Assembly: GCF_900112705.1 (NCBI RefSeq)
Contig: NZ_FOMR01000013.1
Location: 1 to 64,000 of the forward strand
Direction: 5' to 3'
DNA: 64,000 bases
DNA from: Lentibacillus persicus
Lineage (GTDB): Bacteria; Bacillota; Bacilli; Bacillales; Amphibacillaceae
A program made the translations under genes and the position numbers. The notes beneath the pieces were generated by a model. The model saw only the letters and a program-made list of their open reading frames with translations. It was not told where the DNA came from and made no database searches. The first letter of the stretch is position 1; the number at the start of each line of letters is the position of its first letter. Of this stretch, positions 1 through 64,000 are shown piece after piece.

Positions 1-325
1 ATCCGTATCAGCACTCAAAGGATGACGCATACTCAAATTTGATTATATTACATGAGTCCGTTCATCGGTTGATACATTTAAAAGACAATGAGAAAATCAA
101 AACTCTAATCAAAATTTTGGAGCTTAGCAAAAAGCAAATTCAAAAGGTAAATGAATTACGGAAACAATGCGAAAATGACTTAATCTTAAATTAGGATAAA
201 CAGCTTCATTTCACAATACATAGAACTGAGTGAATTGGACTAGTTGGAACGCCGTATGAGGTGAAAGCCTCACGTACGGTGTGGGCGAGGGGAAAAGGGA
301 GCGATAACTTCAAACCCTTACCTAT
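1..325 (+). mobile_element. 3' end of a group II intron (left part outside the window)
   Basis: The segment holds the last codons of an intron-encoded maturase (3-194) followed by a typical intron 3' end. Domain V is visible at about 249-283: a stem with GCCGTATGAGG on one side and CCTCACGTACGG on the other, closed by a GAAA-type loop, with CGC at the position of the catalytic triad. Domain VI follows, with AAGGG at 295-299 pairing to CCCTT at 315-319. The intron probably ends near 325 (CCTAT). The 5' part lies to the left of the window, so class and completeness cannot be judged. Confidence 0.8.
3..194 (+). CDS. Group II intron reverse transcriptase/maturase, C-terminal HNH part (partial)
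   Basis: An open frame enters from the left edge and gives 63 residues before TAG at 192-194. It reads like the C-terminal HNH endonuclease domain of LtrA-type intron proteins: a NLILLHESVHRLIH block carries the final histidines of the HNH motif, and a Lys/Leu-rich tail follows. In the family this domain nicks the bottom strand of the target DNA during retrohoming, after the RT and maturase domains, which would lie outside the window. Domain V of the intron begins 55 bases after the stop, the expected position. The family call is firm; whether the full protein is intact cannot be seen. Confidence 0.8.
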   Translation, partial: PYQHSKDDAYSNLIILHESVHRLIHLKDNEKIKTLIKILELSKKQIQKVNELRKQCENDLILN

Positions 326-449
326 TCGTATGAACAAGGAGAAGTGCTTCTTTTTAGGGCCATTTAATGGAATAAGCAACGTGTGGGCTACCTTAGCCTA
401 TAATCAATACTAATGCTCTTTAAGAATAATGAAGGAGAGGTGGTATTTT

Positions 450-623
450 ATGCTAGGTACATCTTTAAGAGTTCTTTACTTTCTAATTGGTATTTCTGTC
501 TTAATTTCTAATTATGATGACTTGTATTTAAGAATTACTAGCATTATTATAATTGTTTTTTCTGGGTTAGATTTATATAAAGCTGCCAAAAATAAAAGTA
601 AACGTAAAGCGGAGAGTTCTTAA
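450..623 (+). CDS. Small membrane protein, unknown function
   Basis: 57 residues from ATG 450. An in-frame ATG at 429 also exists, but the AAGGAGAGG ribosome binding site lies downstream of it and correctly spaced before 450, so the shorter form is preferred. Two hydrophobic segments (about residues 5-20 and 27-44) are separated by a short polar turn, and a Lys-rich tail ends the protein; the positive-inside rule would put that tail in the cytoplasm. It stands alone between the intron and the conjugation operon. No family is recognised. Confidence 0.5.
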   Translation: MLGTSLRVLYFLIGISVLISNYDDLYLRITSIIIIVFSGLDLYKAAKNKSKRKAESS

Positions 624-761
624 TATACTTTTCATCAATATCAATCTTCCGGAATACCAGCCAATAGCTGAAAGGAATATTATGTTAACGGGCGCGTTAA
701 TTTAAGATTGAAACTAAAAAGTAAATTTTATATATAGCTCAGTTCTGGTCGAACTGGGTTA

Positions 762-788
762 TGCAAAAAGCACCGCATTTTGCGGTGC
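762..788 (-). terminator. Intrinsic terminator for the small minus-strand gene
   Basis: GCACCGC and GCGGTGC form a seven-pair stem around a short A/T loop (770-788). Read on the minus strand it is followed by TTTTT. It lies about 115 bases after the stop of the gene at 905-1108. Confidence 0.7.
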
Positions 789-904
789 AATTTATAAGTA
801 AGAGTTTTACGATAGGTGGCAGGATCTGTTTATGAAAAAAGCGTTTCGAGAGATATATGCTCTTTAATTTTTTGATGAAAGTTAACGAGCATACCATAAA
901 ACGT

Positions 905-1108
905 TTATAATGTATAAGACGTGACTTCTCCCGACTTCTTTGCACACATGCTTTCACATTGTTCCTTGCTTGGCACTTTACTATAAACATGAATATTTAT
1001 TTCAGACATTCCCCCATCAGTAAATTCGCCATGATAATCATCTTTCAAATGTTCCATATCCCTTAGAGATCCAAATCCAACTAGGTGTCCTTCAATTATT
1101 TTTTCCAT
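905..1108 (-). CDS. Small protein of unknown function
   Basis: 67 residues. An upstream in-frame start (1150) exists, but a near-perfect AGGAGGAG ribosome binding site sits just before the ATG at 1108, which decides the start. The product is mixed polar, with no membrane segment or signal peptide; it contains a Gly/Glu/Asp-rich middle and two cysteines near the C-terminus (C-x3-C). It is transcribed away from the conjugation operon and has its own terminator at 762-788. Position next to the operon's leader makes a role in the mobile element possible, but nothing in the sequence shows a function. Confidence 0.5.
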   Translation of the reverse strand: MEKIIEGHLVGFGSLRDMEHLKDDYHGEFTDGGMSEINIHVYSKVPSKEQCESMCAKKSGEVTSYTL

Positions 1109-1328
1109 GAATATATCTCCTCCTACCCCTATATTCGAAATTGGAAACAAAAGGGGGGCATGAAACCGAAAACTTTTTATACACTTATGTACGGCTAGTA
1201 ATGCAGGTTCTATTTTGATTAAACTATTTCAAAATGAGGCCTTTATATTTATCTTGAATACGGATGTACAAAGCATCAATTCTCTTCATTATTATTAATT
1301 CCAAATGTCAATAATATATGAGTAGTTC

Positions 1329-1378
1329 CGAACGAAAAGCGAACAAAAAACGAACGAAAAGGCGAACGAATGACGAAC
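1329..1378 (+). repeat. Five phased CGAAC repeats in the operon leader region
   Basis: CGAAC occurs at 1329, 1340, 1351, 1363 and 1374, that is with steps of 11, 11, 12 and 11 bases. Each copy is followed by an A-rich half-turn. All copies therefore face the same side of the helix. The array sits 115-165 bases upstream of the first gene of the conjugation operon. It could be an operator for cooperative binding, an iteron-like site, or part of a leader RNA; the sequence alone does not say which. Confidence 0.75.
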
Positions 1379-1414
1379 AAAAATGCTTCAAAAAGCTGTT
1401 AAATTATTAGTATC

Positions 1415-1472
1415 AGGAAGTTTATAGCTTCCTATTAACTCTTTTCTTTCACGGAAAGGGTTTTTATTTTTG
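1415..1472 (+). promoter_or_regulatory. Leader hairpins with an intrinsic terminator before the conjugation operon
   Basis: AGGAAG (1415-1420) pairs with CTTCCT (1428-1433). Directly downstream, CTTTC (1446-1450) pairs with GAAAG (1454-1458) and is followed by a T-rich run to 1472, giving a terminator-like element only about ten bases before the ribosome binding site of the first operon gene. This layout suggests attenuation or antitermination of the operon. No convincing -35/-10 pair is seen; TAATAT at 1312-1317 is a weak -10 candidate. Confidence 0.55.
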
Positions 1473-1493
1473 CTAGATAAGGAGGTGTAAACC

Positions 1494-1784
1494 GTGTCTA
1501 ATAATGAATTTGGAAAAGCAATGGATAATAATCAGGATAAAAACGTTAAGACAGCTACTAAAGAATCTGCTGAATCTTCATCGAGCAAAGCATCATCAAA
1601 AAGAAGGCGCAGACCAGTTAAACCAGAAGGGTTCAAGGAATTTGAAGAGCTGGCGAAAGGCATTATCGAAGCTGACGGGTCTTCATATTATGAATGGCTT
1701 CATGAGCGACACCAAGAAATCATCTTGAACTTTAATGTATCAAATCAGAAACAGATTACTAATGTAGCGAAGAAAGGAGAGTGA
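1494..1784 (+). CDS. First gene of the conjugation operon, unknown basic protein
   Basis: 96 residues starting at GTG 1494 behind a strong AAGGAGGTG site. The N-terminal half is Asn/Lys/Ser-rich and probably disordered, ending in a basic KRRRRP cluster near residue 38. The second half looks folded and helical (about residues 45-85). There is no membrane segment. It overlaps or abuts the next gene, so translation is probably coupled. No family is recognised. The position, at the head of a type IV secretion operon, and the basic patch would fit a regulatory or nucleic-acid-binding role, but that is only inference. Confidence 0.65.
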   Translation: MSNNEFGKAMDNNQDKNVKTATKESAESSSSKASSKRRRRPVKPEGFKEFEELAKGIIEADGSSYYEWLHERHQEIILNFNVSNQKQITNVAKKGE

Positions 1785-1789
1785 GTTGC

Positions 1790-2023
1790 GTGCAAGACGC
1801 TATTCAAACCATACAGAATATCACAGATGGTATTAAGCCAATTGCACCAGTCTTAGCCGGACTGGTGCTGGTTGTCATTGGGTTATTGTGGACGTTTGCC
1901 AAAGATCCACAGAAAAAGGAAATGTACACAGGATGGATGGTAAACGTTGCAATCGGCTTTGGTATTGTTTATTTGGCTGCCAGTCTTGTTTCTTGGCTGG
2001 GCGGTCGGGTTGTTGGATTTTAA
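1790..2023 (+). CDS. Small two-helix membrane protein, VirB2/PrgF-like position
   Basis: 77 residues from GTG 1790. A GTG at 1781 is in frame, but the AAGGAG at about 1774 is too close to it and well placed for 1790. Two hydrophobic segments (about residues 17-37 and 47-70) flank a short charged loop (KDPQKKEMY), the layout of the small pilin-like or channel subunits (VirB2, PrgF/TcpD type) of Gram-positive conjugation systems. Its place near the front of the operon agrees. The sequence is too short for a firm family call. Confidence 0.6.
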   Translation: MQDAIQTIQNITDGIKPIAPVLAGLVLVVIGLLWTFAKDPQKKEMYTGWMVNVAIGFGIVYLAASLVSWLGGRVVGF

Positions 2024-2035
2024 GGAGGTAAAGTG

Positions 2036-2221
2036 ATGAGTGCTGCGTACAAATATTTCATAAGCTATCTTTATGAAGATGGTGGTGGGAATGTCGATAT
2101 AACATTGGAGGAGCCGATTCAATCGATAGATGACATTCGTGGTATTGAAAAGGCAATCAGTGATGAATTTAATCTGGGTGATTCTGTCACCATTCAAAAC
2201 TTTATAAAGTTAAACAATTAA
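2036..2221 (+). CDS. Small hypothetical protein of the conjugation operon
   Basis: 61 residues. GTG 2033 and ATG 2036 both follow an AAGGAGGT site; the ATG has the better spacing. The protein is soluble and acidic: an Asp-Gly-Gly-Gly-Asn turn, then a short strand, then a helix (about residues 30-46) and a final strand, like a small single-domain fold. It is followed by a terminator-like hairpin at 2232-2257. No function can be read from it. Confidence 0.55.
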   Translation: MSAAYKYFISYLYEDGGGNVDITLEEPIQSIDDIRGIEKAISDEFNLGDSVTIQNFIKLNN

Positions 2222-2231
2222 TTTAATTGGC

Positions 2232-2257
2232 CTTCCAAACGTATGGAAGCTTTTTTT
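2232..2257 (+). terminator. Terminator-like hairpin inside the conjugation operon
   Basis: CTTCCA (2232-2237) pairs with TGGAAG (2244-2249) and is followed by seven T. It lies directly after the gene ending at 2221 and would stop transcription before the next operon genes unless read-through occurs. Confidence 0.65.
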
Positions 2258-2346
2258 AATGAAAAAGTGCTGATGCTGGACAAGAACTTAACATTCTAAC
2301 AAAAAAGAAGGCAGTGAATAATGAAAAAACAAGAGGTGAACACGTA

Positions 2347-2374
2347 GGGCTTCTGTTCAGGGAGTCCTTTTATT
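2347..2374 (+). terminator. Terminator-like hairpin, member of a repeated family
   Basis: GGGCTTCT (2347-2354) pairs with GGGAGTCC (2360-2367), with G-U pairs, and is followed by TTTTATT. It starts at the stop codon of an 8-codon frame (2321-2347, with an AAGAAGG site) and ends next to the ribosome binding site of the gene at 2388. Very similar hairpins recur at 20347, 21082 and 21544. Confidence 0.6.
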
Positions 2375-2387
2375 GGAGGTGACATAA

Positions 2388-3098
2388 ATGAAAATAAAGC
2401 ATAAAGTACTTCCCAATAACAATGGTGTTAAGTCGGCGAATAAGTCATATGAGGCCTTTAAAAAACGATTTTCTACCGTAATGGGCGATCAATTTGACCT
2501 GACGGATGACCAATTAAGACAAATTTATGATGGGATTTCATCCTGTGTTGAAACAAGTATTTATGCGGAAATGGAAGATGTCCTGTCAGCGATACGAAAC
2601 ACCTACCACGCGGATATAAATTGGGTGATAGAAGAAACCGTGAAACTCTCTAAGAAACATCAAAATCAATCAAACAAGTACACCAATGATGGAACATTGA
2701 GGAGTCATAAGTCATTTTCTAATTTGAATAAGGAAGAATATCAAAGTAAACATGGATCATTCAAGCAATTTATCACACATGTAGTTACAAATTATCAATC
2801 ACTCCCAAAACAGAGAATTGATGTACTGGTGATCAAACATGAAGGCTATCAGCATCTTGAACTGACGTTATTTGGTGAGTCCTTCATACAACAACACGGG
2901 TTTAGGACAGCTCATCATCTTCATAACGAATTGATGCATGCCTTTTACACAGCTTTCGATGACTTATTAGCTAAAGGCACAGTCCTGAAATCAGACCAAG
3001 CTATTCAAGAACAAGTTCTTGCACCCGTATTAAAACGATTTGACGCTAAACTAGCTGCTAAAGTGGGTGACAGTTATGAGCAAGTCGAATCCCTATAA
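2388..3098 (+). CDS. Hypothetical protein of the conjugation operon
   Basis: 236 residues from ATG 2388, seven bases after a GGAGGTGA site. The product is soluble, Lys/Gln/His-rich and largely helical, without membrane segments, signal peptide or a recognised motif. A basic linker (about residues 85-110) separates an N-terminal helical part from a C-terminal part with alternating strands and helices. The end overlaps the start of the primase-like gene by about 23 bases, so the two are probably translated together and may act together in processing of transferred DNA. I do not recognise a family. Confidence 0.6.
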   Translation: MKIKHKVLPNNNGVKSANKSYEAFKKRFSTVMGDQFDLTDDQLRQIYDGISSCVETSIYAEMEDVLSAIRNTYHADINWVIEETVKLSKKHQNQSNKYTNDGTLRSHKSFSNLNKEEYQSKHGSFKQFITHVVTNYQSLPKQRIDVLVIKHEGYQHLELTLFGESFIQQHGFRTAHHLHNELMHAFYTAFDDLLAKGTVLKSDQAIQEQVLAPVLKRFDAKLAAKVGDSYEQVESL

Positions 3099-4116
3099 GA
3101 AACTTGTTTTTCAAAATATCGAAGACGCTTTAAGTGATTTGAATGCCGAAGATAAAGGGCGTTATTTTATCTGCAACTGTCCGGAATGTAACCAGCATGA
3201 AGCCTTTATGTATAAGAATAATACACGGTTCATTCAATGTAATCGGGAAAACCATTGTGGCTCACGGATGATGCTTGAATTTTATGAGAAGGGAGACATG
3301 TCAACTTATGAGCAAAGGGTCGAAAAACAGTATCCCGACCTGACGACGGAACAACGGCAGGCCTTGGGCTGGTCACACCGCGTATTCTCCTATGCGAAAA
3401 ACTATTTTAAAAGTGAAGCATTAGACAATGGCTATCGTGGCCTGTCAAAACAGACAACACGTGGTTTTGTAGCTGATTTACAACATGAGGCTATCGTTCA
3501 GCATGTCTTTCAAAAAGCTAAGACCTTATTGAACAAAGATTATTCCAATAATAGTTGGATGTGCAAGCGAAACTTGATTTTTCCGTTATACGGCGAAGAC
3601 CGTACGCTAGATCGTGTTTTACTCCGTTCCAGCATTGATGAAAACCTTGATCCTAAAGAAATACAGCTTATTTTCAATCCCTCAAAAGAAACGAGGGATT
3701 TTTTTATGGACATTCCGCAGGATGCTAAAAATGTGGTGATAAGTGAATCCATCCTGGATGCGTTGTCCTTTCGTGAGATCGATGAGAATGCTGGTATTAT
3801 CGCCCTAACAGGGGCAACCAAAACAAGACAGATCAACGATTATTTGGCCGAACATAAGGAACAGTTTGCGGACAAACAGCTTTTAATCGCCATGGATGAT
3901 GATCAAGCTGGATGGAAGGCAACAAGAGATATCGTGAATACAATCGAAGAGGCTGGAATAGGCAGGGATTGGTCAACTTTTGCTTATTCTCCAGGAACGA
4001 AAGATGCGAACGAAAACTTGCAGCAAAACCGCAAAGCATTCACCAAAACATATGAACAGATGGCAGCACGTACGAAGCAACATGAAAGGGTGATGGACCT
4101 TGAACACGAGCCATAA
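3076..4116 (+). CDS. TOPRIM-domain primase-like protein with zinc-binding N-terminus
   Basis: 346 residues from ATG 3076; GTG 3067 is in frame but lacks a better site. The N-terminal part has a CHC2-like zinc motif, C-x-C-x2-C followed about 20 residues later by C-x5-C (about residues 33-60). The C-terminal half carries TOPRIM features: a Glu in VVISESILDALS and the DxD-type motif MDDDQAG. In DnaG-type primases these bind zinc and catalytic metal. Such proteins are common on conjugative elements, where they may prime complementary-strand synthesis after transfer. The catalytic core between the two motifs is too divergent to judge activity. It overlaps both neighbouring genes. Confidence 0.7.
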   Translation: MSKSNPYKKLVFQNIEDALSDLNAEDKGRYFICNCPECNQHEAFMYKNNTRFIQCNRENHCGSRMMLEFYEKGDMSTYEQRVEKQYPDLTTEQRQALGWSHRVFSYAKNYFKSEALDNGYRGLSKQTTRGFVADLQHEAIVQHVFQKAKTLLNKDYSNNSWMCKRNLIFPLYGEDRTLDRVLLRSSIDENLDPKEIQLIFNPSKETRDFFMDIPQDAKNVVISESILDALSFREIDENAGIIALTGATKTRQINDYLAEHKEQFADKQLLIAMDDDQAGWKATRDIVNTIEEAGIGRDWSTFAYSPGTKDANENLQQNRKAFTKTYEQMAARTKQHERVMDLEHEP

Positions 4117-6382
4117 GCCATTGACCGAACGATTAAGTAATTGGCAGTTTATTGTGCCTTTGATATTGCTTATCGTCATATCGGGCTTCTTTCTAGCAAA
4201 CTTTCTATTACACTTTTTCCAGCAAGTGCTGCATTTGATTGAGGGTTTTGCCAACAATCCGGAACAAGTCAACTTGAACACATTCTCAGTTGATTGGGAA
4301 TACGTGTTCATCTTTCAGAAAGAATGGCTTGAGTTTTATATAGGCTTTTATATCCTGATCGGGATCAGTCTTCTAAAACTCTTGTATAACATCAAAATGA
4401 ATTATCAAACCATTAACCGTGGGCAACATGGTACGAATGAATTTGAATCCGTGAAAAACATGAAGAAACAGTACCAAATTATTCCGGCATCCAAAACAGA
4501 ATATGACGGAAAGGGCGGTACAATTGTTGGCGGATTGCAGGAGGCAGGTAAACCATACCGCCTTTTACTGGACGATGCCCCTGTTCACACAATGGTCATT
4601 GGGATTACACGTTCCGGTAAGGGTGAGACATTTGTGGTTCCGATGATTGATGTCCAAAGCAGGGCGAAAGAGAAACCCTCCATGGTCATTAATGATCCGA
4701 AAGGGGAACTGGCTGGTGCCTCTTATGAAACTTTAAAAAATCGTGGCTATGACGTGTACGTGTTTAATCTGATAGAGCATGCCATGAGCATGGGATTCAA
4801 TCCCTTACAGTTAGTGATTGATTCATGGAAACAGGGCAGGGTGAGTGACGCGCAAAAATATGCCAACAGTGTGGCATTCAGTTTGTATCATAATCCAAAT
4901 GCCAAAGATCCGTTCTGGTCAAACAGTGCAAAATCACTGGTGACAGCTATTATTTTAGCCTTAACGGAGGACATGGTGAAAATCGGCAAGGAAGAACGGG
5001 TGACCATGTACTCTGTTGCTAATTTCCTTTCCAGTAAGGGAAGTGAAACGGATGAAGAAGGGAATAATGCTTTGGACGAATTCTTCCAGGCACGGGATGA
5101 GAATAATCCGGCACGGTTAATGTATGCCACAAGTAATTTTTCAACCGGCAATACAAGGGGCAGTATCTTCAGTGTTGCGATGGATAAACTGCAAATCTTT
5201 ACACTTGAACCGAACGCGAAAGTAACTGGTCATAACAGTTTGGATTTAACTGAAATCGGTTTTGGTGATAAACCAGTAGCTGTCTTTTTAGCGACACCTG
5301 ATTCAGACAAGTCAAATGATGTATTGGCCAGTATCTTTGTTAGTCAGTTGTACCGTGTCAATTCGGAAAAAGCAACTAAAAGCAAGAACGGCAAAATGAA
5401 ACGGCATGTGCAATTCATTTTGGATGAGTTTGGGAATATGCCGGCGATCGATGGGATGGCAAGTATGGTAACGGTAGGGGCTGGACGCGGCTTCAGGTAT
5501 CACTTAATCGTTCAAGCCTATTCGCAAGTGAAATCGGCTTATGGTGAAGAATCGGACACGATTATTGGCAACTGTTCCAATCAAATCTATATCCTCACCG
5601 AAGATAAGAGTACGGCTGAACATTATTCGAGCATGCTTGGAGCTAAAACAATTACCGATGTCAGCCGCAGTGGTGATTATCATTCATTTGATAAGTCGCA
5701 CAGTGAATCGACAAAAGAACGCTCGCTTTTAACGTCTGATGAATTGATGCGGTTAAAAGAAGGTCAGTCGGTATTGATACGCGTGAATAAACGGCAGGAC
5801 AAGAACCGAAAAAAGATTGAGCCAAAACCGACTTTTAACCAAGATAAAACCAGTCATAAATTCCGTTATCAGTATTTAGCCGATGACTTTGATACAGACC
5901 ATTCCATCATGATGCTCCCAATTATGTCCGAAACGTATCATGATATGGATTTAAACAGTATGGTTTATTCGGCCAAATCAAATGATGATTTATTTTTACG
6001 AATGGCTGACGTACTGACAAATAAGGAATTTGAACGATTTAAACGACACATCTTACAGATTGAACAAAGTCAGGGTGAACTGGATGAAGAAAAAACCAAA
6101 GCATTGCTTCAAGAGGTTGATCACTGGTCGTTTCTTCATTATATGAGTTTCATTGTCCATCATCCTCATTTTTCACGCATACACTTAAAAATATTGGCAG
6201 CATTACAGAATTATCTTCCGGCAGACGTGATGCAAACATGGCAGGATAAAGCAACGAAACAAATTGAAGAACAGGTGCATCAAAATGAGAAAGCTAATCA
6301 AAGAGCCGATCATCATGCATCAGATGAACAATCCCATGAAGATCAAGAAGCTGAAAAATTACGGGAACAGGCACTATCTTAA
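4100..6382 (+). CDS. Type IV secretion coupling ATPase, VirD4/TraG family
   Basis: 760 residues from TTG 4100, preceded by AAAGGGTGA and overlapping the primase-like gene by 17 bases. Two N-terminal membrane segments (about residues 15-45 and 75-100) anchor a large cytoplasmic ATPase. Walker A is GITRSGKGET (about residue 170), followed by INDPKGEL, and Walker B is FILDEFGN (about residue 445), all diagnostic of VirD4/TraG. In the family, the hexamer brings the relaxase-DNA complex to the secretion channel and powers export. The C-terminal 100 residues are charged and probably disordered. The length is at the upper end of the family. Confidence 0.92.
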   Translation: MNTSHKPLTERLSNWQFIVPLILLIVISGFFLANFLLHFFQQVLHLIEGFANNPEQVNLNTFSVDWEYVFIFQKEWLEFYIGFYILIGISLLKLLYNIKMNYQTINRGQHGTNEFESVKNMKKQYQIIPASKTEYDGKGGTIVGGLQEAGKPYRLLLDDAPVHTMVIGITRSGKGETFVVPMIDVQSRAKEKPSMVINDPKGELAGASYETLKNRGYDVYVFNLIEHAMSMGFNPLQLVIDSWKQGRVSDAQKYANSVAFSLYHNPNAKDPFWSNSAKSLVTAIILALTEDMVKIGKEERVTMYSVANFLSSKGSETDEEGNNALDEFFQARDENNPARLMYATSNFSTGNTRGSIFSVAMDKLQIFTLEPNAKVTGHNSLDLTEIGFGDKPVAVFLATPDSDKSNDVLASIFVSQLYRVNSEKATKSKNGKMKRHVQFILDEFGNMPAIDGMASMVTVGAGRGFRYHLIVQAYSQVKSAYGEESDTIIGNCSNQIYILTEDKSTAEHYSSMLGAKTITDVSRSGDYHSFDKSHSESTKERSLLTSDELMRLKEGQSVLIRVNKRQDKNRKKIEPKPTFNQDKTSHKFRYQYLADDFDTDHSIMMLPIMSETYHDMDLNSMVYSAKSNDDLFLRMADVLTNKEFERFKRHILQIEQSQGELDEEKTKALLQEVDHWSFLHYMSFIVHHPHFSRIHLKILAALQNYLPADVMQTWQDKATKQIEEQVHQNEKANQRADHHASDEQSHEDQEAEKLREQALS

Positions 6383-6403
6383 TAGGGAAGGGAGTGAACA
6401 ATC

Positions 6404-6658
6404 GTGAAAGAACCAAAATATCGTGTCGATTGGCGTGTAATTGAAGAAATTGCCGTATTGCATGAAAGTCAGGCAGGCTGGACGAAAGAACTTAACATTA
6501 TTAGCTGGAACGGTGATGAACCGAAATATGATGTGAGGTGGTGGAATCCGGATAAAACGAGGCTCGGCAAAGGATTTACGTTTACGGAAAAAGAGCTAGG
6601 TAAGCTAAAATCGATTATTAATATAAGATTACCGGACGATGTGGATAGGACAAGTTAA
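6404..6658 (+). CDS. PC4/YdbC-family single-stranded DNA-binding protein
   Basis: 84 residues from GTG 6404 after a GGGAGTGA site. The motif order (EIAVL, GWTKELNIISWN, EPKYDVRWWNPD, GKGFTFTEKEL) is that of the YdbC group of PC4-like proteins, a Whirly-like fold that binds single-stranded DNA as a dimer. Genes of this type are frequent in Gram-positive conjugative elements, next to secretion genes. Here it follows the coupling ATPase by 22 bases, so a role in handling the transferred strand is plausible. The fold call is good; the exact role is inference. Confidence 0.8.
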   Translation: MKEPKYRVDWRVIEEIAVLHESQAGWTKELNIISWNGDEPKYDVRWWNPDKTRLGKGFTFTEKELGKLKSIINIRLPDDVDRTS

Positions 6659-6724
6659 CCATTTCAAGTGCTAAAGAGGGCTGTTATACTGGTGTCAAAA
6701 GGGTATATGGGAGATGATGGTAAC

Positions 6725-7312
6725 TTGATACGGAAACGAACGTTATTGACCTTGGTATTAATAGCCGGTTTACTGATGTTAAGTGCCTGTAGTGGAACGG
6801 ATAGTGCTGCAGAAAATAATAGCGATGAAGCGACTGAAAATAAACCAAAAGCTGGACTCAATGAAACGACATTAGATGATGTGATGACAAAAAAGGATAA
6901 TGACGAAGCGTTTTATGTGTTGATCTATGATGCGAAACAAGAATATGTGAAAAACACTAAATTGCTTGAAGCATATGATGAAGCATTAAAAAAAGAAGAT
7001 ATGAAAGTTTTTCATTTGAATATTAGAGATGCTAATGAACAAACAATATCACAGCTATATGAAGAATATGAATCTCACTCAGGCTCATCGCATAATCCAT
7101 TTGAAGATGGTGGTTTATCCGTTGTGTTTAATGGAGATTTTAATTCTGCTTTTGAGTATCACGGGAAATCATGGAATTTAAATAGATTGATAGGTGAGAT
7201 GGGTTCAGAAGAAGATACTTTCTTTGACGATGATCGAAACAGTATTATACAAGAAAGCATCCAATATAATCTTGATTATGTAAAGGGAGAAGAAATTGAA
7301 TTAACGTACTAA
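6725..7312 (+). CDS. Lipoprotein with a probable thioredoxin-like domain
   Basis: 195 residues from TTG 6725, placed after a GGGAGATGATGG site; the longer frame from 6668 would put 19 polar residues before the signal peptide. A short basic start, a hydrophobic stretch and the lipobox LSAC (Cys about residue 22) show a lipoprotein signal peptide. An acidic linker follows, then a domain with alternating strands and helices (FYVLIYDAKQEY, VFHLNIRDAN) resembling a thioredoxin fold without a CxxC pair. It would sit on the outer face of the membrane, possibly helping assemble the secretion channel. A strong terminator-like hairpin follows it. Confidence 0.7.
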   Translation: MIRKRTLLTLVLIAGLLMLSACSGTDSAAENNSDEATENKPKAGLNETTLDDVMTKKDNDEAFYVLIYDAKQEYVKNTKLLEAYDEALKKEDMKVFHLNIRDANEQTISQLYEEYESHSGSSHNPFEDGGLSVVFNGDFNSAFEYHGKSWNLNRLIGEMGSEEDTFFDDDRNSIIQESIQYNLDYVKGEEIELTY

Positions 7313-7328
7313 TTAAGTAACTATAAAA

Positions 7329-7358
7329 AAGAGCTTACCTCTGGGTAGGTTCTTTTTT
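7329..7358 (+). terminator. Strong terminator-like hairpin inside the conjugation operon
   Basis: AAGAGCTTACC (7329-7339) pairs with GGTAGGTTCTT (7344-7354) around a four-base loop and is followed by further T. The VirB6-like gene starts 27 bases later with no clear promoter between, so the downstream secretion genes depend on read-through, antitermination or an unseen promoter. Confidence 0.75.
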
Positions 7359-7385
7359 ATGTCAAAAATGGAAGGAAGTGTATTA

Positions 7386-9314
7386 ATGCAGGATAATCTG
7401 AAAAAGCTGTATGAAGATTTAGCAGGAATATTAGATTTGAGCAGTGGATGGCTCTATGATGACCTCCTACGAAACATTGGATGGGGAATTATTCAAGCAT
7501 TAGTTTGGATTAACAACTGGATCGAAGGTGTGGCAACGGATGTTGTCACACTAGGCGGGGTGTATGATAATCCAGCCATGAATCGCTTTATCGAAACGAT
7601 TCAGCCTTATGTGTTTGGCATGTTTGTTGTCACACTAACCGTTGTAGGATTTCAGTTTATGCTGAATAAAATTGAAAAACGAAATGAAGTATTGATGAAT
7701 GTTTTAATTGCTGTAAGTGTCATTGTCATTCTACCGACTATGATGAGTATGATGGATGATTTATTGAACGAAGGCATAACCGCATTAGATGAACCCGGAA
7801 CACTATCCGATAATGTCCTTAAACGGAATATCGCGGATGTGATGTATTATGTTAATACTGGATTTAATTATGCCAATGGAAGCAATGAGGAGACCGTGGC
7901 AGGCAATGAAAATTTGCTTCCACATCCACCAGACCCCGAAAATAAAGACATCGGGACAACGGATTATACGTTCGGAAATCAATTAGAAGATCCTTCTTCA
8001 ATTGAAGTGAATGAAAAACTGGATGTTCAACAAGATGAAGGCTGGTTTAATTGGACTACGAAGCCGTGGGTAGATGAATTGAAAGAAAAACAAGACAACG
8101 GTGGGAAAGGATATGATTTTTTAACACAACGCCTTGTTTCAACAGGTGATGGTGGCACAAGGATAGTTGATTTAAACGAAAATACAGTACCAGCTACCAA
8201 TTTGGGACAACAAAGCTATTACAGGTATCATGTTAACTGGGGTATTGCCATAGCGACATTGGCTGTAACGGCATTTGCATTAGTGATTACAACCATCAAA
8301 ATCGGGCGTGCCATGTTTGATTTGGCATTCCATCAATTATTTGCCATGTTCACCGCGGCAACGGACTTAACGGGCGGTCAACGCTTGAAGAAAGTGTTAG
8401 TCGAGATTTCCAGTACATTCGCTGTCATTTTTGTGATGATGGTGCTGTTACGGATGTTTATCATTTATGCCCAATGGGCGAATAACATGGAACAACATAT
8501 TGGCATTATCGGTACTATCTTACTGTTGATTGCTGGTGCGTGGGCATTAATTGATGCGCCTGATATTGTGCAACGGTTGTTGGGAATTGATGCCGGACTG
8601 CGCTCTGGCTGGCAGGCTATGATGGGCGGTTATGCTGCAAGTCGTATGGTTGGTGCAGGTGGTAAAATGGCAGCCGAAGCAGGGGGTAAAACCCTTAAAG
8701 CAGGAGGCAAAATTGGCGGTGGCGCGGTTGCTGGTGGCACTGGCATGACAAGAGCATTGAAAAATAACAGCCATCTGAAACCAATGCCTTCCCGTCGACA
8801 AGCTGGATCACCACGTCAAGAAGGCCAGTTTTCGACAAATATGATGAACGGAGATGCTTCACGTTATGAAAACAACGGAGGGAGTACGGTTGGGAAAGGC
8901 CAACCGACTCAGGAAGCTCGACCGTCATCTGTTAATTCGCAAAGTCAACAATCTTCCACTATGAGTTCCGAGCATTCAGGTGGTGTCACACCATCATCAA
9001 TTCATGGTGGCCAGTCGCAAGAACCATCTGGCCAAGTTAATATCCCGACAGCACCTAAGATGACGAATAAGCCAGGTTCTGGTCATTCAGATGGCCATAT
9101 TTATCCAAAGCCAAAACATACGTTGTTTGGTGGAAATCGTACAGTGCAGCGAGCCGGCCACTTCCTGACACGGGCACATAACACTGGTTATGATGCAGGA
9201 CAGAAAATGAAGTATGTTCGTGGCAGTATTAAGGATAAAAAGGATGTGCAAAAGCCAAAAGATATGCAAAGGGGCCTGAGAGACAATGACATACGAGATT
9301 CCAAAAGAGATTAA
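7386..9314 (+). CDS. VirB6/TrbL-like polytopic membrane protein
   Basis: 642 residues. ATG 7386 follows a GGAAGG site; the in-frame ATG 7359 lies within the terminator tail and is rejected. Membrane segments are visible at about residues 35-50, 80-110, 115-135, then after a long extracellular loop at about 290-320, 345-375 and 380-400. A Gly/Ala-rich stretch, and a Ser/Gln/Pro-rich disordered tail of over 200 residues, complete it. This architecture matches the VirB6/TrbL/PrgH-type inner-membrane channel component of type IV secretion systems. The last 29 bases overlap the VirB3-like gene. Confidence 0.8.
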   Translation: MQDNLKKLYEDLAGILDLSSGWLYDDLLRNIGWGIIQALVWINNWIEGVATDVVTLGGVYDNPAMNRFIETIQPYVFGMFVVTLTVVGFQFMLNKIEKRNEVLMNVLIAVSVIVILPTMMSMMDDLLNEGITALDEPGTLSDNVLKRNIADVMYYVNTGFNYANGSNEETVAGNENLLPHPPDPENKDIGTTDYTFGNQLEDPSSIEVNEKLDVQQDEGWFNWTTKPWVDELKEKQDNGGKGYDFLTQRLVSTGDGGTRIVDLNENTVPATNLGQQSYYRYHVNWGIAIATLAVTAFALVITTIKIGRAMFDLAFHQLFAMFTAATDLTGGQRLKKVLVEISSTFAVIFVMMVLLRMFIIYAQWANNMEQHIGIIGTILLLIAGAWALIDAPDIVQRLLGIDAGLRSGWQAMMGGYAASRMVGAGGKMAAEAGGKTLKAGGKIGGGAVAGGTGMTRALKNNSHLKPMPSRRQAGSPRQEGQFSTNMMNGDASRYENNGGSTVGKGQPTQEARPSSVNSQSQQSSTMSSEHSGGVTPSSIHGGQSQEPSGQVNIPTAPKMTNKPGSGHSDGHIYPKPKHTLFGGNRTVQRAGHFLTRAHNTGYDAGQKMKYVRGSIKDKKDVQKPKDMQRGLRDNDIRDSKRD

Positions 9315-9594
9315 GGCCAAACCGAAGATTTTAGGATTGGAAATGCGAGAGCTAGTCATTCTATTGATTAGCTCTCTTTTAGTTTTAACGATTTTGCGGG
9401 ATTTAGTTCACAGCGTTTTTATGATTCCGTACTTTTTGACCGTGATCGGCTTCATGATTTATCTGTTTATGCCATCCGGGCACAATCCGAAAAAAAGACA
9501 TTATGAATCACTCATTCTATATTTTCGTCATAAAAAAACTGGTTACTATGCCATGGATAAACACAAGCAAGAGAACAGTCAATTGCGTGAATAA
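9286..9594 (+). CDS. VirB3/PrgI-like membrane protein
   Basis: 102 residues from ATG 9286, inside the end of the previous gene. A basic N-terminus (PKEIKAKPKILGLEMREL) precedes two adjoining hydrophobic helices (about residues 27-42 and 46-63), followed by a basic cytoplasmic tail. This matches the DUF5592/PrgI-type VirB3 analogues, which dock the VirB4 ATPase at the membrane. Its position directly before the VirB4-type genes agrees. Confidence 0.8.
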   Translation: MTYEIPKEIKAKPKILGLEMRELVILLISSLLVLTILRDLVHSVFMIPYFLTVIGFMIYLFMPSGHNPKKRHYESLILYFRHKKTGYYAMDKHKQENSQLRE

Positions 9595-9617
9595 CGTGTA
9601 ACGGAAGGAGGTTAGCA

Positions 9618-10250
9618 GTGACCATGACTCATGAAGAAAACATGACTTCCGGTAAGTCTGACGGCAAACAGACGAACCAAAGGTCATGGGCAACTAAAAT
9701 CAAAAAAGTTTTTCAGCGTAAAAAAACTACGAGCACAAAGAAAGAAAAAATGTTACGGCAAACACCGGAGGTCCTGCCGTTTCTTCAAATACACAATGAT
9801 TATATTTTGTTGAAGAATGGTGTGATGGATATTCTTCAGATTCAAACGAAAAACATTCATGCTTTGAATGATACGGATTTGAATGTTTTATTGCTGAACC
9901 GAACCCGTTTTTTACGAAGTTATTTCAGGTCCTATAAAGAGATCATTTTAAACTTTCCAGCGAATACAGAAGCCCAACGTACTTATTGGCTTAAAAAGCG
10001 CAAACAGACAACCAGCCCGATTCGATTGGAATATATTGACCAAAAATTACTTGAGTTTGATTTTTTAGAACGTGAACGCTCCAACCGTGAATTTTTTATT
10101 TTGGTGTATGCCGATGATAAGCAGGAACTGACTGATCGAAAAAATGATGCCATACAAGGAATGCAGCAGTCTTTTCCGTTAACAGAACTCTCACGGGCGA
10201 AAAAGGAACAGATTCTGTTTCTATTAAACAATCAAAACACGAAACTGTAG
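9618..10250 (+). CDS. TrsD-like protein (N-terminal part of a split VirB4)
   Basis: 210 residues from GTG 9618 behind AAGGAGG. After a basic, probably disordered start (about 45 residues) it has the pattern seen in the N-terminal region of VirB4/TrbE ATPases and in TrsD of staphylococcal plasmids (FLQIHNDYILLKNGVMDILQI, then NLLNRTRFLRSYFRSYKEI-like helices). No Walker motif is present. The gene ends 14 bases before the VirB4-like ATPase. In this group of conjugation systems the VirB4 function is divided between two adjacent genes, and this is the smaller partner. Confidence 0.75.
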   Translation: MTMTHEENMTSGKSDGKQTNQRSWATKIKKVFQRKKTTSTKKEKMLRQTPEVLPFLQIHNDYILLKNGVMDILQIQTKNIHALNDTDLNVLLLNRTRFLRSYFRSYKEIILNFPANTEAQRTYWLKKRKQTTSPIRLEYIDQKLLEFDFLERERSNREFFILVYADDKQELTDRKNDAIQGMQQSFPLTELSRAKKEQILFLLNNQNTKL

Positions 10251-10264
10251 AAAGGATGAAAACG

Positions 10265-12193
10265 ATGGCAATGCAGATGAAACAAACAGGAAAACCGAAA
10301 CCACCTCAGCTGGATAAGGATTTTCTGACAGCAATCCAACCACAAGGCGGTATTCGTTTTCAAGACAAATATATTAAAAAAGGAGACGGCTATGAAGCGT
10401 GTATCCATGTTTTTGAATATCCATCCAGTGTCGATGTGTTATGGCTCGATAAAATTATGGCCATGTATGATGTGACCGTTGTAACAGATGTCGCAACAAT
10501 GAATCAGGATGAGACGGTGAGCGCCATTAATAAAAGTATGGTGGAACAGGATGTCCGGTTCAGAAGCTCCAAGCATGAATCAGAACGGATGGATGCGCAA
10601 CGTGGTTATCAGGAGATGGAAGACTTATATCGCCAAATAAGTGAAATGGGGGAGATCATTAAATTACTGCATATTCGCTTATTCGTGGCGTCACCAACCA
10701 TATGGGAACTGGAAAAGAAAGTGGAACGAACCATGTCCAAATTACAGTCATTCGGGTTTAAAGGTCAAATCTTTTTGAATGAAACGTATTGGGAATGGCA
10801 GTCTCTATTTTTACCCTACGAACAACAACTGGCGCTTCCAAACAAACGAGAAGGAAAAGGCATGCCGGCTGTGACACTTGCATCAGGTCTGCCGTATCAT
10901 TTCTCAGAATTAAATGATCGAACCGGCAGTTATTTAGGGACATCGTTTACAGGAGGAAATGTACTGTTTGATCTCTTTCATAAGGATAAAATGAGACGGT
11001 TTTTTAATGCAGTGGTTGTCGGAAAGATGGGTGCCGGTAAGTCAACGACACTCAAGAAGTTATTGATGGATAATGAAGCACGTGGCCATTTTATTCGCGG
11101 TTTTGACGTAACGGGTGAATTTAAGACCCTTGTTCAGTCCGTGAACGGCCACACGATTAGTCTCGATGGCAGTGATGGCGTCATCAATCCACTGCAAATC
11201 TTTCGTACAGAAGACAATAGTAATCCGGAAAAGAATGAAGAAATCAGTTTTATGCAGCACATATCAAAGGTGGCAACCTTTTATATGTTTTTGGCCGGTA
11301 GCCCTTCCTCTGAAGAAATTGAAGAATTCAAAAAGGTACTGCGCCTATTTTATGATTCACTTGGTTTCACGGATAAAATTCATACAATAGGTATTACGTC
11401 ACTGGCTAATGAGGACTATCCCATTTTCAGTGACTTTTTAAGATTCATTCGTGATCAACTCTATGTCAGTACTGAAAAACGAATCATTCGTTCAGAACTA
11501 TCATCCACGAGGGTTAAGCGACTCGAAAAAATTGAATTGGTAATTGATAATCTGGTGAACAGTTTTTCGTATTTGTTTAATGGCCATACAACAATTCCTG
11601 ACATTACGAATGAACAAGTAATCTTCTTTTCAATCCGTAATTTAACCGGACTCGAAAAAAGTGTGTTCAATGCCCAAATGTTTAACGCATTGAACTTAAT
11701 TTGGGATAACTTGATTCAAATAGGCTCGTCACAAAAGCAGCTCATGTATGATGATGAATCGTTTGATATTGATGAAGCGACACGTTTTTTGGTCATGATT
11801 GATGAAGCTCATCGACTGGTTAATTCGGAAAATATGCTGGCGGTTAAGTTTTTAACAGACTTTGCACGTGAAGCACGGAAATATTTCGGTGGCCTCATTT
11901 TGGCCAGTCAATCCATCCGTGATTTTGTGCCAGACCATTCTGATACAGACACGGTTACCAAAATACGGACGTTATTTGAACTCACCCAATATAAATTTGT
12001 GATGCAGCAGGATTCTAATTCCTTGGATACGTTACGGACCGTTTTTGAAGGGCAGCTGACAGACAGTGAATTAGAACATGTTCCGCAACTCCAACAAGGA
12101 GAATGCTTATTAAGTATCAGTGGTGTTGGCAATTTAATGTTATCCATTGAAGCATCAGATGAAGAATTGCATTTGTTTGAGGGGGGCTTGTAA
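10265..12193 (+). CDS. VirB4/TrsE-like conjugation ATPase
   Basis: 642 residues. ATG 10265 has the right distance from AAAGG at 10251, whereas ATG 10256 directly abuts it. Walker A is VVVGKMGAGKSTT (about residue 255) and Walker B is FLVMIDEAHRL (about residue 515), followed by an ILASQS sensor motif. In the VirB4 family the hexameric ATPase drives channel assembly and substrate transfer at the membrane. The N-terminal 230 residues are the CagE/TrbE-type region. It works with the TrsD-like protein upstream and the VirB8-like one downstream, whose ATG overlaps its TAA region. Confidence 0.92.
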   Translation: MAMQMKQTGKPKPPQLDKDFLTAIQPQGGIRFQDKYIKKGDGYEACIHVFEYPSSVDVLWLDKIMAMYDVTVVTDVATMNQDETVSAINKSMVEQDVRFRSSKHESERMDAQRGYQEMEDLYRQISEMGEIIKLLHIRLFVASPTIWELEKKVERTMSKLQSFGFKGQIFLNETYWEWQSLFLPYEQQLALPNKREGKGMPAVTLASGLPYHFSELNDRTGSYLGTSFTGGNVLFDLFHKDKMRRFFNAVVVGKMGAGKSTTLKKLLMDNEARGHFIRGFDVTGEFKTLVQSVNGHTISLDGSDGVINPLQIFRTEDNSNPEKNEEISFMQHISKVATFYMFLAGSPSSEEIEEFKKVLRLFYDSLGFTDKIHTIGITSLANEDYPIFSDFLRFIRDQLYVSTEKRIIRSELSSTRVKRLEKIELVIDNLVNSFSYLFNGHTTIPDITNEQVIFFSIRNLTGLEKSVFNAQMFNALNLIWDNLIQIGSSQKQLMYDDESFDIDEATRFLVMIDEAHRLVNSENMLAVKFLTDFAREARKYFGGLILASQSIRDFVPDHSDTDTVTKIRTLFELTQYKFVMQQDSNSLDTLRTVFEGQLTDSELEHVPQLQQGECLLSISGVGNLMLSIEASDEELHLFEGGL

Positions 12194-12873
12194 TGGCAAA
12201 ACGGGTTCTTTACAAGTTTATATTTCTTCTCATCGTTGCTTTGTTAATCATAGCCGTATATGTCTGGAAATGGACAGCCGATGAAGAACAAGAGCAACAA
12301 AATCCTGAGAGTTTATTCGATGAATCACAGCAAGAAACCGAGCAACCGCCAGCACTTCAGGAAGACAAAATTAATGAAGCATTAGATGCTAAACCAGACT
12401 CAAATGCTGCAGATGATACACAGAATGACACAGAAAATAAGGCTAATCAGCAAACGGAAGATCAACATGAAACCACCTATCAAAAACAATTTGGTGCGCA
12501 GGCTGTCACTACTGCAAAGGAGCAGGCTCAGGAAGGGCTTGCGCTTTATTTATCGCAAATCACCGATTGGGATAAATGGGACGGGGTTGTTACAGCTTCA
12601 TTTCTGGAAGAAATCAAACAAGACATTCCAGAAGTGAAAGAAGCAAATGTTGAACGGCGTATTGAATCGATTGAACTGTTTGCTTCTGATGCAACACAAA
12701 AAAACAACATGACATTCGGTGCATTTGCTTCATGGCATGTCACATCAAATGGACGACTAACCAATCAGCGCACGCAGCTTTTTTACGTGACCATGGTGCA
12801 ACAAAACGATCAATGGCTGGTGAACAACATGGTAACCCCTGATGACGGGATGGAAGGAAAGAAGGCTAAATGA
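12193..12873 (+). CDS. VirB8-like membrane-anchored conjugation protein
   Basis: 226 residues from ATG 12193, overlapping the end of the VirB4-like gene. One N-terminal membrane helix (about residues 6-25) is followed by a long Gln/Glu/Asp-rich linker (30-95) and a C-terminal globular domain with helices and strands (about 100-218). This is the layout of VirB8/TcpC-like proteins with an NTF2-like external domain, scaffolds of the channel outside the membrane. Similarity is in architecture more than in identical residues, so the family call is moderate. Confidence 0.7.
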   Translation: MAKRVLYKFIFLLIVALLIIAVYVWKWTADEEQEQQNPESLFDESQQETEQPPALQEDKINEALDAKPDSNAADDTQNDTENKANQQTEDQHETTYQKQFGAQAVTTAKEQAQEGLALYLSQITDWDKWDGVVTASFLEEIKQDIPEVKEANVERRIESIELFASDATQKNNMTFGAFASWHVTSNGRLTNQRTQLFYVTMVQQNDQWLVNNMVTPDDGMEGKKAK

Positions 12874-13997
12874 AACATATTTGGGGTGCTGTGAAAGCCA
12901 TTGGTAAGAAAAAAGCGATTGGATGGATTGTTGGTCTAGCTGCAGCGAATATCATTCCGATACTCATTGGCTTAGTCCTAATGAGTATTATGTTTGCGAT
13001 TATTGGCGCATTAGGTGGCAGCGTTGACGAACAACAATCAAACCAAAATCATCCATTTGCCGGTTATGTATGCTCGGCAACAGGTGAGATTAATCAGGAA
13101 AAGTGGACGTCTGTTTTTCAAAATAAAGAACGTTCCGGTGCCTTAAAAGGTCATGGTGAGGACATTATTCAACTGTCAGAAGAAAAAGATCTTGATCCTG
13201 TTTTGTTTGCTTCTATTGCGCTACATGAAACCGCTTGGGGGAAATCAAATGCCATTCAACAAAAAAACAATCCGGGAGGTTTAATGAATCCGGATGGCAG
13301 TGGTCTTTTTTCTTTTCCAACATTGAAAGATGGATTGGAGTCCATGTCGCAAACATTATATAACCGTATTAAAGTTGATGGCTTGGTAACGATTGAACAA
13401 TTAGGAAGTGTGTATGCGCCGGTTGGTGCTGAGAACGATCCCAATAATTTAAATGAACATTGGGTGCCGACAACGAAAGAAGTTGCCCAAAAGCTGGGTG
13501 GTTTAACGATGAATTGTGAACCATCTAATCAACCAGACATGGAAGTGATTGGTGATAAATCATGGATATCATCACATACAAAAAGAATTACATCTGGATT
13601 TGGTAATCGAAGTTGTGGTGGTTGTTCGTCATTTCATGCTGGTATAGATGTCGCATCGGGTGGTATTCGGGGAGCGCCAATCACTGCATTTGCGGACGGT
13701 GAAATTGTCATCAGTGAAGCAAATGGCACGACATTCAAATCAAGCAGCAACAACATGGGATCAGGGTATGGCTGGTATGTGGAAGTTAAACATGACGACG
13801 GTTTAAGGACAAGATATGCACACATGAAAGAAAAGGGAAAACCAGTAGGCACAAACGTTGAAGCAGGTGAGGTCATTGGAAAAGTGGGTTCAACCGGTGC
13901 ATCGACTGGTGCTCATTTACATTTTGAAATCATTGTAAATGGTGAAAAAGTCGATCCAATGCCATATGTTAAACCATTTTTAACCGGTGAACAATGA
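12870..13997 (+). CDS. Two-domain peptidoglycan hydrolase of the secretion system (VirB1-like)
   Basis: 375 residues from ATG 12870, four bases overlapping the VirB8-like gene. A basic start and a membrane segment (about residues 20-50) are followed by a glucosaminidase-type domain (about 85-215; catalytic-type Glu in ALHETAWGKS, then the NNPGGLM motif) and a C-terminal M23 metalloendopeptidase (about 235-370) with the zinc ligands in FHAGIDVA and HLHFE. Such enzymes cut glycan strands and cross-links locally so the conjugation channel can pass the thick Gram-positive wall. Both active sites look intact. Confidence 0.9.
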   Translation: MKHIWGAVKAIGKKKAIGWIVGLAAANIIPILIGLVLMSIMFAIIGALGGSVDEQQSNQNHPFAGYVCSATGEINQEKWTSVFQNKERSGALKGHGEDIIQLSEEKDLDPVLFASIALHETAWGKSNAIQQKNNPGGLMNPDGSGLFSFPTLKDGLESMSQTLYNRIKVDGLVTIEQLGSVYAPVGAENDPNNLNEHWVPTTKEVAQKLGGLTMNCEPSNQPDMEVIGDKSWISSHTKRITSGFGNRSCGGCSSFHAGIDVASGGIRGAPITAFADGEIVISEANGTTFKSSSNNMGSGYGWYVEVKHDDGLRTRYAHMKEKGKPVGTNVEAGEVIGKVGSTGASTGAHLHFEIIVNGEKVDPMPYVKPFLTGEQ

Positions 13998-14019
13998 ACA
14001 TGGAAGGTGTGATGATTTT

Positions 14020-15042
14020 TTGAAAAATAAATTGAATCGCGGACGTGAAAACAAAACCTATATTAGTTTATTACTTGTCGCCGGCCTTGCGTTTGGCGTC
14101 TTTTTTACGTCTAAAACATGGATGTATGATGACAGTGCAATAGCCCAAACGTCTTTTAATGAATCAATTAATGGGCTTAGTCAAACGACATTAACACTTC
14201 GTGATTGGGAGTATAATCCGAAAAATAAATTGATGGAAGTGACATTGGAACGTAACCATACCGGTACAGATGCCGTCGAACCGACATTTTCTTTTTATGC
14301 GAAAGAGCAGCATGCCACTCAAAAATATAAAGCAGAATTGGTGTACCAATCCGACAATAATATGGTGGTTCAAATTGAAGATGTCCCAGAATCTTTTGAG
14401 GTTATCGGGTTATTTGTGACAGAACATCGGGATCAAAATATCCTCAAACAAGAATACAAAAAGCAGCTGGAAAATAAAGATGGTGAAGCTACGGTGACCG
14501 ATCAGAGCATCCAAAAATCTGATCTGCCTGAACCAGAACAAGTCATTATCCTTGGAGATTACAGAATAATTGACACCACTCAATCATTGGTAACGAAGAC
14601 AGATAAAGGGTACAAAAAAGAAAGTATTATAGCCGATATGGAACGCACGAAACAAGCAATCACTACCATTGTTGAAGAAGATATACCGTTTCAGGAAGAG
14701 TTAATTACGACACTAAAAAAAGAAAAAGAATCACTGAAACAAGACATGGCGTTCGAAACAAAGGAAGAGCAAGCTGACACAAAACGTGAGATTGAACAAA
14801 AGGATAAAGCTATCGAAGAAGCGAAAAGTGAAATCGAAAAACTGAAAAAGAACGTGAAGGAACTCCAGGATAAATATCAAAATCGTGAAGAAGAACTGAA
14901 TGCTTTAACACAAAATAAGGATGACAAACAGCAAAACAAGAACGAGAAAACGAATGCCGAAAATGTGAAAACTGGTCAACAAGATGCACACCAAAACAAA
15001 CAAAATGATAACAACCATGCCGCCAAAAAGGATGAAAAGTAG
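14020..15042 (+). CDS. Membrane-anchored coiled-coil protein of the conjugation operon
   Basis: 340 residues from TTG 14020, preceded by GGAAGGTGTGATG; a GTG at 13987 is in frame but inside the previous gene without a site. One membrane segment near the N-terminus (about residues 11-29) precedes an external domain with strands and helices (about 40-190) and then a long charged coiled coil (about 210-300). The tail is Lys/Asn/Gln-rich. It is the last gene before the oriT region. The family is not recognised; the form would suit a surface or bridging subunit of the transfer apparatus. Confidence 0.65.
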   Translation: MKNKLNRGRENKTYISLLLVAGLAFGVFFTSKTWMYDDSAIAQTSFNESINGLSQTTLTLRDWEYNPKNKLMEVTLERNHTGTDAVEPTFSFYAKEQHATQKYKAELVYQSDNNMVVQIEDVPESFEVIGLFVTEHRDQNILKQEYKKQLENKDGEATVTDQSIQKSDLPEPEQVIILGDYRIIDTTQSLVTKTDKGYKKESIIADMERTKQAITTIVEEDIPFQEELITTLKKEKESLKQDMAFETKEEQADTKREIEQKDKAIEEAKSEIEKLKKNVKELQDKYQNREEELNALTQNKDDKQQNKNEKTNAENVKTGQQDAHQNKQNDNNHAAKKDEK

Positions 15043-15051
15043 CAGTCAAAA

Positions 15052-15157
15052 CCTATATAAAACCTATATAGACACCTATATAATAGCTATATAATCGCTT
15101 GAGGAAATGGGCTTACCGGAAAACTAGGCGCTGCCTAGTTCCCCACCTTGTGTGGGG
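15052..15157 (+). other. Candidate origin of transfer (oriT)
   Basis: Between the last secretion gene and the relaxosome genes lie, in order: four CTATATA repeats at 15053, 15064, 15076 and 15087 (steps 11, 12, 11); a perfect inverted repeat AACTAGGC (15122-15129) / GCCTAGTT (15133-15140) with a three-base loop; and CCCCAC (15141-15146) / GTGGGG (15152-15157). Phased repeats for auxiliary proteins next to adjoining hairpins, immediately upstream of ribbon-helix-helix-like and relaxase genes, are the usual oriT layout. The nic site is not identifiable from sequence alone. Confidence 0.65.
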
Positions 15158-15302
15158 ACATTTTCCCCTTATCCTGTTCAACACTATTTGCGCTCTCATG
15201 AAGATGCTCCATTTATTGAAGCGATTTGCCAAAGAGGGAAGGCATTCACATCCTATTGTAGTGTGAGCATGCAGCAAATAAACAGAAAGGAATGATGCAA
15301 TA

Positions 15303-15623
15303 ATGGAAATCAAAGTGCGCGATGTAGATACCGGTGCCGTCAACGTTTTAAATGACGAAGCACGAAAACAAAACGTGTCACGGAATGAATTATTAAAACG
15401 ACACATTGAAGATCTAGCACAGTTTAATGGCATCAAACGTGCTGAAAAAGAATTGGATTCTACGATAAGTCGCGTAGGTGATGCATTAGAGATGACGTAC
15501 AATCGACTCGACCAATTAGAAAAACAATCCATGAAAATGTATTTGTTACTAGCCACTGTGTTGGATGTTGATCCTGAAGAAGTAGATGATTATTTGGAGA
15601 AGGTGTTCAAGATAAATATATAA
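15303..15623 (+). CDS. Relaxosome auxiliary protein, ribbon-helix-helix type
   Basis: 106 residues from ATG 15303 after AAAGGAATGATG. The N-terminus (EIKVRDVDTGAVNVLNDEA, then NVSRNELLKRHIEDLA) has the strand-helix-helix pattern of ribbon-helix-helix DNA-binding proteins. A coiled region follows (about residues 45-85). In MobL-type systems such as that of pLS20, two small auxiliary genes precede the relaxase and help it at oriT. The phased CTATATA repeats just upstream are a natural candidate binding site for this protein. Confidence 0.7.
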   Translation: MEIKVRDVDTGAVNVLNDEARKQNVSRNELLKRHIEDLAQFNGIKRAEKELDSTISRVGDALEMTYNRLDQLEKQSMKMYLLLATVLDVDPEEVDDYLEKVFKINI

Positions 15624-15637
15624 GGAGATGATGATAA

Positions 15638-16099
15638 ATGAATGAAAAAAAGACAACAAAGAAAGGTTCATACTTCCTGTTAAATCCAGTTACGAAAGAC
15701 AAGATACAGACCATTGCAGGTGAGAAAAATGTGTCTCAAGCCGATGTGATTACGGAAGCCATTGATCACTTTTATGCAGATTGTGATGAAAAGTATGGTG
15801 TGTTTAAAAACATGATCTCGGATTTAATGGATGAAAAGCTTGCAGCCATGCAAGACAAATTACAACGTATTCAGGTTACCGGCAATGTGGTGGACCGTGA
15901 CACGAAAATTCTGTTGGAATTTATGAACCATTATTACTTGATGAATGAGTTTAAAGATTTGATTACCACTGAAAAATATAAAACGAATGGGATGCAGCAA
16001 GCAGAAGATTTAATTCAAAAACGTATCCATAAACATCGACAAAAGAAACTCGATTATGAAAAGCGAAAGGCACACAAGCAACAGGAAAGTGAGGCTTAA
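15638..16099 (+). CDS. Second relaxosome auxiliary protein
   Basis: 153 residues from ATG 15638, 14 bases after the first auxiliary gene, behind AAGGAGATGATG. It begins with a basic KKTTKKGSYFLLNP segment, then VTKDKIQTIAGEKNVSQADVITEAI, again like a ribbon-helix-helix or MobC-like DNA-binding part. A helical middle and a strongly basic C-terminus (about residues 128-150) follow. Position and charge fit an oriT-binding helper of the relaxase gene that begins three bases downstream. The exact family is not certain. Confidence 0.65.
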   Translation: MNEKKTTKKGSYFLLNPVTKDKIQTIAGEKNVSQADVITEAIDHFYADCDEKYGVFKNMISDLMDEKLAAMQDKLQRIQVTGNVVDRDTKILLEFMNHYYLMNEFKDLITTEKYKTNGMQQAEDLIQKRIHKHRQKKLDYEKRKAHKQQESEA

Positions 16100-16102
16100 A
16101 AC

Positions 16103-17347
16103 ATGAGTAGTCCTGCGGTTGTGTTACGAAGCAAATTTGTTACACCTGGGTCCAATACTTTTAACGATTACATTAATTATATCGATCGTGAAGATGCCAA
16201 ACGTCATATTCATGTGAACCAGTCATCCAAAGATACGGATGATTTTTTTGTCTTTCATAACTTCATGGATTATATGGATGATGAAGCAAAACAAGGTGAT
16301 TTATTCACTAAAGATAACGATCAATTGAATGCGAATGACAAGAAAACGTTGAAGCAACAATTTCAAAAAGCACAACAAAATGAATCACCTATGTGGCAGG
16401 ATGTGATTAGTTTTGATAATGAATGGTTGGCGAAACAGGGCCTCTATAACCCGACAACACATTCTGTCGATGAAGCAAGCATGCGCAAGGTTGTCCGTGA
16501 AACAATGGACACTGTCCTCCGATCAGAAGGTATGGAAAAATCAGCTGTATGGACAGCATCGTTACATTATAATACCGACAACATTCATGTCCATATTGCT
16601 TCTACTGAAACACATCCAACTCGTGAAAGAATGGATGTATTCGATAAGGAAAGTCAAACATGGCGGAAAGAATACCGTGCAAAACGTAAGCCCAAGACAC
16701 TGGATAAAATGAAATCCAAAGTGGCCAACATGATTCTGGATAGAACGCATGAACGGCATAAAATTGATGACCTTGTTCGTGGAACCGTTCATCATAAAAA
16801 AGAACATGGTGTTTCCTTGGCCACTTATCGCAAAACAAAAACATTATTTCAGGAAGCCATGAACCATCTTCCATCGGATAAGAAACAATGGCGATATGGT
16901 TATCAATCGATAAATGAAGCAAGACCGTATATAGATGACATAACAACGATTTATCTGCAGCAATTTCATGGTGATGATATGGAACAGCTGCACCAGCAAT
17001 TGGATGATGAAGTGAACGTCATGAAAGAGATGTATGGTGGAGGAAGTGACTATGAGCAATATAAACAAACAAAACTCGATGATTTGAAGAAGCGTATGGG
17101 GAATGCGGTGCTGTCTGAGATGCGTAACTATGCGAAAGCGCAAAACGATTTATCGTTTCAGCCAAAACGATTAAATAGATGGCAATCTTTCAATCAGCAG
17201 CAGTCATTTACTAATTCAAACCAGACTGTTTATGCGTTTAATGCTTCTATGATGAAGTTAAGTAAAGCCATGCGGAGAACATTTCATGACTATCAAAAAG
17301 ACCGAAACCTGCAGGAATTTGACCGGCTAATGGATGGCTACGAATAA
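16103..17347 (+). CDS. MobL-family relaxase
   Basis: 414 residues from ATG 16103. The N-terminal region (PAVVLRSKFV, then FNDYINYIDREDA) supplies the tyrosines typical of MobL/MobP-like relaxases, and SLHYNTDNIHVHIASTETH carries the HxH metal-binding motif of the HUH fold (about residues 150-170). The relaxase nicks oriT, stays bound to the 5' end and is exported with the strand through the VirD4-coupled channel. The C-terminal half is helical and basic. Length and neighbours (two auxiliary genes before, Mrr-like nuclease and topB after) match MobL-type elements of Gram-positive bacteria. Confidence 0.85.
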   Translation: MSSPAVVLRSKFVTPGSNTFNDYINYIDREDAKRHIHVNQSSKDTDDFFVFHNFMDYMDDEAKQGDLFTKDNDQLNANDKKTLKQQFQKAQQNESPMWQDVISFDNEWLAKQGLYNPTTHSVDEASMRKVVRETMDTVLRSEGMEKSAVWTASLHYNTDNIHVHIASTETHPTRERMDVFDKESQTWRKEYRAKRKPKTLDKMKSKVANMILDRTHERHKIDDLVRGTVHHKKEHGVSLATYRKTKTLFQEAMNHLPSDKKQWRYGYQSINEARPYIDDITTIYLQQFHGDDMEQLHQQLDDEVNVMKEMYGGGSDYEQYKQTKLDDLKKRMGNAVLSEMRNYAKAQNDLSFQPKRLNRWQSFNQQQSFTNSNQTVYAFNASMMKLSKAMRRTFHDYQKDRNLQEFDRLMDGYE

Positions 17348-17367
17348 ATAAAAAGGTGGTGGCGTGA

Positions 17368-17886
17368 GTGGACAATGTATACTTCTTATTTAGTATTATA
17401 GTGATGGCGCTATTTGTTTTTCCAATGATTATAAAATACGTTAAGAAGAAAAAACGGATTAACCTAATGAAAAGATCAGGCATAAGAGATATTGATCGTA
17501 TGAAAGGCTATCAATTTGAAGTGTACCTCCAAGTGTTGTTTAAAGAATTAGGGTATCGGCCGGTTGTGACACAAAAATCAGGTGACTACGGAGCTGATGT
17601 GGTGCTGAAAGGCAGAAATAAAATTGTGATACAGGCAAAGCGCTATGGTACTAAACACAAAGTGAGCATGGATGCCGTACGTGAAGTATTGGCAGCCATG
17701 TTTTTTTATAAGGCAGAGGAAGCGTGGGTGATTACGAACTCCTTTTTTACCAAACAAGCTAAAACATTAGCCAAAGCATGCGGTGTTACATTATTAGATC
17801 GTTATGAATTGGAAGCGTTTATTGTAAAAATTAATCCAACGAAGCAGCCGAAACAATTCACAAGGAAAAGGAGCGAATTGCGTTGA
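17368..17886 (+). CDS. Membrane-anchored Mrr-like restriction endonuclease domain protein
   Basis: 172 residues from GTG 17368 after AAAAGGTGG. An N-terminal membrane helix (about residues 3-23) and a basic linker precede an Mrr_cat-type nuclease domain: G-x-x-FE near residue 50, then GDYGADVVL and IQAKRY, which supply the D and QxK of this PD-(D/E)xK subgroup. Mrr-like nucleases cut methylated or foreign DNA. In a conjugation operon, between relaxase and topB, and tethered to the membrane, a role in processing DNA at the channel is possible. The four-base overlap with topB indicates coupled translation. Confidence 0.8.
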   Translation: MDNVYFLFSIIVMALFVFPMIIKYVKKKKRINLMKRSGIRDIDRMKGYQFEVYLQVLFKELGYRPVVTQKSGDYGADVVLKGRNKIVIQAKRYGTKHKVSMDAVREVLAAMFFYKAEEAWVITNSFFTKQAKTLAKACGVTLLDRYELEAFIVKINPTKQPKQFTRKRSELR

Positions 17887-20012
17887 CAGTAACGGTATTA
17901 GCCGAGAAACCAAGTCAGGCGAAGCACTATGCAGAAGCGTTTCAACATGTCCGTCAAAAAGATGGTTATATGGAGGTGAACGATGATCGATTCTTTCAAG
18001 GCAAAACATATATTACGTGGGGAATTGGTCACTTGGTGGAGCTTGCTCCACCGGAATCCTATAACGACTCGTGGAAACAGTGGCATTTAGACAACTTACC
18101 AATCTTTCCGGAAACATTTCAGTTTCAAGTAGGTAAGGATAAAAAGAAGCAGTTCAACGTAGTGAAGCAATTATTGAAGGAAACAGATAAAATTATTCTC
18201 GCAACCGATTGCGACCGTGAAGGTGAAAATATCGCCAGAAGTATTATCAAAATGGCCGGCGCTTCCAACAAACCAACCAAGCGTTTATGGATAAACTCAT
18301 TAGAAGTGGATGAAATTCAAAAAGGATTTAAGCAGTTAAAGGATGGGACAAACTATGTGTCGTTGTATCAAGAAGCCCAAACACGACAATTGAGTGATTG
18401 GCTGGTCGGTATGAATGCGTCCCGTTTATATACGTTGCTCCTGCAACAAAACGGGATGAAAGGTGTCTTTAGTGTTGGCAGAGTTCAAACGGCAACACTC
18501 AATTTATTGTATAAAAGACAACAGGAAATCGAGAACTTTGTCTCCAAACCTTTTTTCGAATTGGTTGGCAAGGTGAACGTTATGAACGGTTCGTTTGATG
18601 CAAAGGTGAAAGCGCGTTATCAAACGGAAGAGGAAGCTATGAACGCCTTGGATTCTTATCACCTATCAACTGGCGACAATCAAGGCACGATACAAAAGGT
18701 TACAAAAGAACAGAAGCAAAAGAAAGCACCGAAACTGCATTCGTTATCAACGCTGCAGGCAACAGCCAATAAAAAATGGAAGTATAGCCCGTCTGATGTA
18801 TTAAAAACGGCACAATCATTGTATGAGAAAAGGGTGATATCTTATCCAAGAACGGACAGTCATTATATTACGGCTAATGAGTTTGCTTATTTAAAAAATA
18901 ACCTTACAAACTATCAATCCTGTTTAGCTGTGGATATGGAGATTGTTTATCCCGATGCACGCCAACGTTATGTAGATGGCTCCAAAGTACAGGAGCATTA
19001 TGCCATCATTCCAACAAAACAGGTACCGGATAAACAGGATCTGACCGATAAAGAATGCACGATTTACAGGGAAGTTGTTGCTACAACGCTCGCGATGTTT
19101 GCCGGAGACTATGAATTTGAAGAAACAAAGGTAGAGGTTGAAACAAACGGTTTGTGCTTTGAGAAAACCGGTAAAGTGGAATTAAAGAAAGGCTGGAAAG
19201 CTTTATTTAAGGAAGATACAGATGATACAAAGAACAAGGATGAACAAGAAGATACTGTACTTCCGTCTATGCAAGAAGGGGAATCTTGTAACGTTGCCAT
19301 TAACATATCTGAAAGAAAAACAAAACCTCCGAAGGCCTATACACAAGGTCAATTAATTAACGTCATGAAACAAGCTGGTAAAGAAATCGATGATGAATCA
19401 TTGCAGCATACATTGAAAGAAAATGAAGGCATTGGGACTGAAGCGACGAGAGCAAATATCCTTGATACTTTGAAAAAACAGCAATATATCGCGATTAACA
19501 AGAATAAAGTGTCGGTTACGAAGAAAGGCCAAATGTTATGTCAGGCGGTTGAAGGAACCCTTTTAGCTAGTCCGGAGATGACGGCCAAATGGGAAACATA
19601 TTTACACAAAATCGGGCAAAATGAAGGCTCGCAAGAACACTTTATATCCAAAATAAAACAGATGCTGGAATCACTTTTGAAGGAAGCACCAGCAAAATTG
19701 CAGACGCTTGAGTCACAATTTCAAGAGGTGAAAGAACAGTCTACTTTAGGGGATTGTCCTATTTGCGGAGGTGAAATTGAAGACAAAGGAAAGTTTTATG
19801 GCTGTTCCCATTATCGAGATGGCTGTACGTTTACACTTCCTAAACGATTCTTAGGTAAAACAATCAGTGAAGCCAATATTAAAAAGCTGCTGGCAGGTAA
19901 CAAAACTAATTTAATGAAAGGATTCAAAAGCAAGAAAGGGAAAAAATTTGATGCATATTTACGCTATGACAGCGAAGAACAGCGAATAAAACCTGAGTTT
20001 GAGAAGGGATGA
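17883..20012 (+). CDS. topB: DNA topoisomerase III
   Basis: 709 residues from TTG 17883, overlapping the Mrr-like gene by TTGA and preceded by AAAGGAG. The TOPRIM domain is N-terminal (VLAEKPSQAK, then ATDCDREGENIARSI), the type IA core contains the active tyrosine in SYPRTDSHYIT (about residue 325), and a C-terminal zinc-type motif (CPICGGEI ... CSHYRDGC) follows. It relaxes and decatenates DNA through a single-strand break. TopB homologues are regular passengers of Gram-positive conjugative elements, where they may resolve transfer intermediates. It is full length for the family. Confidence 0.95.
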   Translation: MTVTVLAEKPSQAKHYAEAFQHVRQKDGYMEVNDDRFFQGKTYITWGIGHLVELAPPESYNDSWKQWHLDNLPIFPETFQFQVGKDKKKQFNVVKQLLKETDKIILATDCDREGENIARSIIKMAGASNKPTKRLWINSLEVDEIQKGFKQLKDGTNYVSLYQEAQTRQLSDWLVGMNASRLYTLLLQQNGMKGVFSVGRVQTATLNLLYKRQQEIENFVSKPFFELVGKVNVMNGSFDAKVKARYQTEEEAMNALDSYHLSTGDNQGTIQKVTKEQKQKKAPKLHSLSTLQATANKKWKYSPSDVLKTAQSLYEKRVISYPRTDSHYITANEFAYLKNNLTNYQSCLAVDMEIVYPDARQRYVDGSKVQEHYAIIPTKQVPDKQDLTDKECTIYREVVATTLAMFAGDYEFEETKVEVETNGLCFEKTGKVELKKGWKALFKEDTDDTKNKDEQEDTVLPSMQEGESCNVAINISERKTKPPKAYTQGQLINVMKQAGKEIDDESLQHTLKENEGIGTEATRANILDTLKKQQYIAINKNKVSVTKKGQMLCQAVEGTLLASPEMTAKWETYLHKIGQNEGSQEHFISKIKQMLESLLKEAPAKLQTLESQFQEVKEQSTLGDCPICGGEIEDKGKFYGCSHYRDGCTFTLPKRFLGKTISEANIKKLLAGNKTNLMKGFKSKKGKKFDAYLRYDSEEQRIKPEFEKG

Positions 20013-20029
20013 TATGGCATGGATATGAT

Positions 20030-20371
20030 GTACGTAAATGGTGAGTATCGAGTAGTTGATGTTGGGTAAGGAATCAAGCATTGTACGCGGAATCTGGAAT
20101 CCGTAATTTATATGTTTGTAGAATTCACACCAGTATCCTTGTATAAGAATCTGGTGCATTAGAAGATATGTTGGATGTATATAACTAGAAGAATTATTAA
20201 AACAGCTTATTATTATGTGTCAGCAGTTGCAAACGGTCTTCTTTGATAGGGATAATCCATTAACATTTGAATTAAAATGATTTTCCGAGGTTTCGGCAGT
20301 AATGCTAGGTGATGAAATTAGAAATAATTATGATGTGAAAATGTGAGGACTTCGGTTGGGAGTCCTTTCTT
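20030..20371 (+). pseudogene. Decayed copy of the small downstream gene family
   Basis: The frame at 20030 reads MDMMYVNGEYRVVDVG and stops at TAA; the intact gene at 20838 starts MDLYVNGAYQSVDIG, clearly the same beginning. The following 270 bases hold no open frame, but end with codons YDVKM and TGA at the point where the related genes end FDMEM (21543) and HDMDM (20756), each followed closely by a hairpin or another gene. The stretch is best read as the remains of one or two duplicated genes of this cluster. Nothing else is visible in it. Confidence 0.55.
20347..20370 (+). terminator. Terminator-like hairpin, repeated family
   Basis: GGACTTC (20347-20353) pairs with GGAGTCC (20359-20365), followed by TTTCTT. 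It directly follows the TGA of the decayed gene and resembles the hairpins at 2347, 21082 and 21544. Confidence 0.6.
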
Positions 20372-20396
20372 CATGACTAGAAAGGATGAATGAATT

Positions 20397-20756
20397 GTGG
20401 AAAAAGATAAAAGAGAAATATATGTGGGGAAAGCTGACGTATATCTTATTCATGGATTGGAGTTAGATGTTGAGTTTGATTATATTTCACAGACAGAACA
20501 CACAGCAGCAATCCTTGAATTAGAGGATTATATACAGGAAGAAGGCATACATCCAGTTAAAAGTGAGAACGGTTTTGTTGATACGGAGGAAGATACGATT
20601 GTTTATATTCCCAAAACAGGGGAGATTGATTATGCTGTTGGTTTTTATGGTCAAGATCTCTTAGAAAAAGATCATCGAACAGAACAGCTATTAGAAAAGC
20701 GAAATAAGCTATCTGATAAAAGTAAGAAAGAATATAAGCACGATATGGACATGTGA
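20397..20756 (+). CDS. Hypothetical protein of the mobile element
   Basis: 119 residues from GTG 20397 after AAAGGATGA. It is soluble and acidic, with alternating short strands and helices in the first 75 residues and a charged Lys/Glu-rich tail that ends DMDM. No motif or membrane segment is visible. The tail resembles that of the gene at 21124 (ending FDMEM), which hints at common ancestry of the cluster's ends. The function is unknown; as a non-essential cargo gene after the transfer module it could be an anti-host or maintenance factor, but nothing shows it. Confidence 0.55.
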   Translation: MEKDKREIYVGKADVYLIHGLELDVEFDYISQTEHTAAILELEDYIQEEGIHPVKSENGFVDTEEDTIVYIPKTGEIDYAVGFYGQDLLEKDHRTEQLLEKRNKLSDKSKKEYKHDMDM

Positions 20757-20837
20757 GCAGGGATACTCTTTTCGCCTCGTTGTCAGAAGGGTGAATTTGA
20801 TGCAGACTAGTATTTGTGTATTCGAAAGGGTGATTAT

Positions 20838-21065
20838 ATGGATTTGTATGTAAATGGCGCATATCAGTCTGTTGATATTGGTTATGTGAAAGAAATTAAA
20901 GAATCCAGTGTCGTATTCATTGTCAATGACGGTAAAGTCGAAATAGCTATTGATCCTGTTACACTGGATGCAATTCAAACGATTATTCAAGTGGATGAAG
21001 ATGCTTTGATTCCCTTAGATTTGGAGACGAAAACTGTCATCTTAGATGGTGAGCCAACCAAATAA
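20838..21065 (+). CDS. Small hypothetical protein of the mobile element
   Basis: 75 residues from ATG 20838 behind GAAAGGGTGAT; an in-frame TTG at 20814 lacks a site. The sequence is acidic with regular short strands (LYVNGAYQSVDIG, SVVFIVNDGKVEIAID, KTVILDGEP), suggesting a small beta-rich domain. A truncated paralogue lies at 20030. The gene is followed by a terminator-like hairpin at 21082. Confidence 0.55.
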   Translation: MDLYVNGAYQSVDIGYVKEIKESSVVFIVNDGKVEIAIDPVTLDAIQTIIQVDEDALIPLDLETKTVILDGEPTK

Positions 21066-21081
21066 AGCGACGTTTTTCAAG

Positions 21082-21108
21082 AGGACTTCCATTTAGGGAG
21101 TCTTTTTT
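21082..21108 (+). terminator. Terminator-like hairpin, repeated family
   Basis: GGACTTCC (21083-21090) pairs with GGGAGTCT (21096-21103) around ATTTA and is followed by six T. The next gene's GGAGGTGATG site begins about ten bases later. Confidence 0.7.
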
Positions 21109-21123
21109 ATTTTGGAGGTGATG

Positions 21124-21543
21124 ATGGTGCAAAACGTTTATAAGATTGTTTCATCCTTTGAAGCGAATTGTCCGGCTAAATTCGTCATGAAGGATGGAAA
21201 GAAACAGAAAGAAGTGACTATAGGCATATGGAATCCAGAGCCGGATGACAGGGATGACTTGTATGTTTGCTTATTTAACCCGGCTGAATATGAAACACCA
21301 GGGTTGAATGACTGGGACGATGCATTAGATGTTTTTCAAATGGACGACATTCTGACACCAGATGCCTATGGTCAGTTACAAAGTGCGCTTTTTGATTATG
21401 AGGCGCATTTTGAGATCGCATTAACTGAAAAAGACTTTTCAATTCATCCGACTGAAATATTGGACGATGAACTGAAAGGTGAATCGGCTAAAGAACAGAT
21501 GAGATCGAATGAGAAGGAACAACAATTTGATATGGAGATGTGA
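21124..21543 (+). CDS. Hypothetical protein of the mobile element
   Basis: 139 residues from ATG 21124, five bases after GGAGG; in-frame starts at 21112-21121 are too close to the site. The protein is acidic and soluble. It has an N-terminal strand-rich part (residues 4-60), with an aromatic-rich YVCLFNPAEYETPGLNDWDDALDVF stretch covered only in part here as YVCLFNPAEY and DDALDVF, then a helical part and a polar tail ending DMEM. No family is recognised. It is directly followed by another hairpin of the repeated terminator family. Confidence 0.55.
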   Translation: MVQNVYKIVSSFEANCPAKFVMKDGKKQKEVTIGIWNPEPDDRDDLYVCLFNPAEYETPGLNDWDDALDVFQMDDILTPDAYGQLQSALFDYEAHFEIALTEKDFSIHPTEILDDELKGESAKEQMRSNEKEQQFDMEM

Positions 21544-21570
21544 GGGCTTCCTTCGTGGAGGTCCTTTATT
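21544..21570 (+). terminator. Terminator-like hairpin, repeated family
   Basis: GGGCTTCC (21544-21551) pairs with GGAGGTCC (21557-21564), followed by TTTATTATTT. It begins at the base after the stop codon of the preceding gene. Confidence 0.6.
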
Positions 21571-21604
21571 ATTTACAATCATTTTTTATAAAGGGTGATA
21601 GCGT

Positions 21605-23425
21605 ATGGCTAAACGTAAAACATTGGAACAAAAGAAGGAAGAAGTTAAGGAGCTGACAACGAAAATGAATGACGCCATTGATTATTATTTTGAGTCGCCG
21701 GAACAAATGAATGAGTTAATGGCGTTTATGTTGAAGTTTTATCATTATTCACCGAAGAATGCAGCGTTAATTCGCAGTCAATTTGAGGGTACGCAGGCTG
21801 TCGGCAGTTATAATTTCTGGAAAGAAAAAGGGTTTCAAGTCCAGAAAGGTGAAAAAGCTCTTAAGGTATTAGTGCCAAACAAAACGGCACCGAAATTCAA
21901 AACAGCCGAAGGTAAGTGGAAAAATATAAAGTACGCAACGGAACAGGAGAAAGAACGGATAGATAAAGGGGAACTGGAAGAAAGAAAAAGCCGATTGTAT
22001 TTTTCGACTGGCAATGTCTTTGATATAAGTCAGACGGATGCCAAAGCAAGTGATTTGCCGGAGATTTTTCCGAATAAATGGATGGAAGGCGATGTTGCCA
22101 ATTATAAAACGATGCTGGGTAGTATGCATCGAATCGGCGATAAACTGGATGTCACAATTGGTGAGCCGTTTGACGAACTTGGTACAGCGAAAGGAGCATT
22201 TTATCATAGCGTTCATGATAAAAATAACGGCCATATCGGTTTGAATCCCCGTAATGGTGAGCTGCAGAATGTCAAAACATTATTGCATGAGCTGGCACAT
22301 GCCAAGCTGCATAACCCACAGAACAAAGATTATCAAGTAATGCCGGCAGAAAAAAAGGAGTTTCAAGCTGAAATGACAGCTTATGCGGTAGCATCTTATT
22401 TTGATATAGATACAAGCGATTATTCTCTTCGCTATTTAGCCAATTGGACACAGGATAAAGAGATGAAAGATAAAGCAAAACTTTTGGCAGATGTACGTGA
22501 AACGGCCATTGAATTTATAGACGAAATAGAGCCTGATTTGGTGAAAGAACGTGATAAAGAACAAGAGCACGAAAAAAACATGATATTATTGGAGTACGGT
22601 TTTAATCATGTTACTGACATAAAGGAAGTATCTTTACAGGAAATAAAGGATTTTGCCAAAGAGAATACAAATGGCAACGCATTTAACAAAGTGCAAGCAT
22701 CTGATGATCTGACGGAAGAGGAGTATCTGAAACAGTTTAATGAAATATTTGCAGGTAAATATGCCATTATCGATAAAGCAATTGATGAACCGCAGTTGTT
22801 GATTCAGTGGTCGGAAGCACCGGAATTAGAAGATAACACGATGTACCCTTTTGCAAAGGGTAATGAAAAGATAGAAGCATTGGAAGAAAATTATCAGCAG
22901 GAAACAGGTAATTGTAAAACACGATACCATGTGGTTCTCCCGGCAAATGACCATTCAAAAATGCCAAACGTTTTGAGTATACCAGATAGATTGGATATTG
23001 GTGATGGGGCATATGTCTATCCATATCATCATATTCGGAAAATGGGCGAAATGACATCAGATCAACAAAAAATTTTAGATGATGCTTATCACGATCATCT
23101 TATTGAAACAGAAAAAATGGAATTAGAAGGGTTGAAGATACAACAGCAGCCAGAGCAGGTACAAAATAATTATAATGACGGTTTGTATTGGTATGAAATG
23201 TGTCATCGGCCAGTATCGTTAGGATGTCAGCCGAAAGGGTTTATTGAGTTTGATGATAATGAAGGAAAAAATGGAGTAGTTGCTTATGATAGAGTATTAA
23301 CAGATAAAGAATTACATGATTTTGAAATGAAAGAATGGACTCTTAAGCAAGATAAAGAAAAGGAGAAAGAACAGATACAGAAACTAGAAATGGAAATAAA
23401 GGCTAAAAAAGAGCACTCATTATGA
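21605..23425 (+). CDS. ArdC-type protein: ssDNA-binding domain plus zinc metallopeptidase and polyvalent domains
   Basis: 606 residues from ATG 21605 after AAAGGGTGATAG. The first 120 residues match the ArdC N-terminal (DUF1738-like) single-stranded DNA-binding domain (YHYSPKNAALI, SYNFWKEKGFQVQKGEKAL). A metallopeptidase follows, with the HELAHAKLH zinc motif at about residue 230. The C-terminal half (about 360-580) has repeated motifs of the large polyvalent protein-associated type, including LLIQWSEAPE and NNYNDGLYWYEM. ArdC proteins protect incoming plasmid DNA from restriction. Its position between the transfer module and a type III restriction system fits such a role. Confidence 0.75.
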   Translation: MAKRKTLEQKKEEVKELTTKMNDAIDYYFESPEQMNELMAFMLKFYHYSPKNAALIRSQFEGTQAVGSYNFWKEKGFQVQKGEKALKVLVPNKTAPKFKTAEGKWKNIKYATEQEKERIDKGELEERKSRLYFSTGNVFDISQTDAKASDLPEIFPNKWMEGDVANYKTMLGSMHRIGDKLDVTIGEPFDELGTAKGAFYHSVHDKNNGHIGLNPRNGELQNVKTLLHELAHAKLHNPQNKDYQVMPAEKKEFQAEMTAYAVASYFDIDTSDYSLRYLANWTQDKEMKDKAKLLADVRETAIEFIDEIEPDLVKERDKEQEHEKNMILLEYGFNHVTDIKEVSLQEIKDFAKENTNGNAFNKVQASDDLTEEEYLKQFNEIFAGKYAIIDKAIDEPQLLIQWSEAPELEDNTMYPFAKGNEKIEALEENYQQETGNCKTRYHVVLPANDHSKMPNVLSIPDRLDIGDGAYVYPYHHIRKMGEMTSDQQKILDDAYHDHLIETEKMELEGLKIQQQPEQVQNNYNDGLYWYEMCHRPVSLGCQPKGFIEFDDNEGKNGVVAYDRVLTDKELHDFEMKEWTLKQDKEKEKEQIQKLEMEIKAKKEHSL

Positions 23426-23796
23426 AAGATTTTTGATAAAATAATTTAAGGGTGGTAAAAATTCTAGTAAGATATGCTTTTCTTATGAGCTAAAAAATAT
23501 TATAAATGCTCATATCTTCTATTTATACGAAAGGTTTATCTAAAATTCAATTCAATGCTCGTTGAATATAACGTACCAATCTTGTTAAATAAAACGGAAT
23601 ACGGGGAATCCTTTTGGAATAACATGGGGGCCTTGAGGTTCTGAAGACAAGTGAATGTAAGCTTATAGTAACATTAAAGAAGGCAACCAACCACTGTAGA
23701 AATTAACAGCTCTACCATAAATCAAATAGTTTATTTTTTATTTATTGATATTGGGTTATGAATTGAGCTGAATTATTAAAAAAAGGAAGATGAATT
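23426..23796 (+). other. Intergenic stretch before the restriction-modification operon
   Basis: About 370 bases with high A+T and no convincing gene on either strand. There is a weak ribosome-site-like AAGGAAGATG just before the mod gene. No clear promoter, repeat or terminator was found. It probably marks the junction between the transfer module and the defence genes. Confidence 0.5.
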
Positions 23797-25752
23797 ATGA
23801 TTAGTGATAACTTAGAAAGGAATCAGTCAATTAAACCTAACAGTAAAGAAATGACAAAACTTAAAAATAACTTTCCACAGTATTTTGACAAAGATGGTCA
23901 ATTCTTAATTGATCGTTTTAATAGAATGCTAGAACAAGAGGAAGTAGATATTCAAGGAGAGGGTTATGAATTAAATTTCTTAGGAAAAAATTATGCGAAA
24001 TATTTATCTTCAACTGAAACAGAAACAGTTCTAACTCCAGACATAAAACATAATAATAAAGATAAAAATAAAGAAAGTGAGAATCTTTATTTAGTTGGAG
24101 ATAACCTAGATTCTATTAAGCACTTATTGAACTCTTACAGTGAGACAATCAAGTGTATATATATTGATCCTCCTTATAATACAGGTTCTGATGGTTTTGT
24201 CTATCCAGATAAATTCAACTTTAACAAAGAATCGCTAGCAGAAACAATAGGAATTACTGAAAGTGAGGCAGAGAGAATTCTTAATCTTACAGGAAAAAGC
24301 ACTCACTCAGCTTGGTTAACATTTTTGTATCCTAGAATGTTATTAGCTAGAGACTTTTTGACAGATGATGGCGTAATATTTATAAGCATAGATGAAAATG
24401 AAATGGCGAATTTGCAACTACTATGTGACGAAGTATTTGGTGAAGAAAACCGTATTGGAGAAATTGTTAGAAATACAAATAGTTCCAAAAACCAATCATT
24501 ATTTCTATCTACTAGTCATGATTATTGTTTAGTTTACTCGAAAAACATTTCTGTATTAACAGAAAAACATAGCGATAATAAATGGTCTGTTCCTAAAAAT
24601 AATGTCAAAGCATATCTTAAAAAAGTAGAATATTTACAAGAACAAGGTTTATCTAACGAAGAAATAACAAAGGAATTAAAACAACTAACCAAGTATCCTA
24701 GGTTTATTGACTTTGAAAACTATTGGTATTTAGATAATCATGATTTATACAGGAAAGGCGATTTAGGTGGAGTAAAGAATGGAAATATGACTCCTATCGT
24801 AAATCCTTTAACTGGAGAGGAGGATCGTGTTCCACCGGGGGGATATCGACATGACCCATATAAAATGAAAGAACTTATAAAAAACAAAAAAATTCACTTC
24901 CATACGGATGGGAGTCTGCCTACGATCAAGAGATACTTATCTGAAAATCTAAACCAACGACCTAAAGCAATAATGTCTGATGACCAGAGACCTGACGATA
25001 AGTTAATGAAAGAGTTTGGTACGCCGTTTAGTAACCCAAAACAATTAGCATTTATGAAAAGAATTTTAAGTATTGTTGATAGTGATTCAATTATAATGGA
25101 CTTTTTTTCGGGTTCTGCAACAACTGCGCACGCTACTATGGCATTAAATGCTGAGGATGGTGGAAACAGAAAATTTATAATGGTACAGTTACCTGAGGTG
25201 ATTGATAGTACTGATCCTGCCTATAAAAAAGGGTATCGTACAATAGATGAGATTGGTCGCACTCGTATAGAAAAGTCAGGTGAAAAAGTGAAAGAAGAAA
25301 CAGGTGTTGATATAGATGGTGGATATAAACTCTTTTATGTAAACCAGTTACCCATGAAAACCGTAGATAAAATGTTAAGCTTTGATCCTCAACAAACCTT
25401 TGCTGTTGATGATCCGACTTCGATATTCAGTTTTAACGGTACTCCAGGAGATAAAACTATGCTAGCAACCTGGTTAAATAAAGATGGATATGGATTAAGT
25501 GCTATACCAGATTATATAACACTTGATACTTATTCAGCTCCTTATCTATATGGTTCCTTATACATTATTAAAGAAGATATTTATTCTGAAGATGTTATAA
25601 AACTTATAAAGCTTATTGAAGAAAATAAATTAAATATTAAAAGAGTAGTTATTTACCCATACTCGGTTCGCTTTAATATTATTCATGAATTAAAAAAGAA
25701 TTTAAAAAACCTTAGAAATGGAAAAAAAGTGACTGTGATTGAGAGGTATTAA
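23797..25752 (+). CDS. mod: Type III restriction-modification system, methyltransferase (Mod) subunit
   Basis: 651 residues from ATG 23797 after AAAGGAAGATG. The motif IIYIDPPYNTGSDGFVY-type block (seen as YIDPPYNTG at about residue 125) is motif IV of N6-adenine methyltransferases, and MDFFSGSATTAHA (about residue 430) is the SAM-binding motif I; the order IV before I defines the beta class used by type III Mod. The variable central part (about 220-370) would be the target-recognition domain. Mod gives sequence recognition to the Mod-Res complex and protects host DNA. The res gene starts one base after its stop. Confidence 0.93.
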   Translation: MISDNLERNQSIKPNSKEMTKLKNNFPQYFDKDGQFLIDRFNRMLEQEEVDIQGEGYELNFLGKNYAKYLSSTETETVLTPDIKHNNKDKNKESENLYLVGDNLDSIKHLLNSYSETIKCIYIDPPYNTGSDGFVYPDKFNFNKESLAETIGITESEAERILNLTGKSTHSAWLTFLYPRMLLARDFLTDDGVIFISIDENEMANLQLLCDEVFGEENRIGEIVRNTNSSKNQSLFLSTSHDYCLVYSKNISVLTEKHSDNKWSVPKNNVKAYLKKVEYLQEQGLSNEEITKELKQLTKYPRFIDFENYWYLDNHDLYRKGDLGGVKNGNMTPIVNPLTGEEDRVPPGGYRHDPYKMKELIKNKKIHFHTDGSLPTIKRYLSENLNQRPKAIMSDDQRPDDKLMKEFGTPFSNPKQLAFMKRILSIVDSDSIIMDFFSGSATTAHATMALNAEDGGNRKFIMVQLPEVIDSTDPAYKKGYRTIDEIGRTRIEKSGEKVKEETGVDIDGGYKLFYVNQLPMKTVDKMLSFDPQQTFAVDDPTSIFSFNGTPGDKTMLATWLNKDGYGLSAIPDYITLDTYSAPYLYGSLYIIKEDIYSEDVIKLIKLIEENKLNIKRVVIYPYSVRFNIIHELKKNLKNLRNGKKVTVIERY

Positions 25753-25753
25753 C

Positions 25754-28723
25754 ATGGCTATAGAATTAAACATTATACCCCATCAGACTGAAGTTTTAAA
25801 TACAATTGCAGAGGTTTTTAAGGATGTAGAAATTACAACAGAGAACCCTATTCATCAAAACCCTATAATAAATTTAAATGACAACCAAATACAAGAAAAC
25901 ATAGATAGAATTTGGCAAGATTCCAATCTTAACATTCCAAGAAATATGCAGAAAAGACGAAAAGATAATAAAAATATATTAGGGATAGATGCTAAGTTAG
26001 AGACAGGAACCGGAAAAACTTATATTTACACTCGACTTATGTATGAATTAAATGAAAGGTATGGCTTCAATAAATTTGTTATCTTGGTACCATCTACACC
26101 AATAAAAGAAGGTACTAAAAATTTTATAAAAGCTGATTATTCAAAGCGGCATTTTTCCGATTTGTACCCAACAAAAAAGCTGAGTTTAGAGGTTTTAAAT
26201 GCACAACCTTCACAGCAATCAGGAAGAAAAATGTTTCCTACGAGCATTGGAAATTTCATCAGAGGAAATAGGCAAAGTAAAAATAAAATAAATGCGCTAT
26301 TAATGTCTGATAGTATGCTCTTATCTAAAAAAACTATGGCTAAAGATGATTACGATCAAACTTTATTTGGGGGTTCTACTCAACCGTATAGCGCTTTAGC
26401 AGAGACAAAACCAATTGTAATAATAGATGAACCTCATCGCTTTAAAAGAAAGAACAAAGCGTTTCAATGTATAGAAGAAGAGTTAAAACCGCAAAGTATT
26501 ATACGGTTTGGTGCAACTTTTCCTGATCTTCCAGAAAAGGAGGGTAAAGACTATAATAATCTAGTTTATGACCTAGGCCCTTCTAAAGCCTTTAACGATA
26601 ACTTAGTAAAAGGAGTAGCTGTTCAAACCATAGAAGGCGCATCTATGGAGGATGGAAAGATTAAGTTAACAAATATGAGTTATCGTCCTAGAACCTGTAC
26701 TTTTAGAAATGAAAAGACTAAAAGAGTATTCACTTTAGAAACCGGTAGCTTTCTAAATACAATTGATGAACAATTCGGCGGTATATATATAGAAAATATA
26801 TGGAATACTTCACACCCTGATATAACAAAAGGTGTTACACTTTCAAATGGTCAGGTTCTTCAGGCAGATGATATCATATACTCATCTGTTTATGGGGAAA
26901 CCTATCAAGAGCTTATGTTAAAACAAGCGATTAATAATCACATAAGAAAAGAGAAAGAAAATTTCTATAGAGAAAATAAAATTAAATCCTTATCATTATT
27001 CTTTATTGAAAGTGTCTATTCTTATCGGAGGGGGAAAGATCCTGGACCACTTAGAGTCACCTTTGAAGATTTGTTACGGCAACGATTGAAAGAAGAAATT
27101 AAACTGCTTAATAACAAAGAAACACTAACATCAATTGATGTAGAATATAAAGATTACTTATTAGCTTCTTTAAATGATATTTCCAAGACAAATGGAGGTT
27201 ACTTCTCAGTAGACAACTCGACTAATGATAAAGACATACAATGGGAAGTAGAAAAAATTCTTCGAGAGAAAGAATCTTTGCTTTCATTCAAAAATGAAAA
27301 TAATGAATGGAATACGATGAGATTTATTTTTTCTAAATGGACCTTACGAGAAGGTTGGGATAATCCTAATGTCTTTCAAATAGCAAAGCTTAGATCAAGT
27401 GGAAGTGAAGTAAGCAAATTACAAGAAGTAGGGCGTGGTTTACGATTACCGGTTGATGAATATGGAAATCGTATAGATGACGAACAATTTCACTTAACTT
27501 ATTTAGTTGATTTTTCAGAAAGAGATTTTGCTCAGAGGTTAATATCAGAAGTAAATAAAGAAGTTGAATCATATTATAACTTATCGGGAGTACTTTCTAA
27601 GGCAGCGCAAGAACGCCAGACAACAGAAGAGAATTTATTTGCAGAGTTGTTATCTAAAAACCTAGTAGACATTGAAAAAAATGTAAAAGAGGGTAAATGG
27701 AGCGAACTAATTTCACTTTATCCAGAATTAAATGGTGGAACTGAGCAGGATAAGATAGTGGATGAAAATAAAGATAACAAAGGGAAAGTAAAGATTAGAC
27801 CGAATAAATTTAAGGAAATTCAAAATCTCTGGAGTGAAATAAATGAAAAATACTACTTAAAGATGGATGACATAACTGATGAGGACCTCATGGAAGTAGT
27901 TTTCAATATACTAAATGAAAAATCTCTTTATAAAAAAGTTATTCATCATACAAAAGAGCAAAAAACATTTAAAGACAGTAACAAGGTCGGGGTTAAAGAA
28001 GAGTATATAGACCATCATTTCTCAGAACAGACACTACAATATAATGAATTCGTTAAAAGAATCCAAAACCATACTGGAGTATCGCCTAATATATTTCATA
28101 AAGCTATGATTAAACATTCAAAAGATCATAGTATACCAGATGATTATTTCAACTCAGTAACACTCACTAATTTTATTAATGCTTTCCAAACTTGGCTAGA
28201 AGATTCATTTATTAAACGTTTCAGTTATCAAAAAATAGGAGTGGAAGCTAAAGAGACAGCATTAACAAATGCTGATGGAACAATGAAGGATAGCATCATA
28301 CAAGGTAACTTAGGTATCAAGAGGGATGAAAACGTAATAATCCCCGAAAATTTTCTCTATGATAGTTTTGTCTATGATTCCCCTAAAGAAAGAGAAACGA
28401 TATCTCATAGTGATATAGAAGAGGTTGTTGTTTTTGGAAAGATACCTAGAAGAAGTATTCAAATCCCTTTGTATTATGGGGGAACAACAAGTCCTGATTT
28501 TATGTTTATTTTAAAAAAGAAAAATGGAGAATATGTAGTTAATTTTGTTGTAGAAACAAAAGATATCCAAAATAAAAATAAGACTCGAAAAGATGAAGAT
28601 TATCGTATTGAATCTGCGAAAGTTTTCTTTGAGGCATTAAAAGAAGAAGGCCTTCCTATAACATTCAAAAAACAAATGAAAAATGATGATATTGTAAACA
28701 TGATTAAAGAGTTAGTGAAGTAA
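25754..28723 (+). CDS. res: Type III restriction-modification system, restriction (Res) subunit
   Basis: 989 residues from ATG 25754 (GAGAGGT site; TTG 25739 is in frame but lies inside mod). Superfamily 2 helicase motifs are clear: AKLETGTGKTY (motif I, about residue 80), VIIDEPHRFK (motif II), SGSEVSKLQEVGRGLRLP (motif VI, about residue 550). The C-terminus carries the nuclease motif SPDFMFI then VVETKD, the PD-ExK pattern of Res. The enzyme uses ATP to communicate along DNA between unmethylated sites and then cuts. Motifs look intact. Both subunits have lower G+C than the secretion genes, suggesting separate acquisition. Confidence 0.93.
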   Translation: MAIELNIIPHQTEVLNTIAEVFKDVEITTENPIHQNPIINLNDNQIQENIDRIWQDSNLNIPRNMQKRRKDNKNILGIDAKLETGTGKTYIYTRLMYELNERYGFNKFVILVPSTPIKEGTKNFIKADYSKRHFSDLYPTKKLSLEVLNAQPSQQSGRKMFPTSIGNFIRGNRQSKNKINALLMSDSMLLSKKTMAKDDYDQTLFGGSTQPYSALAETKPIVIIDEPHRFKRKNKAFQCIEEELKPQSIIRFGATFPDLPEKEGKDYNNLVYDLGPSKAFNDNLVKGVAVQTIEGASMEDGKIKLTNMSYRPRTCTFRNEKTKRVFTLETGSFLNTIDEQFGGIYIENIWNTSHPDITKGVTLSNGQVLQADDIIYSSVYGETYQELMLKQAINNHIRKEKENFYRENKIKSLSLFFIESVYSYRRGKDPGPLRVTFEDLLRQRLKEEIKLLNNKETLTSIDVEYKDYLLASLNDISKTNGGYFSVDNSTNDKDIQWEVEKILREKESLLSFKNENNEWNTMRFIFSKWTLREGWDNPNVFQIAKLRSSGSEVSKLQEVGRGLRLPVDEYGNRIDDEQFHLTYLVDFSERDFAQRLISEVNKEVESYYNLSGVLSKAAQERQTTEENLFAELLSKNLVDIEKNVKEGKWSELISLYPELNGGTEQDKIVDENKDNKGKVKIRPNKFKEIQNLWSEINEKYYLKMDDITDEDLMEVVFNILNEKSLYKKVIHHTKEQKTFKDSNKVGVKEEYIDHHFSEQTLQYNEFVKRIQNHTGVSPNIFHKAMIKHSKDHSIPDDYFNSVTLTNFINAFQTWLEDSFIKRFSYQKIGVEAKETALTNADGTMKDSIIQGNLGIKRDENVIIPENFLYDSFVYDSPKERETISHSDIEEVVVFGKIPRRSIQIPLYYGGTTSPDFMFILKKKNGEYVVNFVVETKDIQNKNKTRKDEDYRIESAKVFFEALKEEGLPITFKKQMKNDDIVNMIKELVK

Positions 28724-28771
28724 TATAATGATGTCACTAATCGAATACGAGTAAAAGTTTAATAGATAGAA

Positions 28772-28805
28772 ATGGGCGGTCTTATCTAATGGTCGCCCTT
28801 ATTTT
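28772..28805 (+). terminator. Terminator after the type III restriction operon
   Basis: GGGCG (28774-28778) pairs with CGCCC (28794-28798) and TTATTTTC follows. The flanks ATGGGCGG and GTCGCCC recur in a second hairpin at 31655-31683. Confidence 0.6.
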
Positions 28806-28963
28806 CTATTGTCTTTATTGGTTATGGCATACCGCATCAAGTTACTGGTTCTTTATGTAGTAGATTCACGACATAACATAATCTTTTAAAATTTTGTAAT
28901 TATCATGTCTTAAGTAGCAGGACTTTCTTCTTTTATTGTCGAATATGGAAGAAGAGGGGGGAC

Positions 28964-29896
28964 ATGATAGTGAATTTTGATTATATCTATCAAATGTTAG
29001 AAACATATAATGATCCTAGAGGAAGATTATCAGTCTTATTTGTGAAAAAAACTGGGACAAAGTATGAATCATTTTTTCCAAGCGTAACAAACGATGTGCA
29101 AAAAGAAATTACGAGCCTTTTCTTAGATACTATATCAATAAAAAGAAACTTAGATTTAGAAAGAATTTCTTTCAATCCTAGCGGCCAAGAAAATGATCAA
29201 TATTCCGAATGCAGCACTGACTATGTAGGTAATTTTGAAGAAGTAATTAATTTGTTTGATAATCCAAATATGGAGGAAGAAATAGAACCTGATAATGTCA
29301 ACTTTTTGATTTTTAGACTTAGGGTTAATAATGATGATGAGACTGAAAAATATTTGTATTTCTTTAGAAAAAACCATAAATTAAAAAATATACGGAAAGG
29401 TTTTTGGATGCGAAAAGTCAGTAATACCTTTAACATTCTAGAAGGTAATAAGCTTATGGGGATAGATGGTGGTATAGATGCAGTATCTGATGGGAGAACG
29501 ATTTTTTTCTTCAGTCACATTTCTGCTGAACGTATCTTTAACTTGAGGGAAAAATTCAAGGAAAATGCAGGAGTGGTTCTTGGAGAAGTAGAAAAAGGTG
29601 AAAGAATTGCCAATTTTAATCAATTCAAGGACGATTGTTTAGAAGATGCAAGAATCATCAGAAGATTAACTAAAATACAATCTAACCCTCAAATAATTGA
29701 ATTATTTCATCAGCATTTTCATAATGCACCAGAGGTAGTTCAGCTATTTGACCTTAATATTTCTTTTAATGAAGATAAATCAAAAATTGTTTACGATGAC
29801 AAAGAACAATTAACGCATATAACAATGCTGATGAGAGACGCATATTATAGAACGGTTCTTGCTGAAAGAAAAGGCGTCGATGATTACAATATCTAA
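28964..29896 (+). CDS. kwaB: Kiwa anti-phage system protein KwaB (DUF4868)
   Basis: 310 residues from ATG 28964 after an AGAGGGGGG site. The sequence follows the DUF4868/KwaB pattern: a beta-rich N-terminal half, the KYLYFFRKNHKL strand near residue 125, an FFF/ISAERIF segment near 180, then DARIIRRLTKIQSNPQI and the C-terminal FNEDKSKIVYDD block. KwaB is the soluble effector partner of the membrane protein KwaA in the two-gene Kiwa system, acting against phage replication. The gene order is kwaB first, the reverse of the common arrangement. It lies directly after a type III restriction system, forming a defence cluster. Confidence 0.85.
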   Translation: MIVNFDYIYQMLETYNDPRGRLSVLFVKKTGTKYESFFPSVTNDVQKEITSLFLDTISIKRNLDLERISFNPSGQENDQYSECSTDYVGNFEEVINLFDNPNMEEEIEPDNVNFLIFRLRVNNDDETEKYLYFFRKNHKLKNIRKGFWMRKVSNTFNILEGNKLMGIDGGIDAVSDGRTIFFFSHISAERIFNLREKFKENAGVVLGEVEKGERIANFNQFKDDCLEDARIIRRLTKIQSNPQIIELFHQHFHNAPEVVQLFDLNISFNEDKSKIVYDDKEQLTHITMLMRDAYYRTVLAERKGVDDYNI

Positions 29897-29928
29897 AATT
29901 CATTAAGGCCATAAGGAGGCAAGACTTA

Positions 29929-30462
29929 ATGCTTACAAATACTTATAAAACGTTTTTATTTATATCTTCGTTTTTGCCTCTTTATGTAATTCTTATTGTT
30001 AAGTTTTACGACTTTGATAAAAGCATTAGATATAATCTTCTGGCAAACCAGGTTGCGTTTATTATTCTTTTACTACTTATTATTATCTCGATTATTACTT
30101 TTTTGTATTTTTATTCATGTGAACTAAACCATGAAGAGTCATTTTATGGAATTGAAAATAAAAATAGTGAAATACTCACTTATTTCGTGACCTATATAGT
30201 TCCACTAACAACATTAAATGTTAATAATATTAATTCAATCTTGGTAAATATCCTTTTATTTATAGTTATAGGAATTTTTTATGTTAAGAGTAATTTATTT
30301 TATTTAAACGTATTGTTCACTTTATCAGGGTTTAATGTTTATACAGATAATGATAATAAAATAATTATTTCAAAGAAAAGTGCAGATAAGATTAATAACA
30401 GAAGGTTCGTGAAAGTGAAAAAAGTCGGGCATAAAATATATATTATCAATACTAAAAAGTAA
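29929..30462 (+). CDS. kwaA: Kiwa anti-phage system membrane protein KwaA
   Basis: 177 residues from ATG 29929, 32 bases after kwaB with a TAAGGAGGC site. Four hydrophobic segments are visible (about residues 8-25, 40-62, 82-97 and 105-128), followed by the GIFYVKSNLFYLN turn and a basic cytoplasmic tail of about 40 residues with short strands. This is the topology and tail of KwaA, the membrane sensor that holds KwaB. The pairing with a DUF4868 gene carries most of the weight; on its own the sequence would be called only a small membrane protein. Confidence 0.7.
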   Translation: MLTNTYKTFLFISSFLPLYVILIVKFYDFDKSIRYNLLANQVAFIILLLLIIISIITFLYFYSCELNHEESFYGIENKNSEILTYFVTYIVPLTTLNVNNINSILVNILLFIVIGIFYVKSNLFYLNVLFTLSGFNVYTDNDNKIIISKKSADKINNRRFVKVKKVGHKIYIINTKK

Positions 30463-30699
30463 GCACTTCAGTGACGGAATGTTTATCTTTAATCCACTAT
30501 TGTAATCGAAACTTTAATGGAATAAGGATATTTAAAATATCGGATTTCAGCATGTTGGGTTCCTTAAATAAAACTCAACTAAAGCTACTTTTTAACAATG
30601 CTTAGAGCTAGTCCATCTCCTGAGCTTATCTAATAGGCTGACTCTTCACCCCCTTACGAATAATTACTACAATACAAATCAGAGAGTTGTTGGTGCGTT

Positions 30700-31005
30700 G
30701 TGGTCAAACTTATTACAGTTGAACGAGCCAAGAAAGAAATACAGAGGTTGCAACATTTCATAGATCTTGTTGAGTCCTACGAGTCAGATACTCTTAATAA
30801 GTGGATTATTAAAGAGTATGCTTATACCAATAGCATTAAAAAGGTAGTAGAAAAAGCTAACTCAGAAAGTTTTACTGTTAAAGGTGAGCCACTCAGTAGA
30901 GAATATGCTGTATCAGTCATTAACGGTAAAGCGAATGACGAACTCCATAGGATACTCAGGAGAGGTTATAGATTAAAGATTAAACCAAACAAGAGAAAAT
31001 ACTGA
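30700..31005 (+). CDS. Hypothetical protein, mobile-element cargo
   Basis: 101 residues from GTG 30700; the ribosome site (GAGAGTTGTTGG) is weak, so the start is uncertain. The protein is basic (many Lys and Arg), helical, with a Leu-rich N-terminal helix (ERAKKEIQRLQHFIDLVESY) and a C-terminal RRGYRLKIKPNKRKY cluster that could bind nucleic acid. No family is recognised. It follows the Kiwa genes by about 240 bases that contain no gene. Confidence 0.5.
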   Translation: MVKLITVERAKKEIQRLQHFIDLVESYESDTLNKWIIKEYAYTNSIKKVVEKANSESFTVKGEPLSREYAVSVINGKANDELHRILRRGYRLKIKPNKRKY

Positions 31006-31224
31006 GTAGTATAACTCAAGATACTCTAGCAAGGGAGAAAGCAACTTGAGAAGGTTCTATACAAGACATGTAGCTTTTGAGCGTACTTTTGATAAGACTA
31101 AAGAAAACATTATGAATTAAGAAGAGTTAAAAAATGGGTTATTGGTTTTAGGTGTTAAGTGTTGTCAGGTTTGAGTGGAACTATTGGAAACAATTTTTAA
31201 CCTATTAATAAGAGAGGTTATACA

Positions 31225-31482
31225 ATGTTGAAAACAATTACTATTGATGTTTCTGATTCTGTATTCGAGAGTGAAATGCCAGCATCTATGTATATAACTA
31301 AAGAAGAGCTTAACGACACTGATGAATATATTGTTTCAATTCCAAGTGTTAATTTTTCGTGTTATATATCTGGTGTAGATGATTATAAAGCACTTTTGGA
31401 ATTAAACATTTTTGCGTTTCCGCATTATAGAGAAAACTTAGTTAAAGTTATTCGTTCCAATATTAATCTATTAATCGATTAA
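31225..31482 (+). CDS. Small hypothetical protein
   Basis: 85 residues from ATG 31225 behind AGAGAGG. It is acidic, soluble and strand-rich, with a regular beta pattern (KTITIDVSD, YIVSIPSVNFSCYIS) and one C-terminal helix. No motif is recognised. It is the last candidate gene before the structured hairpin at 31655 and the switch to ordinary chromosomal genes. Confidence 0.5.
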   Translation: MLKTITIDVSDSVFESEMPASMYITKEELNDTDEYIVSIPSVNFSCYISGVDDYKALLELNIFAFPHYRENLVKVIRSNINLLID

Positions 31483-31860
31483 TAGTCTGTAGCGTGTGCT
31501 TCAGAATAACGTAAAATTATTTGACCACTTAAATGACCACATTCTTACTAGTTTACAACAAACATAAACAAACAATTGTTCTGTTATTGAAGAAATAACA
31601 CTAATTATTAAAGGTGTACGAAGGTAAGTAAATGCTTAAAAATATTGATGGAGAATGGGCGGCATGATGTAATTATGTCGCCCGATAGTATTTGTCCGTT
31701 TCATTTTTTGGTGATATTTACTATTCCAGAATAGGGCCAGTTTGTTGAAGATCACTCTTAAAAGTTTTTGGATATTTATGTAAAAATATAATGGAATTGT
31801 GAAGAAAATGTACTTAAATTATAGAATCAAAATAGTTGTTGATGAAGGATTTGAGGTGAA
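31483..31860 (+). other. Intergenic stretch at the right side of the mobile region
   Basis: About 380 bases without a supported gene. The only structure is the hairpin at 31655-31683. No tRNA or obvious attachment site is visible. The A+T-rich content and the change of gene content on the two sides make it a plausible, unproven, edge of the acquired region. Confidence 0.4.
31655..31683 (+). terminator. Hairpin related to the one at 28772
   Basis: GGGCGGCAT (31657-31665) pairs over nine positions with ATGTCGCCC (31675-31683). No long T-run follows, so terminator function is doubtful. ATGGGCGG and GTCGCCC are shared with the hairpin at 28772-28798. Confidence 0.5.
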
Positions 31861-31863
31861 AAA

Positions 31864-31884
31864 TGCCCTCTGTTTGAAAGGGCA
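31864..31884 (-). terminator. Terminator of the minus-strand DUF3231 gene
   Basis: TGCCCT (31864-31869) pairs with AGGGCA (31879-31884). On the minus strand it is followed by TTTTT. It lies ten bases beyond the stop of the gene at 31894. Confidence 0.6.
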
Positions 31885-31893
31885 CTATAATTT

Positions 31894-32898
31894 TCATTTG
31901 TCTTTTGCAATTTTTTTCCTGTCAGGAGCAAGAGGGGGCTGCTCTAACCATCTATTTTTCGTCATAATATTAAACCATTCTTTCGTAACCGTTAGACTTT
32001 TTAAGATGGATTGTTCATAATTCACAACAAGATCTGTCCGCATTGCGGTTGCAAGACCTGTCCCATGGAATGCTTGTGCAGTTTGCAATAGGAATCCTAT
32101 ATGATACAACATCAGCTTATCTGAAAAAGGGGGATCTTGAGAAGTTGTCACTTCTGATTCCCATGACATTGGTACAGGCAAATTATCTTTGTGTAATATT
32201 TTTCCGAATGATTGAATTTGTTTATCCGAAGCTTTTTCTGTCGACTTTAAAAACTTTCTAACTTCTTTTGATTCCGTTACCTGACTGAATCCAATTGAAA
32301 GGGATTTTTCCATTATCTTTTTCTTCATGTTAAGCGATAGGCTGATAATTTCTGTCGCGGTCAATGGACGGTGATCACCAAAGTAGCCGTCGATAAACTG
32401 TTGCCCCGATATAAACTCAGGATTATATTCAGGATAAAAGTATGGATCTCTTTGGAAATGCCCTTTTTCCAATAGTAATTCAGTCGTTTGGTGGTACATT
32501 TTTTTCCCACTATCATCACACCCGTCATAAAAATCCCTTAGATCCTTTCTTACCGAGGAACTGAGCGATCCCGTATGCCCTAATAATCCATGTAATGTCA
32601 TAATGTGCAAATAGTGTAGACAAAAAGTGTCAGAAAACAATCTTTTTGCACCTTTATTAAGATCCGATTCTGTAAATCCAATCGGAACTGGAAATCCTTC
32701 ATTTTCAATGAACATCGATATCTGTTTCTTTTGATTGCTAAATATATGTATTGCTTCTTCAAAAAGCGTTTTTATTTTTTCATCTTCTATGATGGACAAC
32801 ATATATTTGTTTATAATATCAACAGCTGTTCCATTTACATATTCTCCCCATAATGTCCCTATTTCAGCGGATGTGAGTTTTAAATCCTCTTTACTCAT
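31894..32898 (-). CDS. DUF3231 family protein (two repeats)
   Basis: 334 residues from ATG 32898 after GACGAGGTGAT. The sequence contains two related all-helical halves of about 160 residues, each starting with a (T/S)-A-E-I-x-x-L-x-x motif (LTSAEIGTLWGEY; LTATEIISLSLN) and each containing a P-x-P or P-V-P turn followed by an FSD motif (GFPVPIGF; FSDKLMLYH). This is the DUF3231 pattern, a ferritin-like helical-bundle family common in spore-forming Bacillaceae and related to CotF-type spore coat proteins. Function is not established. A paralogue of similar length is encoded divergently at 33299. Confidence 0.85.
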   Translation of the reverse strand: MSKEDLKLTSAEIGTLWGEYVNGTAVDIINKYMLSIIEDEKIKTLFEEAIHIFSNQKKQISMFIENEGFPVPIGFTESDLNKGAKRLFSDTFCLHYLHIMTLHGLLGHTGSLSSSVRKDLRDFYDGCDDSGKKMYHQTTELLLEKGHFQRDPYFYPEYNPEFISGQQFIDGYFGDHRPLTATEIISLSLNMKKKIMEKSLSIGFSQVTESKEVRKFLKSTEKASDKQIQSFGKILHKDNLPVPMSWESEVTTSQDPPFSDKLMLYHIGFLLQTAQAFHGTGLATAMRTDLVVNYEQSILKSLTVTKEWFNIMTKNRWLEQPPLAPDRKKIAKDK

Positions 32899-33298
32899 AT
32901 AATCACCTCGTCTTTATGTTTCCCAAAATGTTTTCATTTTATTTAAGAATATTGTTAAAAGAAGCATTTAGGCAATACGATCGGGTGCTAATCAAGAATA
33001 AGTATTAGCGTCCGAACTTGGATATAAGGGCCATTTTGTGGAAGAACAATCTTTAAGTACTGTGCGTTCGATCAGGAATCACTGTGGAAAAATATCACTA
33101 AAAAGATGCCGGCGGGGATACTCCCGGCATCTTTTTGATTTGAAGGATCAAACCACTTCAACATAGTTAAACTTTGGACATTTTTGATATATGGACTTTT
33201 AACTTTTAACAAATATATACAATGCTGTTTTAAAATAATAAAAATAAAAGTTAGAGGAAGGTTAAAGATAAACTAGGTGAAATTAGGAGGATTGAAAC
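32899..33298 (+). other. Divergent intergenic region between the two DUF3231 genes
   Basis: About 400 bases. It holds one strong hairpin (AAAAGATGCCGG at 33101-33112 with CCGGCATCTTTT at 33124-33134, followed by T) that no gene ends into on the plus strand, plus A+T-rich promoter-like sequence next to each gene. No gene is supported on either strand. The hairpin may be the terminator of a lost or very small transcript. Confidence 0.6.
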
Positions 33299-34321
33299 AT
33301 GACAACTTCAGACCATCTGTCAATTTCAGGGGCAGAGTTAGGAACACTTTGGATGGCGTATCAAAACAAGACGATGAACATGCGGTTTTTGGAATATTAC
33401 ATTGAAAAAGCAGAGAATCCGGAAGCCAAAGATATTTTAGAATCCTATTACAACAAGGAAAGTGAACATGTAGAAACACTGATAAAAATATTTCAGGACG
33501 AGGGGGCTGTGTTGCCTGTAGGTTTTACCGAAAAAGATGTTACTCCGGGAGCACCTCGTTTGTACGATGAAATGTTTGATACCATGCACTTGCGTATGAT
33601 TACAGCCATAAATATGGGGCTTTTCACAGTACATCTATCCATGGCTTATAGAGAAGACATAAGAGAATTGTACCAGCGTTTTACAGCCGATGCTCAAGAA
33701 GCTTATGACCAAACAACAGGTTTTCTTTTAAAGCACTCAGCAATCCCTCGTCCTCCTTATGTCACGATGCCAAAAGAGGTTGAATTTGCAAAAAATAAAC
33801 AATATATGTCTGGATTTAATCTGTTAACTCACAAAAGACCTTTAAATTCAGTTGAAATTGCTCATCTTTATCAACCGATAGAGGCAAACACAATAGGGAT
33901 GACACTCATGACCGGATTCGCCCAAGCAGCCAATAATAAAGATGCAGCGAAAGTTTTCTTTGATGGAAAGGAACTTGCGAAACAAATCGTAACCAAATTA
34001 AGTGACGTTTTGCGTCAAAGTGATATACACACCCCTTCTATGTGGGCAGGTACAGCAACTGATTCGACTAACGCTCCCTTTTCAGATAAATTGATGATGT
34101 ACCAAACCAGTGTATTCTCCAGCTTCGGTCTGACAAGCAATGCTATTGGTTCATCCTTCAGTTTACGAAGCGATTTACCTTTGAAAATGGCTAAAATCGT
34201 ACAAGACATATTCACTTTTTCTAAAAATAGCGGGCAGGTCATGATCAAAAATGGATGGATGGAAGAACCCCCTCAAGCACAGGACAGAAGAAGATTATCA
34301 AAAGGACAAACCAACAAATAA
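33299..34321 (+). CDS. DUF3231 family protein (two repeats)
   Basis: 340 residues from ATG 33299 after a TAGGAGGA site. It shares the two-repeat layout with its divergent neighbour: LSISGAELGTLWMAY and LNSVEIAHLYQ start the halves, followed by VLPVGFTEKDV and PFSDKLMMYQ motifs. The fold is predicted all-helical, ferritin-like. Members of this family are frequent in spore formers and often occur as paralogous sets; the biochemical role is not known. The two genes probably arose by duplication, since motif spacing and length agree while the sequences have diverged considerably. Confidence 0.85.
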   Translation: MTTSDHLSISGAELGTLWMAYQNKTMNMRFLEYYIEKAENPEAKDILESYYNKESEHVETLIKIFQDEGAVLPVGFTEKDVTPGAPRLYDEMFDTMHLRMITAINMGLFTVHLSMAYREDIRELYQRFTADAQEAYDQTTGFLLKHSAIPRPPYVTMPKEVEFAKNKQYMSGFNLLTHKRPLNSVEIAHLYQPIEANTIGMTLMTGFAQAANNKDAAKVFFDGKELAKQIVTKLSDVLRQSDIHTPSMWAGTATDSTNAPFSDKLMMYQTSVFSSFGLTSNAIGSSFSLRSDLPLKMAKIVQDIFTFSKNSGQVMIKNGWMEEPPQAQDRRRLSKGQTNK

Positions 34322-34407
34322 AGACAAAATCTTTGTCAATGCTTTCGTATTGCACAAAGAAAAGCAGTGTACAAAAATAGCATCTACGATAAATTTGGAC
34401 TGGTAAT

Positions 34408-34863
34408 ATGAACAAAAATAATAAGTATGAAAAACTTTTTTGGAGTATTGCATTGCCTGGGTTTGGTCAATTGTTAAACGCAAAATATATCAAAGGAATT
34501 GTATTAATATTTTTAGAGTTTTTGGTTAATGTCCAGGGGAATTTTAACGAGGTCATCCTCCTAAGTTTCCATGGAGAAATTGAAAAGGCCATTCAACAAA
34601 CCGATTACCACTGGCTCATGTTTTATCCTTGTTTATACTTTTTTGCGATGTGGGATGCCTATAAAGATGCAGGTGGAGGAAAAAAACCTTATTCGTTTTT
34701 GCCGTTTGTATTTTCAGCCTATTTTGTGACCGTGGGAACCATCTTTTCATCAAGTCTAAAAATTTTCGGGGTGTTACTCGGTCCGATCTGGCTTCCAATA
34801 TTAAGTGTCATACCAGGTTTGCTTGTGGGATTTTTATTACAAAGAATTCTAAGAAAAAGCTGA
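34408..34863 (+). CDS. Integral membrane protein, unknown function
   Basis: 151 residues from ATG 34408; the ribosome site (GACTGGTAAT) is weak. Four or five hydrophobic segments are visible (about residues 12-38, 68-85, 95-115, 122-145). The first contains PGFGQLLNAKYIKG, a motif typical of small membrane proteins of the TM2-like or DUF5683-like kind. It ends at a terminator (34854) and stands apart from its neighbours. Function unknown. Confidence 0.65.
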   Translation: MNKNNKYEKLFWSIALPGFGQLLNAKYIKGIVLIFLEFLVNVQGNFNEVILLSFHGEIEKAIQQTDYHWLMFYPCLYFFAMWDAYKDAGGGKKPYSFLPFVFSAYFVTVGTIFSSSLKIFGVLLGPIWLPILSVIPGLLVGFLLQRILRKS

Positions 34864-34883
34864 CCATTTAATCAGCTTTTTCT
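34854..34883 (+). terminator. Terminator of the membrane-protein gene
   Basis: AAAAAGCTGA (34854-34863) pairs with TCAGCTTTTT (34872-34881), overlapping the stop codon. The symmetric A and T runs could make it work from both sides. Confidence 0.8.
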
Positions 34884-35056
34884 TAAGTATCCTCAAACAA
34901 AAAATCCATGCACTTATCGATGACAAAATAAGTAATGGCAATATGCGCCTTATCGGTGAAATGCGTGCCGAGGAAGCATATCAGTTACATGTACAGGGGT
35001 ATAAGGAGGATCTGAAAGAGATTACCTCAAGCAAGACTATAGGAGAAACGCCATTT

Positions 35057-35209
35057 TTAAAATTCTTCGTGCAGTGTATTTTGATCATCAATTTGCAGAT
35101 GTCGCCGTTCTATTTCCTCTTGAAGTATTAAAAGGAATTCAGTGTTTAAATGGCGTCTTTTTGCCTCGATATAGGCTTGAACCAAAAGCTTATCCGACAG
35201 CTCGTTCAT
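35057..35209 (-). CDS. sda: Sda, checkpoint inhibitor of sporulation histidine kinases
   Basis: 50 residues from ATG 35209 to TAA at 35057. The pattern LSDKLLVQAYIEAKRRHLNTEF followed by LLILQEEIERR is the helix-turn-helix hairpin of Sda (given here in two parts: LSDKLLVQAYIEAKRRHLN and EEIERRHLQ). In Bacillus subtilis, Sda binds the histidine kinase KinA and blocks the phosphorelay when DNA replication is disturbed. The ribosome site (AAGGGGTG) is about 11 bases away and would fit an overlapping ATG at 35216 better, but that frame stops after eight codons. The family match is strong despite the short length. Confidence 0.85.
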   Translation of the reverse strand: MNELSDKLLVQAYIEAKRRHLNTEFLLILQEEIERRHLQIDDQNTLHEEF

Positions 35210-35251
35210 CTTTCATAAAACACCCCTTTTATTTTTTAAAATTTTTCTAAT

Positions 35252-35383
35252 TCAGGATTCAGACACTTGTTGTCGAACCATCCAATCAATAAATTCGTAC
35301 TCTTTTTTGGTTAAGGTACGATCCAACTTCTGCTCAAACTCTTTGAGCAGCCTTGTGCGGATTTTCTCGACTTCTGTGATCAC
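35252..35383 (-). CDS. Small conserved hypothetical protein
   Basis: The frame is open from 35446, but an AGGAGGATTA site stands directly before GTG 35383, giving 43 residues starting VITEVEKIRTRLL. Two helices separated by a turn (LLKEFEQKLDRTLTKKEYEFIDWM) fill it. Soluble, charged, without cysteine. It is transcribed in the same direction as sda, 42 bases upstream of the sda start codon, so the two may be co-transcribed. Similar small proteins occur in Bacillaceae, but I cannot name the family. Confidence 0.6.
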   Translation of the reverse strand: MITEVEKIRTRLLKEFEQKLDRTLTKKEYEFIDWMVRQQVSES

Positions 35384-35503
35384 TAATCCTCCTAGTGGCG
35401 TTTCTCCTAAATAATTGTTCATACGAATAATAACATATTTTCGCAAGGGGGTATTATTTCCTATGTTGGTCTTAGAACGCTATATTTACATTGTTCTGCT
35501 AAC

Positions 35504-35522
35504 GGGCGATTTAATGGAATAA
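35504..35522 (+). repeat. 19-base direct repeat shared with the left end of the mobile region
   Basis: GGGCGATTTAATGGAATAA here matches GGGCCATTTAATGGAATAA at 357-375 with one difference. A shorter match, TTTAATGGAATAA, occurs at 30513, and a looser relative (AACGGGCGCGTTAATTTAA) near 684-702. It may be a dispersed Bacillaceae repeat or an attachment-site pair. Confidence 0.5.
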
Positions 35523-35553
35523 ATGAAGCCATTAGGGGGAGGGAAAAACAAAT

Positions 35554-35588
35554 CACTACCCGGCTAACTCGCTGGGTAGTGGTTTTGG
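35554..35588 (+). terminator. Terminator-like hairpin without an obvious gene
   Basis: CACTACCC (35554-35561) pairs with GGGTAGTG (35574-35581), followed by GTTTTGG. No gene ends here on the plus strand. It follows the 19-base repeat closely. Between it and the promoter at 35865, about 275 bases hold nothing that I can recognise. Confidence 0.5.
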
Positions 35589-35864
35589 TCTTGTCCACAA
35601 TCTGTCAACGTTGCCCACGAAAATTCAACGGATTATACATGTTTGTATATATGCTAATTTAAGTTTTTGTTACCTAAAATTGCCTGTTCAATGAGTTTAT
35701 AAATAACATAGATAGGCCAACATTGCTTATTATTGGTACAATTAATATTTGCAAGATACAAATGCAGTGGGTAGCTTATTTAAATCTTGCAGAAGGGTAT
35801 TTTATCATTTTTCGATTGATTTTTCCAGCAACGAAATTCTTTTAAAAAAATTTTATAAAACTCC

Positions 35865-35893
35865 TTGCGTTTTTCCCGAAACCATAGTAGACT
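35865..35893 (+). promoter_or_regulatory. Promoter of the cold-shock gene with a long leader
   Basis: TTGCGT (35865-35870) and TAGACT (35888-35893) stand 17 bases apart. A start near 35900 gives a leader of about 108 bases before the ATG. Long untranslated leaders are typical of cspA-type mRNAs, where they refold with temperature. Confidence 0.55.
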
Positions 35894-36007
35894 ATGTCTT
35901 AAGCAAATGAAATTGAAATTAGTAATACTTTACGATCTCTTTAACAAGTGGTGTAAGTATTTATGGTTCAATTACTTTGCACAATTTGTATAAGGAGGTC
36001 ATTTAAT

Positions 36008-36208
36008 ATGATGACTGGAACAGTAAAATGGTTTAACGCAGAAAAAGGCTTTGGATTTATTGAGCGCGAAGAAGGAGACGACGTATTCGTTCACTTCTCA
36101 GCAATCAACGCAGAAGGATTCAAAACACTTGAAGACGGTCAAAACGTTGAATTCGAAATTGTTGAAGGCAACCGTGGACCGCAAGCTGCTAACGTATCAG
36201 CTGTATAA
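36008..36208 (+). CDS. Cold-shock protein, CspA family
   Basis: 66 residues from ATG 36008, nine bases after GGAGG; the frame is open from 35963 but that part is leader. Both nucleic-acid-binding motifs are present: KGFGFIE (RNP1) and VFVHFSAI (RNP2), in a five-stranded OB fold starting [12 protein letters not shown]. The acidic composition is normal for Csp. The protein binds single-stranded RNA and DNA and keeps mRNA unfolded at low temperature. A promoter with a long leader precedes it and a clear terminator follows, so it is a single-gene transcript. Confidence 0.95.
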
Positions 36209-36225
36209 TCCATTAAAAAATTAAC

Positions 36226-36262
36226 AAAAAGGTTTATCTCATTTGTGAGGTAAGCCTTTTTT
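36226..36262 (+). terminator. Terminator of the cold-shock gene
   Basis: AAAAAGGTTTATCTCA pairs with GTGAGGTAAGCCTTTTTT around a short T loop. Confidence 0.85.
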
Positions 36263-36294
36263 ATTTGCTATTATGGCGGACGGGAGGCGTTCAT

Positions 36295-36981
36295 GTGCCA
36301 AGCGAATTCGATTGGCATCAAGAGGCACAACTGCAGTGGGATAATCGTGCGGAATTCTGGAATGAACGGAGTATGGCAATGTGGGATACGGGAAGCAGGA
36401 AGGATATAGTCCCATTTATTAAAGAAAACCTGGAAAAAGGTAAAACAATTCTAGATGCTGGATGCGGCGATGGTTATGGATCTTATAAACTTTCCCGGGC
36501 AGGATACGATGTGACTGGCGTGGATATTTCAGGCGAAATGATCAGGCGGGCAAATGAAATGCCTGTTCAATCGTCTATGTCGTTTAAACAGGGGGATATT
36601 TCCAGTATGCCGATAACTGATAATAGTCAAGATGCCATTATGGCGATTAATGTCATTGAATGGACGGCATCCCCGGAAAAAGCATTAAAAGAATTTAGCC
36701 GGGTGCTGAAAAAAGACGGTTTACTTTTTGCCGGGATTCTAGGACCGACAGCTGGCCCCAGAGTGAATAGTTATCCGCGGCTTCAAGGTGAGACGACTAT
36801 CTGCAATACGATTATGCCATGGGAATTTCAAACACTTGCTGCCGAAAATAAATTTAAATATGCCGATGGGTTCGGAGTGTATAAAAAAGATGTAAAAGAG
36901 CGTCACTATAAAGGCTTGCCACTGGATCTGCAGCAAGCTTTGACGTTTATGTGGGTTTTTATGCTGCGAAAGGCGGAATAA
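36295..36981 (+). CDS. Class I SAM-dependent methyltransferase
   Basis: 228 residues from GTG 36295, eight bases after GGGAGG; the frame extends upstream to 36265 without a site. Motif I is ILDAGCGDGYGSYKLS (about residue 52) and the acidic end of strand 2 is VTGVDIS; MAINVIEW gives motif IV. The pattern is the Methyltransf_11 group, which acts on small molecules or tRNA, so the substrate cannot be read. The next gene begins one base after its stop, and an acetyltransferase follows, so these three form an operon. Confidence 0.85.
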   Translation: MPSEFDWHQEAQLQWDNRAEFWNERSMAMWDTGSRKDIVPFIKENLEKGKTILDAGCGDGYGSYKLSRAGYDVTGVDISGEMIRRANEMPVQSSMSFKQGDISSMPITDNSQDAIMAINVIEWTASPEKALKEFSRVLKKDGLLFAGILGPTAGPRVNSYPRLQGETTICNTIMPWEFQTLAAENKFKYADGFGVYKKDVKERHYKGLPLDLQQALTFMWVFMLRKAE

Positions 36982-36982
36982 G

Positions 36983-37315
36983 ATGGATAAAAATGAAATG
37001 GAACAAAAGGTAATTGAAAGCTACCAACAGGATGAAAAAATGATGATCCTCGTATACGCCCAGTGGTGCATCAATCATAATATTGACCCAGTGGTATTAT
37101 ATGAGCAGGCATATCCTGGACAATTTGATAATCAAGCTTTAAAAGATGCCCTGGAATTAACGGTTTCCAAGCAGGAATCAGAGCATATTCCCAACGAGAC
37201 AATACTTAATATTCTTCAAGTGTTTGGCAATAATGATCTCGCTTTTGTTGTCCAAGAGGAAATCGACAAAGCTGAGCGGAATGGCGGGAGAAGTCATGAG
37301 GGAGCGGACGATTAA
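36983..37315 (+). CDS. Conserved hypothetical protein
   Basis: 110 residues from ATG 36983, directly after the methyltransferase stop and overlapping the acetyltransferase start. The product is acidic and all-helical (about five helices), with a WCINHNIDPVVLYEQAYPG segment around residue 30 and no membrane part. It resembles small adaptor-like proteins of Bacillaceae, but I cannot give a function. Tight coupling with both neighbours suggests a common pathway. Confidence 0.7.
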   Translation: MDKNEMEQKVIESYQQDEKMMILVYAQWCINHNIDPVVLYEQAYPGQFDNQALKDALELTVSKQESEHIPNETILNILQVFGNNDLAFVVQEEIDKAERNGGRSHEGADD

Positions 37316-37764
37316 TGGATTGGTCTATAAAATCATTTCAGCAACTGTCAAATGACAATCTTTACGCGCTGCTGAAACTGCGAGTCGAGATTTTTGTCGT
37401 TGAGCAGGAATGTGCATATCCGGAGCTGGACGGTTATGATAAACAGGCGATTCATTACTTTTTAAAAAATGGTGATGAAATAGCGGCCAACGTGCGTATT
37501 TTGCCGGCCAATACGGTGTTTAATGAAGTCTCGATAGGCAGAGTGGCGGTGGCCAAAAAATACCGCGGCCGTGACTTTGGACGGCAGATTATGCGAAAAG
37601 CCATTGCTTATATTACGGATGAATGGCACGAAACCGTAATTAAGATTGAAGCACAGGAGCACCTCAAGAAGTTTTATACAGACTTGGGTTTCCGGCAAGT
37701 TTCCGAATCATATTTAGATGACGGCATCCCACATATTGATATGCTTTGGAAGAATTCGGATTGA
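37315..37764 (+). CDS. GNAT family acetyltransferase, ElaA-like
   Basis: 149 residues from ATG 37315, overlapping the previous gene. The ElaA hallmarks are visible: LYALLKLRVEIFVVEQECAY, then ELDGYDKQAIHY, the acetyl-CoA-binding loop VSIGRVAVAKKYRGRDFGRQIM (in parts: IGRVAVAKKYRG and RDFGRQIM), and AQEHLKKFYTDLGF. Proteins of this kind transfer an acetyl group from acetyl-CoA to an amine; the natural substrate of ElaA is not established. Full length for the family. Confidence 0.88.
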   Translation: MDWSIKSFQQLSNDNLYALLKLRVEIFVVEQECAYPELDGYDKQAIHYFLKNGDEIAANVRILPANTVFNEVSIGRVAVAKKYRGRDFGRQIMRKAIAYITDEWHETVIKIEAQEHLKKFYTDLGFRQVSESYLDDGIPHIDMLWKNSD

Positions 37765-37872
37765 TGCTGTTCTGCCGATTAACATGATATGGAAGTTGAA
37801 ATGAAGTATCAATCATCCATATCGGCACATAGTATGATTAGCGATTCATTTTTAAAATGGAGGCTGACATCT

Positions 37873-38538
37873 ATGATGACAAGCGAGCAGCTTAAACAAT
37901 GCAAAAACGCACTTGAGCAGCGACAAGATGAACTAATCGGGCAGGTAAAGGATCATTTTGGAAATTCATTAGAAATGACGAAGCAATCAGTGGATGAGCT
38001 GTCTAATTACGATAACCACCCCGGAGATATGGGCACAGAGATGTTTGAACGCGAAAAAGATATAGCACTGAATGAACATGCCGAAACCGAGCTGGAGGAT
38101 ATTAACACGGCACTTCACGCAATTGCCGATGGCACATACGGGATCTGCACTGAATGCGGACGGGATATTCCGTTTGAGCGCTTGGAAGCCGTCCCGACAG
38201 CGGACCGCTGTTTTGACCATGCTAAAACCGGGGACGACATGGCACAAAGCGATCGACCAATTGAAGAAGGTGTTTTCAGCCCGAATATAAATCCTGATGA
38301 GGCAACAGATGAGGAACAGACCGGTTATGATGCAGAGGACGCGTGGCAGGAAGTTAGCCGTTATGGTACCTCGGAAACAGCATCCGATTTTTACGGCGAC
38401 CGCGATAACTACGATGAAATGTACCCGAACAGCGATGAGAACGTCGGAAGCGTGACCGATGAGGAAAGCTTTTTAGCTGCTGACCGTGAAGGGAATTTCA
38501 CCGGTGTGACGCCGAATCACAAAAAATATGAAGAATAG
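37873..38538 (+). CDS. DksA/TraR-type zinc-finger protein, YteA-like
   Basis: 221 residues from ATG 37873, nine bases after GGAGG; the open frame from 37789 is upstream noise. An N-terminal coiled coil (about residues 5-45) leads to the GDMGTEMFEREKD motif and a zinc finger CTECGRDIPFERLEA ... CFDH (about residues 98-120). DksA-type proteins enter the RNA polymerase secondary channel; YteA is a sporulation-associated relative in Bacillus. The long acidic C-terminal tail (about 130-221, with Asp and Glu clusters) is typical of the YteA group. Last zinc ligands are C and H instead of C and C. Confidence 0.82.
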   Translation: MMTSEQLKQCKNALEQRQDELIGQVKDHFGNSLEMTKQSVDELSNYDNHPGDMGTEMFEREKDIALNEHAETELEDINTALHAIADGTYGICTECGRDIPFERLEAVPTADRCFDHAKTGDDMAQSDRPIEEGVFSPNINPDEATDEEQTGYDAEDAWQEVSRYGTSETASDFYGDRDNYDEMYPNSDENVGSVTDEESFLAADREGNFTGVTPNHKKYEE

Positions 38539-38600
38539 CATGCGAACATCAGCCTCTAGCTTGAACGAAGAGGTTGGGACATAACTTATATATCCAATAT

Positions 38601-38781
38601 AAAAGACGAACGATAATCAAGGTTAGCGGAGGAAATATGCGTAGACTCCTGCGGGAATAGAGGCATAGGTGAGACAACGAAGTGCCTTGGCACGAGTTGG
38701 CTCAACAGCCGCCCGCGGAAAGCGAAGCATATTTCCGGAGCGGTGTATCCCGCTTCCTTTCCTAGTAATCGTTCGTCTTTT
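38601..38781 (+). repeat. MITE-like palindromic element
   Basis: The ends are perfect 14-base inverted repeats: AAAAGACGAACGAT (38601-38614) and ATCGTTCGTCTTTT (38768-38781). Inside, GGAAATATGC (38631-38640) pairs with GCATATTTCC (38727-38736), and GTGCCTTGGCAC near 38684 forms a central palindrome. The inner sequence recurs in the opposite orientation at about 47490-47600. It is a dispersed Bacillaceae intergenic repeat, not coding. Confidence 0.75.
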
Positions 38782-38814
38782 CATTTACTTTTAAACCTTT
38801 TTTCTCAGTCTCTT

Positions 38815-39612
38815 TTAAAATCCGCCGAACATGGTGTCCATCATGTTTCCGACGATTGACGTTACAAATGATTGACTGAAGAATCCAAACGCCAGAACGA
38901 TGATAATATTTAATCCGAGCAAAACATAAATGATGTCAAATCCTTCTGAAGGCTGCTCTAAAAGAATAAATGCCGGAACAAAGAGAAGGAATCCGAGTAT
39001 ACTTATGACAATCGACAGACCAGCGAGCACCGGTATCCCAAGGATTGAAAAAATAAGTCCTGCTGCATATAAAAGAAGAAACGGAATGAGATAAGCGCCA
39101 TATTTGGCTATGATGTCAGGAAATGAGAAAGCTTGGGCGGCCAATTTCGCCCCCGCAAACGTCAGCGACGCGATCAAGAGCTGCAGCAATATAAATGATA
39201 TAAATGGCAGAATTAAACCATCAATAAGTGAAATGCTTCCGTAAAAATTAGCCGGGATACTATTGAACGCAACAAAATAGCTGACCGAAAGCAACAAGGC
39301 CATTATGATAATTGTTGTAAGGCCGGAGATTGTATCTGTGTGATTTGCTTTTTTGGCCTCACTCGGCGTTTTGACCAGTGTTGTGAAAAAGTGACCAAAA
39401 TCCTCTCCTGCCGTTTTTATTTTTTCCTGTAAATCCCTCGTTTTTGCTGTTTTTCCGGAATTGGCAGTAGCAGCATCATCGCTTTGTGAAGGCGTTTGTT
39501 CATGCTGCTGGCCTGTTACACCTTCATTCTTTTCTTCAACAGCCAATTGCGCACCGCAATTTGTGCAAAACTTTCCTTCAGAAGTTTGCCTGCCGCATGA
39601 CGGGCATACCAT
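38815..39612 (-). CDS. Zinc-ribbon membrane protein, unknown function
   Basis: 265 residues from ATG 39612 behind AAGAGGATGTG. The N-terminus is a zinc ribbon (CPSCGRQTSEGKFCTNCGA: C-x2-C and C-x2-C). A polar linker with Gln, Ser and Thr follows, then five membrane segments in the last 160 residues (about 100-120, 130-155, 165-185, 195-225, 230-255). The layout, a cytoplasmic zinc ribbon on a Yip1/DUF-type multispan domain, is common in Firmicutes and its role unknown. It is convergent with the plus-strand genes upstream of it. Confidence 0.75.
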   Translation of the reverse strand: MVCPSCGRQTSEGKFCTNCGAQLAVEEKNEGVTGQQHEQTPSQSDDAATANSGKTAKTRDLQEKIKTAGEDFGHFFTTLVKTPSEAKKANHTDTISGLTTIIIMALLLSVSYFVAFNSIPANFYGSISLIDGLILPFISFILLQLLIASLTFAGAKLAAQAFSFPDIIAKYGAYLIPFLLLYAAGLIFSILGIPVLAGLSIVISILGFLLFVPAFILLEQPSEGFDIIYVLLGLNIIIVLAFGFFSQSFVTSIVGNMMDTMFGGF

Positions 39613-39703
39613 TCAATCACATCCTCTTATAAACCTTATAATAAAAGTATAAAGGCTTTTGTTGTATTTTTCATCACCTGAATATCCTAACCTAAAAATA
39701 AAA

Positions 39704-39727
39704 CCTGCAGCTTATATAAACTGCAGG
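39704..39727 (-). terminator. Terminator of the HtrA-like gene
   Basis: CCTGCAG (39704-39710) pairs with CTGCAGG (39721-39727). On the minus strand it is followed by TTTTATTTTT. Confidence 0.8.
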
Positions 39728-39751
39728 CCTCTAATCAGCAAATTGCTTTCT

Positions 39752-41086
39752 TTACTGAGACGGTTGTTCACGTTCGGCGAGTTCGAGTGAAACAGCTTGA
39801 GCTTCACCATTGCGGTATATTTCAAGTTCAACTGTCTCGCCGGCTTCAGCTTCATTGTAAAGATATTTACGCAGATCAACGATTGATTTTACTTCATTGC
39901 CATTAATTTTGGTTATGACATCGAATTGCTGCAGGTCGGCTTCAGCTGCAGGTGATCCTTCTTCAGTCTGGGCAATTACCATACCGCCTTCCACACTTTC
40001 AGGGACTTGGACTTGATCCCTGTATTGCTGCGGTACTTGGCTTATTGATACAGAACTGATGCCAATAAATGGACGTGATACGGTGCCGTCTTTTTCCAAT
40101 TGCTCAATAATTGGCATTGCGGTATCAATTGGAATCGCAAAGCCGATGCCTTCTACAGCTGTCTGGGCTATTTTCATCGAATTGATGCCAATGACCTCTC
40201 CCTCGGAATTCACAAGGGCACCCCCGCTGTTGCCGGGGTTGATGGCTGCATCAGTCTGGAGAACTTCTGTTACCCAGTCAGGCTGTCCGTCACCATTTGT
40301 ATCCATATTAACGGAACGGTCGACGCCACTGATGATGCCCCTGGTCAACGTATTTGCAAATTCCATTCCGAGAGGATTACCGATTGCAATCGCTGTTTCG
40401 CCGACCTCGACATCACTTGAAGAACCAAGACTTGCGACGGTATCGATTTTGGATCCGTCAATTTTTAATACAGCCAGGTCACTCAATTGATCTGTACCGA
40501 GCACTTCAGCATCAATCCGCTCGTCATTATTGAGTGCTACTTCAACTTCCTGGGCATCGGCAACAACGTGCTGGTTGGTTACAACATAAGCATCGCCATT
40601 TTCTTTTTTATAGATAATACCTGAACCTGTGCCGGATTCCGAGCTTTCTTGTTCCCATATGTTTGTCTGTTGTATGCGGGTGACCCCAACGACTGCTTTT
40701 GAGGCTTCTTCCATGTTAGAAGCGGTATCAGCATTGTCTGAGGCAATCGTTTCAGTAACTTCAGGTGTGTTGGATGATTGGTTGTCATTATTTTCATTTG
40801 AACTGCCATTAGAACCAGAGTTGGTTCCATCATTTGGTATAATATTTGTCGTAAATAACAACACGACTATGACTGCTGAAACAATACCGCCGATTAAACC
40901 ACTGAGCAAATTTCCGGGTTTTCTGTTGTTTGTTTTTTTATCCTGATTTGCTTGAGCGTTTTGTCTGGCTGTCTGTGCGATCCCGCCCTCTTCTGCAGAA
41001 GTTGTTTCACGATCTGACTGATTGTCCGGAAATTCCTGATTCATATTGTCTCTATTTTCATGATCGTTCTGATTGTTATAATCCAT
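39752..41086 (-). CDS. HtrA/DegP-type membrane-anchored serine protease
   Basis: 444 residues from ATG 41086 after AGGGGTGAAT. A polar cytoplasmic N-terminus (about 55 residues) leads to one membrane helix (about 60-82) and an Asn/Ser-rich linker. The trypsin-like domain (about 125-320) has the triad in VVTNQHVVADA (His), SDLAVLKID (Asp) and NPGNSGGAL (Ser), and a C-terminal PDZ domain follows (about 340-430). It degrades or refolds misfolded secreted proteins outside the membrane. Length agrees with Bacillus HtrA/HtrB. The divergent CssRS-like pair beside it is the expected regulator. Confidence 0.93.
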   Translation of the reverse strand: MDYNNQNDHENRDNMNQEFPDNQSDRETTSAEEGGIAQTARQNAQANQDKKTNNRKPGNLLSGLIGGIVSAVIVVLLFTTNIIPNDGTNSGSNGSSNENNDNQSSNTPEVTETIASDNADTASNMEEASKAVVGVTRIQQTNIWEQESSESGTGSGIIYKKENGDAYVVTNQHVVADAQEVEVALNNDERIDAEVLGTDQLSDLAVLKIDGSKIDTVASLGSSSDVEVGETAIAIGNPLGMEFANTLTRGIISGVDRSVNMDTNGDGQPDWVTEVLQTDAAINPGNSGGALVNSEGEVIGINSMKIAQTAVEGIGFAIPIDTAMPIIEQLEKDGTVSRPFIGISSVSISQVPQQYRDQVQVPESVEGGMVIAQTEEGSPAAEADLQQFDVITKINGNEVKSIVDLRKYLYNEAEAGETVELEIYRNGEAQAVSLELAEREQPSQ

Positions 41087-41255
41087 GAATAATTCACCCC
41101 TTTACGTTATCATGTAGTCAACTCTTATTATATTGCCGTTACTTGGTAAGAATTTGGTGAAAATACGGCAAAAATGTGTAAATTGCATTCTTTTATTGAC
41201 ATTCCCGGTACTTATTCATAATAATCATAACAAATAAATGATGGAGGCGTCCTTT

Positions 41256-41948
41256 GTGAAACATCATATCGGAGTCGTTGAAGATGACACGAATATCCAA
41301 AATATTGTTGAAGCTTACCTGAAAAAAGAAGGTTATGAGGCTACGGTAATGGCATCTGCAGAAGAAGCCTGGAAACTTTGGGAAACACGCCGGCCTGATA
41401 TGTGGGTGCTGGATATCATGCTGCCCGGCATGGACGGTTATGAATTCTGCAAAAAAATTCGTCAGGAAAGTGATGTCCCGATTATTATAATTTCCGCAAA
41501 AGACGATGAAGTTGATAAAATCCTCGGGCTTGAACTGGGGGGCGATGATTATTTGACAAAACCTTTCAGCCCGCGAGAGCTTGTAGCAAGAGTCAAGCGT
41601 TTATTCAAACGTGCCAGTTCTCCTGCGGGAATCAGTCAAGAGGCAAATGAACATATTAAAGTTGATCAATTACTCATTCATGAGACCGAACGCAGGATTT
41701 TTTGGCATGGAGAGGAGCTGGATGTAACAACGAAAGAATTTGATCTGCTTTTACTGTTGTCTAAAAATGTAAACAGAGCTTTTTCCCGTGAAGAGCTGCT
41801 GATAAAAATTTGGGGCGAAGATTATTTCGGCAGCGATCGCGCTGTAGATGACCTTGTTAAACGTATCCGGAAAAAAATGAGCGATCTCCCCTTGGAGACG
41901 GTATGGGGTTATGGTTACCGCCTGCGCAGTGAAGAGGAATCTTCATGA
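41256..41948 (+). CDS. cssR: OmpR-family response regulator, CssR-like
   Basis: 230 residues from GTG 41256, nine bases after GGAGG; ATG 41238 overlaps that site. The receiver has VVEDD, the phospho-acceptor in WVLDIMLPGMDGY, and the KPFSPREL lysine loop; the C-terminal winged helix ends KKMSDLPLETVWGYGYRL. Sequences such as ILGLELGGDDYLTKPF and WGEDYFGSDRAVDDLVKRIRK (here in parts) match CssR closely. In Bacillus subtilis CssRS senses secretion stress and activates htrA and htrB. The divergent position next to an htr gene supports this. Confidence 0.8.
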   Translation: MKHHIGVVEDDTNIQNIVEAYLKKEGYEATVMASAEEAWKLWETRRPDMWVLDIMLPGMDGYEFCKKIRQESDVPIIIISAKDDEVDKILGLELGGDDYLTKPFSPRELVARVKRLFKRASSPAGISQEANEHIKVDQLLIHETERRIFWHGEELDVTTKEFDLLLLLSKNVNRAFSREELLIKIWGEDYFGSDRAVDDLVKRIRKKMSDLPLETVWGYGYRLRSEEESS

Positions 41949-43264
41949 AACTTCAGTCCCAGCTAAATCTGGCTTTTACCGCTCTGCTGCTGGTCATCCT
42001 CACTGTCACAGGCTATGTCGTTTATTCATTAATCCTTGGCATGCTGATCGATAATGAGCGGACCGAATTACAGCAAAAAGGAGAGCTGCTCGTCCAGGTG
42101 TTGAACCAGCAAGATGGATCGGTTGATAACATGGAGGAGTTCAGCACTTTTTTGCAGGAACAGGATCTGCAGTTGTTTCTTTATGACCGCAGTCAGGACC
42201 AGGTTATGTTGTCAACGATGCCCCAGCAGTTTGTCCGGAATTTTTCAGCTAACAATTATTTTGCCAATGAACAGGAAGAATTATGGGAAGCTGGTAATCG
42301 TAAATTTGTAACCTCAAGGATACTAATTTATCCGGAGCGAACGGGGCTTGAATTGGTGTTGTTGACGCCAATGACCGATCTGCATTCGGTCCAGCAGGAT
42401 TTCTTTCAGCGGATGATTCTTGTTTTTATTATCGGGGGGATAGCGGCAATTTTGCTCAGCTATTTGTTGACGAATAAATTAGTAACCCCACTGACAAAGT
42501 TGAAACATCAGCTGAAAATAATTGAGAAACGAAAATTTAATGAAATTGAACGCGTGAAAGCAACAGGTGAAATTAAAGAAGTTGAACAGGGATTATATGA
42601 TATGGCAACTGAGCTTGAAAGGTATATGAAATCCCAACAGGCGTTTTTCCAGAATGCGAGTCACGAATTGAAAACGCCGCTTATGACAATTCAGGGCTAT
42701 GCAGAAGGGATCCGTGATGGTGTTTTTGACAATGATGACCGGGAAAAAGGGCTGGAAATGATGGTAACGGAAGTCAGCCGTTTGAAGACCATCATCAATG
42801 AAATGATTTTACTGGCAAAACTCGACAGTGAGCAGACGACGTACCAGCCTGAACAAATTAATGGAGCTGAACTGATTGAACAGGTGTTGGACCGGGCTTT
42901 GCCGTTAGTGAGTGACAAAGGAATCGAATTGCATCATTCGGCGGATAAGCATAGCATCTTTTACGCTGATCAGGAAAAATTGCTGCGTGCGCTGTCGAAT
43001 ATCACCTTTAATGCGATCAGGCATGCCCGTTCGCAAGTGGCGATTAAAGCCGGGGAGAATATGATTACAATTGAAGATGACGGGGAAGGGGTACCACAGG
43101 AGCTTATCCCGCATATTTTTCATCGGTTTGTTAAAGGTAAAACTGGAGAGACCGGTCTTGGGCTTGCAATTGCACGGGCAATTGTTGAGCAGTCCGGCGG
43201 CAAAATTACAGTGCAAGACTCAGAGCTTGGTGGCGCAAAGTTTATTATCACGTTTCACGAATAG
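41945..43264 (+). CDS. cssS: Sensor histidine kinase, CssS-like
   Basis: 439 residues from ATG 41945, overlapping the regulator by four bases. Two membrane segments (about residues 10-32 and 155-178) enclose an external sensor of about 120 residues; a HAMP region follows. The H box is QNASHELKTPLMTIQGYAEG-like (ASHELKTPLM, His about residue 240), and the ATPase has the N box NAIRHA, the G1 box EDDGEGVP and the G2 box TGLGLAIARAI. It would phosphorylate the CssR-like regulator in response to misfolded protein at the outer face of the membrane. Confidence 0.8.
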   Translation: MKLQSQLNLAFTALLLVILTVTGYVVYSLILGMLIDNERTELQQKGELLVQVLNQQDGSVDNMEEFSTFLQEQDLQLFLYDRSQDQVMLSTMPQQFVRNFSANNYFANEQEELWEAGNRKFVTSRILIYPERTGLELVLLTPMTDLHSVQQDFFQRMILVFIIGGIAAILLSYLLTNKLVTPLTKLKHQLKIIEKRKFNEIERVKATGEIKEVEQGLYDMATELERYMKSQQAFFQNASHELKTPLMTIQGYAEGIRDGVFDNDDREKGLEMMVTEVSRLKTIINEMILLAKLDSEQTTYQPEQINGAELIEQVLDRALPLVSDKGIELHHSADKHSIFYADQEKLLRALSNITFNAIRHARSQVAIKAGENMITIEDDGEGVPQELIPHIFHRFVKGKTGETGLGLAIARAIVEQSGGKITVQDSELGGAKFIITFHE

Positions 43265-43323
43265 CATATCCACTTTTCCCGGAACATGATGTTTCATATG
43301 GTGGAAACAGCGCTGTTTTGGCA

Positions 43324-43449
43324 GACCACGCGAAAGGGGAGCGGGACCAATCGAAATCCGGAGAGGACCAACCGAAATCCGGTGAGCTTCACGCTAAATG
43401 TGAAGTGGACCACGCGGAATCCGCCGCACATCACGCGATATTGGTTCGT
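43324..43449 (+). repeat. Six-unit repeat array with exact 21-base period
   Basis: Units start at 43324, 43345, 43366, 43387, 43408 and 43429. The best pair reads GACCAATCGAAATCCGGAGAG and is given here only by its key part GACCA-x3-GAAATCCGG. Outer units are more degenerate (GACCACGCG, CTTCACGCT, CATCACGCG). The period is two helix turns and seven codons. It lies between the end of cssS and typA. Open frames across it give 7-residue repeats on both strands but have no ribosome site, so it is called non-coding. Confidence 0.7.
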
Positions 43450-43618
43450 CCCCACGTGACTAAAGACGTTTGCCGGGCGTGTCGCGCACCCGGGGGACTC
43501 ATACACCATAACAAAACACATAAAAGTCTGGGAAAAGCCTTCGTTGCACGAAATTTAGCTTTGTGATACAATTGGATAGTTTTGAGTCATTCTTAAATGA
43601 TAGAGGAGCGTACTTTTT

Positions 43619-45448
43619 ATGCAATTAAGAGAAGACATTCGTAATATTGCTATTATCGCCCATGTTGACCATGGTAAGACGACACTTGTCGATCAGATGC
43701 TGAAATACTCGGGAACATTTCGCGAACATGAACAAGTGGATGATCGTGCTATGGACACAAACGATATTGAGCGTGAACGTGGAATTACGATTTTATCCAA
43801 GAATACAGCAATAAAACATGATGGAGCAACGATCAATATACTCGACACACCGGGTCATGCGGACTTCGGCGGGGAAGTTGAACGTATTATGAAAATGGTT
43901 GATGGTGTCCTGCTTGTGGTAGACGCTTATGAAGGCTGTATGCCACAGACACGGTTCGTTTTGAAAAAAGCACTCGATCAGAAGCTGACACCGATTGTTG
44001 TATTAAATAAAATTGACCGGCCAAATGCCCGTCCGAATGAAGTGATTGATGAAGTGCTGGATTTGTTCATTGAACTTGGTGCAGATGATGAACAACTGGA
44101 ATTTTCGGTTCTCTTTGCATCAGCATTGAATGGTACTTCCGGTGAAGAGCCGGAGGAACAGTCGGAAACGATGGATCCGGTATTCACAACGATTTTAAAC
44201 CATATCCCGGCACCGCCTGATACAACAGACGACCCATTGCAATTTCAGATTACGCTGCTGGACTACAATGATTATCTGGGGCGCATTGGTGTCGGCCGCG
44301 TTGTTCGAGGGGAAATCAGTGTCGGAAAGCAGGTTGTCGTCATGAAAAAAGACGGATCGCAGAAATCGTTCCGTATCAGTAAATTGTTCGGGTTTACCGG
44401 TCTGAAGCGGGTCGAAATTCAAGAAGCACAGGCAGGCGACATTGTAGCAATCGCAGGACTGGATGACATCAATGTCGGGGAGACAATCTGCCCGCAGGAT
44501 CATCCTGAGGGCTTGCCATGGCTTCGTATTGATGAGCCGACACTGCAGATGACATTCTTGACGAATAACAGCCCTTTTGCCGGGCGTGAAGGTACCTATA
44601 TCACGTCCAGACAAATTGAGGAACGTTTAATGAAACAACTTGAAACAGATGTCAGTCTTCATGTTGAGCCGACCGATTCACCTGATGCGTGGACGGTTTC
44701 AGGACGCGGTGAGCTGCATTTGTCCATTTTAATTGAAAATATGCGCCGCGAAGGTTTTGAATTGCAATTGTCAAAACCACAGGTCATTATTAAAGAAATT
44801 GACGGTGTCAAATATGAACCGGTGGAACATGTGCAGGTAGATGTGCCCGAAGATTATACAGGACCTGTGATGGAATCGCTTGGCGAACGCAAAGGTGAAA
44901 TGATTGATATGGTCAATCAAGGAAATGGCCAGGTTCGTATCGAATTTAAAGTACCATCACGCGGTATGATTGGCTATGCAACTGAATTTATGTCATTGAC
45001 ACGCGGTTACGGCATCCTGAATCATACGTTTGATACGTATGAACCGCTCGTCAAAGGACAAGTCGGCGGACGTCGCGAAGGTGTGCTTGTAGCCATGGAA
45101 AATGGCAAAGCATCCACTTATGGTATCATGCAGCTTGAAGACCGCGGTGTGATTTTTGTTGAGCCGGGCACCGAAGTTTATGCCGGCATGATTGTCGGTG
45201 AGCATAACCGGGAGAACGATTTAACGGTTAATATCACAAAAGAAAAACATCTGACAAACGTCCGTTCATCAACAAAAGACCAGACAGCGACAATCAGAAA
45301 AACGCGTGACATGTCACTTGAAGAAGCGCTTCAGTATCTCAATGATGGCGAGTATTGTGAAGTGACACCGGAAAAAGTTCGCTTGCGGAAGAAATTGTTG
45401 AACCAAAATGAACGTGAAAAAGCAGCTAAAAAAGCAAAATTAGGTTAA
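43619..45448 (+). CDS. typA: Translational GTPase TypA/BipA
   Basis: 609 residues from ATG 43619 after AGAGGAG. The G domain has AHVDHGKTT (G1), ERGITI (G2), DTPGHADF (G3) and NKIDRP (G4). Domains II, III and V and the BipA-specific C-terminal domain follow, the latter with YGIMQLEDRGVIFVEPG and a Lys-rich tail. TypA binds the ribosome at the elongation factor G site and is needed for ribosome assembly and growth at low temperature or under stress. Length is typical, and a strong terminator follows. Confidence 0.97.
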   Translation: MQLREDIRNIAIIAHVDHGKTTLVDQMLKYSGTFREHEQVDDRAMDTNDIERERGITILSKNTAIKHDGATINILDTPGHADFGGEVERIMKMVDGVLLVVDAYEGCMPQTRFVLKKALDQKLTPIVVLNKIDRPNARPNEVIDEVLDLFIELGADDEQLEFSVLFASALNGTSGEEPEEQSETMDPVFTTILNHIPAPPDTTDDPLQFQITLLDYNDYLGRIGVGRVVRGEISVGKQVVVMKKDGSQKSFRISKLFGFTGLKRVEIQEAQAGDIVAIAGLDDINVGETICPQDHPEGLPWLRIDEPTLQMTFLTNNSPFAGREGTYITSRQIEERLMKQLETDVSLHVEPTDSPDAWTVSGRGELHLSILIENMRREGFELQLSKPQVIIKEIDGVKYEPVEHVQVDVPEDYTGPVMESLGERKGEMIDMVNQGNGQVRIEFKVPSRGMIGYATEFMSLTRGYGILNHTFDTYEPLVKGQVGGRREGVLVAMENGKASTYGIMQLEDRGVIFVEPGTEVYAGMIVGEHNRENDLTVNITKEKHLTNVRSSTKDQTATIRKTRDMSLEEALQYLNDGEYCEVTPEKVRLRKKLLNQNEREKAAKKAKLG

Positions 45449-45454
45449 CGGATT

Positions 45455-45492
45455 AAACCGGCAATGGCAGGTAATGCTTTTGCCGGTTTTTA
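45455..45492 (+). terminator. Terminator of typA
   Basis: AAACCGGCAA (45455-45464) pairs with TTGCCGGTTTTT (45480-45491). Confidence 0.9.
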
Positions 45493-45599
45493 CATATTTT
45501 ATTAACAAGCCCAACGAGCCTGCAGCAGGAGATAAATTGGGTGCTGTCCTCATCTGAGATGTTAAAATGGTGATAAGATAACCAACGGGAGTGATGATG

Positions 45600-46721
45600 A
45601 TGCGCTATCTTCTAACGTTTACCACAAGCCTGGTCATACTGATGACTGCCTGCTCCCAGGATGACAGTCCGGAACAGTCAGATGAAGGACAGGCACCATC
45701 AGACAGTGAACAGGCAGAGGAAGCAGATGACACTGAAACAAAAACGGCAGATGAGGATACGGAGAAAAAAACAATTGCTGAAAATCTAGAGGAGCCCTGG
45801 GAAATCGAGCACGCTGATGGCAAATTTTATGTAAGTGAACGGACAGGGAGCATCGTGACAATCGATAATGCGGAACAGACCCGTAAACCGGTGCAATTTT
45901 CAAAAGATCTTTCAAATCAGCCTGAAGCAGGACTATTGGGTGTCCTCCTGCCAGATGGTTTTGCTGAGACGCGTGAAGCCATCGCTTATTATTCATATCA
46001 AGAAAACGAAGCTTATTATCAACGGGTGGCAACAATTGAAGAGTCCGGGGATCAATGGGAAGAAACATCAGTCCTTCTTGATGAAATCCCGGGCGGACAA
46101 GTCCACCAGGGCGGACGGATTGAAGTGGGACCTGATGGAAAGCTTTATGTAACGACGGGTGATGCCACTATGGAAGATTCGGCTCAAGACCTTGACAGTT
46201 TAGCAGGAAAAATACTGCGTATGAATCTGGATGGTACGATTCCTGACGATAATCCATTTGAGGGCTCGTATGTCTATTCTTATGGTCATCGTAATTCGCA
46301 AGGGCTTGCCTGGAACGGTGATGGCGAGTTATACGCGACTGAGCATGGTTCAAATGCAAAGGATGAAATAAATCAGATTGCAGCCGGTAATAATTACGGC
46401 TGGCCGGTCATCCGGGGCGATGAAACGGAAGCAGATATGACAGAACCGCTCATTCATTCCGGAAACAATACGTGGGCACCATCCGGCATGGTGTATCATG
46501 AAGGCTTTTTCTATTTTGGCGGACTGGCCGGGGAAGGTCTGTATCGCTTTGACCCGGAAAATGAAACAGAAGAGCGCATTGTTTCGGATGAGGGGCGTGT
46601 GCGTGATGTCTATTCGACCGAAGAAGGAATTTACTTTCTAACTAACAACACGGATGGCCGGGGCGCTCCTGGTGTAAACGATGATAGAATGTTGTTTATG
46701 CCAAACCGTTTATTGAAATAG
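45600..46721 (+). CDS. PQQ-type sugar dehydrogenase-like lipoprotein
   Basis: 373 residues; several ATG codons follow one another, and 45600 lies nine bases after GGGAG. A signal peptide with lipobox LMTAC (Cys about residue 18) is followed by an acidic linker and a six-bladed beta-propeller of the soluble glucose/sorbosone dehydrogenase family: LEEPWEIEHADG, GGRIEVGPDGKLYVTTGD, GHRNSQGLAW, EHGSNAKDEIN and NYGWPVI are all family motifs. Relatives oxidise aldoses with PQQ, though many Gram-positive versions have no known substrate. It would be anchored outside the cell. Confidence 0.88.
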   Translation: MRYLLTFTTSLVILMTACSQDDSPEQSDEGQAPSDSEQAEEADDTETKTADEDTEKKTIAENLEEPWEIEHADGKFYVSERTGSIVTIDNAEQTRKPVQFSKDLSNQPEAGLLGVLLPDGFAETREAIAYYSYQENEAYYQRVATIEESGDQWEETSVLLDEIPGGQVHQGGRIEVGPDGKLYVTTGDATMEDSAQDLDSLAGKILRMNLDGTIPDDNPFEGSYVYSYGHRNSQGLAWNGDGELYATEHGSNAKDEINQIAAGNNYGWPVIRGDETEADMTEPLIHSGNNTWAPSGMVYHEGFFYFGGLAGEGLYRFDPENETEERIVSDEGRVRDVYSTEEGIYFLTNNTDGRGAPGVNDDRMLFMPNRLLK

Positions 46722-46727
46722 GGAAAC

Positions 46728-46750
46728 GTTTAATTTAAAAGCGCGGGTGG
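46728..46750 (+). promoter_or_regulatory. Possible sigma-B promoter before the YtxH-like gene
   Basis: GTTTAA (46728-46733) is followed after 11 bases by GGGTGG (46745-46750). Sigma-B sites are GTTTAA and GGGTAT with 12-15 bases between, so the spacing and the last bases are not ideal. The gene behind it belongs to a family that is under sigma-B in Bacillus. Confidence 0.3.
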
Positions 46751-46812
46751 TACAAAACGAGTATAGAGAATATGAATTTTAAATGATTAAATCGCGAAGG
46801 AGAGGATCCTTG

Positions 46813-47268
46813 ATGCAAGAAGCTCAGGAAAAACAGGGAAAGAGTCTGTTTCTGAAAGGTGCAGTGATTGGCGCTGCAGCAGGTGGAGCAGCTACGTTAC
46901 TAAACAAAAATACGCGCCGCAAAATGGGACGTAATTTAAGAAGTGCCAAAGGGACTATCGCTGAGACTACCAGCACTATAAAAGAAAACCCTCGGGAGAC
47001 CAAAGATGAAGTAATGGCGAAAGCAAAAAATGCGGCCAGTGTTTTGAAAGAAGCAGCAAACAGCGTGCAGCAAATCTATGATAGAACAAATGATGAGCTT
47101 AAAGAAGAAGTAAGCAATGTTAAGCAGGACTCTGAAATGGCTGTTCAATCCGCAAAGGAGATTAAGCAGGACTCCGAAAAGGCGCTGCACACGGTAAATG
47201 AAACGAAGGAAGAGCTAAAATCAGCTGGGAATAAAGCCAAAGAAGCTAAAAGTGAACTTACAACATAA
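46813..47268 (+). CDS. YtxH-like general stress protein
   Basis: 151 residues from ATG 46813; AAGGAGAGG is placed for it and not for 46783. A short hydrophobic Gly/Ala-rich segment (SLFLKGAVIGAAAGGAATLL, about residues 10-30) resembles the YtxH start, and the rest is a long charged helix with heptad-like repeats of Lys, Glu and Ala (about 45-150). Such proteins are abundant stress proteins of Gram-positive bacteria, with late-embryogenesis-like helices. A strong terminator follows. A weak sigma-B-like sequence lies upstream. Confidence 0.75.
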   Translation: MQEAQEKQGKSLFLKGAVIGAAAGGAATLLNKNTRRKMGRNLRSAKGTIAETTSTIKENPRETKDEVMAKAKNAASVLKEAANSVQQIYDRTNDELKEEVSNVKQDSEMAVQSAKEIKQDSEKALHTVNETKEELKSAGNKAKEAKSELTT

Positions 47269-47280
47269 GAGTAAGAGTGA

Positions 47281-47325
47281 ATGCGTTAGTTCGGCTGAAT
47301 AGCGGCTGAACTAACGCATATTTTG
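47281..47325 (+). terminator. Terminator of the YtxH-like gene
   Basis: ATGCGTTAGTTC (47281-47292) pairs perfectly with GAACTAACGCAT (47308-47319), followed by ATTTTGTTT. Confidence 0.8.
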
Positions 47326-47433
47326 TTTCGGCAGAAAGGGTGGTTTTTTCAGCGTCGGTCGTTAATTATATGTTATTCTTTTTAAAGGAAGCTGCTTCCG
47401 CATAGACGGTTGTTATCTGCTCCGTATTTGATG

Positions 47434-47873
47434 TAAACTGCGAAGTAGTGAAAATTCTCATTCTAATTTCAGTTAGTGCTATACCACCGCTTCGGAAATA
47501 CACTCCGCTTTCCGCGGGCGGCTGGTGAGCCAACTCGTGCCAAGGCACTTCGTTGTCTCACCTATGCCTATGCTCCCGCTGGAGTCTCCGTGTATTTCCT
47601 GCGCTATGGTTGGATCGCATAGCACCACAGAAGCAGCAGTATCCCCAGCGCAGGCAATATGCGTAGACTCCAAGGGATGCGCACGTGTCCGAAGACCCCG
47701 CAAGAAAGGTTCAAAGGCTAAGAACGCCGCGTCAATAGCCAACGCCTTTGTGACCAACATCGTGTTGGCCCGAGGCCGTGCCCATGGAAAGCGAAGTATA
47801 TTGCCGGGGCGGCTTTAAGCATTCAATTGTATTTCCGAAGCGGTGCACGGAGCACTAACTAGTTCGCAGTTTA
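47434..47873 (+). repeat. Large nested palindrome built from MITE-like repeats
   Basis: Three pairs of perfect inverted repeats are nested: TAAACTGCGAA/TTCGCAGTTTA (47434-47444 and 47863-47873), AGTTAGTGCT/AGCACTAACT (47471-47480 and 47851-47860), and the 17-base CACCGCTTCGGAAATAC/GTATTTCCGAAGCGGTG (47485-47501 and 47829-47845). The left half holds an inverted copy of the repeat at 38601; the middle (about 47600-47815) has an insertion with related pieces. Open frames across it have no ribosome site. It is non-coding repeat sequence. Confidence 0.75.
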
Positions 47874-47940
47874 TGGGAACTGCGACAGTTAAAGAGCTAC
47901 AAACTTTACGAAAAGAGACTTAAAGAATCGGGTGTTGCTG

Positions 47941-48120
47941 ATGAAGAAACTGATTAAACGGTTTAAGTTTTTATTCACATTTCATAAATCCATTCCATTT
48001 ATAGCTGATTTCTTCTATTTTTTCGGTTTCGTGGATGATATTACGGTCGCTGCTTTTCTGCTTCAACAAATGGTAAAAGCTGCCCCGGCGTCATTGAAAG
48101 AAAAACATGATTTTAGATGA
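47941..48120 (+). CDS. Short DUF1232/YkvA-like membrane protein
   Basis: 59 residues from ATG 47941; upstream in-frame GTG and TTG codons at 47932 are possible. A basic N-terminus (KKLIKRFKFLFTFHK) is followed by IPFIADFFYFFGFVDDITVAAFLLQQM, quoted here in parts: the GFVDDITV core matches the DUF1232 motif (G-Y-L-D-D). It is shorter than usual family members. The stop codon overlaps the start of the next small frame (ATGA), suggesting coupled translation. Confidence in the family is moderate. Confidence 0.55.
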   Translation: MKKLIKRFKFLFTFHKSIPFIADFFYFFGFVDDITVAAFLLQQMVKAAPASLKEKHDFR

Positions 48121-48269
48121 TTGCATCTTTCCGTCAAATAGTTATAACAGAAGACCATTGCGGTCAGTGGATTTATTATCCTCTGAACCGTGAGGCACCG
48201 TTTTATACATTGGTAACAAATCGTGGAATCTCTCCCGGTTCAAGAACCATTATACCAGGAAATGAATAA
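48117..48269 (+). CDS. Small coupled open frame, unknown function
   Basis: 50 residues, start overlapping the preceding stop as ATGA. The sequence begins MIASFRQIVITEDHCGQW and ends SPGSRTIIPGNE; it has regular short strands and few charged runs, so it looks like a real small beta-rich protein or the remnant of a larger one. There is no ribosome binding site of its own, as expected for coupling. No family is recognised. Confidence 0.4.
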   Translation: MIASFRQIVITEDHCGQWIYYPLNREAPFYTLVTNRGISPGSRTIIPGNE

Positions 48270-48315
48270 AGCTAAACAATTAAACCAATGTTAATCCGTC
48301 TTAGGGGGAACACGC

Positions 48316-49614
48316 ATGGACATACAAACAATCTTAGCAATCATTATTTTTCTTGCGACACTTGTACTTATAATTTGGCAGCCTAAAAATCTCGGGATAG
48401 GGTATACAGCGTGTTTTGCTGCGCTGATAGCCTTGCTTGTCGGTGTTGTCACATTTGATGATGTGATGGCTGTTGCCGATATTGTGTGGAATGCGACGTT
48501 GGCGTTTGTTGCGATTATTATCATTTCTCTGGTGCTCGACGAAATCGGATTCTTTGAATGGGCTGCCTTACATATGGCGCGGCTTGCAGGCGGCAACGGC
48601 GTTAAAATGTTTATTTATATTTCGGTTTTGGGTGCGATTGTTGCGGCGTTGTTTGCCAACGACGGGGCAGCGCTGATTCTGACGCCGATTGTACTGGCGA
48701 TGGTCCGGGCGTTGAATTTTCGGGATGCCTTCATACTGCCATTCATTATGGCGAGCGGGTTTATTGCGGATACAACCTCACTTCCATTCGTTGTCAGTAA
48801 CCTGGTTAATATTGTCTCAGCCGATTTCTTTGGGATCGGGTTTTTGGAATATGCAACGCGCATGATCATACCGAATATATTCTCGCTTCTTGCCAGCATT
48901 CTGGTATTGTATTTATTTTTCAGGAAAGATATACCGGGAAGCTATGAGGTCAGTGACTTAAAGACACCACGGGACGCCATTAAGGATGAAAAAATGTTTC
49001 GCTTGTCGTGGCTGGCTTTGGGCATTCTTTTAGCCGGCTATTTTACAAGCGAGTTTTTCGGAATCCCAGTGTCATTTGTGGCCGGAACAATTGCGATTAT
49101 CTTTCTGCTTCTCGGGCGGCAAAGCAGTGCAGTAGCAACCGGTAAAGTTATAAAAGGCGCGCCATGGGATATCGTGTTTTTTTCGCTGGGCATGTATGTC
49201 GTTGTCTATGGCTTGCGGAATGTCGGCTTGACAGATCTGCTGGCAGGTGTTCTTGATGCGGCCGTTGATCAGGGCTTGTTTGCAGCAACGATGTCGATGG
49301 GATTCATCGCGGCGATTTTATCATCGATTATGAATAATATGCCGACTGTCATGATTGATGCACTGGCGATTGCTGATACAAGCGCTACCGGGGTTTTAAA
49401 AGAGGGGTTAATTTACGCCAACGTTATCGGAAGCGACCTTGGTCCGAAAATCACCCCGATTGGCTCGCTGGCAACACTGTTGTGGCTTCATGTGTTAAAG
49501 ACGAAAGGTGTTAACATCTCATGGGGCTATTATTTTAAAGTCGGCATTGTGCTTACTGTCCCGACACTGTTTATCACCTTGTTCGGGCTGTATCTGACGT
49601 TGCTGTTGCTGTGA
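48316..49614 (+). CDS. arsB: Arsenite efflux pump ArsB
   Basis: 432 residues from ATG 48316 after TAGGGGGAA. Eleven to twelve membrane segments fill the sequence. Family motifs are [15 protein letters not shown]-like ([12 protein letters not shown]), [17 protein letters not shown] and [14 protein letters not shown]. ArsB exports arsenite and antimonite using the proton gradient. It is directly followed by arsC, with 35 bases between the arsB stop and the arsC start. Unusually, no arsR repressor gene is next to it. Confidence 0.92.
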
Positions 49615-49649
49615 ACCTCTCGGAATACAAACCATTAAGGAGGAATATT

Positions 49650-50078
49650 ATGGCTGAAAAACCGACCCTCTATTTTCTTTGTACGGGAAATTCGTGCCGG
49701 AGTCAGATGGCGGAAGGATTTGGGAAAAAATATCTCGGTGATAAATGGGATGTCAGGAGCGCCGGAATCGAAGCCCACGGTTTGAACCCGCTGGCTGTGA
49801 GAGCCATGGAAGATGCCGGGATGGACATTTCTGAACAGGAATCAAGCACGATTGATTCTGATCTTTTGAATAACGCTAAGATGGTCGTGACACTTTGCGG
49901 CGATGCACGGGAAAACTGTCCGATGACACCGCCGCATGTGAAGAAAGAGCACTGGGGATTTGATGATCCTGCCAAAGCTGAAGGGACAGAAGCCGAACGC
50001 TGGCAAGCTTTCGAACGCGTACGTGATGAAATTGAAGCACGCATTATTCAATTTCAAAAACAAAACCGGGGGCGCTGA
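49650..50078 (+). CDS. arsC: Arsenate reductase ArsC, thioredoxin-coupled type
   Basis: 142 residues from ATG 49650 behind AAGGAGGA; the open frame from 49611 overlaps arsB and has no site. The nucleophile loop is [11 protein letters not shown] (C-x5-R, Cys about residue 11), and the relay cysteines are in [11 protein letters not shown] (about 83 and 90), so the thioredoxin-dependent triple-cysteine cascade is complete. The enzyme has the low-molecular-weight phosphatase fold and reduces arsenate to arsenite, which ArsB then exports. Confidence 0.95.
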
Positions 50079-50092
50079 TCGGCTCCCCGGTT
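50064..50092 (+). terminator. Terminator between arsC and the convergent small gene
   Basis: AACCGGGGG pairs with CCCCGGTT. It spans the arsC stop codon region, ends in the 3' end of the minus-strand gene at 50091, and probably serves both directions. Confidence 0.65.
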
Positions 50093-50270
50093 AATGTTTC
50101 TCGTCATTTTCATCATTTGGAATATATTTTGTGAAGTATACGGCGAAAATAAGGCAAATAACCGTTATTCCCCATGCAGCAATGCCGCTCCAATAAAGAT
50201 CCACACCAAGGCCAATAATCAGCACAACAGCGCTAATGCCTATGAAAATGGCCGTTAAATAACGTTTCAT
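50091..50270 (-). CDS. Small membrane protein, unknown function
   Basis: 59 residues from ATG 50270 after GAGGTGTGAAATC; the start at 50294 lacks a site. Two hydrophobic helices (about residues 5-25 and 28-47) with a short polar loop, and an acidic tail ending DENDEKH. No known family. Convergent with arsBC and sharing the terminator with arsC. Confidence 0.6.
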   Translation of the reverse strand: MKRYLTAIFIGISAVVLIIGLGVDLYWSGIAAWGITVICLIFAVYFTKYIPNDENDEKH

Positions 50271-50340
50271 GATTTCACACCTCGGTATATTCAATCTAAC
50301 CCTATTATAATATATGTTTCAATTATATGCTGTTGAAAAA

Positions 50341-51291
50341 TTAGTGTCCTGCGACGTCCCGTTTTGTGAAAAAGAGCCATGCCAGGCTAAGGAAAACAAC
50401 ATAGTATACAGCCAACACAGTTAATGAAAACCCTAAGCTCATGCCTTCAAACATAGGTGAACCGTTTATATATTGGTTCATATTAGTGTTGGCAAACAAA
50501 ATATACTTGGCCCAGCTGTACTCGGAAAAAAATGAGACAATCGCATTTCCCGAAAGCATCAGGAAAATAGCGACACCAATAGCCAGCGAGCTTTGCCGGA
50601 ATATCGCAGAAATCATGAAGGCAAACGTTGCCATCATTACAAGTGTCACAAGCTGTAAGCCATAACCTTCGATGATTTCTCCAATGATGGAAACGTGGGC
50701 AAACCCATCACTTTCATTTAGGACAATGTACGGATCCATTCCGTTGACACCGAAAAATAGTGCACCGGAAAGCCATGAGAAAATCAAGACAAATAAGAGT
50801 GTGAACAACGCAAATAATAAAACGGATACGTATTTCGCAGCTAAAATTTTAGTTCGTGTAATCGGGCGAATCAACAATAGCTTGATCGTTCCCCACTTAA
50901 ACTCATTCGCGATAATCCCTGCAGCAACTATGATGGTAAAAAGACTTACCAGCGATAGTAAAAATTCGTTTCCCATGACAAACTGCCAGGCATCGTAACT
51001 GCGCGGCTGGACATCATTTTCAAGATAGAAATTATTTTTCTCAATCTGCGTGTTATTAAAGCCTTGCATCATATCGTCCTCTTCCATTTGCTGCTGCAGG
51101 TCGGCATTTTCCTGTTCGAGTGTCTCTTGCCAATTGTCATCCTGATATTTCGCGGCTTGTTCAACAGTATAATCAGATAAAAAAGCCAGACCAAGGACAA
51201 GAACGGCTATGAGAATATACATGATCCATGTTGATTTGCGTATGTACAATTTAATCTGCTCGTTAATGAGCAGCTGAAAAAAGTTACTCAA
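50341..51291 (-). CDS. ABC-2 type transporter permease
   Basis: 316 residues from TTG 51291, which has GGGGAGA six bases upstream; TTG 51306 is in frame without a site. It overlaps the end of the ATPase gene by eight bases. Six membrane segments are seen: one near the N-terminus (about 20-40), an external loop of about 80 residues, then five in the last 210 residues. NEFKWGTIKLLLIRPITR is a typical cytoplasmic coupling segment of the ABC-2 group (BcrB/YthQ-like). Together with the upstream ATPase it forms an exporter, possibly for an antimicrobial peptide or lipid; substrate unknown. Confidence 0.85.
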   Translation of the reverse strand: MSNFFQLLINEQIKLYIRKSTWIMYILIAVLVLGLAFLSDYTVEQAAKYQDDNWQETLEQENADLQQQMEEDDMMQGFNNTQIEKNNFYLENDVQPRSYDAWQFVMGNEFLLSLVSLFTIIVAAGIIANEFKWGTIKLLLIRPITRTKILAAKYVSVLLFALFTLLFVLIFSWLSGALFFGVNGMDPYIVLNESDGFAHVSIIGEIIEGYGLQLVTLVMMATFAFMISAIFRQSSLAIGVAIFLMLSGNAIVSFFSEYSWAKYILFANTNMNQYINGSPMFEGMSLGFSLTVLAVYYVVFLSLAWLFFTKRDVAGH

Positions 51292-52204
51292 TCGTATTCT
51301 CCCCAATCAAATCAAAGAATTTATCTTCAAGCGTAGAGGTCGTCATGCTTATCTGGTAAATCTTTATCTCGTGCCTGACAAATGTCTCAACAATATCGGG
51401 AATCATTTCACGTTCCGTACGAATTGTCAGCGTGGCGTTAGAAGCATCTGCATCAAGATTGTAATCGTTTCGAAGTACCTCACAGGCCGTGCTCAGTGGC
51501 GTTACTTCCATTTGAACTTCTGCGGTTTCAGTCTCATCTGCTGCTGCATTAACATCCTGAATTGCGATCACTTCGCCATTTTTAATCAGACCAATCCGAT
51601 CACACATTTGCTCGATTTCAGACAGCAAATGACTCGAGATGATGACAGCAACATTTTCTTCTTGTGCCAGCTTTCGTATGTATTGCCGGATTTCTTTGAT
51701 GCCGGCGGGATCCAATCCGTTGGTGGGCTCATCCAGAATGAGCACGGAAGGCTTCTGCAGGAGAGCCTGGGCTATACCGAGCCGCTGCCGCATTCCCAGC
51801 GAATACTTGCCGGCTTTTTCATTAATGGCTTGTTCCAGTCCGACAAGCTTAATAACTTCTTCAATTCGACTATGCGGAACGTTAGGCATCATACGGGCGT
51901 AATGCTTTAAATTCTGTTTCCCCGTTAAGAATGGGTACATTTCAGGGTTTTCAACAATCGCCCCAACTTCTCTGATAGCTTCTTTATAGTCTGTTTTAAT
52001 ACTTGCGCCTTGAATGCGGACATCGCCGCCTGAGAGCCCCATTAACCCTACCATCATGCGGATGGTTGTCGTTTTGCCGGCGCCGTTGGGTCCAATAAAC
52101 CCGAACACTTCTCCCTTATGAATTTCGAATGAGACCCCTTTAATAATCGCTTTGTTTCCTAGTGTCTTTTTGACATTGATTAATTCCATGGCTGTTTCTG
52201 ACAT
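51284..52204 (-). CDS. ABC transporter ATP-binding protein (BcrA-like)
   Basis: 306 residues from ATG 52204 after TGGGGGACT. Walker A is GPNGAGKTTTIRM, the signature is SLGMRQRLGIAQAL, Walker B is VLILDEPTNGLDPAG and the H loop is IISSHLLSEI. A C-terminal regulatory part of about 90 residues follows (about 215-306), as in the BcrA/bacitracin-resistance type. Translationally coupled to the permease. A minus-strand terminator at 52314 separates it from the genes upstream, so it should have its own promoter in the 110 bases before the ATG. Confidence 0.93.
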   Translation of the reverse strand: MSETAMELINVKKTLGNKAIIKGVSFEIHKGEVFGFIGPNGAGKTTTIRMMVGLMGLSGGDVRIQGASIKTDYKEAIREVGAIVENPEMYPFLTGKQNLKHYARMMPNVPHSRIEEVIKLVGLEQAINEKAGKYSLGMRQRLGIAQALLQKPSVLILDEPTNGLDPAGIKEIRQYIRKLAQEENVAVIISSHLLSEIEQMCDRIGLIKNGEVIAIQDVNAAADETETAEVQMEVTPLSTACEVLRNDYNLDADASNATLTIRTEREMIPDIVETFVRHEIKIYQISMTTSTLEDKFFDLIGENTIE

Positions 52205-52313
52205 AAATAGTCCCCCAATATATGTAACTATAGTTAACTACGAAAAGAATGCGGGTAAGTTTCAAATGATTTCCATCGTTACATAAACTGGAAAGAAGTG
52301 CAATACACAAAAA

Positions 52314-52342
52314 TACCCTGTCCAACCGTTATGGACAGGGTA
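52314..52342 (-). terminator. Terminator isolating the ABC transporter operon
   Basis: TACCCTGTCCA (52314-52324) pairs with TGGACAGGGTA (52332-52342). On the minus strand it is followed by TTTTTGTG. Confidence 0.85.
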
Positions 52343-52352
52343 AAACTATATT

Positions 52353-52533
52353 TTATCCCGCATTTAACGGCCAGTAATCCGCCGAAGAAAGGCGGCTAAC
52401 TGGCCCTAAATGCCCGATTCTGTTCGGGCCTGCAGGACGCAGGTCACAAAGGCGTTGCAACGGACGTTGCGGTTTTAGCCTTTGTTCATCTTAATCAGTG
52501 GGAAAAAGCGCACCACTGATTGAAGTTTCACTT
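52353..52533 (-). repeat. Structured repeat, copy A
   Basis: On the plus strand it shows GGCCAGTAATCCGCC pairing with GGCGGCTAACTGGCC, then the constant link AAATGCCCGATTCTGTTC, an insertion of about 65 bases with its own hairpins, then AATCAGTGG pairing with CCACTGATT, then GAAGTTTCAC. The element is best read on the minus strand, where it starts at the stop codon of the gene at 52533-52691. Copies B and C lie at 56337-56567. Confidence 0.75.
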
Positions 52534-52691
52534 TACCTTTTTAAGTCGGGGTTTTCGCGTTTTGCTTCTCTGACATTGGGTCTGCGATATCCGCCGGCAA
52601 TGTCGGCTTTTTTAAATTCTTTTGCGAAATGTACTTCTTGAGCATCCGTCAGTTGCTGATCTTGTGCTGGCTGATATTGTGCTTTTCGCAT
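52533..52691 (-). CDS. Small hypothetical protein
   Basis: 52 residues from ATG 52691 after AAAGGAAATCC. It begins MRKAQYQPAQDQQLTDAQEV and ends REAKRENPDLKR; it is polar, Gln/Ala/Lys-rich, without hydrophobic core segments, and probably disordered or helical, like other small sporulation-associated or stress proteins of Bacillaceae. I do not recognise the family with certainty. Its TAA is the first triplet of the structured repeat A. Confidence 0.6.
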   Translation of the reverse strand: MRKAQYQPAQDQQLTDAQEVHFAKEFKKADIAGGYRRPNVREAKRENPDLKR

Positions 52692-52773
52692 ATTGGATTT
52701 CCTTTCTTTTGAAAAGTTTTAATAAACTTTTCCCTGTATGAATCAAATTAAACATTGATAAAGAAAGGACTCA

Positions 52774-53466
52774 TCACTTTACGAGCTGCATTTTTTTGTT
52801 CATTACAACCGAAGAGATATACATCACAGCTCCAGTAAGTATAAAAACTGGAAACGAAATTTGTATGACATGACCGATATCGGGCATGAACCGTGGGACG
52901 AGCAGTGAAAGGCCGATGAACAATGCAGTCGAAGCCCATAGCAGTAAGAATTCAACCCATTTCCTGGGTTGTTTTTCTTTAAAAGTTGAGTTTTTGACCC
53001 ATTTTAAAATAGCCATGACAAATAACAATAAAAGTATAAGGTCGATAAGGATAACCAGAATTCCAGACCCCAGCGGAAAGGCTATCGTTCCTTCTCCGAG
53101 ACCGAAAATGAAAAATAAAACAAGTCCAACGGTTCCGGCAGTTAAACTGACAAGACCACCGAGGTTCATGACGAGGTAAAAAATAAACGAAAGACGATTG
53201 GCCTTTTTCTCCGATGGAATTTCCCCGACGATATCGTTGCAGTATGCTTTTGGGTCATCCCCAAAAACGTCTTTGGCCGTTCTGCCGTTTGCCTGGGCCT
53301 GCAATAAATGGTCGAGTAACTCCATCAGCACTTCTTCGATATAACGTTCTGATTTTGTAAAGTTCGTCCGGATATAGACGAGCATATCACCATAGTATTG
53401 TTTATTTTCTTTGGTTAACTGCTCTCGTTTTTCATTGTTGAGCTGGATAAGGTCTTTTGTGTTCAT
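52774..53466 (-). CDS. DUF1129-like membrane protein paired with PadR
   Basis: 230 residues from ATG 53466, overlapping the PadR gene end by four bases. A soluble N-terminal helical part (about residues 1-85, with YYGDMLVYIRTNF and LLDHLLQAQANGRTAKDVFGDDPKAY in parts) is followed by five membrane segments (about 92-115, 120-140, 150-165, 175-195, 200-222). This DUF1129/DUF1700-like arrangement commonly sits behind a PadR repressor in Firmicutes and is regulated by it. Function is unknown. Confidence 0.78.
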   Translation of the reverse strand: MNTKDLIQLNNEKREQLTKENKQYYGDMLVYIRTNFTKSERYIEEVLMELLDHLLQAQANGRTAKDVFGDDPKAYCNDIVGEIPSEKKANRLSFIFYLVMNLGGLVSLTAGTVGLVLFFIFGLGEGTIAFPLGSGILVILIDLILLLLFVMAILKWVKNSTFKEKQPRKWVEFLLLWASTALFIGLSLLVPRFMPDIGHVIQISFPVFILTGAVMYISSVVMNKKMQLVK

Positions 53467-53798
53467 AACCGGTGGCCTCCTTTTTCAATAATATTGTCCA
53501 CTGGCTGTTTAATGGTTGTCCAGTGATGGATAAATAGCCTCAATGATTCGAGCCCGTCATCGGTTAAATAATAATATTTGCGTTTCGGCCCCGATTCAGA
53601 TTTTTTCATTTCACCCTTTATCAGTTTTTCTTTTTGCAGCCGCAATAAAATAGGGTAGATGGACCCTTCACTCACATCATCCAATCCGAATCCCTGCAAT
53701 TTCACGGAAAGTTCATAGCCGTATGTGGGCTGCTGACTAATGATAGATAAAATGCAGCCTTCGAGAATCCCCTTTAATAACTGGCTTCGTAATTTCAT
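53463..53798 (-). CDS. PadR-family transcriptional regulator
   Basis: 111 residues from ATG 53798 (site AGGTTGG is modest; the frame is open to 53822). The winged-helix PadR pattern is clear: LLKGILEGCILSII, then TYGYELS, SEGSIYPILLRLQKEKLI and KRKYYYLTDDG. Such repressors bind inverted repeats in their own promoter and respond to small molecules. An inverted repeat CAAGATA/TATCTTG lies just upstream (53820-53850). The gene is coupled to the membrane protein downstream. Confidence 0.92.
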   Translation of the reverse strand: MKLRSQLLKGILEGCILSIISQQPTYGYELSVKLQGFGLDDVSEGSIYPILLRLQKEKLIKGEMKKSESGPKRKYYYLTDDGLESLRLFIHHWTTIKQPVDNIIEKGGHRL

Positions 53799-53819
53799 AA
53801 TCCAACCTGCCTTGTTATG

Positions 53820-53850
53820 CAAGATACTATATAATAATCAAGCTATCTTG
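53820..53850 (-). promoter_or_regulatory. Candidate PadR operator
   Basis: CAAGATA (53820-53826) and TATCTTG (53844-53850) form a perfect inverted repeat with 17 A+T-rich bases between, placed 22 bases before the PadR start codon. Autoregulation by PadR through such repeats is usual. Confidence 0.5.
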
Positions 53851-53965
53851 TATAACAAAATAGCTTAATTGCAGTATATAAAATTTCAATGTGATTTACA
53901 AGCATAATTTGATATGATGTTCTTATGATTTTATAAGAGCGCTGGAAAAAAGGAGCTAATTAATA

Positions 53966-54781
53966 ATGGAATGGAAAAATATTTACCGTGGCATTTTGAT
54001 GGGGGCGAGTGATGTTGTGCCTGGCGTAAGCGGGGGAACGATCGCCGTTCTGCTCGGGATTTATGAGCGGCTTATTGCTGCCATCAACGGGTTTGTAAGT
54101 AAGGAGTGGAAAAAACAATTAGGCTTTTTGATTCCGCTTGGCATTGGAATCATTACAGCAATTTTTTTGTTAAGTAATGTGATCGATTGGCTGTTTAAAA
54201 ATTATCCGGGACCGACAAAATTTTTCTTTTTGGGGCTGATTTTGGGTGTCTTGCCGTATTTGTTCCATAAAGCTGATGCAACGAATAAATTCAAGACTAA
54301 ACATATTATATTGCTTTTAATAGGTGCCGTTATTGTTGGTTCGATGGCATTTCTGCAGGCCAGTGAGGGACCTGTAATTGAAAACATGACCTCGTCGACT
54401 TATATTTTGTTGTTTTTTTCCGGGTTTATTGCCAGCAGCGCGTTGGTCCTGCCCGGAATCAGCGGTTCATTAATGCTTTTGATCCTGGGCGTGTATACAA
54501 CGATTATAGGTGCCATCAGCAATCTGCAGCTTGATATCATTGCTGTTACCGCTGCCGGAATTATCCTTGGCATTGTTTTCATGAGCAAGCTTGTTAATTT
54601 CTTTTTAAATCATTATTATACCGGGACGTTTGCTGTAGTTATCGGCATGGTAATCGGATCTGTTTTTGTCGTGTTTCCGGGCTGGCCGGCGGAGGTCTCA
54701 CGCGTGTTAGTTAGTATTGTGACGTTCGCAGCAGGACTGGCTGGAGCTTATCTGCTTGGAAAAGTTGAATATAAGGCGTAA
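53966..54781 (+). CDS. DUF368 polyprenyl-phosphate translocase
   Basis: 271 residues from ATG 53966 after AAAGGAG. It begins with the DUF368 hallmark YRGILMGASDVVPGVSGGTIA and repeats a related motif in the middle, SALVLPGISGSLMLLILG (both given in under twenty residues where quoted: GASDVVPGVSGGT; LVLPGISGS). About eight membrane segments make up the rest. Members of this family recycle undecaprenyl phosphate across the membrane for cell-wall synthesis (PopT). The gene is single and divergent from the PadR operon. Confidence 0.88.
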   Translation: MEWKNIYRGILMGASDVVPGVSGGTIAVLLGIYERLIAAINGFVSKEWKKQLGFLIPLGIGIITAIFLLSNVIDWLFKNYPGPTKFFFLGLILGVLPYLFHKADATNKFKTKHIILLLIGAVIVGSMAFLQASEGPVIENMTSSTYILLFFSGFIASSALVLPGISGSLMLLILGVYTTIIGAISNLQLDIIAVTAAGIILGIVFMSKLVNFFLNHYYTGTFAVVIGMVIGSVFVVFPGWPAEVSRVLVSIVTFAAGLAGAYLLGKVEYKA

Positions 54782-54861
54782 AGCGTAAACAAAGTAAAAG
54801 ACACACCGGGTTAAAATAGATACAATGTAAATAGAAACGTTATGAGGGGGGGTTTTTGATA

Positions 54862-55182
54862 ATGAAGCATATTGAAACTGAACAGCAATTCAATGAGATT
54901 ATTCAATCGGATGCACCTGTGATTGTGAAATTTTTCGCTGATTGGTGCCCGGACTGCAAACGCATGGATATGTTCATCGGGGATGTCATGGAGGAGTTCA
55001 ACAACTATGACTGGTATGAGATTAACAGTGATGAAGTGGAAGGCATTGCGCAGCGATATGAAGTCATGGGTATCCCGAGTATTTTGCTTTTCAAAGATGG
55101 CGAGAAGCTTGCACACCAGCATAGTGCTGATACAAAAACGCCGGAATCGGTGACCAAATTTCTTCATCAGCAACTGGCGTAG
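54862..55182 (+). CDS. Thioredoxin-like protein
   Basis: 106 residues. ATG 54862 is well spaced from GAGGGGGGG, whereas TTG 54856 is too close. The thioredoxin fold is complete: VIVKFFADWCPDCKRMD holds the active site WCPDC (about residues 30-34) and MGIPSILLFKDGEK the cis-proline. The group resembles YdbP of Bacillus. It is cytoplasmic (no signal peptide) and would act in thiol-disulfide exchange. It is followed by its own terminator. Confidence 0.9.
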   Translation: MKHIETEQQFNEIIQSDAPVIVKFFADWCPDCKRMDMFIGDVMEEFNNYDWYEINSDEVEGIAQRYEVMGIPSILLFKDGEKLAHQHSADTKTPESVTKFLHQQLA

Positions 55183-55189
55183 AATAGTT

Positions 55190-55221
55190 AATCACCCTTG
55201 TTTTAAGGGTGATTATTTTTT
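55190..55221 (+). terminator. Terminator of the thioredoxin-like gene
   Basis: AATCACCCTT (55190-55199) pairs with AAGGGTGATT (55205-55214), followed by ATTTTTTG. Confidence 0.9.
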
Positions 55222-55261
55222 GTTTTATGGGGAATAACGTTCCCATAAGGAGTCGATGTAC

Positions 55262-55858
55262 ATGGGAACATTTTTTTCACAGTTCGCAGAGCCGCATGGC
55301 AAAACAGGGTATTTGGCCGGTTGGTTTATGTCCAAAGAAAATAAGGCGATTAACAAATGGACAATTGATTTTTTGGGTATCCAGGATGACGAGCACATCC
55401 TCGAAATTGGCTTTGGTTCCGGCAAAGCGATGAAATATGTGCTGGAGCAGGGAGAGAACCTGACAATAACAGGAATGGACCCGTCTGGTGTGATGGTTTA
55501 TCAGGCACTAAGGCAATTAAACAAACGTTTGATCAATGGGCAAATCCGTTTAATTGAAGGGAAAGCGGAAAACATGCCGCATTTGCCGCAAAAAATTGAT
55601 AAGGTGCTTGTTATCAACAATGTCACGTTTTGGGAGGCCCCGGTCGGGACACTTGAAAACATTCGCAGTCAGATGAACATTGGCGGAAAAATTGCTTTAA
55701 CGATCAGGCCGCACGAAAAAGGCGCTTCTGATGAAACGAGCGAGCTGATCGGAGGACAGTTGTCAGCATTGCTGACCCACGCCGGATTTAATGATGTGGA
55801 ATTTTTCCTGAAACCGACAAAACCGAATGATACGGTATGTGCGCTTGGCACAAAATAA
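55262..55858 (+). CDS. SAM-dependent methyltransferase
   Basis: 198 residues from ATG 55262, nine bases after AAGGAG; ATG 55256 is too close to it. The SAM-binding motif is HILEIGFGSGKAM (about residue 46), followed by ITGMDPSG and an VLVINNVTFWEAP segment as motif IV. The start, GTFFSQFAEPHGKTGYLAGWFM, resembles UbiE-like small-molecule methyltransferases of Bacillaceae; the substrate cannot be read. The stop codon overlaps the terminator at 55857. Confidence 0.85.
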   Translation: MGTFFSQFAEPHGKTGYLAGWFMSKENKAINKWTIDFLGIQDDEHILEIGFGSGKAMKYVLEQGENLTITGMDPSGVMVYQALRQLNKRLINGQIRLIEGKAENMPHLPQKIDKVLVINNVTFWEAPVGTLENIRSQMNIGGKIALTIRPHEKGASDETSELIGGQLSALLTHAGFNDVEFFLKPTKPNDTVCALGTK

Positions 55859-55887
55859 GCTGATCACCCGTTGCGGATGATCAGCTT
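55857..55887 (+). terminator. Terminator of the methyltransferase gene
   Basis: AAGCTGATCA (55857-55866) pairs perfectly with TGATCAGCTT (55878-55887). The T-run after it is short (ATATG), so it may be weak. Confidence 0.6.
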
Positions 55888-55938
55888 ATATGTTGAGAAT
55901 GATAACTGGTGAACTGAAAGCAAACAGCAAGGGAAGTG

Positions 55939-55947
55939 TGATAAAAT
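55939..55947 (+). promoter_or_regulatory. Promoter of the type I toxin mRNA (extended -10)
   Basis: TGATAAAAT, an extended -10 element, ends at 55947. A start near 55953-55955 would coincide with the first base of the long 5' arm of the folded toxin mRNA. No good -35 is present. Confidence 0.5.
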
Positions 55948-55954
55948 AAAGAAA

Positions 55955-56177
55955 CAATAGACCGACTTCTCATGGGAGGGCGGCTCGTCCCCGGTAGAAA
56001 GGGGGTGATGCCTTATGACCACTTTTCAGGTGTTGTCTTTAATGATTTCATTTGGAACAATGGTTGCGATTCTTGCTTATCCAAGCAAGAAGTAAACCTC
56101 CCCTGAGTTGGTCGCTCGAGGTGGGAGGTTCACACACCTTCCAAGAGCCGCCCCCTTTGATGGGGTTCGGTCTATTG
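55955..56177 (+). ncRNA. Toxin mRNA with long-range 5'-3' pairing
   Basis: CAATAGACCG (55955-55964) and GGGCGGCTC (55978-55986) at the 5' end are complementary to GAGCCGCCC (56145-56153) and CGGTCTATTG (56168-56177) at the 3' end, so the two ends close a structure around the toxin frame. Inside, AACCTCCC (56094-56101) pairs with GGGAGGTT (56123-56130). End-to-end folding with a hidden ribosome site is typical of type I toxin mRNAs. Confidence 0.7.
56015..56095 (+). CDS. Putative holin-like toxin of a type I toxin-antitoxin system
   Basis: 26 residues, ATG 56015 to TAA 56095, after a very strong GGGGGTGATG site. The peptide (MTTFQVLSLMISFGTMVAIL, then AYPSKK) matches the start of the Hol_Tox family: a T-F-x-x-L-S-L-M-I-x-F-G consensus, one membrane helix and a basic end. 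Such peptides are membrane-active and silenced by an antisense RNA. Here the mRNA has long-range pairing of its ends, a terminator at 56180 and a minus-strand promoter at 56241-56271. The C-terminus is shorter than in most relatives, so it may be truncated. Confidence 0.75.
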   Translation: MTTFQVLSLMISFGTMVAILAYPSKK

Positions 56178-56179
56178 TT

Positions 56180-56206
56180 GACCGCCGGTGTTTATCGGCG
56201 GTTTTT
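56180..56206 (+). terminator. Terminator of the toxin mRNA
   Basis: ACCGCC (56181-56186) pairs with GGCGGT (56197-56202), continuing into TTTTTCTT. Confidence 0.85.
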
Positions 56207-56240
56207 CTTATTATATGGGGATTGCCCCTTTTCTATGTTT

Positions 56241-56271
56241 AGTATACCACAAAAGCCCCTTTTGTACACAA
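56241..56271 (-). promoter_or_regulatory. Candidate antitoxin RNA promoter
   Basis: On the minus strand TGGTATACT (extended -10, TATACT at 56246-56241) is preceded at 19 bases by TTGTGT (56271-56266). Transcription would enter the 3' end of the toxin mRNA, the layout known from txpA/RatA-type and bsrG/SR4-type pairs. Confidence 0.5.
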
Positions 56272-56336
56272 ACATATATAAGACACAATATAGAGAGTGT
56301 GTGGCTGCGTTTTGGAGCGCATGCTTCCATTTCACC

Positions 56337-56567
56337 CCCCATCTAATGGCCAGTAACCCGCCAAAGAACGGCGGCTAACTGGCCTTAAATGCCCGATTCT
56401 GTTCAACTAACATTCAGCGGGAAAAGCGTCCCGCTGAATGAAGTTTCACTCTTCCCCGCATCTAAAGGCCGGTAACCCGCCAAAGAACGGCGGCTAACTG
56501 GCCTTAAATGCCCGATTCTGTTCAACTAACATTCAGCGGGAAAAGCGTCCCGCTGAATGAAGTTTCA
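56337..56567 (-). repeat. Structured repeat, copies B and C in tandem
   Basis: Two copies of about 115 bases. Each contains, on the plus strand, GGCC(A/G)GTAACCCGCC pairing with GGCGGCTAACTGGCC, the link AAATGCCCGATTCTGTTC, AACTAAC, then ATTCAGCGGGA pairing with TCCCGCTGAAT, and GAAGTTTCAC. On the minus strand the first copy begins at the stop codon (TGA at 56567-56565) of the CadA-like gene. Copy A is at 52353. Confidence 0.8.
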
Positions 56568-58637
56568 CTTTATTTTCATGAGTCTTAATGCATTTAATGT
56601 CACGAGCAGTGTTGCTCCCATATCGGCAAAGATGGCAATCCATAATGTCAGCCAGCCGGGGATAACGAGCAGGAGAGCAAGGATTTTTATACCGATTGCA
56701 AAGCCGATATTTTGTTTAATGATGCCCAGTGCTTTGCGGCTCAATTTAACGGTGTAGGGTAATTTATCCAAGTCATCTCCCATCAGGGCAACATCAGCTG
56801 TTCCCAGGGCGCTGTCGGTTCCAGCTGAGCCCATGGCGATGCCGACGTCGGATGCTGCGAGTGCCGGTGTATCATTAATGCCATCTCCAATCATGGCGAT
56901 CTTTCCGTTTTCTTGTGTCTTAATGAAGCTTAGTTTATCTTCGGGCAAAAGATTTGCTTTAACATCGGTCAGCTTCAAGTCATTCTTTAATGCCTCGGCC
57001 GTCTGTTGATGATCCCCTGTCAGCATATACGTCTGTTTGATTCCAAGAGCGTGCAATTTCTGAATGACTGATTTACTTTCGGTCCGCGGTTCGTCGCGCA
57101 GGGCAACAGCCATCAGCAGTTCGTCGTCTGTCCCGCATACCATAACGGTTTTGCCGGCTTTCTGATAGTCCTTGATCTGATCGGCAGGCACGTTTTTAAA
57201 GAAATCAGGCGACCCGGCGTAAACGGTCTCGCCATTAATCTCACCTTGAATGCCTTTCCCGTGAACGGTATGGAAAGATTGAACATCTGCTTTTGGAATC
57301 GTTTGATGCGTATCATTCATATAAGTCATGATTGCTTTTGCCAACGGATGATTCGAATTAGCTTCAAGCCCCTTCAGGCAACTGAGTGCTCTGTCACGTT
57401 GATCGGTGAAAAAGTGGACGTCTGTAACTTGTGGTGTTCCTTTCGTCAATGTGCCTGTTTTATCAAACGCCATTTTATTGATGGCACCGATTTGTTCGAG
57501 GTGAATGCCACCTTTTATCAGAACCCCGTTGCGGGCGGCATTACCAATTGCTGTAACGATAGCTACCGGTGTTGATACGACCAGTGCGCACGGGCAGCCG
57601 ACAACGAGAACGGCAAGCCCCTGATAGACCCATGTTCCCCACGAACCGCCGATTAGTGGCGGGATGACAGCAACCAATGCCGCAATAACCATAATGGCCG
57701 GGGTGTAATAGGCGGCAAACCGGTCAATGAACGCCTGCGCCGGCGCTCGCTCTTCTTGTGCCTCTTCGACCATATGGATAATTTTTGCGATGGTCGTATC
57801 TTCAGCTTTTTTTGTTACTTCGATTTCGAGGAAACCGTCTTGGTTGATTGTGCCTGCAAAAACGTCATCACCATCCGTTTTTTCTGCAGGGATAGACTCA
57901 CCGGTGATCGATGCCTGATTAATAGAAGAAAACCCGGTGATAATCGTGCCGTCCATTGCGATCCGTTCACCCGGCTTGACGAGCATGGTGTCGCCAACGA
58001 TTATATCTTCAACTGCTAACGTTTGTTCGCTGCCGTTTCGCCTGATGCGTGCTTTATTCGGTGAAAGTTTCATCAAGGAGTGAATCGACGAACGTGCTTT
58101 ATCCATCGAATAGGACTCAAGCGCTTCACTGATCGCAAATAAAATAACGACAACAGCAGCTTCGCGCCACTCCCCGGTTATGGCCGCCCCCAACACGGCA
58201 ATTGTCATCAATGTTTTCATATCAAAGCGAAATTTCGTCAGATTGATAAGCCCCGCCTTAAACAGGCTCAAACCGCCGATGAGCGCTGACAGCCCGTAGA
58301 GCACGTTTGGCAGGTAATGTGAACTGCCAAACACGATATTCGCCACAATACCAAATACGAGAAGCAGAGCGGCGAGCAAAATCGTGTCATGTCTCACCCA
58401 AAATGGTTCTTTTTCAGGTTCGGTGTTTTCTCTGATAACTTTAATATTTTCGAACGATCCTGCTTTTTCAATGTCGGCAATGGAAGCTTCTCCGACAACT
58501 TCAATTTTTGACGTGGCAAAATGAACGTTTGCATCTTCTACGCCATTAATATCTTTTACATTATTTTCAAATGTTTGTGCACAATTGGCACATGATATAC
58601 CATTCAGCCGGTATGTTTGATGAGGTTCAGCCGACAT
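56565..58637 (-). CDS. cadA: Heavy-metal P1B-type ATPase, CadA/ZntA-like
   Basis: 690 residues from ATG 58637 after AGGAGGAAAG; the frame from 58658 overlaps the regulator. One HMA domain holds GISCANCAQ (C-x2-C). Eight membrane segments include the VVGCPCALVV motif, followed by the phosphorylation site AFDKTGTLTKG, TGDHQQTA and MIGDGINDTPAL. CPC plus the single HMA points to zinc, cadmium and lead export. It is in an operon with the CadC regulator, which overlaps its start. The final codons are followed directly by repeat C. Confidence 0.93.
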   Translation of the reverse strand: MSAEPHQTYRLNGISCANCAQTFENNVKDINGVEDANVHFATSKIEVVGEASIADIEKAGSFENIKVIRENTEPEKEPFWVRHDTILLAALLLVFGIVANIVFGSSHYLPNVLYGLSALIGGLSLFKAGLINLTKFRFDMKTLMTIAVLGAAITGEWREAAVVVILFAISEALESYSMDKARSSIHSLMKLSPNKARIRRNGSEQTLAVEDIIVGDTMLVKPGERIAMDGTIITGFSSINQASITGESIPAEKTDGDDVFAGTINQDGFLEIEVTKKAEDTTIAKIIHMVEEAQEERAPAQAFIDRFAAYYTPAIMVIAALVAVIPPLIGGSWGTWVYQGLAVLVVGCPCALVVSTPVAIVTAIGNAARNGVLIKGGIHLEQIGAINKMAFDKTGTLTKGTPQVTDVHFFTDQRDRALSCLKGLEANSNHPLAKAIMTYMNDTHQTIPKADVQSFHTVHGKGIQGEINGETVYAGSPDFFKNVPADQIKDYQKAGKTVMVCGTDDELLMAVALRDEPRTESKSVIQKLHALGIKQTYMLTGDHQQTAEALKNDLKLTDVKANLLPEDKLSFIKTQENGKIAMIGDGINDTPALAASDVGIAMGSAGTDSALGTADVALMGDDLDKLPYTVKLSRKALGIIKQNIGFAIGIKILALLLVIPGWLTLWIAIFADMGATLLVTLNALRLMKIK

Positions 58638-58995
58638 GAGCGCTTTCCTCCTTTCCATGAAGGAAGCTCTGTGAAATCACTTGTTTCATATGGTCATCTG
58701 ATAATGCGTAATAGGCGAGTTTACCTTCTTTGCGGAAGGTGGCAATCCCTGCCTTGTGGAGTTTACGCAAGTGATGGGAAGTGGTGGCAGTCGTTGCCCC
58801 AATAACATTGGCAAGATCACAGACACATAGTTCCTTTTCCACTAACAGCGCCAGTGCAATTTGAAGTCTGTTACGATCTGCCAGAAGTTTATATAGTCCG
58901 ATAACCTTGTCAATCGGCTGGTTATTCAGCTCCTGTTTGACATGGTTTACTTTGTCTTCATTAATACAGGTGACATCGCAAACATCCTGCGCCAT
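58627..58995 (-). CDS. cadC: ArsR/SmtB-family metal-responsive repressor CadC
   Basis: 122 residues from ATG 58995 after GAGGTGTGAAGG. The N-terminal cysteines in DVCDVTC (about residues 6 and 10) and the pair in ELCVCDLA (about 57 and 59) make up the CadC metal site for cadmium, lead and zinc. The winged helix includes ATTATTSHHLRKLHKAGI and AYYALSDDH. Metal binding releases it from the operator, allowing cadA expression. The promoter upstream contains two matching inverted repeats (59010-59054). Confidence 0.93.
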   Translation of the reverse strand: MAQDVCDVTCINEDKVNHVKQELNNQPIDKVIGLYKLLADRNRLQIALALLVEKELCVCDLANVIGATTATTSHHLRKLHKAGIATFRKEGKLAYYALSDDHMKQVISQSFLHGKEESAHVG

Positions 58996-59009
58996 CCTTC
59001 ACACCTCAT

Positions 59010-59059
59010 TCAAATTAATATTTGATTGTATTATATTCAAATGGCTGTTTGAATGTCAA
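59010..59059 (-). promoter_or_regulatory. cadC-cadA promoter with two CadC-type operators
   Basis: On the minus strand TTGACA (59059-59054) and TATAAT (59035-59030) stand 18 bases apart. Two inverted repeats overlap the promoter: ATTCAAA/TTTGAAT (59035-59041 and 59048-59054), and TCAAAT/ATTTGA (59010-59015 and 59020-59025). The second resembles the known cad operator, TCAAATAAATATTTGA. Confidence 0.75.
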
Positions 59060-59060
59060 T

Positions 59061-59098
59061 AAAAAAAACCGGCATTCACTTTTGGGGGTGAATGCCGG
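59061..59098 (-). terminator. Terminator of the VOC protein gene
   Basis: CCGGCATTCAC (59069-59079) pairs with GTGAATGCCGG (59088-59098). On the minus strand eight T follow. Confidence 0.9.
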
Positions 59099-59170
59099 CA
59101 TCGGATGGAGTTGGTTTAAGTGATGACACGCGCTGTGTCTTTTTTTGCATGTGTTTAGCCGTGTTTCTGC

Positions 59171-59797
59171 CTATCCAATTGAAAAATTAAGGTCATCAGA
59201 GCCCTTTAATGCCGTATTCTCCAGCTGGACTATCTGATTTTCCGTATTCAGCTGATAAATGGAGGTGAACTTTCCAGACGCTGCTCCAGGAATTGAAATT
59301 GAGTTTATCGCCTTGTTGTTGATCAGCTTGGGGTCCTGCGGCGTATTTTTAACCTCACCCCATTCGATCAGAAAAGGCAAGACCTTCCGATCACCTTCAG
59401 GGAAAAGCATCCGCCATTCCAGCAGGCTTCCGTCCGGGCGTTCGCGACTTCCGGGTATAGGGCCTGCAAATGGGAGATCGCGTTCCTGCAGATTTAGTAC
59501 ATAATCATCCATTTGATCAGTCCGCAGCGCGACTTGAATAGGCCCTTCATTACCCTCCGCAAGCTCTCTGAAAAGCAGATGGATTAATGGATTTTTTGAG
59601 CGGGCTGCAGTTGTTTCATCAAAAATGCCAATCCATTCGATATAGCAGTCATTGGTGAAATAAGCAAGATAGTTGTACGTTCCCCAGTTGGTGTGCTGAC
59701 CGCCTTCAATTACGGTAATATTATGTTTTTCTCCAAAACGATCAGCCGCTTTTTCCGGATCGTTGGCAGCAATGACGATATGATCAAGTGCAAGCAT
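59171..59797 (-). CDS. VOC-fold glyoxalase-like protein
   Basis: 208 residues from ATG 59797 behind AGGAGGGG; the frame open to 59818 has its start inside that site. The first part, LALDHIVIAANDPEKAA, and the later NYLAYFTNDCYIEWIGI are typical of the glyoxalase_3-like VOC group, with the His in LDHIV and the Glu in IEW as metal ligands. VOC proteins include dioxygenases, isomerases and resistance proteins; the substrate is unknown. Single gene, convergent to none, with its own terminator. Confidence 0.85.
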   Translation of the reverse strand: MLALDHIVIAANDPEKAADRFGEKHNITVIEGGQHTNWGTYNYLAYFTNDCYIEWIGIFDETTAARSKNPLIHLLFRELAEGNEGPIQVALRTDQMDDYVLNLQERDLPFAGPIPGSRERPDGSLLEWRMLFPEGDRKVLPFLIEWGEVKNTPQDPKLINNKAINSISIPGAASGKFTSIYQLNTENQIVQLENTALKGSDDLNFSIG

Positions 59798-59875
59798 ATG
59801 ATCCCCTCCTGGTTTCATCTTATTTTAAAATGCTTCTTAAGGAAAGTATTTGCGCTTGTTTGTGGCTGATTATCC

Positions 59876-59969
59876 CGAAGTTCACGAGGGAATCTCCGAA
59901 GTTCACAGCGAATTACCCGAAGTTCATGATGAACTCCCCGAAGTTCACACGAAAATCCCCGACGTTCAC
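59876..59969 (+). repeat. Five-unit repeat array with exact 21-base period
   Basis: CGAAGTTCA occurs at 59876, 59897, 59918 and 59939, and CGACGTTCA at 59960, always 21 bases apart. The spacer is A-rich and ends in CC. The array lies between the VOC gene and the response-regulator gene at 60064. Frames across it give a 7-residue PKFT-type repeat without a ribosome site, so it is called non-coding. The period equals that of the array at 43324, but the unit is different. Confidence 0.8.
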
Positions 59970-60063
59970 AAAACAGACGGGCTAAACGGTCCAAGCCATC
60001 CACTTTTCGGTCAATATTTGATATAGTAACTACAAGAGCTAAAGGAAGCGAGTGGAGTCTTAA

Positions 60064-60756
60064 ATGGAAAAACCCAACATACTGATTGTGGAAGATGAAC
60101 AAAAACTGAGCAGGGTGCTGCAGCTTGAGCTGGCGTATGAAGATTACAACACAACCGTTGCAGCAGATGGGAACACAGCCTTAACCCTTATAACGGATGA
60201 AGCGTGGGATCTTGTGCTGTTGGATATTATGCTTCCGGAATTGAGCGGGATGGAGGTGCTCCGGCGTGTACGGCGATTTGATGAATCCACACCTATTATT
60301 CTCCTTACAGCTCGTGACGAGGTTTATGATAAAGTGAACGGTCTCGACCAAGGGGCTAATGATTATATTACAAAGCCGTTTCAAATCGAGGAACTGCTTG
60401 CGCGGGTCAGAGCACAGCTGCGACGGCCTAAAAAAGCGGCTGCTCCGCAACATGAGGAACTTAAAGTTGGTGATCTGATCGTTGATGTTGAAGCACGCGA
60501 AGTCCGACGGGAAAAGCAGCCGATTGAGCTAACACCAAGGGAATTCGACCTGCTTGTTTATCTGCTGCAAAATAAAAATGTTGTGCTCACACGTGATCAG
60601 CTGATTGAGCATGTGTGGGGGTTTGATTATTTCGGTGACACGAATGTTGTAGATGTCTATATTCGTTATTTACGCCAAAAAATAGATAAACCATTCAAAG
60701 AGCCTTATGTTTCAACCGTCCGTGGCGTCGGTTATACAATAAAGGAACATAGTTGA
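60064..60756 (+). CDS. OmpR-family response regulator, ArlR/YkoG-like
   Basis: 230 residues from ATG 60064; the site (GGAAGCGAGTGG) is moderate. The receiver begins NILIVEDEQKLSRVL, has the phospho-acceptor in VLLDIMLPEL, TAR at the switch and KPFQIEEL at the lysine; the C-terminal winged helix has VVDVYIRYLRQKID and VRGVGYTI. It resembles ArlR and YkoG, which respond to envelope or metal conditions. The histidine-kinase gene overlaps its end, and a PepSY protein follows, as in the ykoGHI layout of Bacillus subtilis. Confidence 0.88.
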   Translation: MEKPNILIVEDEQKLSRVLQLELAYEDYNTTVAADGNTALTLITDEAWDLVLLDIMLPELSGMEVLRRVRRFDESTPIILLTARDEVYDKVNGLDQGANDYITKPFQIEELLARVRAQLRRPKKAAAPQHEELKVGDLIVDVEAREVRREKQPIELTPREFDLLVYLLQNKNVVLTRDQLIEHVWGFDYFGDTNVVDVYIRYLRQKIDKPFKEPYVSTVRGVGYTIKEHS

Positions 60757-62108
60757 TGAAATTATCGGTTAAAATCAGGCTGTTTTCCAGTTTGTTTATG
60801 CTTATACTGATCTTGCTTGTGAACACATCGATTTATTATTTATTCCACGCGCAGTCCCTGGATCGTGAAATGGCAGATTTAAACACACAAACAAATGAAA
60901 TAATTTCAACGTTGAATGAGAATCCGGACATATCACAAAATGACATGCTTGATGCTTTTCTGCCAACAGAAGGCATGATTAGAGTGATTGATGAGAGCGG
61001 ATCCTATATTGTTGAAGTCATGAAAGCAGATTATCGGGAGCTTCAAGGGCGTTACGTGACCTCCGAATCAAGGTCGATTATTTCCATGGAAAATCAAGCT
61101 GACTTTGCAACGGTTGCTAAACCTGTTATCTGGGAAAACGGTGATGTCGTGACATTGCAAATTTATAAAAAACTGACGAGTCACACATCAACAATGGAAA
61201 CGTTATTTTTCGTTCTGGTTGTCGCATCATTAATCATGCTGATCCCAACGATCGTAGCGGGAAGCTTTCTGTCCAGAGTCATTACCAGACCTGTTGGGGA
61301 GCTGACAGAAGCCATGAAAGAAAACACCATCTATGGCAGCTGGAAGAAAATCAGCGCAGATGATCAGTCAAAAGATGAATTGTATGAAATGAAAGTAACG
61401 TTTAACCGGATGATTGATCATTTAAGAGAAAACTTTGAGAAGCAGGAGATGTTTGTGTCTGATGCGTCACATGAATTGAAGACGCCGATTTCGATTGTCA
61501 AAAGCTACTCACAGCTTATGAAGCGGCGGGGAGCTGATAATCCGGAGCTTTTGGAGGAATCGACGGAAGCGATCGAGTCTCAGGCTGACCGTATGCAGAA
61601 ACTTGTGGAACAGATGCTGTTGCTTGCCAAAAGCAAGGACCAGGACGTTTATAAGCTGTTTAACCTCATCGAACTTGGCCGCTCCACTGCAGAGACATTT
61701 AACGGGGCATATGAACGGGACATTATTTTTAATACATCCGCTCAGGCACTTCAAGTCAATGGGAGCCGTGATCAGCTGGAGCAAGTTTTGTATATTCTGA
61801 TGGACAATGCGATCAAGTATAGTGAAGAGGCTGTCACGTTATCAATCAGGGAAAAAGGACGGCATGCTGAAATTACGGTCAAGGATAACGGCTTGGGGAT
61901 TTCTGAAGCTGATCAGGAAAAAATATTTGACCGGTTTTACAGGGTTGATAAATCAAGAAGCAGGGAGACGGGAGGCACAGGCCTGGGTCTTTCCATAGCC
62001 AAAGCGATAGCAGAGGCACATGGCGGAAAAATCAATATATCAAGCACGTTGGGCAAAGGCACCGTCGTCACTCTCAGTCTTCCAATTCATCCAACGCATG
62101 AAAACTAA
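60753..62108 (+). CDS. Sensor histidine kinase, ArlS/YkoH-like
   Basis: 451 residues from ATG 60753 overlapping the regulator by four bases. Two membrane segments (about 10-30 and 150-175) enclose an external sensor of about 115 residues. HAMP, the H box VSDASHELKTPISIVKSY-type core (DASHELKTPI), the N box DNAIKYS, the G1 box DNGLGI and the F/G2 boxes FDRFYRVD and GTGLGLSIAKAI follow. All kinase motifs are present. Its probable target or partner is the PepSY protein downstream. Confidence 0.88.
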   Translation: MMKLSVKIRLFSSLFMLILILLVNTSIYYLFHAQSLDREMADLNTQTNEIISTLNENPDISQNDMLDAFLPTEGMIRVIDESGSYIVEVMKADYRELQGRYVTSESRSIISMENQADFATVAKPVIWENGDVVTLQIYKKLTSHTSTMETLFFVLVVASLIMLIPTIVAGSFLSRVITRPVGELTEAMKENTIYGSWKKISADDQSKDELYEMKVTFNRMIDHLRENFEKQEMFVSDASHELKTPISIVKSYSQLMKRRGADNPELLEESTEAIESQADRMQKLVEQMLLLAKSKDQDVYKLFNLIELGRSTAETFNGAYERDIIFNTSAQALQVNGSRDQLEQVLYILMDNAIKYSEEAVTLSIREKGRHAEITVKDNGLGISEADQEKIFDRFYRVDKSRSRETGGTGLGLSIAKAIAEAHGGKINISSTLGKGTVVTLSLPIHPTHEN

Positions 62109-62200
62109 TCGCTTTCTCATCAAATTTTAATTTAAACCACAGCGTCTTTTCATTTGCAGAAGATATTATATAGTTACAAACAAATGAGGAGGCAATATAA

Positions 62201-62974
62201 ATGAAGAAAAAAATTGGAATTGTGCTGGCTGTCGTTCTTGGGATTTCTGCACTGGGATTCGGTGTGTTTCAGTCAAGCGCCACTGAAGCATCGCCAAAGA
62301 TGGATCGGAAAGAAATTGAAGATGTCATTTCGGCCCAGTACCCCGGTGAAATAACTGAACTTGAATTGGATAAAGAAGGCACCCGTTCAGTCTATGAAGC
62401 TGAGATAGTCGATAAGGGAAAAGAGTATGAAATTAAGCTGGATGGTGACACCGGCGAAGTTTTAGAACTGGATGAAAAATTTGCTGCCAAAGAAAGCAAC
62501 GAACACACTGAAACAACTGATAAGAATAAAAACACCGTCCAAGAAAAAGCTGACCAACAAAAGGCAAAGAAAAATGATGATATTGACGACAGGGAGGATA
62601 AGACGCAGCGTAACGATAACAAATCACGGGCGAATAATGACAATAAAGACGATGACGATGACACGGACGACCAGGATGACGACCGGATGAATCTGAAGAA
62701 AAATGAAACTAATTCCAACACTAACACTAATAAAGATAATAATAAATCAGCAGTTATCAGTACGGCACAAGCAGAAAAAATTGCAAAAAAAGAATTCGAT
62801 GGATCGATTACTGAGCTTGAATTGGATGAAGATGACGGTAGATTATATTACGAAATCGAATTGGAATCGAAAAATAGCGAAGCCGAAATCGAGATTGATG
62901 CTTATACTGGTGACATAATCGTCATGGAAATTGAAGATAGGGACGATGATGACGATGACGACGACCGTGACTAA
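62201..62974 (+). CDS. Exported protein with two PepSY domains and acidic linker
   Basis: 257 residues from ATG 62201 after GAGGAGG. A signal peptide or membrane anchor (about residues 3-24) precedes the first PepSY domain (about 36-88: RKEIEDVISAQYPGEITELE ... YEIKLDGDTGEVLELD, in parts). A linker of about 85 residues is rich in Asp, Asn and Lys. The second PepSY domain (about 185-245) has AEKIAKKEFDGSITELELDE-type sequence and the tail ends in Asp repeats. PepSY domains are thought to inhibit peptidases. The acidic parts could bind cations. The preceding TCS probably controls it. Confidence 0.8.
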   Translation: MKKKIGIVLAVVLGISALGFGVFQSSATEASPKMDRKEIEDVISAQYPGEITELELDKEGTRSVYEAEIVDKGKEYEIKLDGDTGEVLELDEKFAAKESNEHTETTDKNKNTVQEKADQQKAKKNDDIDDREDKTQRNDNKSRANNDNKDDDDDTDDQDDDRMNLKKNETNSNTNTNKDNNKSAVISTAQAEKIAKKEFDGSITELELDEDDGRLYYEIELESKNSEAEIEIDAYTGDIIVMEIEDRDDDDDDDDRD

Positions 62975-62988
62975 TGAACAATAAGACT

Positions 62989-63026
62989 GCCCCCGCTCTT
63001 GAATTTTCCTCTGAGCGGGGCTTTTT
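62989..63026 (+). terminator. Terminator of the PepSY gene
   Basis: GCCCCCGCTC (62989-62998) pairs with GAGCGGGGC (63013-63021), followed by TTTTTG. Confidence 0.85.
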
Positions 63027-63121
63027 GTAGTGTGCGAAATTGTTTATTTCTTCTCAAGAATGTTGTCAATTGGTTAAAATAGGGTAAAGTTAAGGTGTGT
63101 ACACAGAGGGGAGGATGCCAC

Positions 63122-64000
63122 TTGAAATACGAACATGGCTTATTCATTTATAACGGGCAAGCCGGTGATGAAAACATCGAACAAAAACTATCTCAGACGC
63201 TTCCAATCCTTGCCAAATCGATCAAAAAATTAACCGTGATTCAGACCGAATCTATTGAAGAAGCAAAGGACACTTTTACACAATATGCTGAAGTGGCGGA
63301 CATCATGATTATTCTCGGCGGAGATGGGACACTGCATGCGTGCATTAACAGCTTAGCCCCTTTGGAAAAACGGCCGATTGTTGCTGTCTTGCCCGGAGGC
63401 ACATGCAATGACTTCAGCAGGGCGCTGGGTATGCCGCAAAACCTGGCTCAGGCAGCACAGGCCATTGTTGATGGCGACGTGATAAATGTTGATATTGGTA
63501 AAACAAACGAAAGGTATTTCCTGAATTTCTGGGGGATTGGGCTCGTAGCTGATACATCATTAAATATTAATGAAAACCAAAAAAAGAACTTCGGTGTATT
63601 AAGTTATTTTATGAGTACGCTGCGAACAATGAATCAGGCAACACCATTTAAATATAGTATTAGTGCTGACGATGAGGAGCGATATGAAGGTGAAGGTGTT
63701 TTAATTCTTGTGTTGAATGGCCGTTTTCTGGGGACCCGGGAACTTCCGTTGCCAAATGTCGCTTTGGATGATGGTAAACTGGACGTTCTCATTATTAAAA
63801 ATTCCACTTTGGCTTCTTTCCGCGAATTACTGGCCATGAATAATCCTCAAACGAATTCACAGCAGCTGACGGAGCTCACTCATTTTCAGGCGCGTTCGCT
63901 TGAAGTTTCAGCTTTAGAGGAAAAAGCTATCGACATGGATGGAGAGATTGATGGCGCGACGCCGGATCAGATAACCATTTTGCCAAAACATATTCCAATG
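63122..64000 (+). CDS. YegS/BmrU-type lipid kinase (partial, runs off the right edge)
   Basis: 293 codons from TTG 63122, seven bases after GGGGAGG, with no stop before the end of the window. The nucleotide-binding motif IILGGDGTLHACIN (about residue 62) and VLPGGTCNDFSRAL define the diacylglycerol-kinase-like catalytic domain; FLNFWGIGLVADTS and LVLNGRFLGTREL belong to the second domain, and AIDMDGEIDG comes near the end. Members phosphorylate diacylglycerol or other lipids. The family's usual length is about 300 residues, so only a few codons are missing. Confidence 0.9.
   Translation, partial: MKYEHGLFIYNGQAGDENIEQKLSQTLPILAKSIKKLTVIQTESIEEAKDTFTQYAEVADIMIILGGDGTLHACINSLAPLEKRPIVAVLPGGTCNDFSRALGMPQNLAQAAQAIVDGDVINVDIGKTNERYFLNFWGIGLVADTSLNINENQKKNFGVLSYFMSTLRTMNQATPFKYSISADDEERYEGEGVLILVLNGRFLGTRELPLPNVALDDGKLDVLIIKNSTLASFRELLAMNNPQTNSQQLTELTHFQARSLEVSALEEKAIDMDGEIDGATPDQITILPKHIPM

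Follow-up and report, generated by a model that had tools for sequence, protein, structure and literature searches.

Coding-strand terminator-like hairpins and a conserved leader block in a MobL-type conjugation operon of Lentibacillus persicus

The window analysed here, a stretch of 64,000 nucleotides from Lentibacillus persicus, carries a MobL-type conjugation operon that is longer and richer in hairpins than the preliminary description of this DNA saw. Terminator-like hairpins lie between its genes and also within them, and the intragenic ones, which had been overlooked, are the stronger part of the observation. The pattern suggests a processive-antitermination operon without conAn, in a so far undescribed mode, and we infer that the hairpins terminate transcription and are bypassed. 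We give an even chance to the reading in which RNA polymerase is made terminator-resistant near the operon start and then reads the 20-kb operon, with the hairpins between and inside genes acting as working intrinsic terminators against stray transcription from other starts, and with a conserved block at about 1329-1480 as promoter and likely loading site.

Intergenic and intragenic terminator-like hairpins

The operon is encoded on the forward strand and begins with a gene for a protein of 96 aa with a basic N-terminal half (1494-1784), whose homologues in B. badius and P. larvae are neighbours of the pilin. It is followed by genes for a type IV secretion pilin (T4SS_pilin / TrbC; 1781-2023), a VirD4-type coupling protein (4100-6382), a VirB6-like membrane protein (NCBIfam conj_pls20_p028; 7359-9314, the true start may be 7386), a VirB4-like ATPase (TraG P-loop; 10256-12193) and the MobL relaxase (16103-17347).

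In the intergenic DNA of the operon (1,337 nt), a folding-plus-tail score recovered six T-tailed hairpins from the coding strand and none from the opposite one, compared with a mean of 0.14 and a maximum of 2 in 300 dinucleotide shuffles. At a stricter cut (dG <= -9 and tail >= 3.2) five hairpins passed, with 0.03 expected. All seven hairpins of the preliminary description were located where it had placed them, on the coding strand. Downstream of the leader they comprise a weak one at 2229-2251 (-7.1 kcal/mol), one 5' of gene 4 (2347-2367; GGGCTTC..GGGAGTCC), one immediately 5' of the VirB6 gene (7329-7354), and three at 20347-20365, 21081-21105 and 21544-21564, the last being 5' of an ardC-like gene. 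The hairpin at 20347-20365 folds well, has a weak, broken T-tail (TTTCTTCAT) and is the only one of the seven missed by the folding-plus-tail score. The position of the hairpin preceding VirB6 is retained in 17 of 18 operons despite sequence change.

With the start codons as read here, the distance from the hairpin to the next start codon is 4-40 nt in six of the seven cases, which leaves little space for new promoters after these hairpins and fits the earlier statement that no clear promoter follows. The exception ends at 2251, and there the hairpin at 2347 comes next.

A common sequence had been ascribed to four of the hairpins. This holds strictly for three (2347, 20347 and 21083), which belong to the family GGRCTTC..GGAGTCC (GGACTTC..GGAGTCC at 20347; at 21083 the shared sequence ends in T, not C), and the hairpin at 21544 is a variant that reads GGGCTTC..GGAGGTCC. 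The pattern GGRCTTC-N3-8-GGAGTCC has six matches in three whole genomes (reversed control: one), and because all six fall within these operons we rejected the ordinary terminators of the host as its origin. Such an element-specific sequence, like the start codon within 40 nt of six of the seven hairpins, would suit hairpins that act post-transcriptionally, in processing of the RNA, in protection of its 3' end or in controlling translation of the next gene, the ribosome site of which lies immediately behind the hairpin. However, the T-tails are conserved and T-tailed hairpins occur inside reading frames as well, and we regard a post-transcriptional role as very improbable.

Inside the genes, hairpins were counted against synonymous shuffles (40 per gene). 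On the sense strand of the window we found six hairpins compared with 0.80 expected (highest shuffle: 4), and on the antisense strand none compared with 0.95 expected. Across 18 related operons, which are not independent of one another, there were 78 sense hairpins (7.9 expected) and 12 antisense hairpins (11.7 expected). The sense-only excess persists at other cut-offs; at dG <= -12 the counts were 40 sense and 0 antisense. pLS20, for which antitermination is published, gave 8 versus 0.85 expected in sense and 3 versus 2.48 in antisense, and pAMbeta1, published as being without antitermination, 1 versus 0.23 and 2 versus 0.50; the test separated this one positive from this one negative control. 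B. badius has intragenic matches on both strands (sense 3 versus 0.62, antisense 3 versus 0.95). The four cargo genes behind the operon contain no such hairpin on either strand, as counted without shuffles, and the signature is also lacking in the host genes of the window.

The six intragenic T-tailed hairpins of the window, all on the forward strand, lie in a primase-like (Toprim) gene (3676-3700), close to the 5' end of the PrgI/DUF5592 gene (9347-9376; -18.4 kcal/mol), twice in virB4 (11260-11287, found in the window only, and 11398-11434, absent from more distant relatives), in mobL (16221-16244) and in an Mrr-like gene (17666-17701). The primase-gene hairpin is also present in B. badius (L037, 18340-18366). 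In the prgI hairpin, 215 of 216 cells pair across the 18 operons, and a double change with pairing kept occurs in 2 of 12 pairs. Conservation of synonymous codons at the hairpin site is clearly raised only in the primase gene, where 5 of 341 windows are as high. It is weaker in prgI (12/97), mrr (16/157), g13 (35/221), mobL (68/409) and g15 (63/351), and the virB4 sites show no raised conservation (335 of 652 windows as high).

Weak or leaky terminators could also produce a downward expression gradient along the operon (polarity) and damp stray transcription without any antitermination. Several hairpins do combine a stem of modest strength (-7 to -13 kcal/mol) with a T-tail that is interrupted, and a looser consensus scan of both strands was at chance level in the first 20 kb (17 matches versus 14.2 +- 3.6 expected), with an excess at 20-40 kb (20 versus 11.0 +- 2.9). 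However, between 1494 and 23425 there are ten stringent matches on the coding strand and none on the opposite strand, some of them at -15 to -18 kcal/mol, and ten such hairpins in series would be expected to nearly silence the distal genes. The same signature is seen in pLS20 (18 stringent matches on the coding strand, 4 on the opposite strand), in which antitermination is published. We consider polarity an improbable explanation.

The conserved block at the operon start

In all 12 close copies in which the operon start is present, phased repeats are followed by approximately 80 nearly invariant nucleotides, comprising in order an extended -10, ATTAGTATCA and two hairpins. In the window the five direct repeats CGAAC(R)AAA occupy 1329-1379 at a spacing of 11-12 nt (the third copy, at 1351, was taken from the sequence directly), and the last GAACA ends 20 nt 5' of the -10 hexamer. 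The putative extended -10, TG-N-TAAATT, lies at 1397-1405, and a putative initial transcribed sequence, TATTAGTATCA, follows at 1405-1415. The latter is invariant in the 20 family leaders, which were located by a search with TATTAGTATCA itself, and it also occurs in B. badius. TG-N-TANANT is found in 20 of 21 leaders (the 20 family leaders and that of B. badius, which has TGCTATATT); the remnant L189 has AG. Leader hairpin 1 (GGAAGU..ACUUCC; 1416-1432) has an almost invariant stem and a variable loop, and leader hairpin 2 (1437-1472), conserved in sequence and T-tailed, resembles an intrinsic terminator. All these elements are on the forward strand. In near relatives the block (83-93%) is conserved to no greater degree than VirD4 DNA (75-94%); what sets it apart is the contrast with the DNA upstream of it and, for the most part, its conservation in distant relatives.

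In the antitermination reading, the phased repeats would be protein-binding sites, and the extended -10 promoter would lead into the invariant first-transcribed sequence and then the short invariant hairpin. Leader hairpin 2 would be the first terminator to be passed by the modified polymerase ahead of gene 1.

For part of the block, an activator-dependent promoter is a reading no worse than that of an antiterminator. Antitermination could be real and the block merely a regulated promoter with an attenuator, the factor being encoded elsewhere in the element or in the host; the repeats would then bind an activator and TG-N-TAAATT would be the -10. The repeats are phased at about 11 nt and keep a fixed distance from TG-N-TANANT, whose -10 core positions are kept, and a second repeat class (GGRTACAAAA-like) occupies the same position in six relatives. 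The repeats, the -10 and ATTAGTATCA recur in B. badius without the hairpin sequences, and a -10-like TAGTAT within the first-transcribed sequence, right after the -10, is compatible with a promoter-proximal pause. In the covariation test no pair of the leader stems showed a double change, and shuffles gave the same with almost no variation to test; stems this invariant leave room for a role of the block as DNA, that is, as promoter. However, the ~65 nt past the putative start, including much of the loop and the T-tail of hairpin 2, vary about as little as the promoter itself, whereas the hairpin preceding VirB6 varies in sequence. Moreover, Pfam recognised no regulator among the operon genes, and inspection of the G007 ORFs of at least 80 aa, only two of which were searched, revealed none by eye. 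On balance we regard a promoter with attenuator alone as rather unlikely.

Of 159 family genomes, 13 contain the leader core, at 20 sites in total; the reversed control gave 0. At seventeen of these sites the core is followed by the same series of genes, gene 1 through mobL, in some cases with genes that are broken; the others have part of that series (L186), an interrupted first gene (L190) or none of it (L189). Among copies with a VirD4 at least 70% identical, 12 of 13 carry the block, and the remaining one (L026) begins at a contig edge. A leader model built without the window recovered the window at 95 bits. In 397 order genomes, model R1 matched G030 and G000 and gave seven weak matches, which by eye resemble ordinary terminators or unrelated DNA; the pattern of -10 and ATTAGTATCA occurred in three of these order genomes, the third with a leader of the B. 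badius type. A search of 398 class genomes for the core with up to two mismatches returned 19 places, the window's among them, compared with ~28 in the reversed control. Blastn, by which the leader of B. badius is missed as well, gave no match of the leader in phages or plasmids. The 20-nt core had no match in viral contigs, and among the viral-contig matches listed for another pattern, 8 of 127 sites have TG before the core and none has a repeat array. In G007 the similarity ends ~280 bp 5' of the core, and no clean empty site for the element was found. Insulator terminators upstream of the operon were set aside because they are present in some relatives only. No Rfam 15 family, EAR included, reached the gathering score or E <= 1 in the leader, and 1100-2450 gave a single match, a below-threshold snoRNA on the opposite strand, inside gene 1.

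Search for known antitermination systems

In pLS20, conAn is a bipartite system of processive antitermination that consists of the ConAn1 protein and the conAn2 RNA (PMC8955417). By tblastn, which is of limited sensitivity for very diverged homologues, ConAn1 had no match in the window, and the best E-value in 20 related loci was 5.4 (L035); near operon starts, matches were obtained in Exiguobacterium (9e-5), Planococcus (0.037) and Priestia (0.05). For conAn2 we used nhmmer with sequence profiles, rather than covariance models, of seven Bacillus, three Exiguobacterium or all ten conAn2-like RNAs. There was no match in the window and only E >= 1.8 in related loci, whereas L040 and L212 gave strong matches and L210 one of 3.5e-16 with the Exiguobacterium profile. 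The conAn searches do succeed in Exiguobacterium and Planococcus; in the B. badius and P. larvae loci neither component was found. After tblastn, nhmmer and regex searches we rejected homology of the window operon to conAn. Multiple intrinsic terminators inside the operon, a feature of the conAn type, are present in the window as predicted terminators.

A NusG paralogue of the LoaP/RfaH kind was rejected as well: G000 has one NusG, as do eight others of the 11 genomes searched, and G007 and G011 each have one extra match, barely above the cut-off and distant from their operons. Gene 1, with its basic N-terminal half, had no convincing protein-family match. We also rejected it as a substitute for ConAn1, because in Exiguobacterium the conAn2-like RNA is directly followed by a small gene in which a YEEWL..QHQ stretch looks similar by eye, and because of its homologues beside the B. 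badius and P. larvae pilin. Neither the NusG nor the gene 1 family searches identified an antitermination protein.

Like the window, pLS20 has a long MobL/MobP2 conjugation operon with related type IV secretion genes, terminator-like hairpins inside the operon, predominantly coding-strand ones, a T-tailed hairpin 5' of the first gene and control elements at the 5' end. It differs in having a ~300-nt RNA instead of a short two-hairpin leader, and in its ConAn1 and conAn2, which were not found in the window.

In the lambda Q system, pR'-tR' has a promoter flanked by a protein site, then a -10-like box and, immediately after it, a terminator. The window is like it in layout alone, and no Q-like protein was identified. 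The put RNA of phage HK022 has two short hairpins near its promoter. To this RNA the leader is likened by description alone, and it differs from put and from EAR of the eps operon, both RNA-only antiterminators (PMC11658703), in that its second hairpin is itself terminator-like. Tn916, which has a terminator near its left end, uses canT, a cis-acting antitermination element in the conjugation operon of an integrated element; canT lies between orf8 and xis, and its active fragments with a given length measure 341-452 nt and have complex folds (PMC11658703). The block of the window is short and lies directly at the operon start, and relative to this account of canT it is set apart by size and place only.

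A candidate class of antiterminators

Antitermination had been proposed for this operon before. The proposal gains indirectly from conserved, sense-only terminator-like hairpins, intergenic as well as intragenic, which pLS20 shows too, and stays at the level of interpretation. Similarly, the suggestion of a new type of leader element agrees with a near-invariant block in an operon in which conAn was not found, and the role of this block as antiterminator is putative. More tentatively, although we hold it to be possible, the block may represent the first of a small class of processive antiterminators, poor in protein, in Gram-positive conjugation operons, acting through ~65 nt of nascent RNA or, alternatively, through a Q-like complex on the phased repeats with a promoter-proximal pause. 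The polymerase would then ignore about ten terminators along the 20 kb, and the several that lie in reading frames would be maintained by the choice of synonymous codons.

If this is true, conjugation operons would have dealt independently, in at least two ways, with stray transcription of a long and costly operon, with conAn in some lineages and the conserved leader block in others. The candidate block is short and self-contained and suits direct genetic and structural work on terminator resistance. Furthermore, the sense-only intragenic shuffle test may prove useful for recognising antitermination-dependent operons by their sequence alone.

The operon and its relatives

The MobL-type conjugation operon occupies one strand of the window from 1494 to ~23.4 kb. 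It begins with a small gene and genes for a T4SS pilin, a Toprim primase-like protein, VirD4 and a PC4-like protein, continues with a pLS20_p028-type VirB6, PrgI/DUF5592, a VirB4-like ATPase, an M23 peptidase and the MobL relaxase, and ends with an Mrr-like nuclease, topoisomerase I, small accessory genes and an ArdC/LPD25 protein. Directly upstream of the two small genes that precede the relaxase gene, 15043-15302 is a probable oriT, in which short inverted repeats (ACTAGGCGCTGCCTAGT, CCCCACCTTGTGTGGGG) accompany four phased repeats of the CTATATA type. The cargo behind the operon comprises a type III restriction system (23797-28723) and then KwaB- and KwaA-like genes (Kiwa anti-phage defence; 28964-30462), whose NCBIfam scores lie under the library cut-offs. 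Rfam matches in the window were a group II intron end (247-331), a BsrG RNA (55954-56200) and two Bacillaceae-1 RNAs (47702-47768 and 52429-52494).

In a search of 149 genomes, 13 operon copies with at least 70 % VirD4 identity were found in eight genomes, that of L. persicus among them, and VirD4 at 43 % in two more. A scan of named genomes gave eight loci from Lentibacillus and Virgibacillus, and additional copies were obtained through the leader search. We compared 18 operons, some closely related to each other, with VirD4 about 70-97 % identical to that of the window, and two more distant plasmids, from B. badius (VirD4 62 %) and P. larvae (53 %). A gene of about 204-211 aa in relatives (e.g. 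7550-8185 of locus L017) is absent from the window at 2222-2387.

Terminator-like hairpins between and within genes

The seven T-tailed intergenic hairpins listed in the preliminary description (1446, 2232, 2347, 7329, 20347, 21082 and 21544) all exist, with a poor T-tail at 20347 and a weak hairpin at 2229. Six hairpins in the intergenic DNA of the operon passed a loose energy-plus-tail score (0.14 expected; opposite strand: 0) and five passed a stricter one (0.03 expected). A plain consensus terminator scan of the first 20 kb was at chance (17 vs 14.2 expected); the signal therefore lies in the quality, strand and place of the hairpins, not in their raw number. The shared sequence GGRCTTC..GGAGTCC is element-specific: all six matches across three whole genomes fell inside these operons (reversed control: 1). 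By eye, the beginning of the 20814-21065 gene seems to recur in degenerate form at 20019-20070, followed by one of the shared hairpins; small accessory genes may shuffle here with their own hairpin.

The stronger finding concerns hairpins inside genes. Whole-operon scans revealed T-tailed hairpins within reading frames, and many relatives have them at the same codons. At dG ≤ -8 kcal/mol and a tail score of at least 3.2, they recurred in the primase gene (16/18 operons), g13 (14/18), prgI (11/18) and mobL (11/18); the window's own g13 hairpin (near 12520-12544) is under the cut-off. Compared with synonymous codon shuffles at dG ≤ -9 kcal/mol, the window had six sense hairpins (0.80 expected; the highest of 40 shuffles reached four) and no antisense ones (0.95 expected). 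The 18 operons (286 gene copies, omitting those open over <70 % of the expected length) yielded 78 sense matches vs 7.9 expected, which are not 78 independent events because the operons are related, and 12 antisense matches vs 11.7 expected. The contrast between sense and antisense counts persisted at other cut-offs, with 40 vs 0 at dG ≤ -12 and 91 vs 32 at -7 kcal/mol. The 12-bp prgI stem was paired in 215 of 216 cells over the 18 operons, with two pairs altered on both sides, and the primase hairpin was also found in B. badius.

Synonymous-codon conservation was clearly raised at the primase hairpin (5/341 windows equally high), weaker in prgI (12/97), mrr (16/157), g13 (35/221), mobL (68/409) and g15 (63/351), and not raised at the virB4 sites (335/652). 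This unevenness, with a clear signal for primase only, counts against maintained intragenic hairpins. The open literature searched yielded no description of conjugation-operon terminators that lie inside genes and are preserved by synonymous codon choice; the 2021 and 2023 conAn papers may discuss pLS20 cases.

PMC8955417 describes antitermination in pLS20 and reports pAMbeta1, our negative control, to be without such a system. Intragenic hairpins in pLS20 numbered 8 sense (0.85 expected) and 3 antisense (2.48 expected; overall, 18 on the coding and 4 on the opposite strand), and in pAMbeta1 1 (0.23) and 2 (0.50; overall 1 and 2). The corresponding figures were 1 (0.82) and 1 (0.81) for host genes at 40-64 kb of the window (two sets summed), 3 (0.40) and 0 (1.40) for Exiguobacterium, and 2 (0.50) and 0 (0.65) for Priestia. 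Given their counts, B. badius [3 (0.62) and 3 (0.95)], P. larvae [3 (0.38) and 2 (1.35)] and Planococcus [0 (0.23) and 2 (1.77)] do not show the sense-only signature clearly. The four cargo genes that follow the operon in the window had no intragenic hairpins on either strand.

The leader block

The leader block (~1329-1480) precedes gene 1 in 12 of 13 close copies; the remaining copy begins at a contig edge. Phased ~11-nt repeats of two sequence classes are followed by a near-invariant stretch of ~80 nt (TG-N-TANANT, ATTAGTATCA, GGAAGU..ACUUCC and a T-tailed hairpin) and a GGAGGTG ribosome site. A covariance model built without the window recovered the window's block at 95 bits; the stems are nearly invariant among relatives. 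A search of 159 family genomes placed the block's 19-nt core at 20 sites, in 13 of the genomes (reversed control: 0). Seventeen sites precede the full gene series, gene 1 through mobL, which at some of them includes broken genes; the others head part of that series (L186), an interrupted first gene (L190) or none of it (L189). The solitary L189 block (17641-17727, genome G040) lies near a gene resembling a HerA-type ATPase and reads as an element remnant.

Over 16 relatives, identity to the window ranged from 74 to 93 % in the block and from 18 to 90 % in the repeats; it was 23-59 % in the 200 nt preceding the repeats and 68-94 % in the 600 nt at the start of virD4. Compared with coding DNA, the block is thus equally conserved in near relatives and usually better conserved in distant ones. 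The repeats, the -10 and ATTAGTATCA are also present in B. badius; the sequence behind them differs and contains a strong terminator-like hairpin. We read the repeats and TG-N-TANANT as a putative promoter lacking a -35; the conserved stretch that follows would form the first ~65 nt of the RNA, and the putative loading signal may be RNA, DNA or both. No published description of the block was found in the open literature searched.

The leader hairpin at 1416-1432 (GGAAGU..ACUUCC) and the internal hairpins at 2347-2367, 20347-20365 and 21081-21105 (GGACUUC..GGGAGUCC) have nearly identical arms in swapped order. The leader 3' arm could therefore pair with the 3' arms of the terminators, a match that may be due to chance.

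Comparison with conAn and the case for antitermination

Downstream of its ConAn1 gene, pLS20 has an RNA that folds into a structure of ~300 nt, and in a sister plasmid the gene before that RNA is annotated as ConAn1. Searches with conAn RNA profiles and the ConAn1 protein found Exiguobacterium; Planococcus was found by RNA with the Exiguobacterium profile and by the protein at E 0.037. The diverged conAn2-like RNAs, at 17888-18154 in Planococcus (L210) and 17766-18073 in an Exiguobacterium plasmid (L212), lie downstream of genes for ConAn1-like proteins, and both plasmids carry MobP2 conjugation genes. Planococcus, with no clear intragenic signature, has such an RNA. The same searches gave no credible match in the window or in 20 related loci, nor in B. 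badius and P. larvae. We therefore rejected conAn as the system of the window, whose operon, in contrast to pLS20, has no ConAn1 protein or conAn2 RNA recognisable in these sequence searches.

Antitermination itself, suggested in the preliminary description, gains indirect support from the placement of the hairpins. For six of the seven intergenic hairpins, only 4-40 nt separate the hairpin end from the next start codon, so the genes behind them can hardly have promoters of their own there, and transcription of VirB6, VirB4 and the relaxase would have to cross several predicted terminators. The hairpin before VirB6 is retained by 17 of 18 operons despite sequence differences among lineages. 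These features of the sequence point to an operon that would be read with antitermination.
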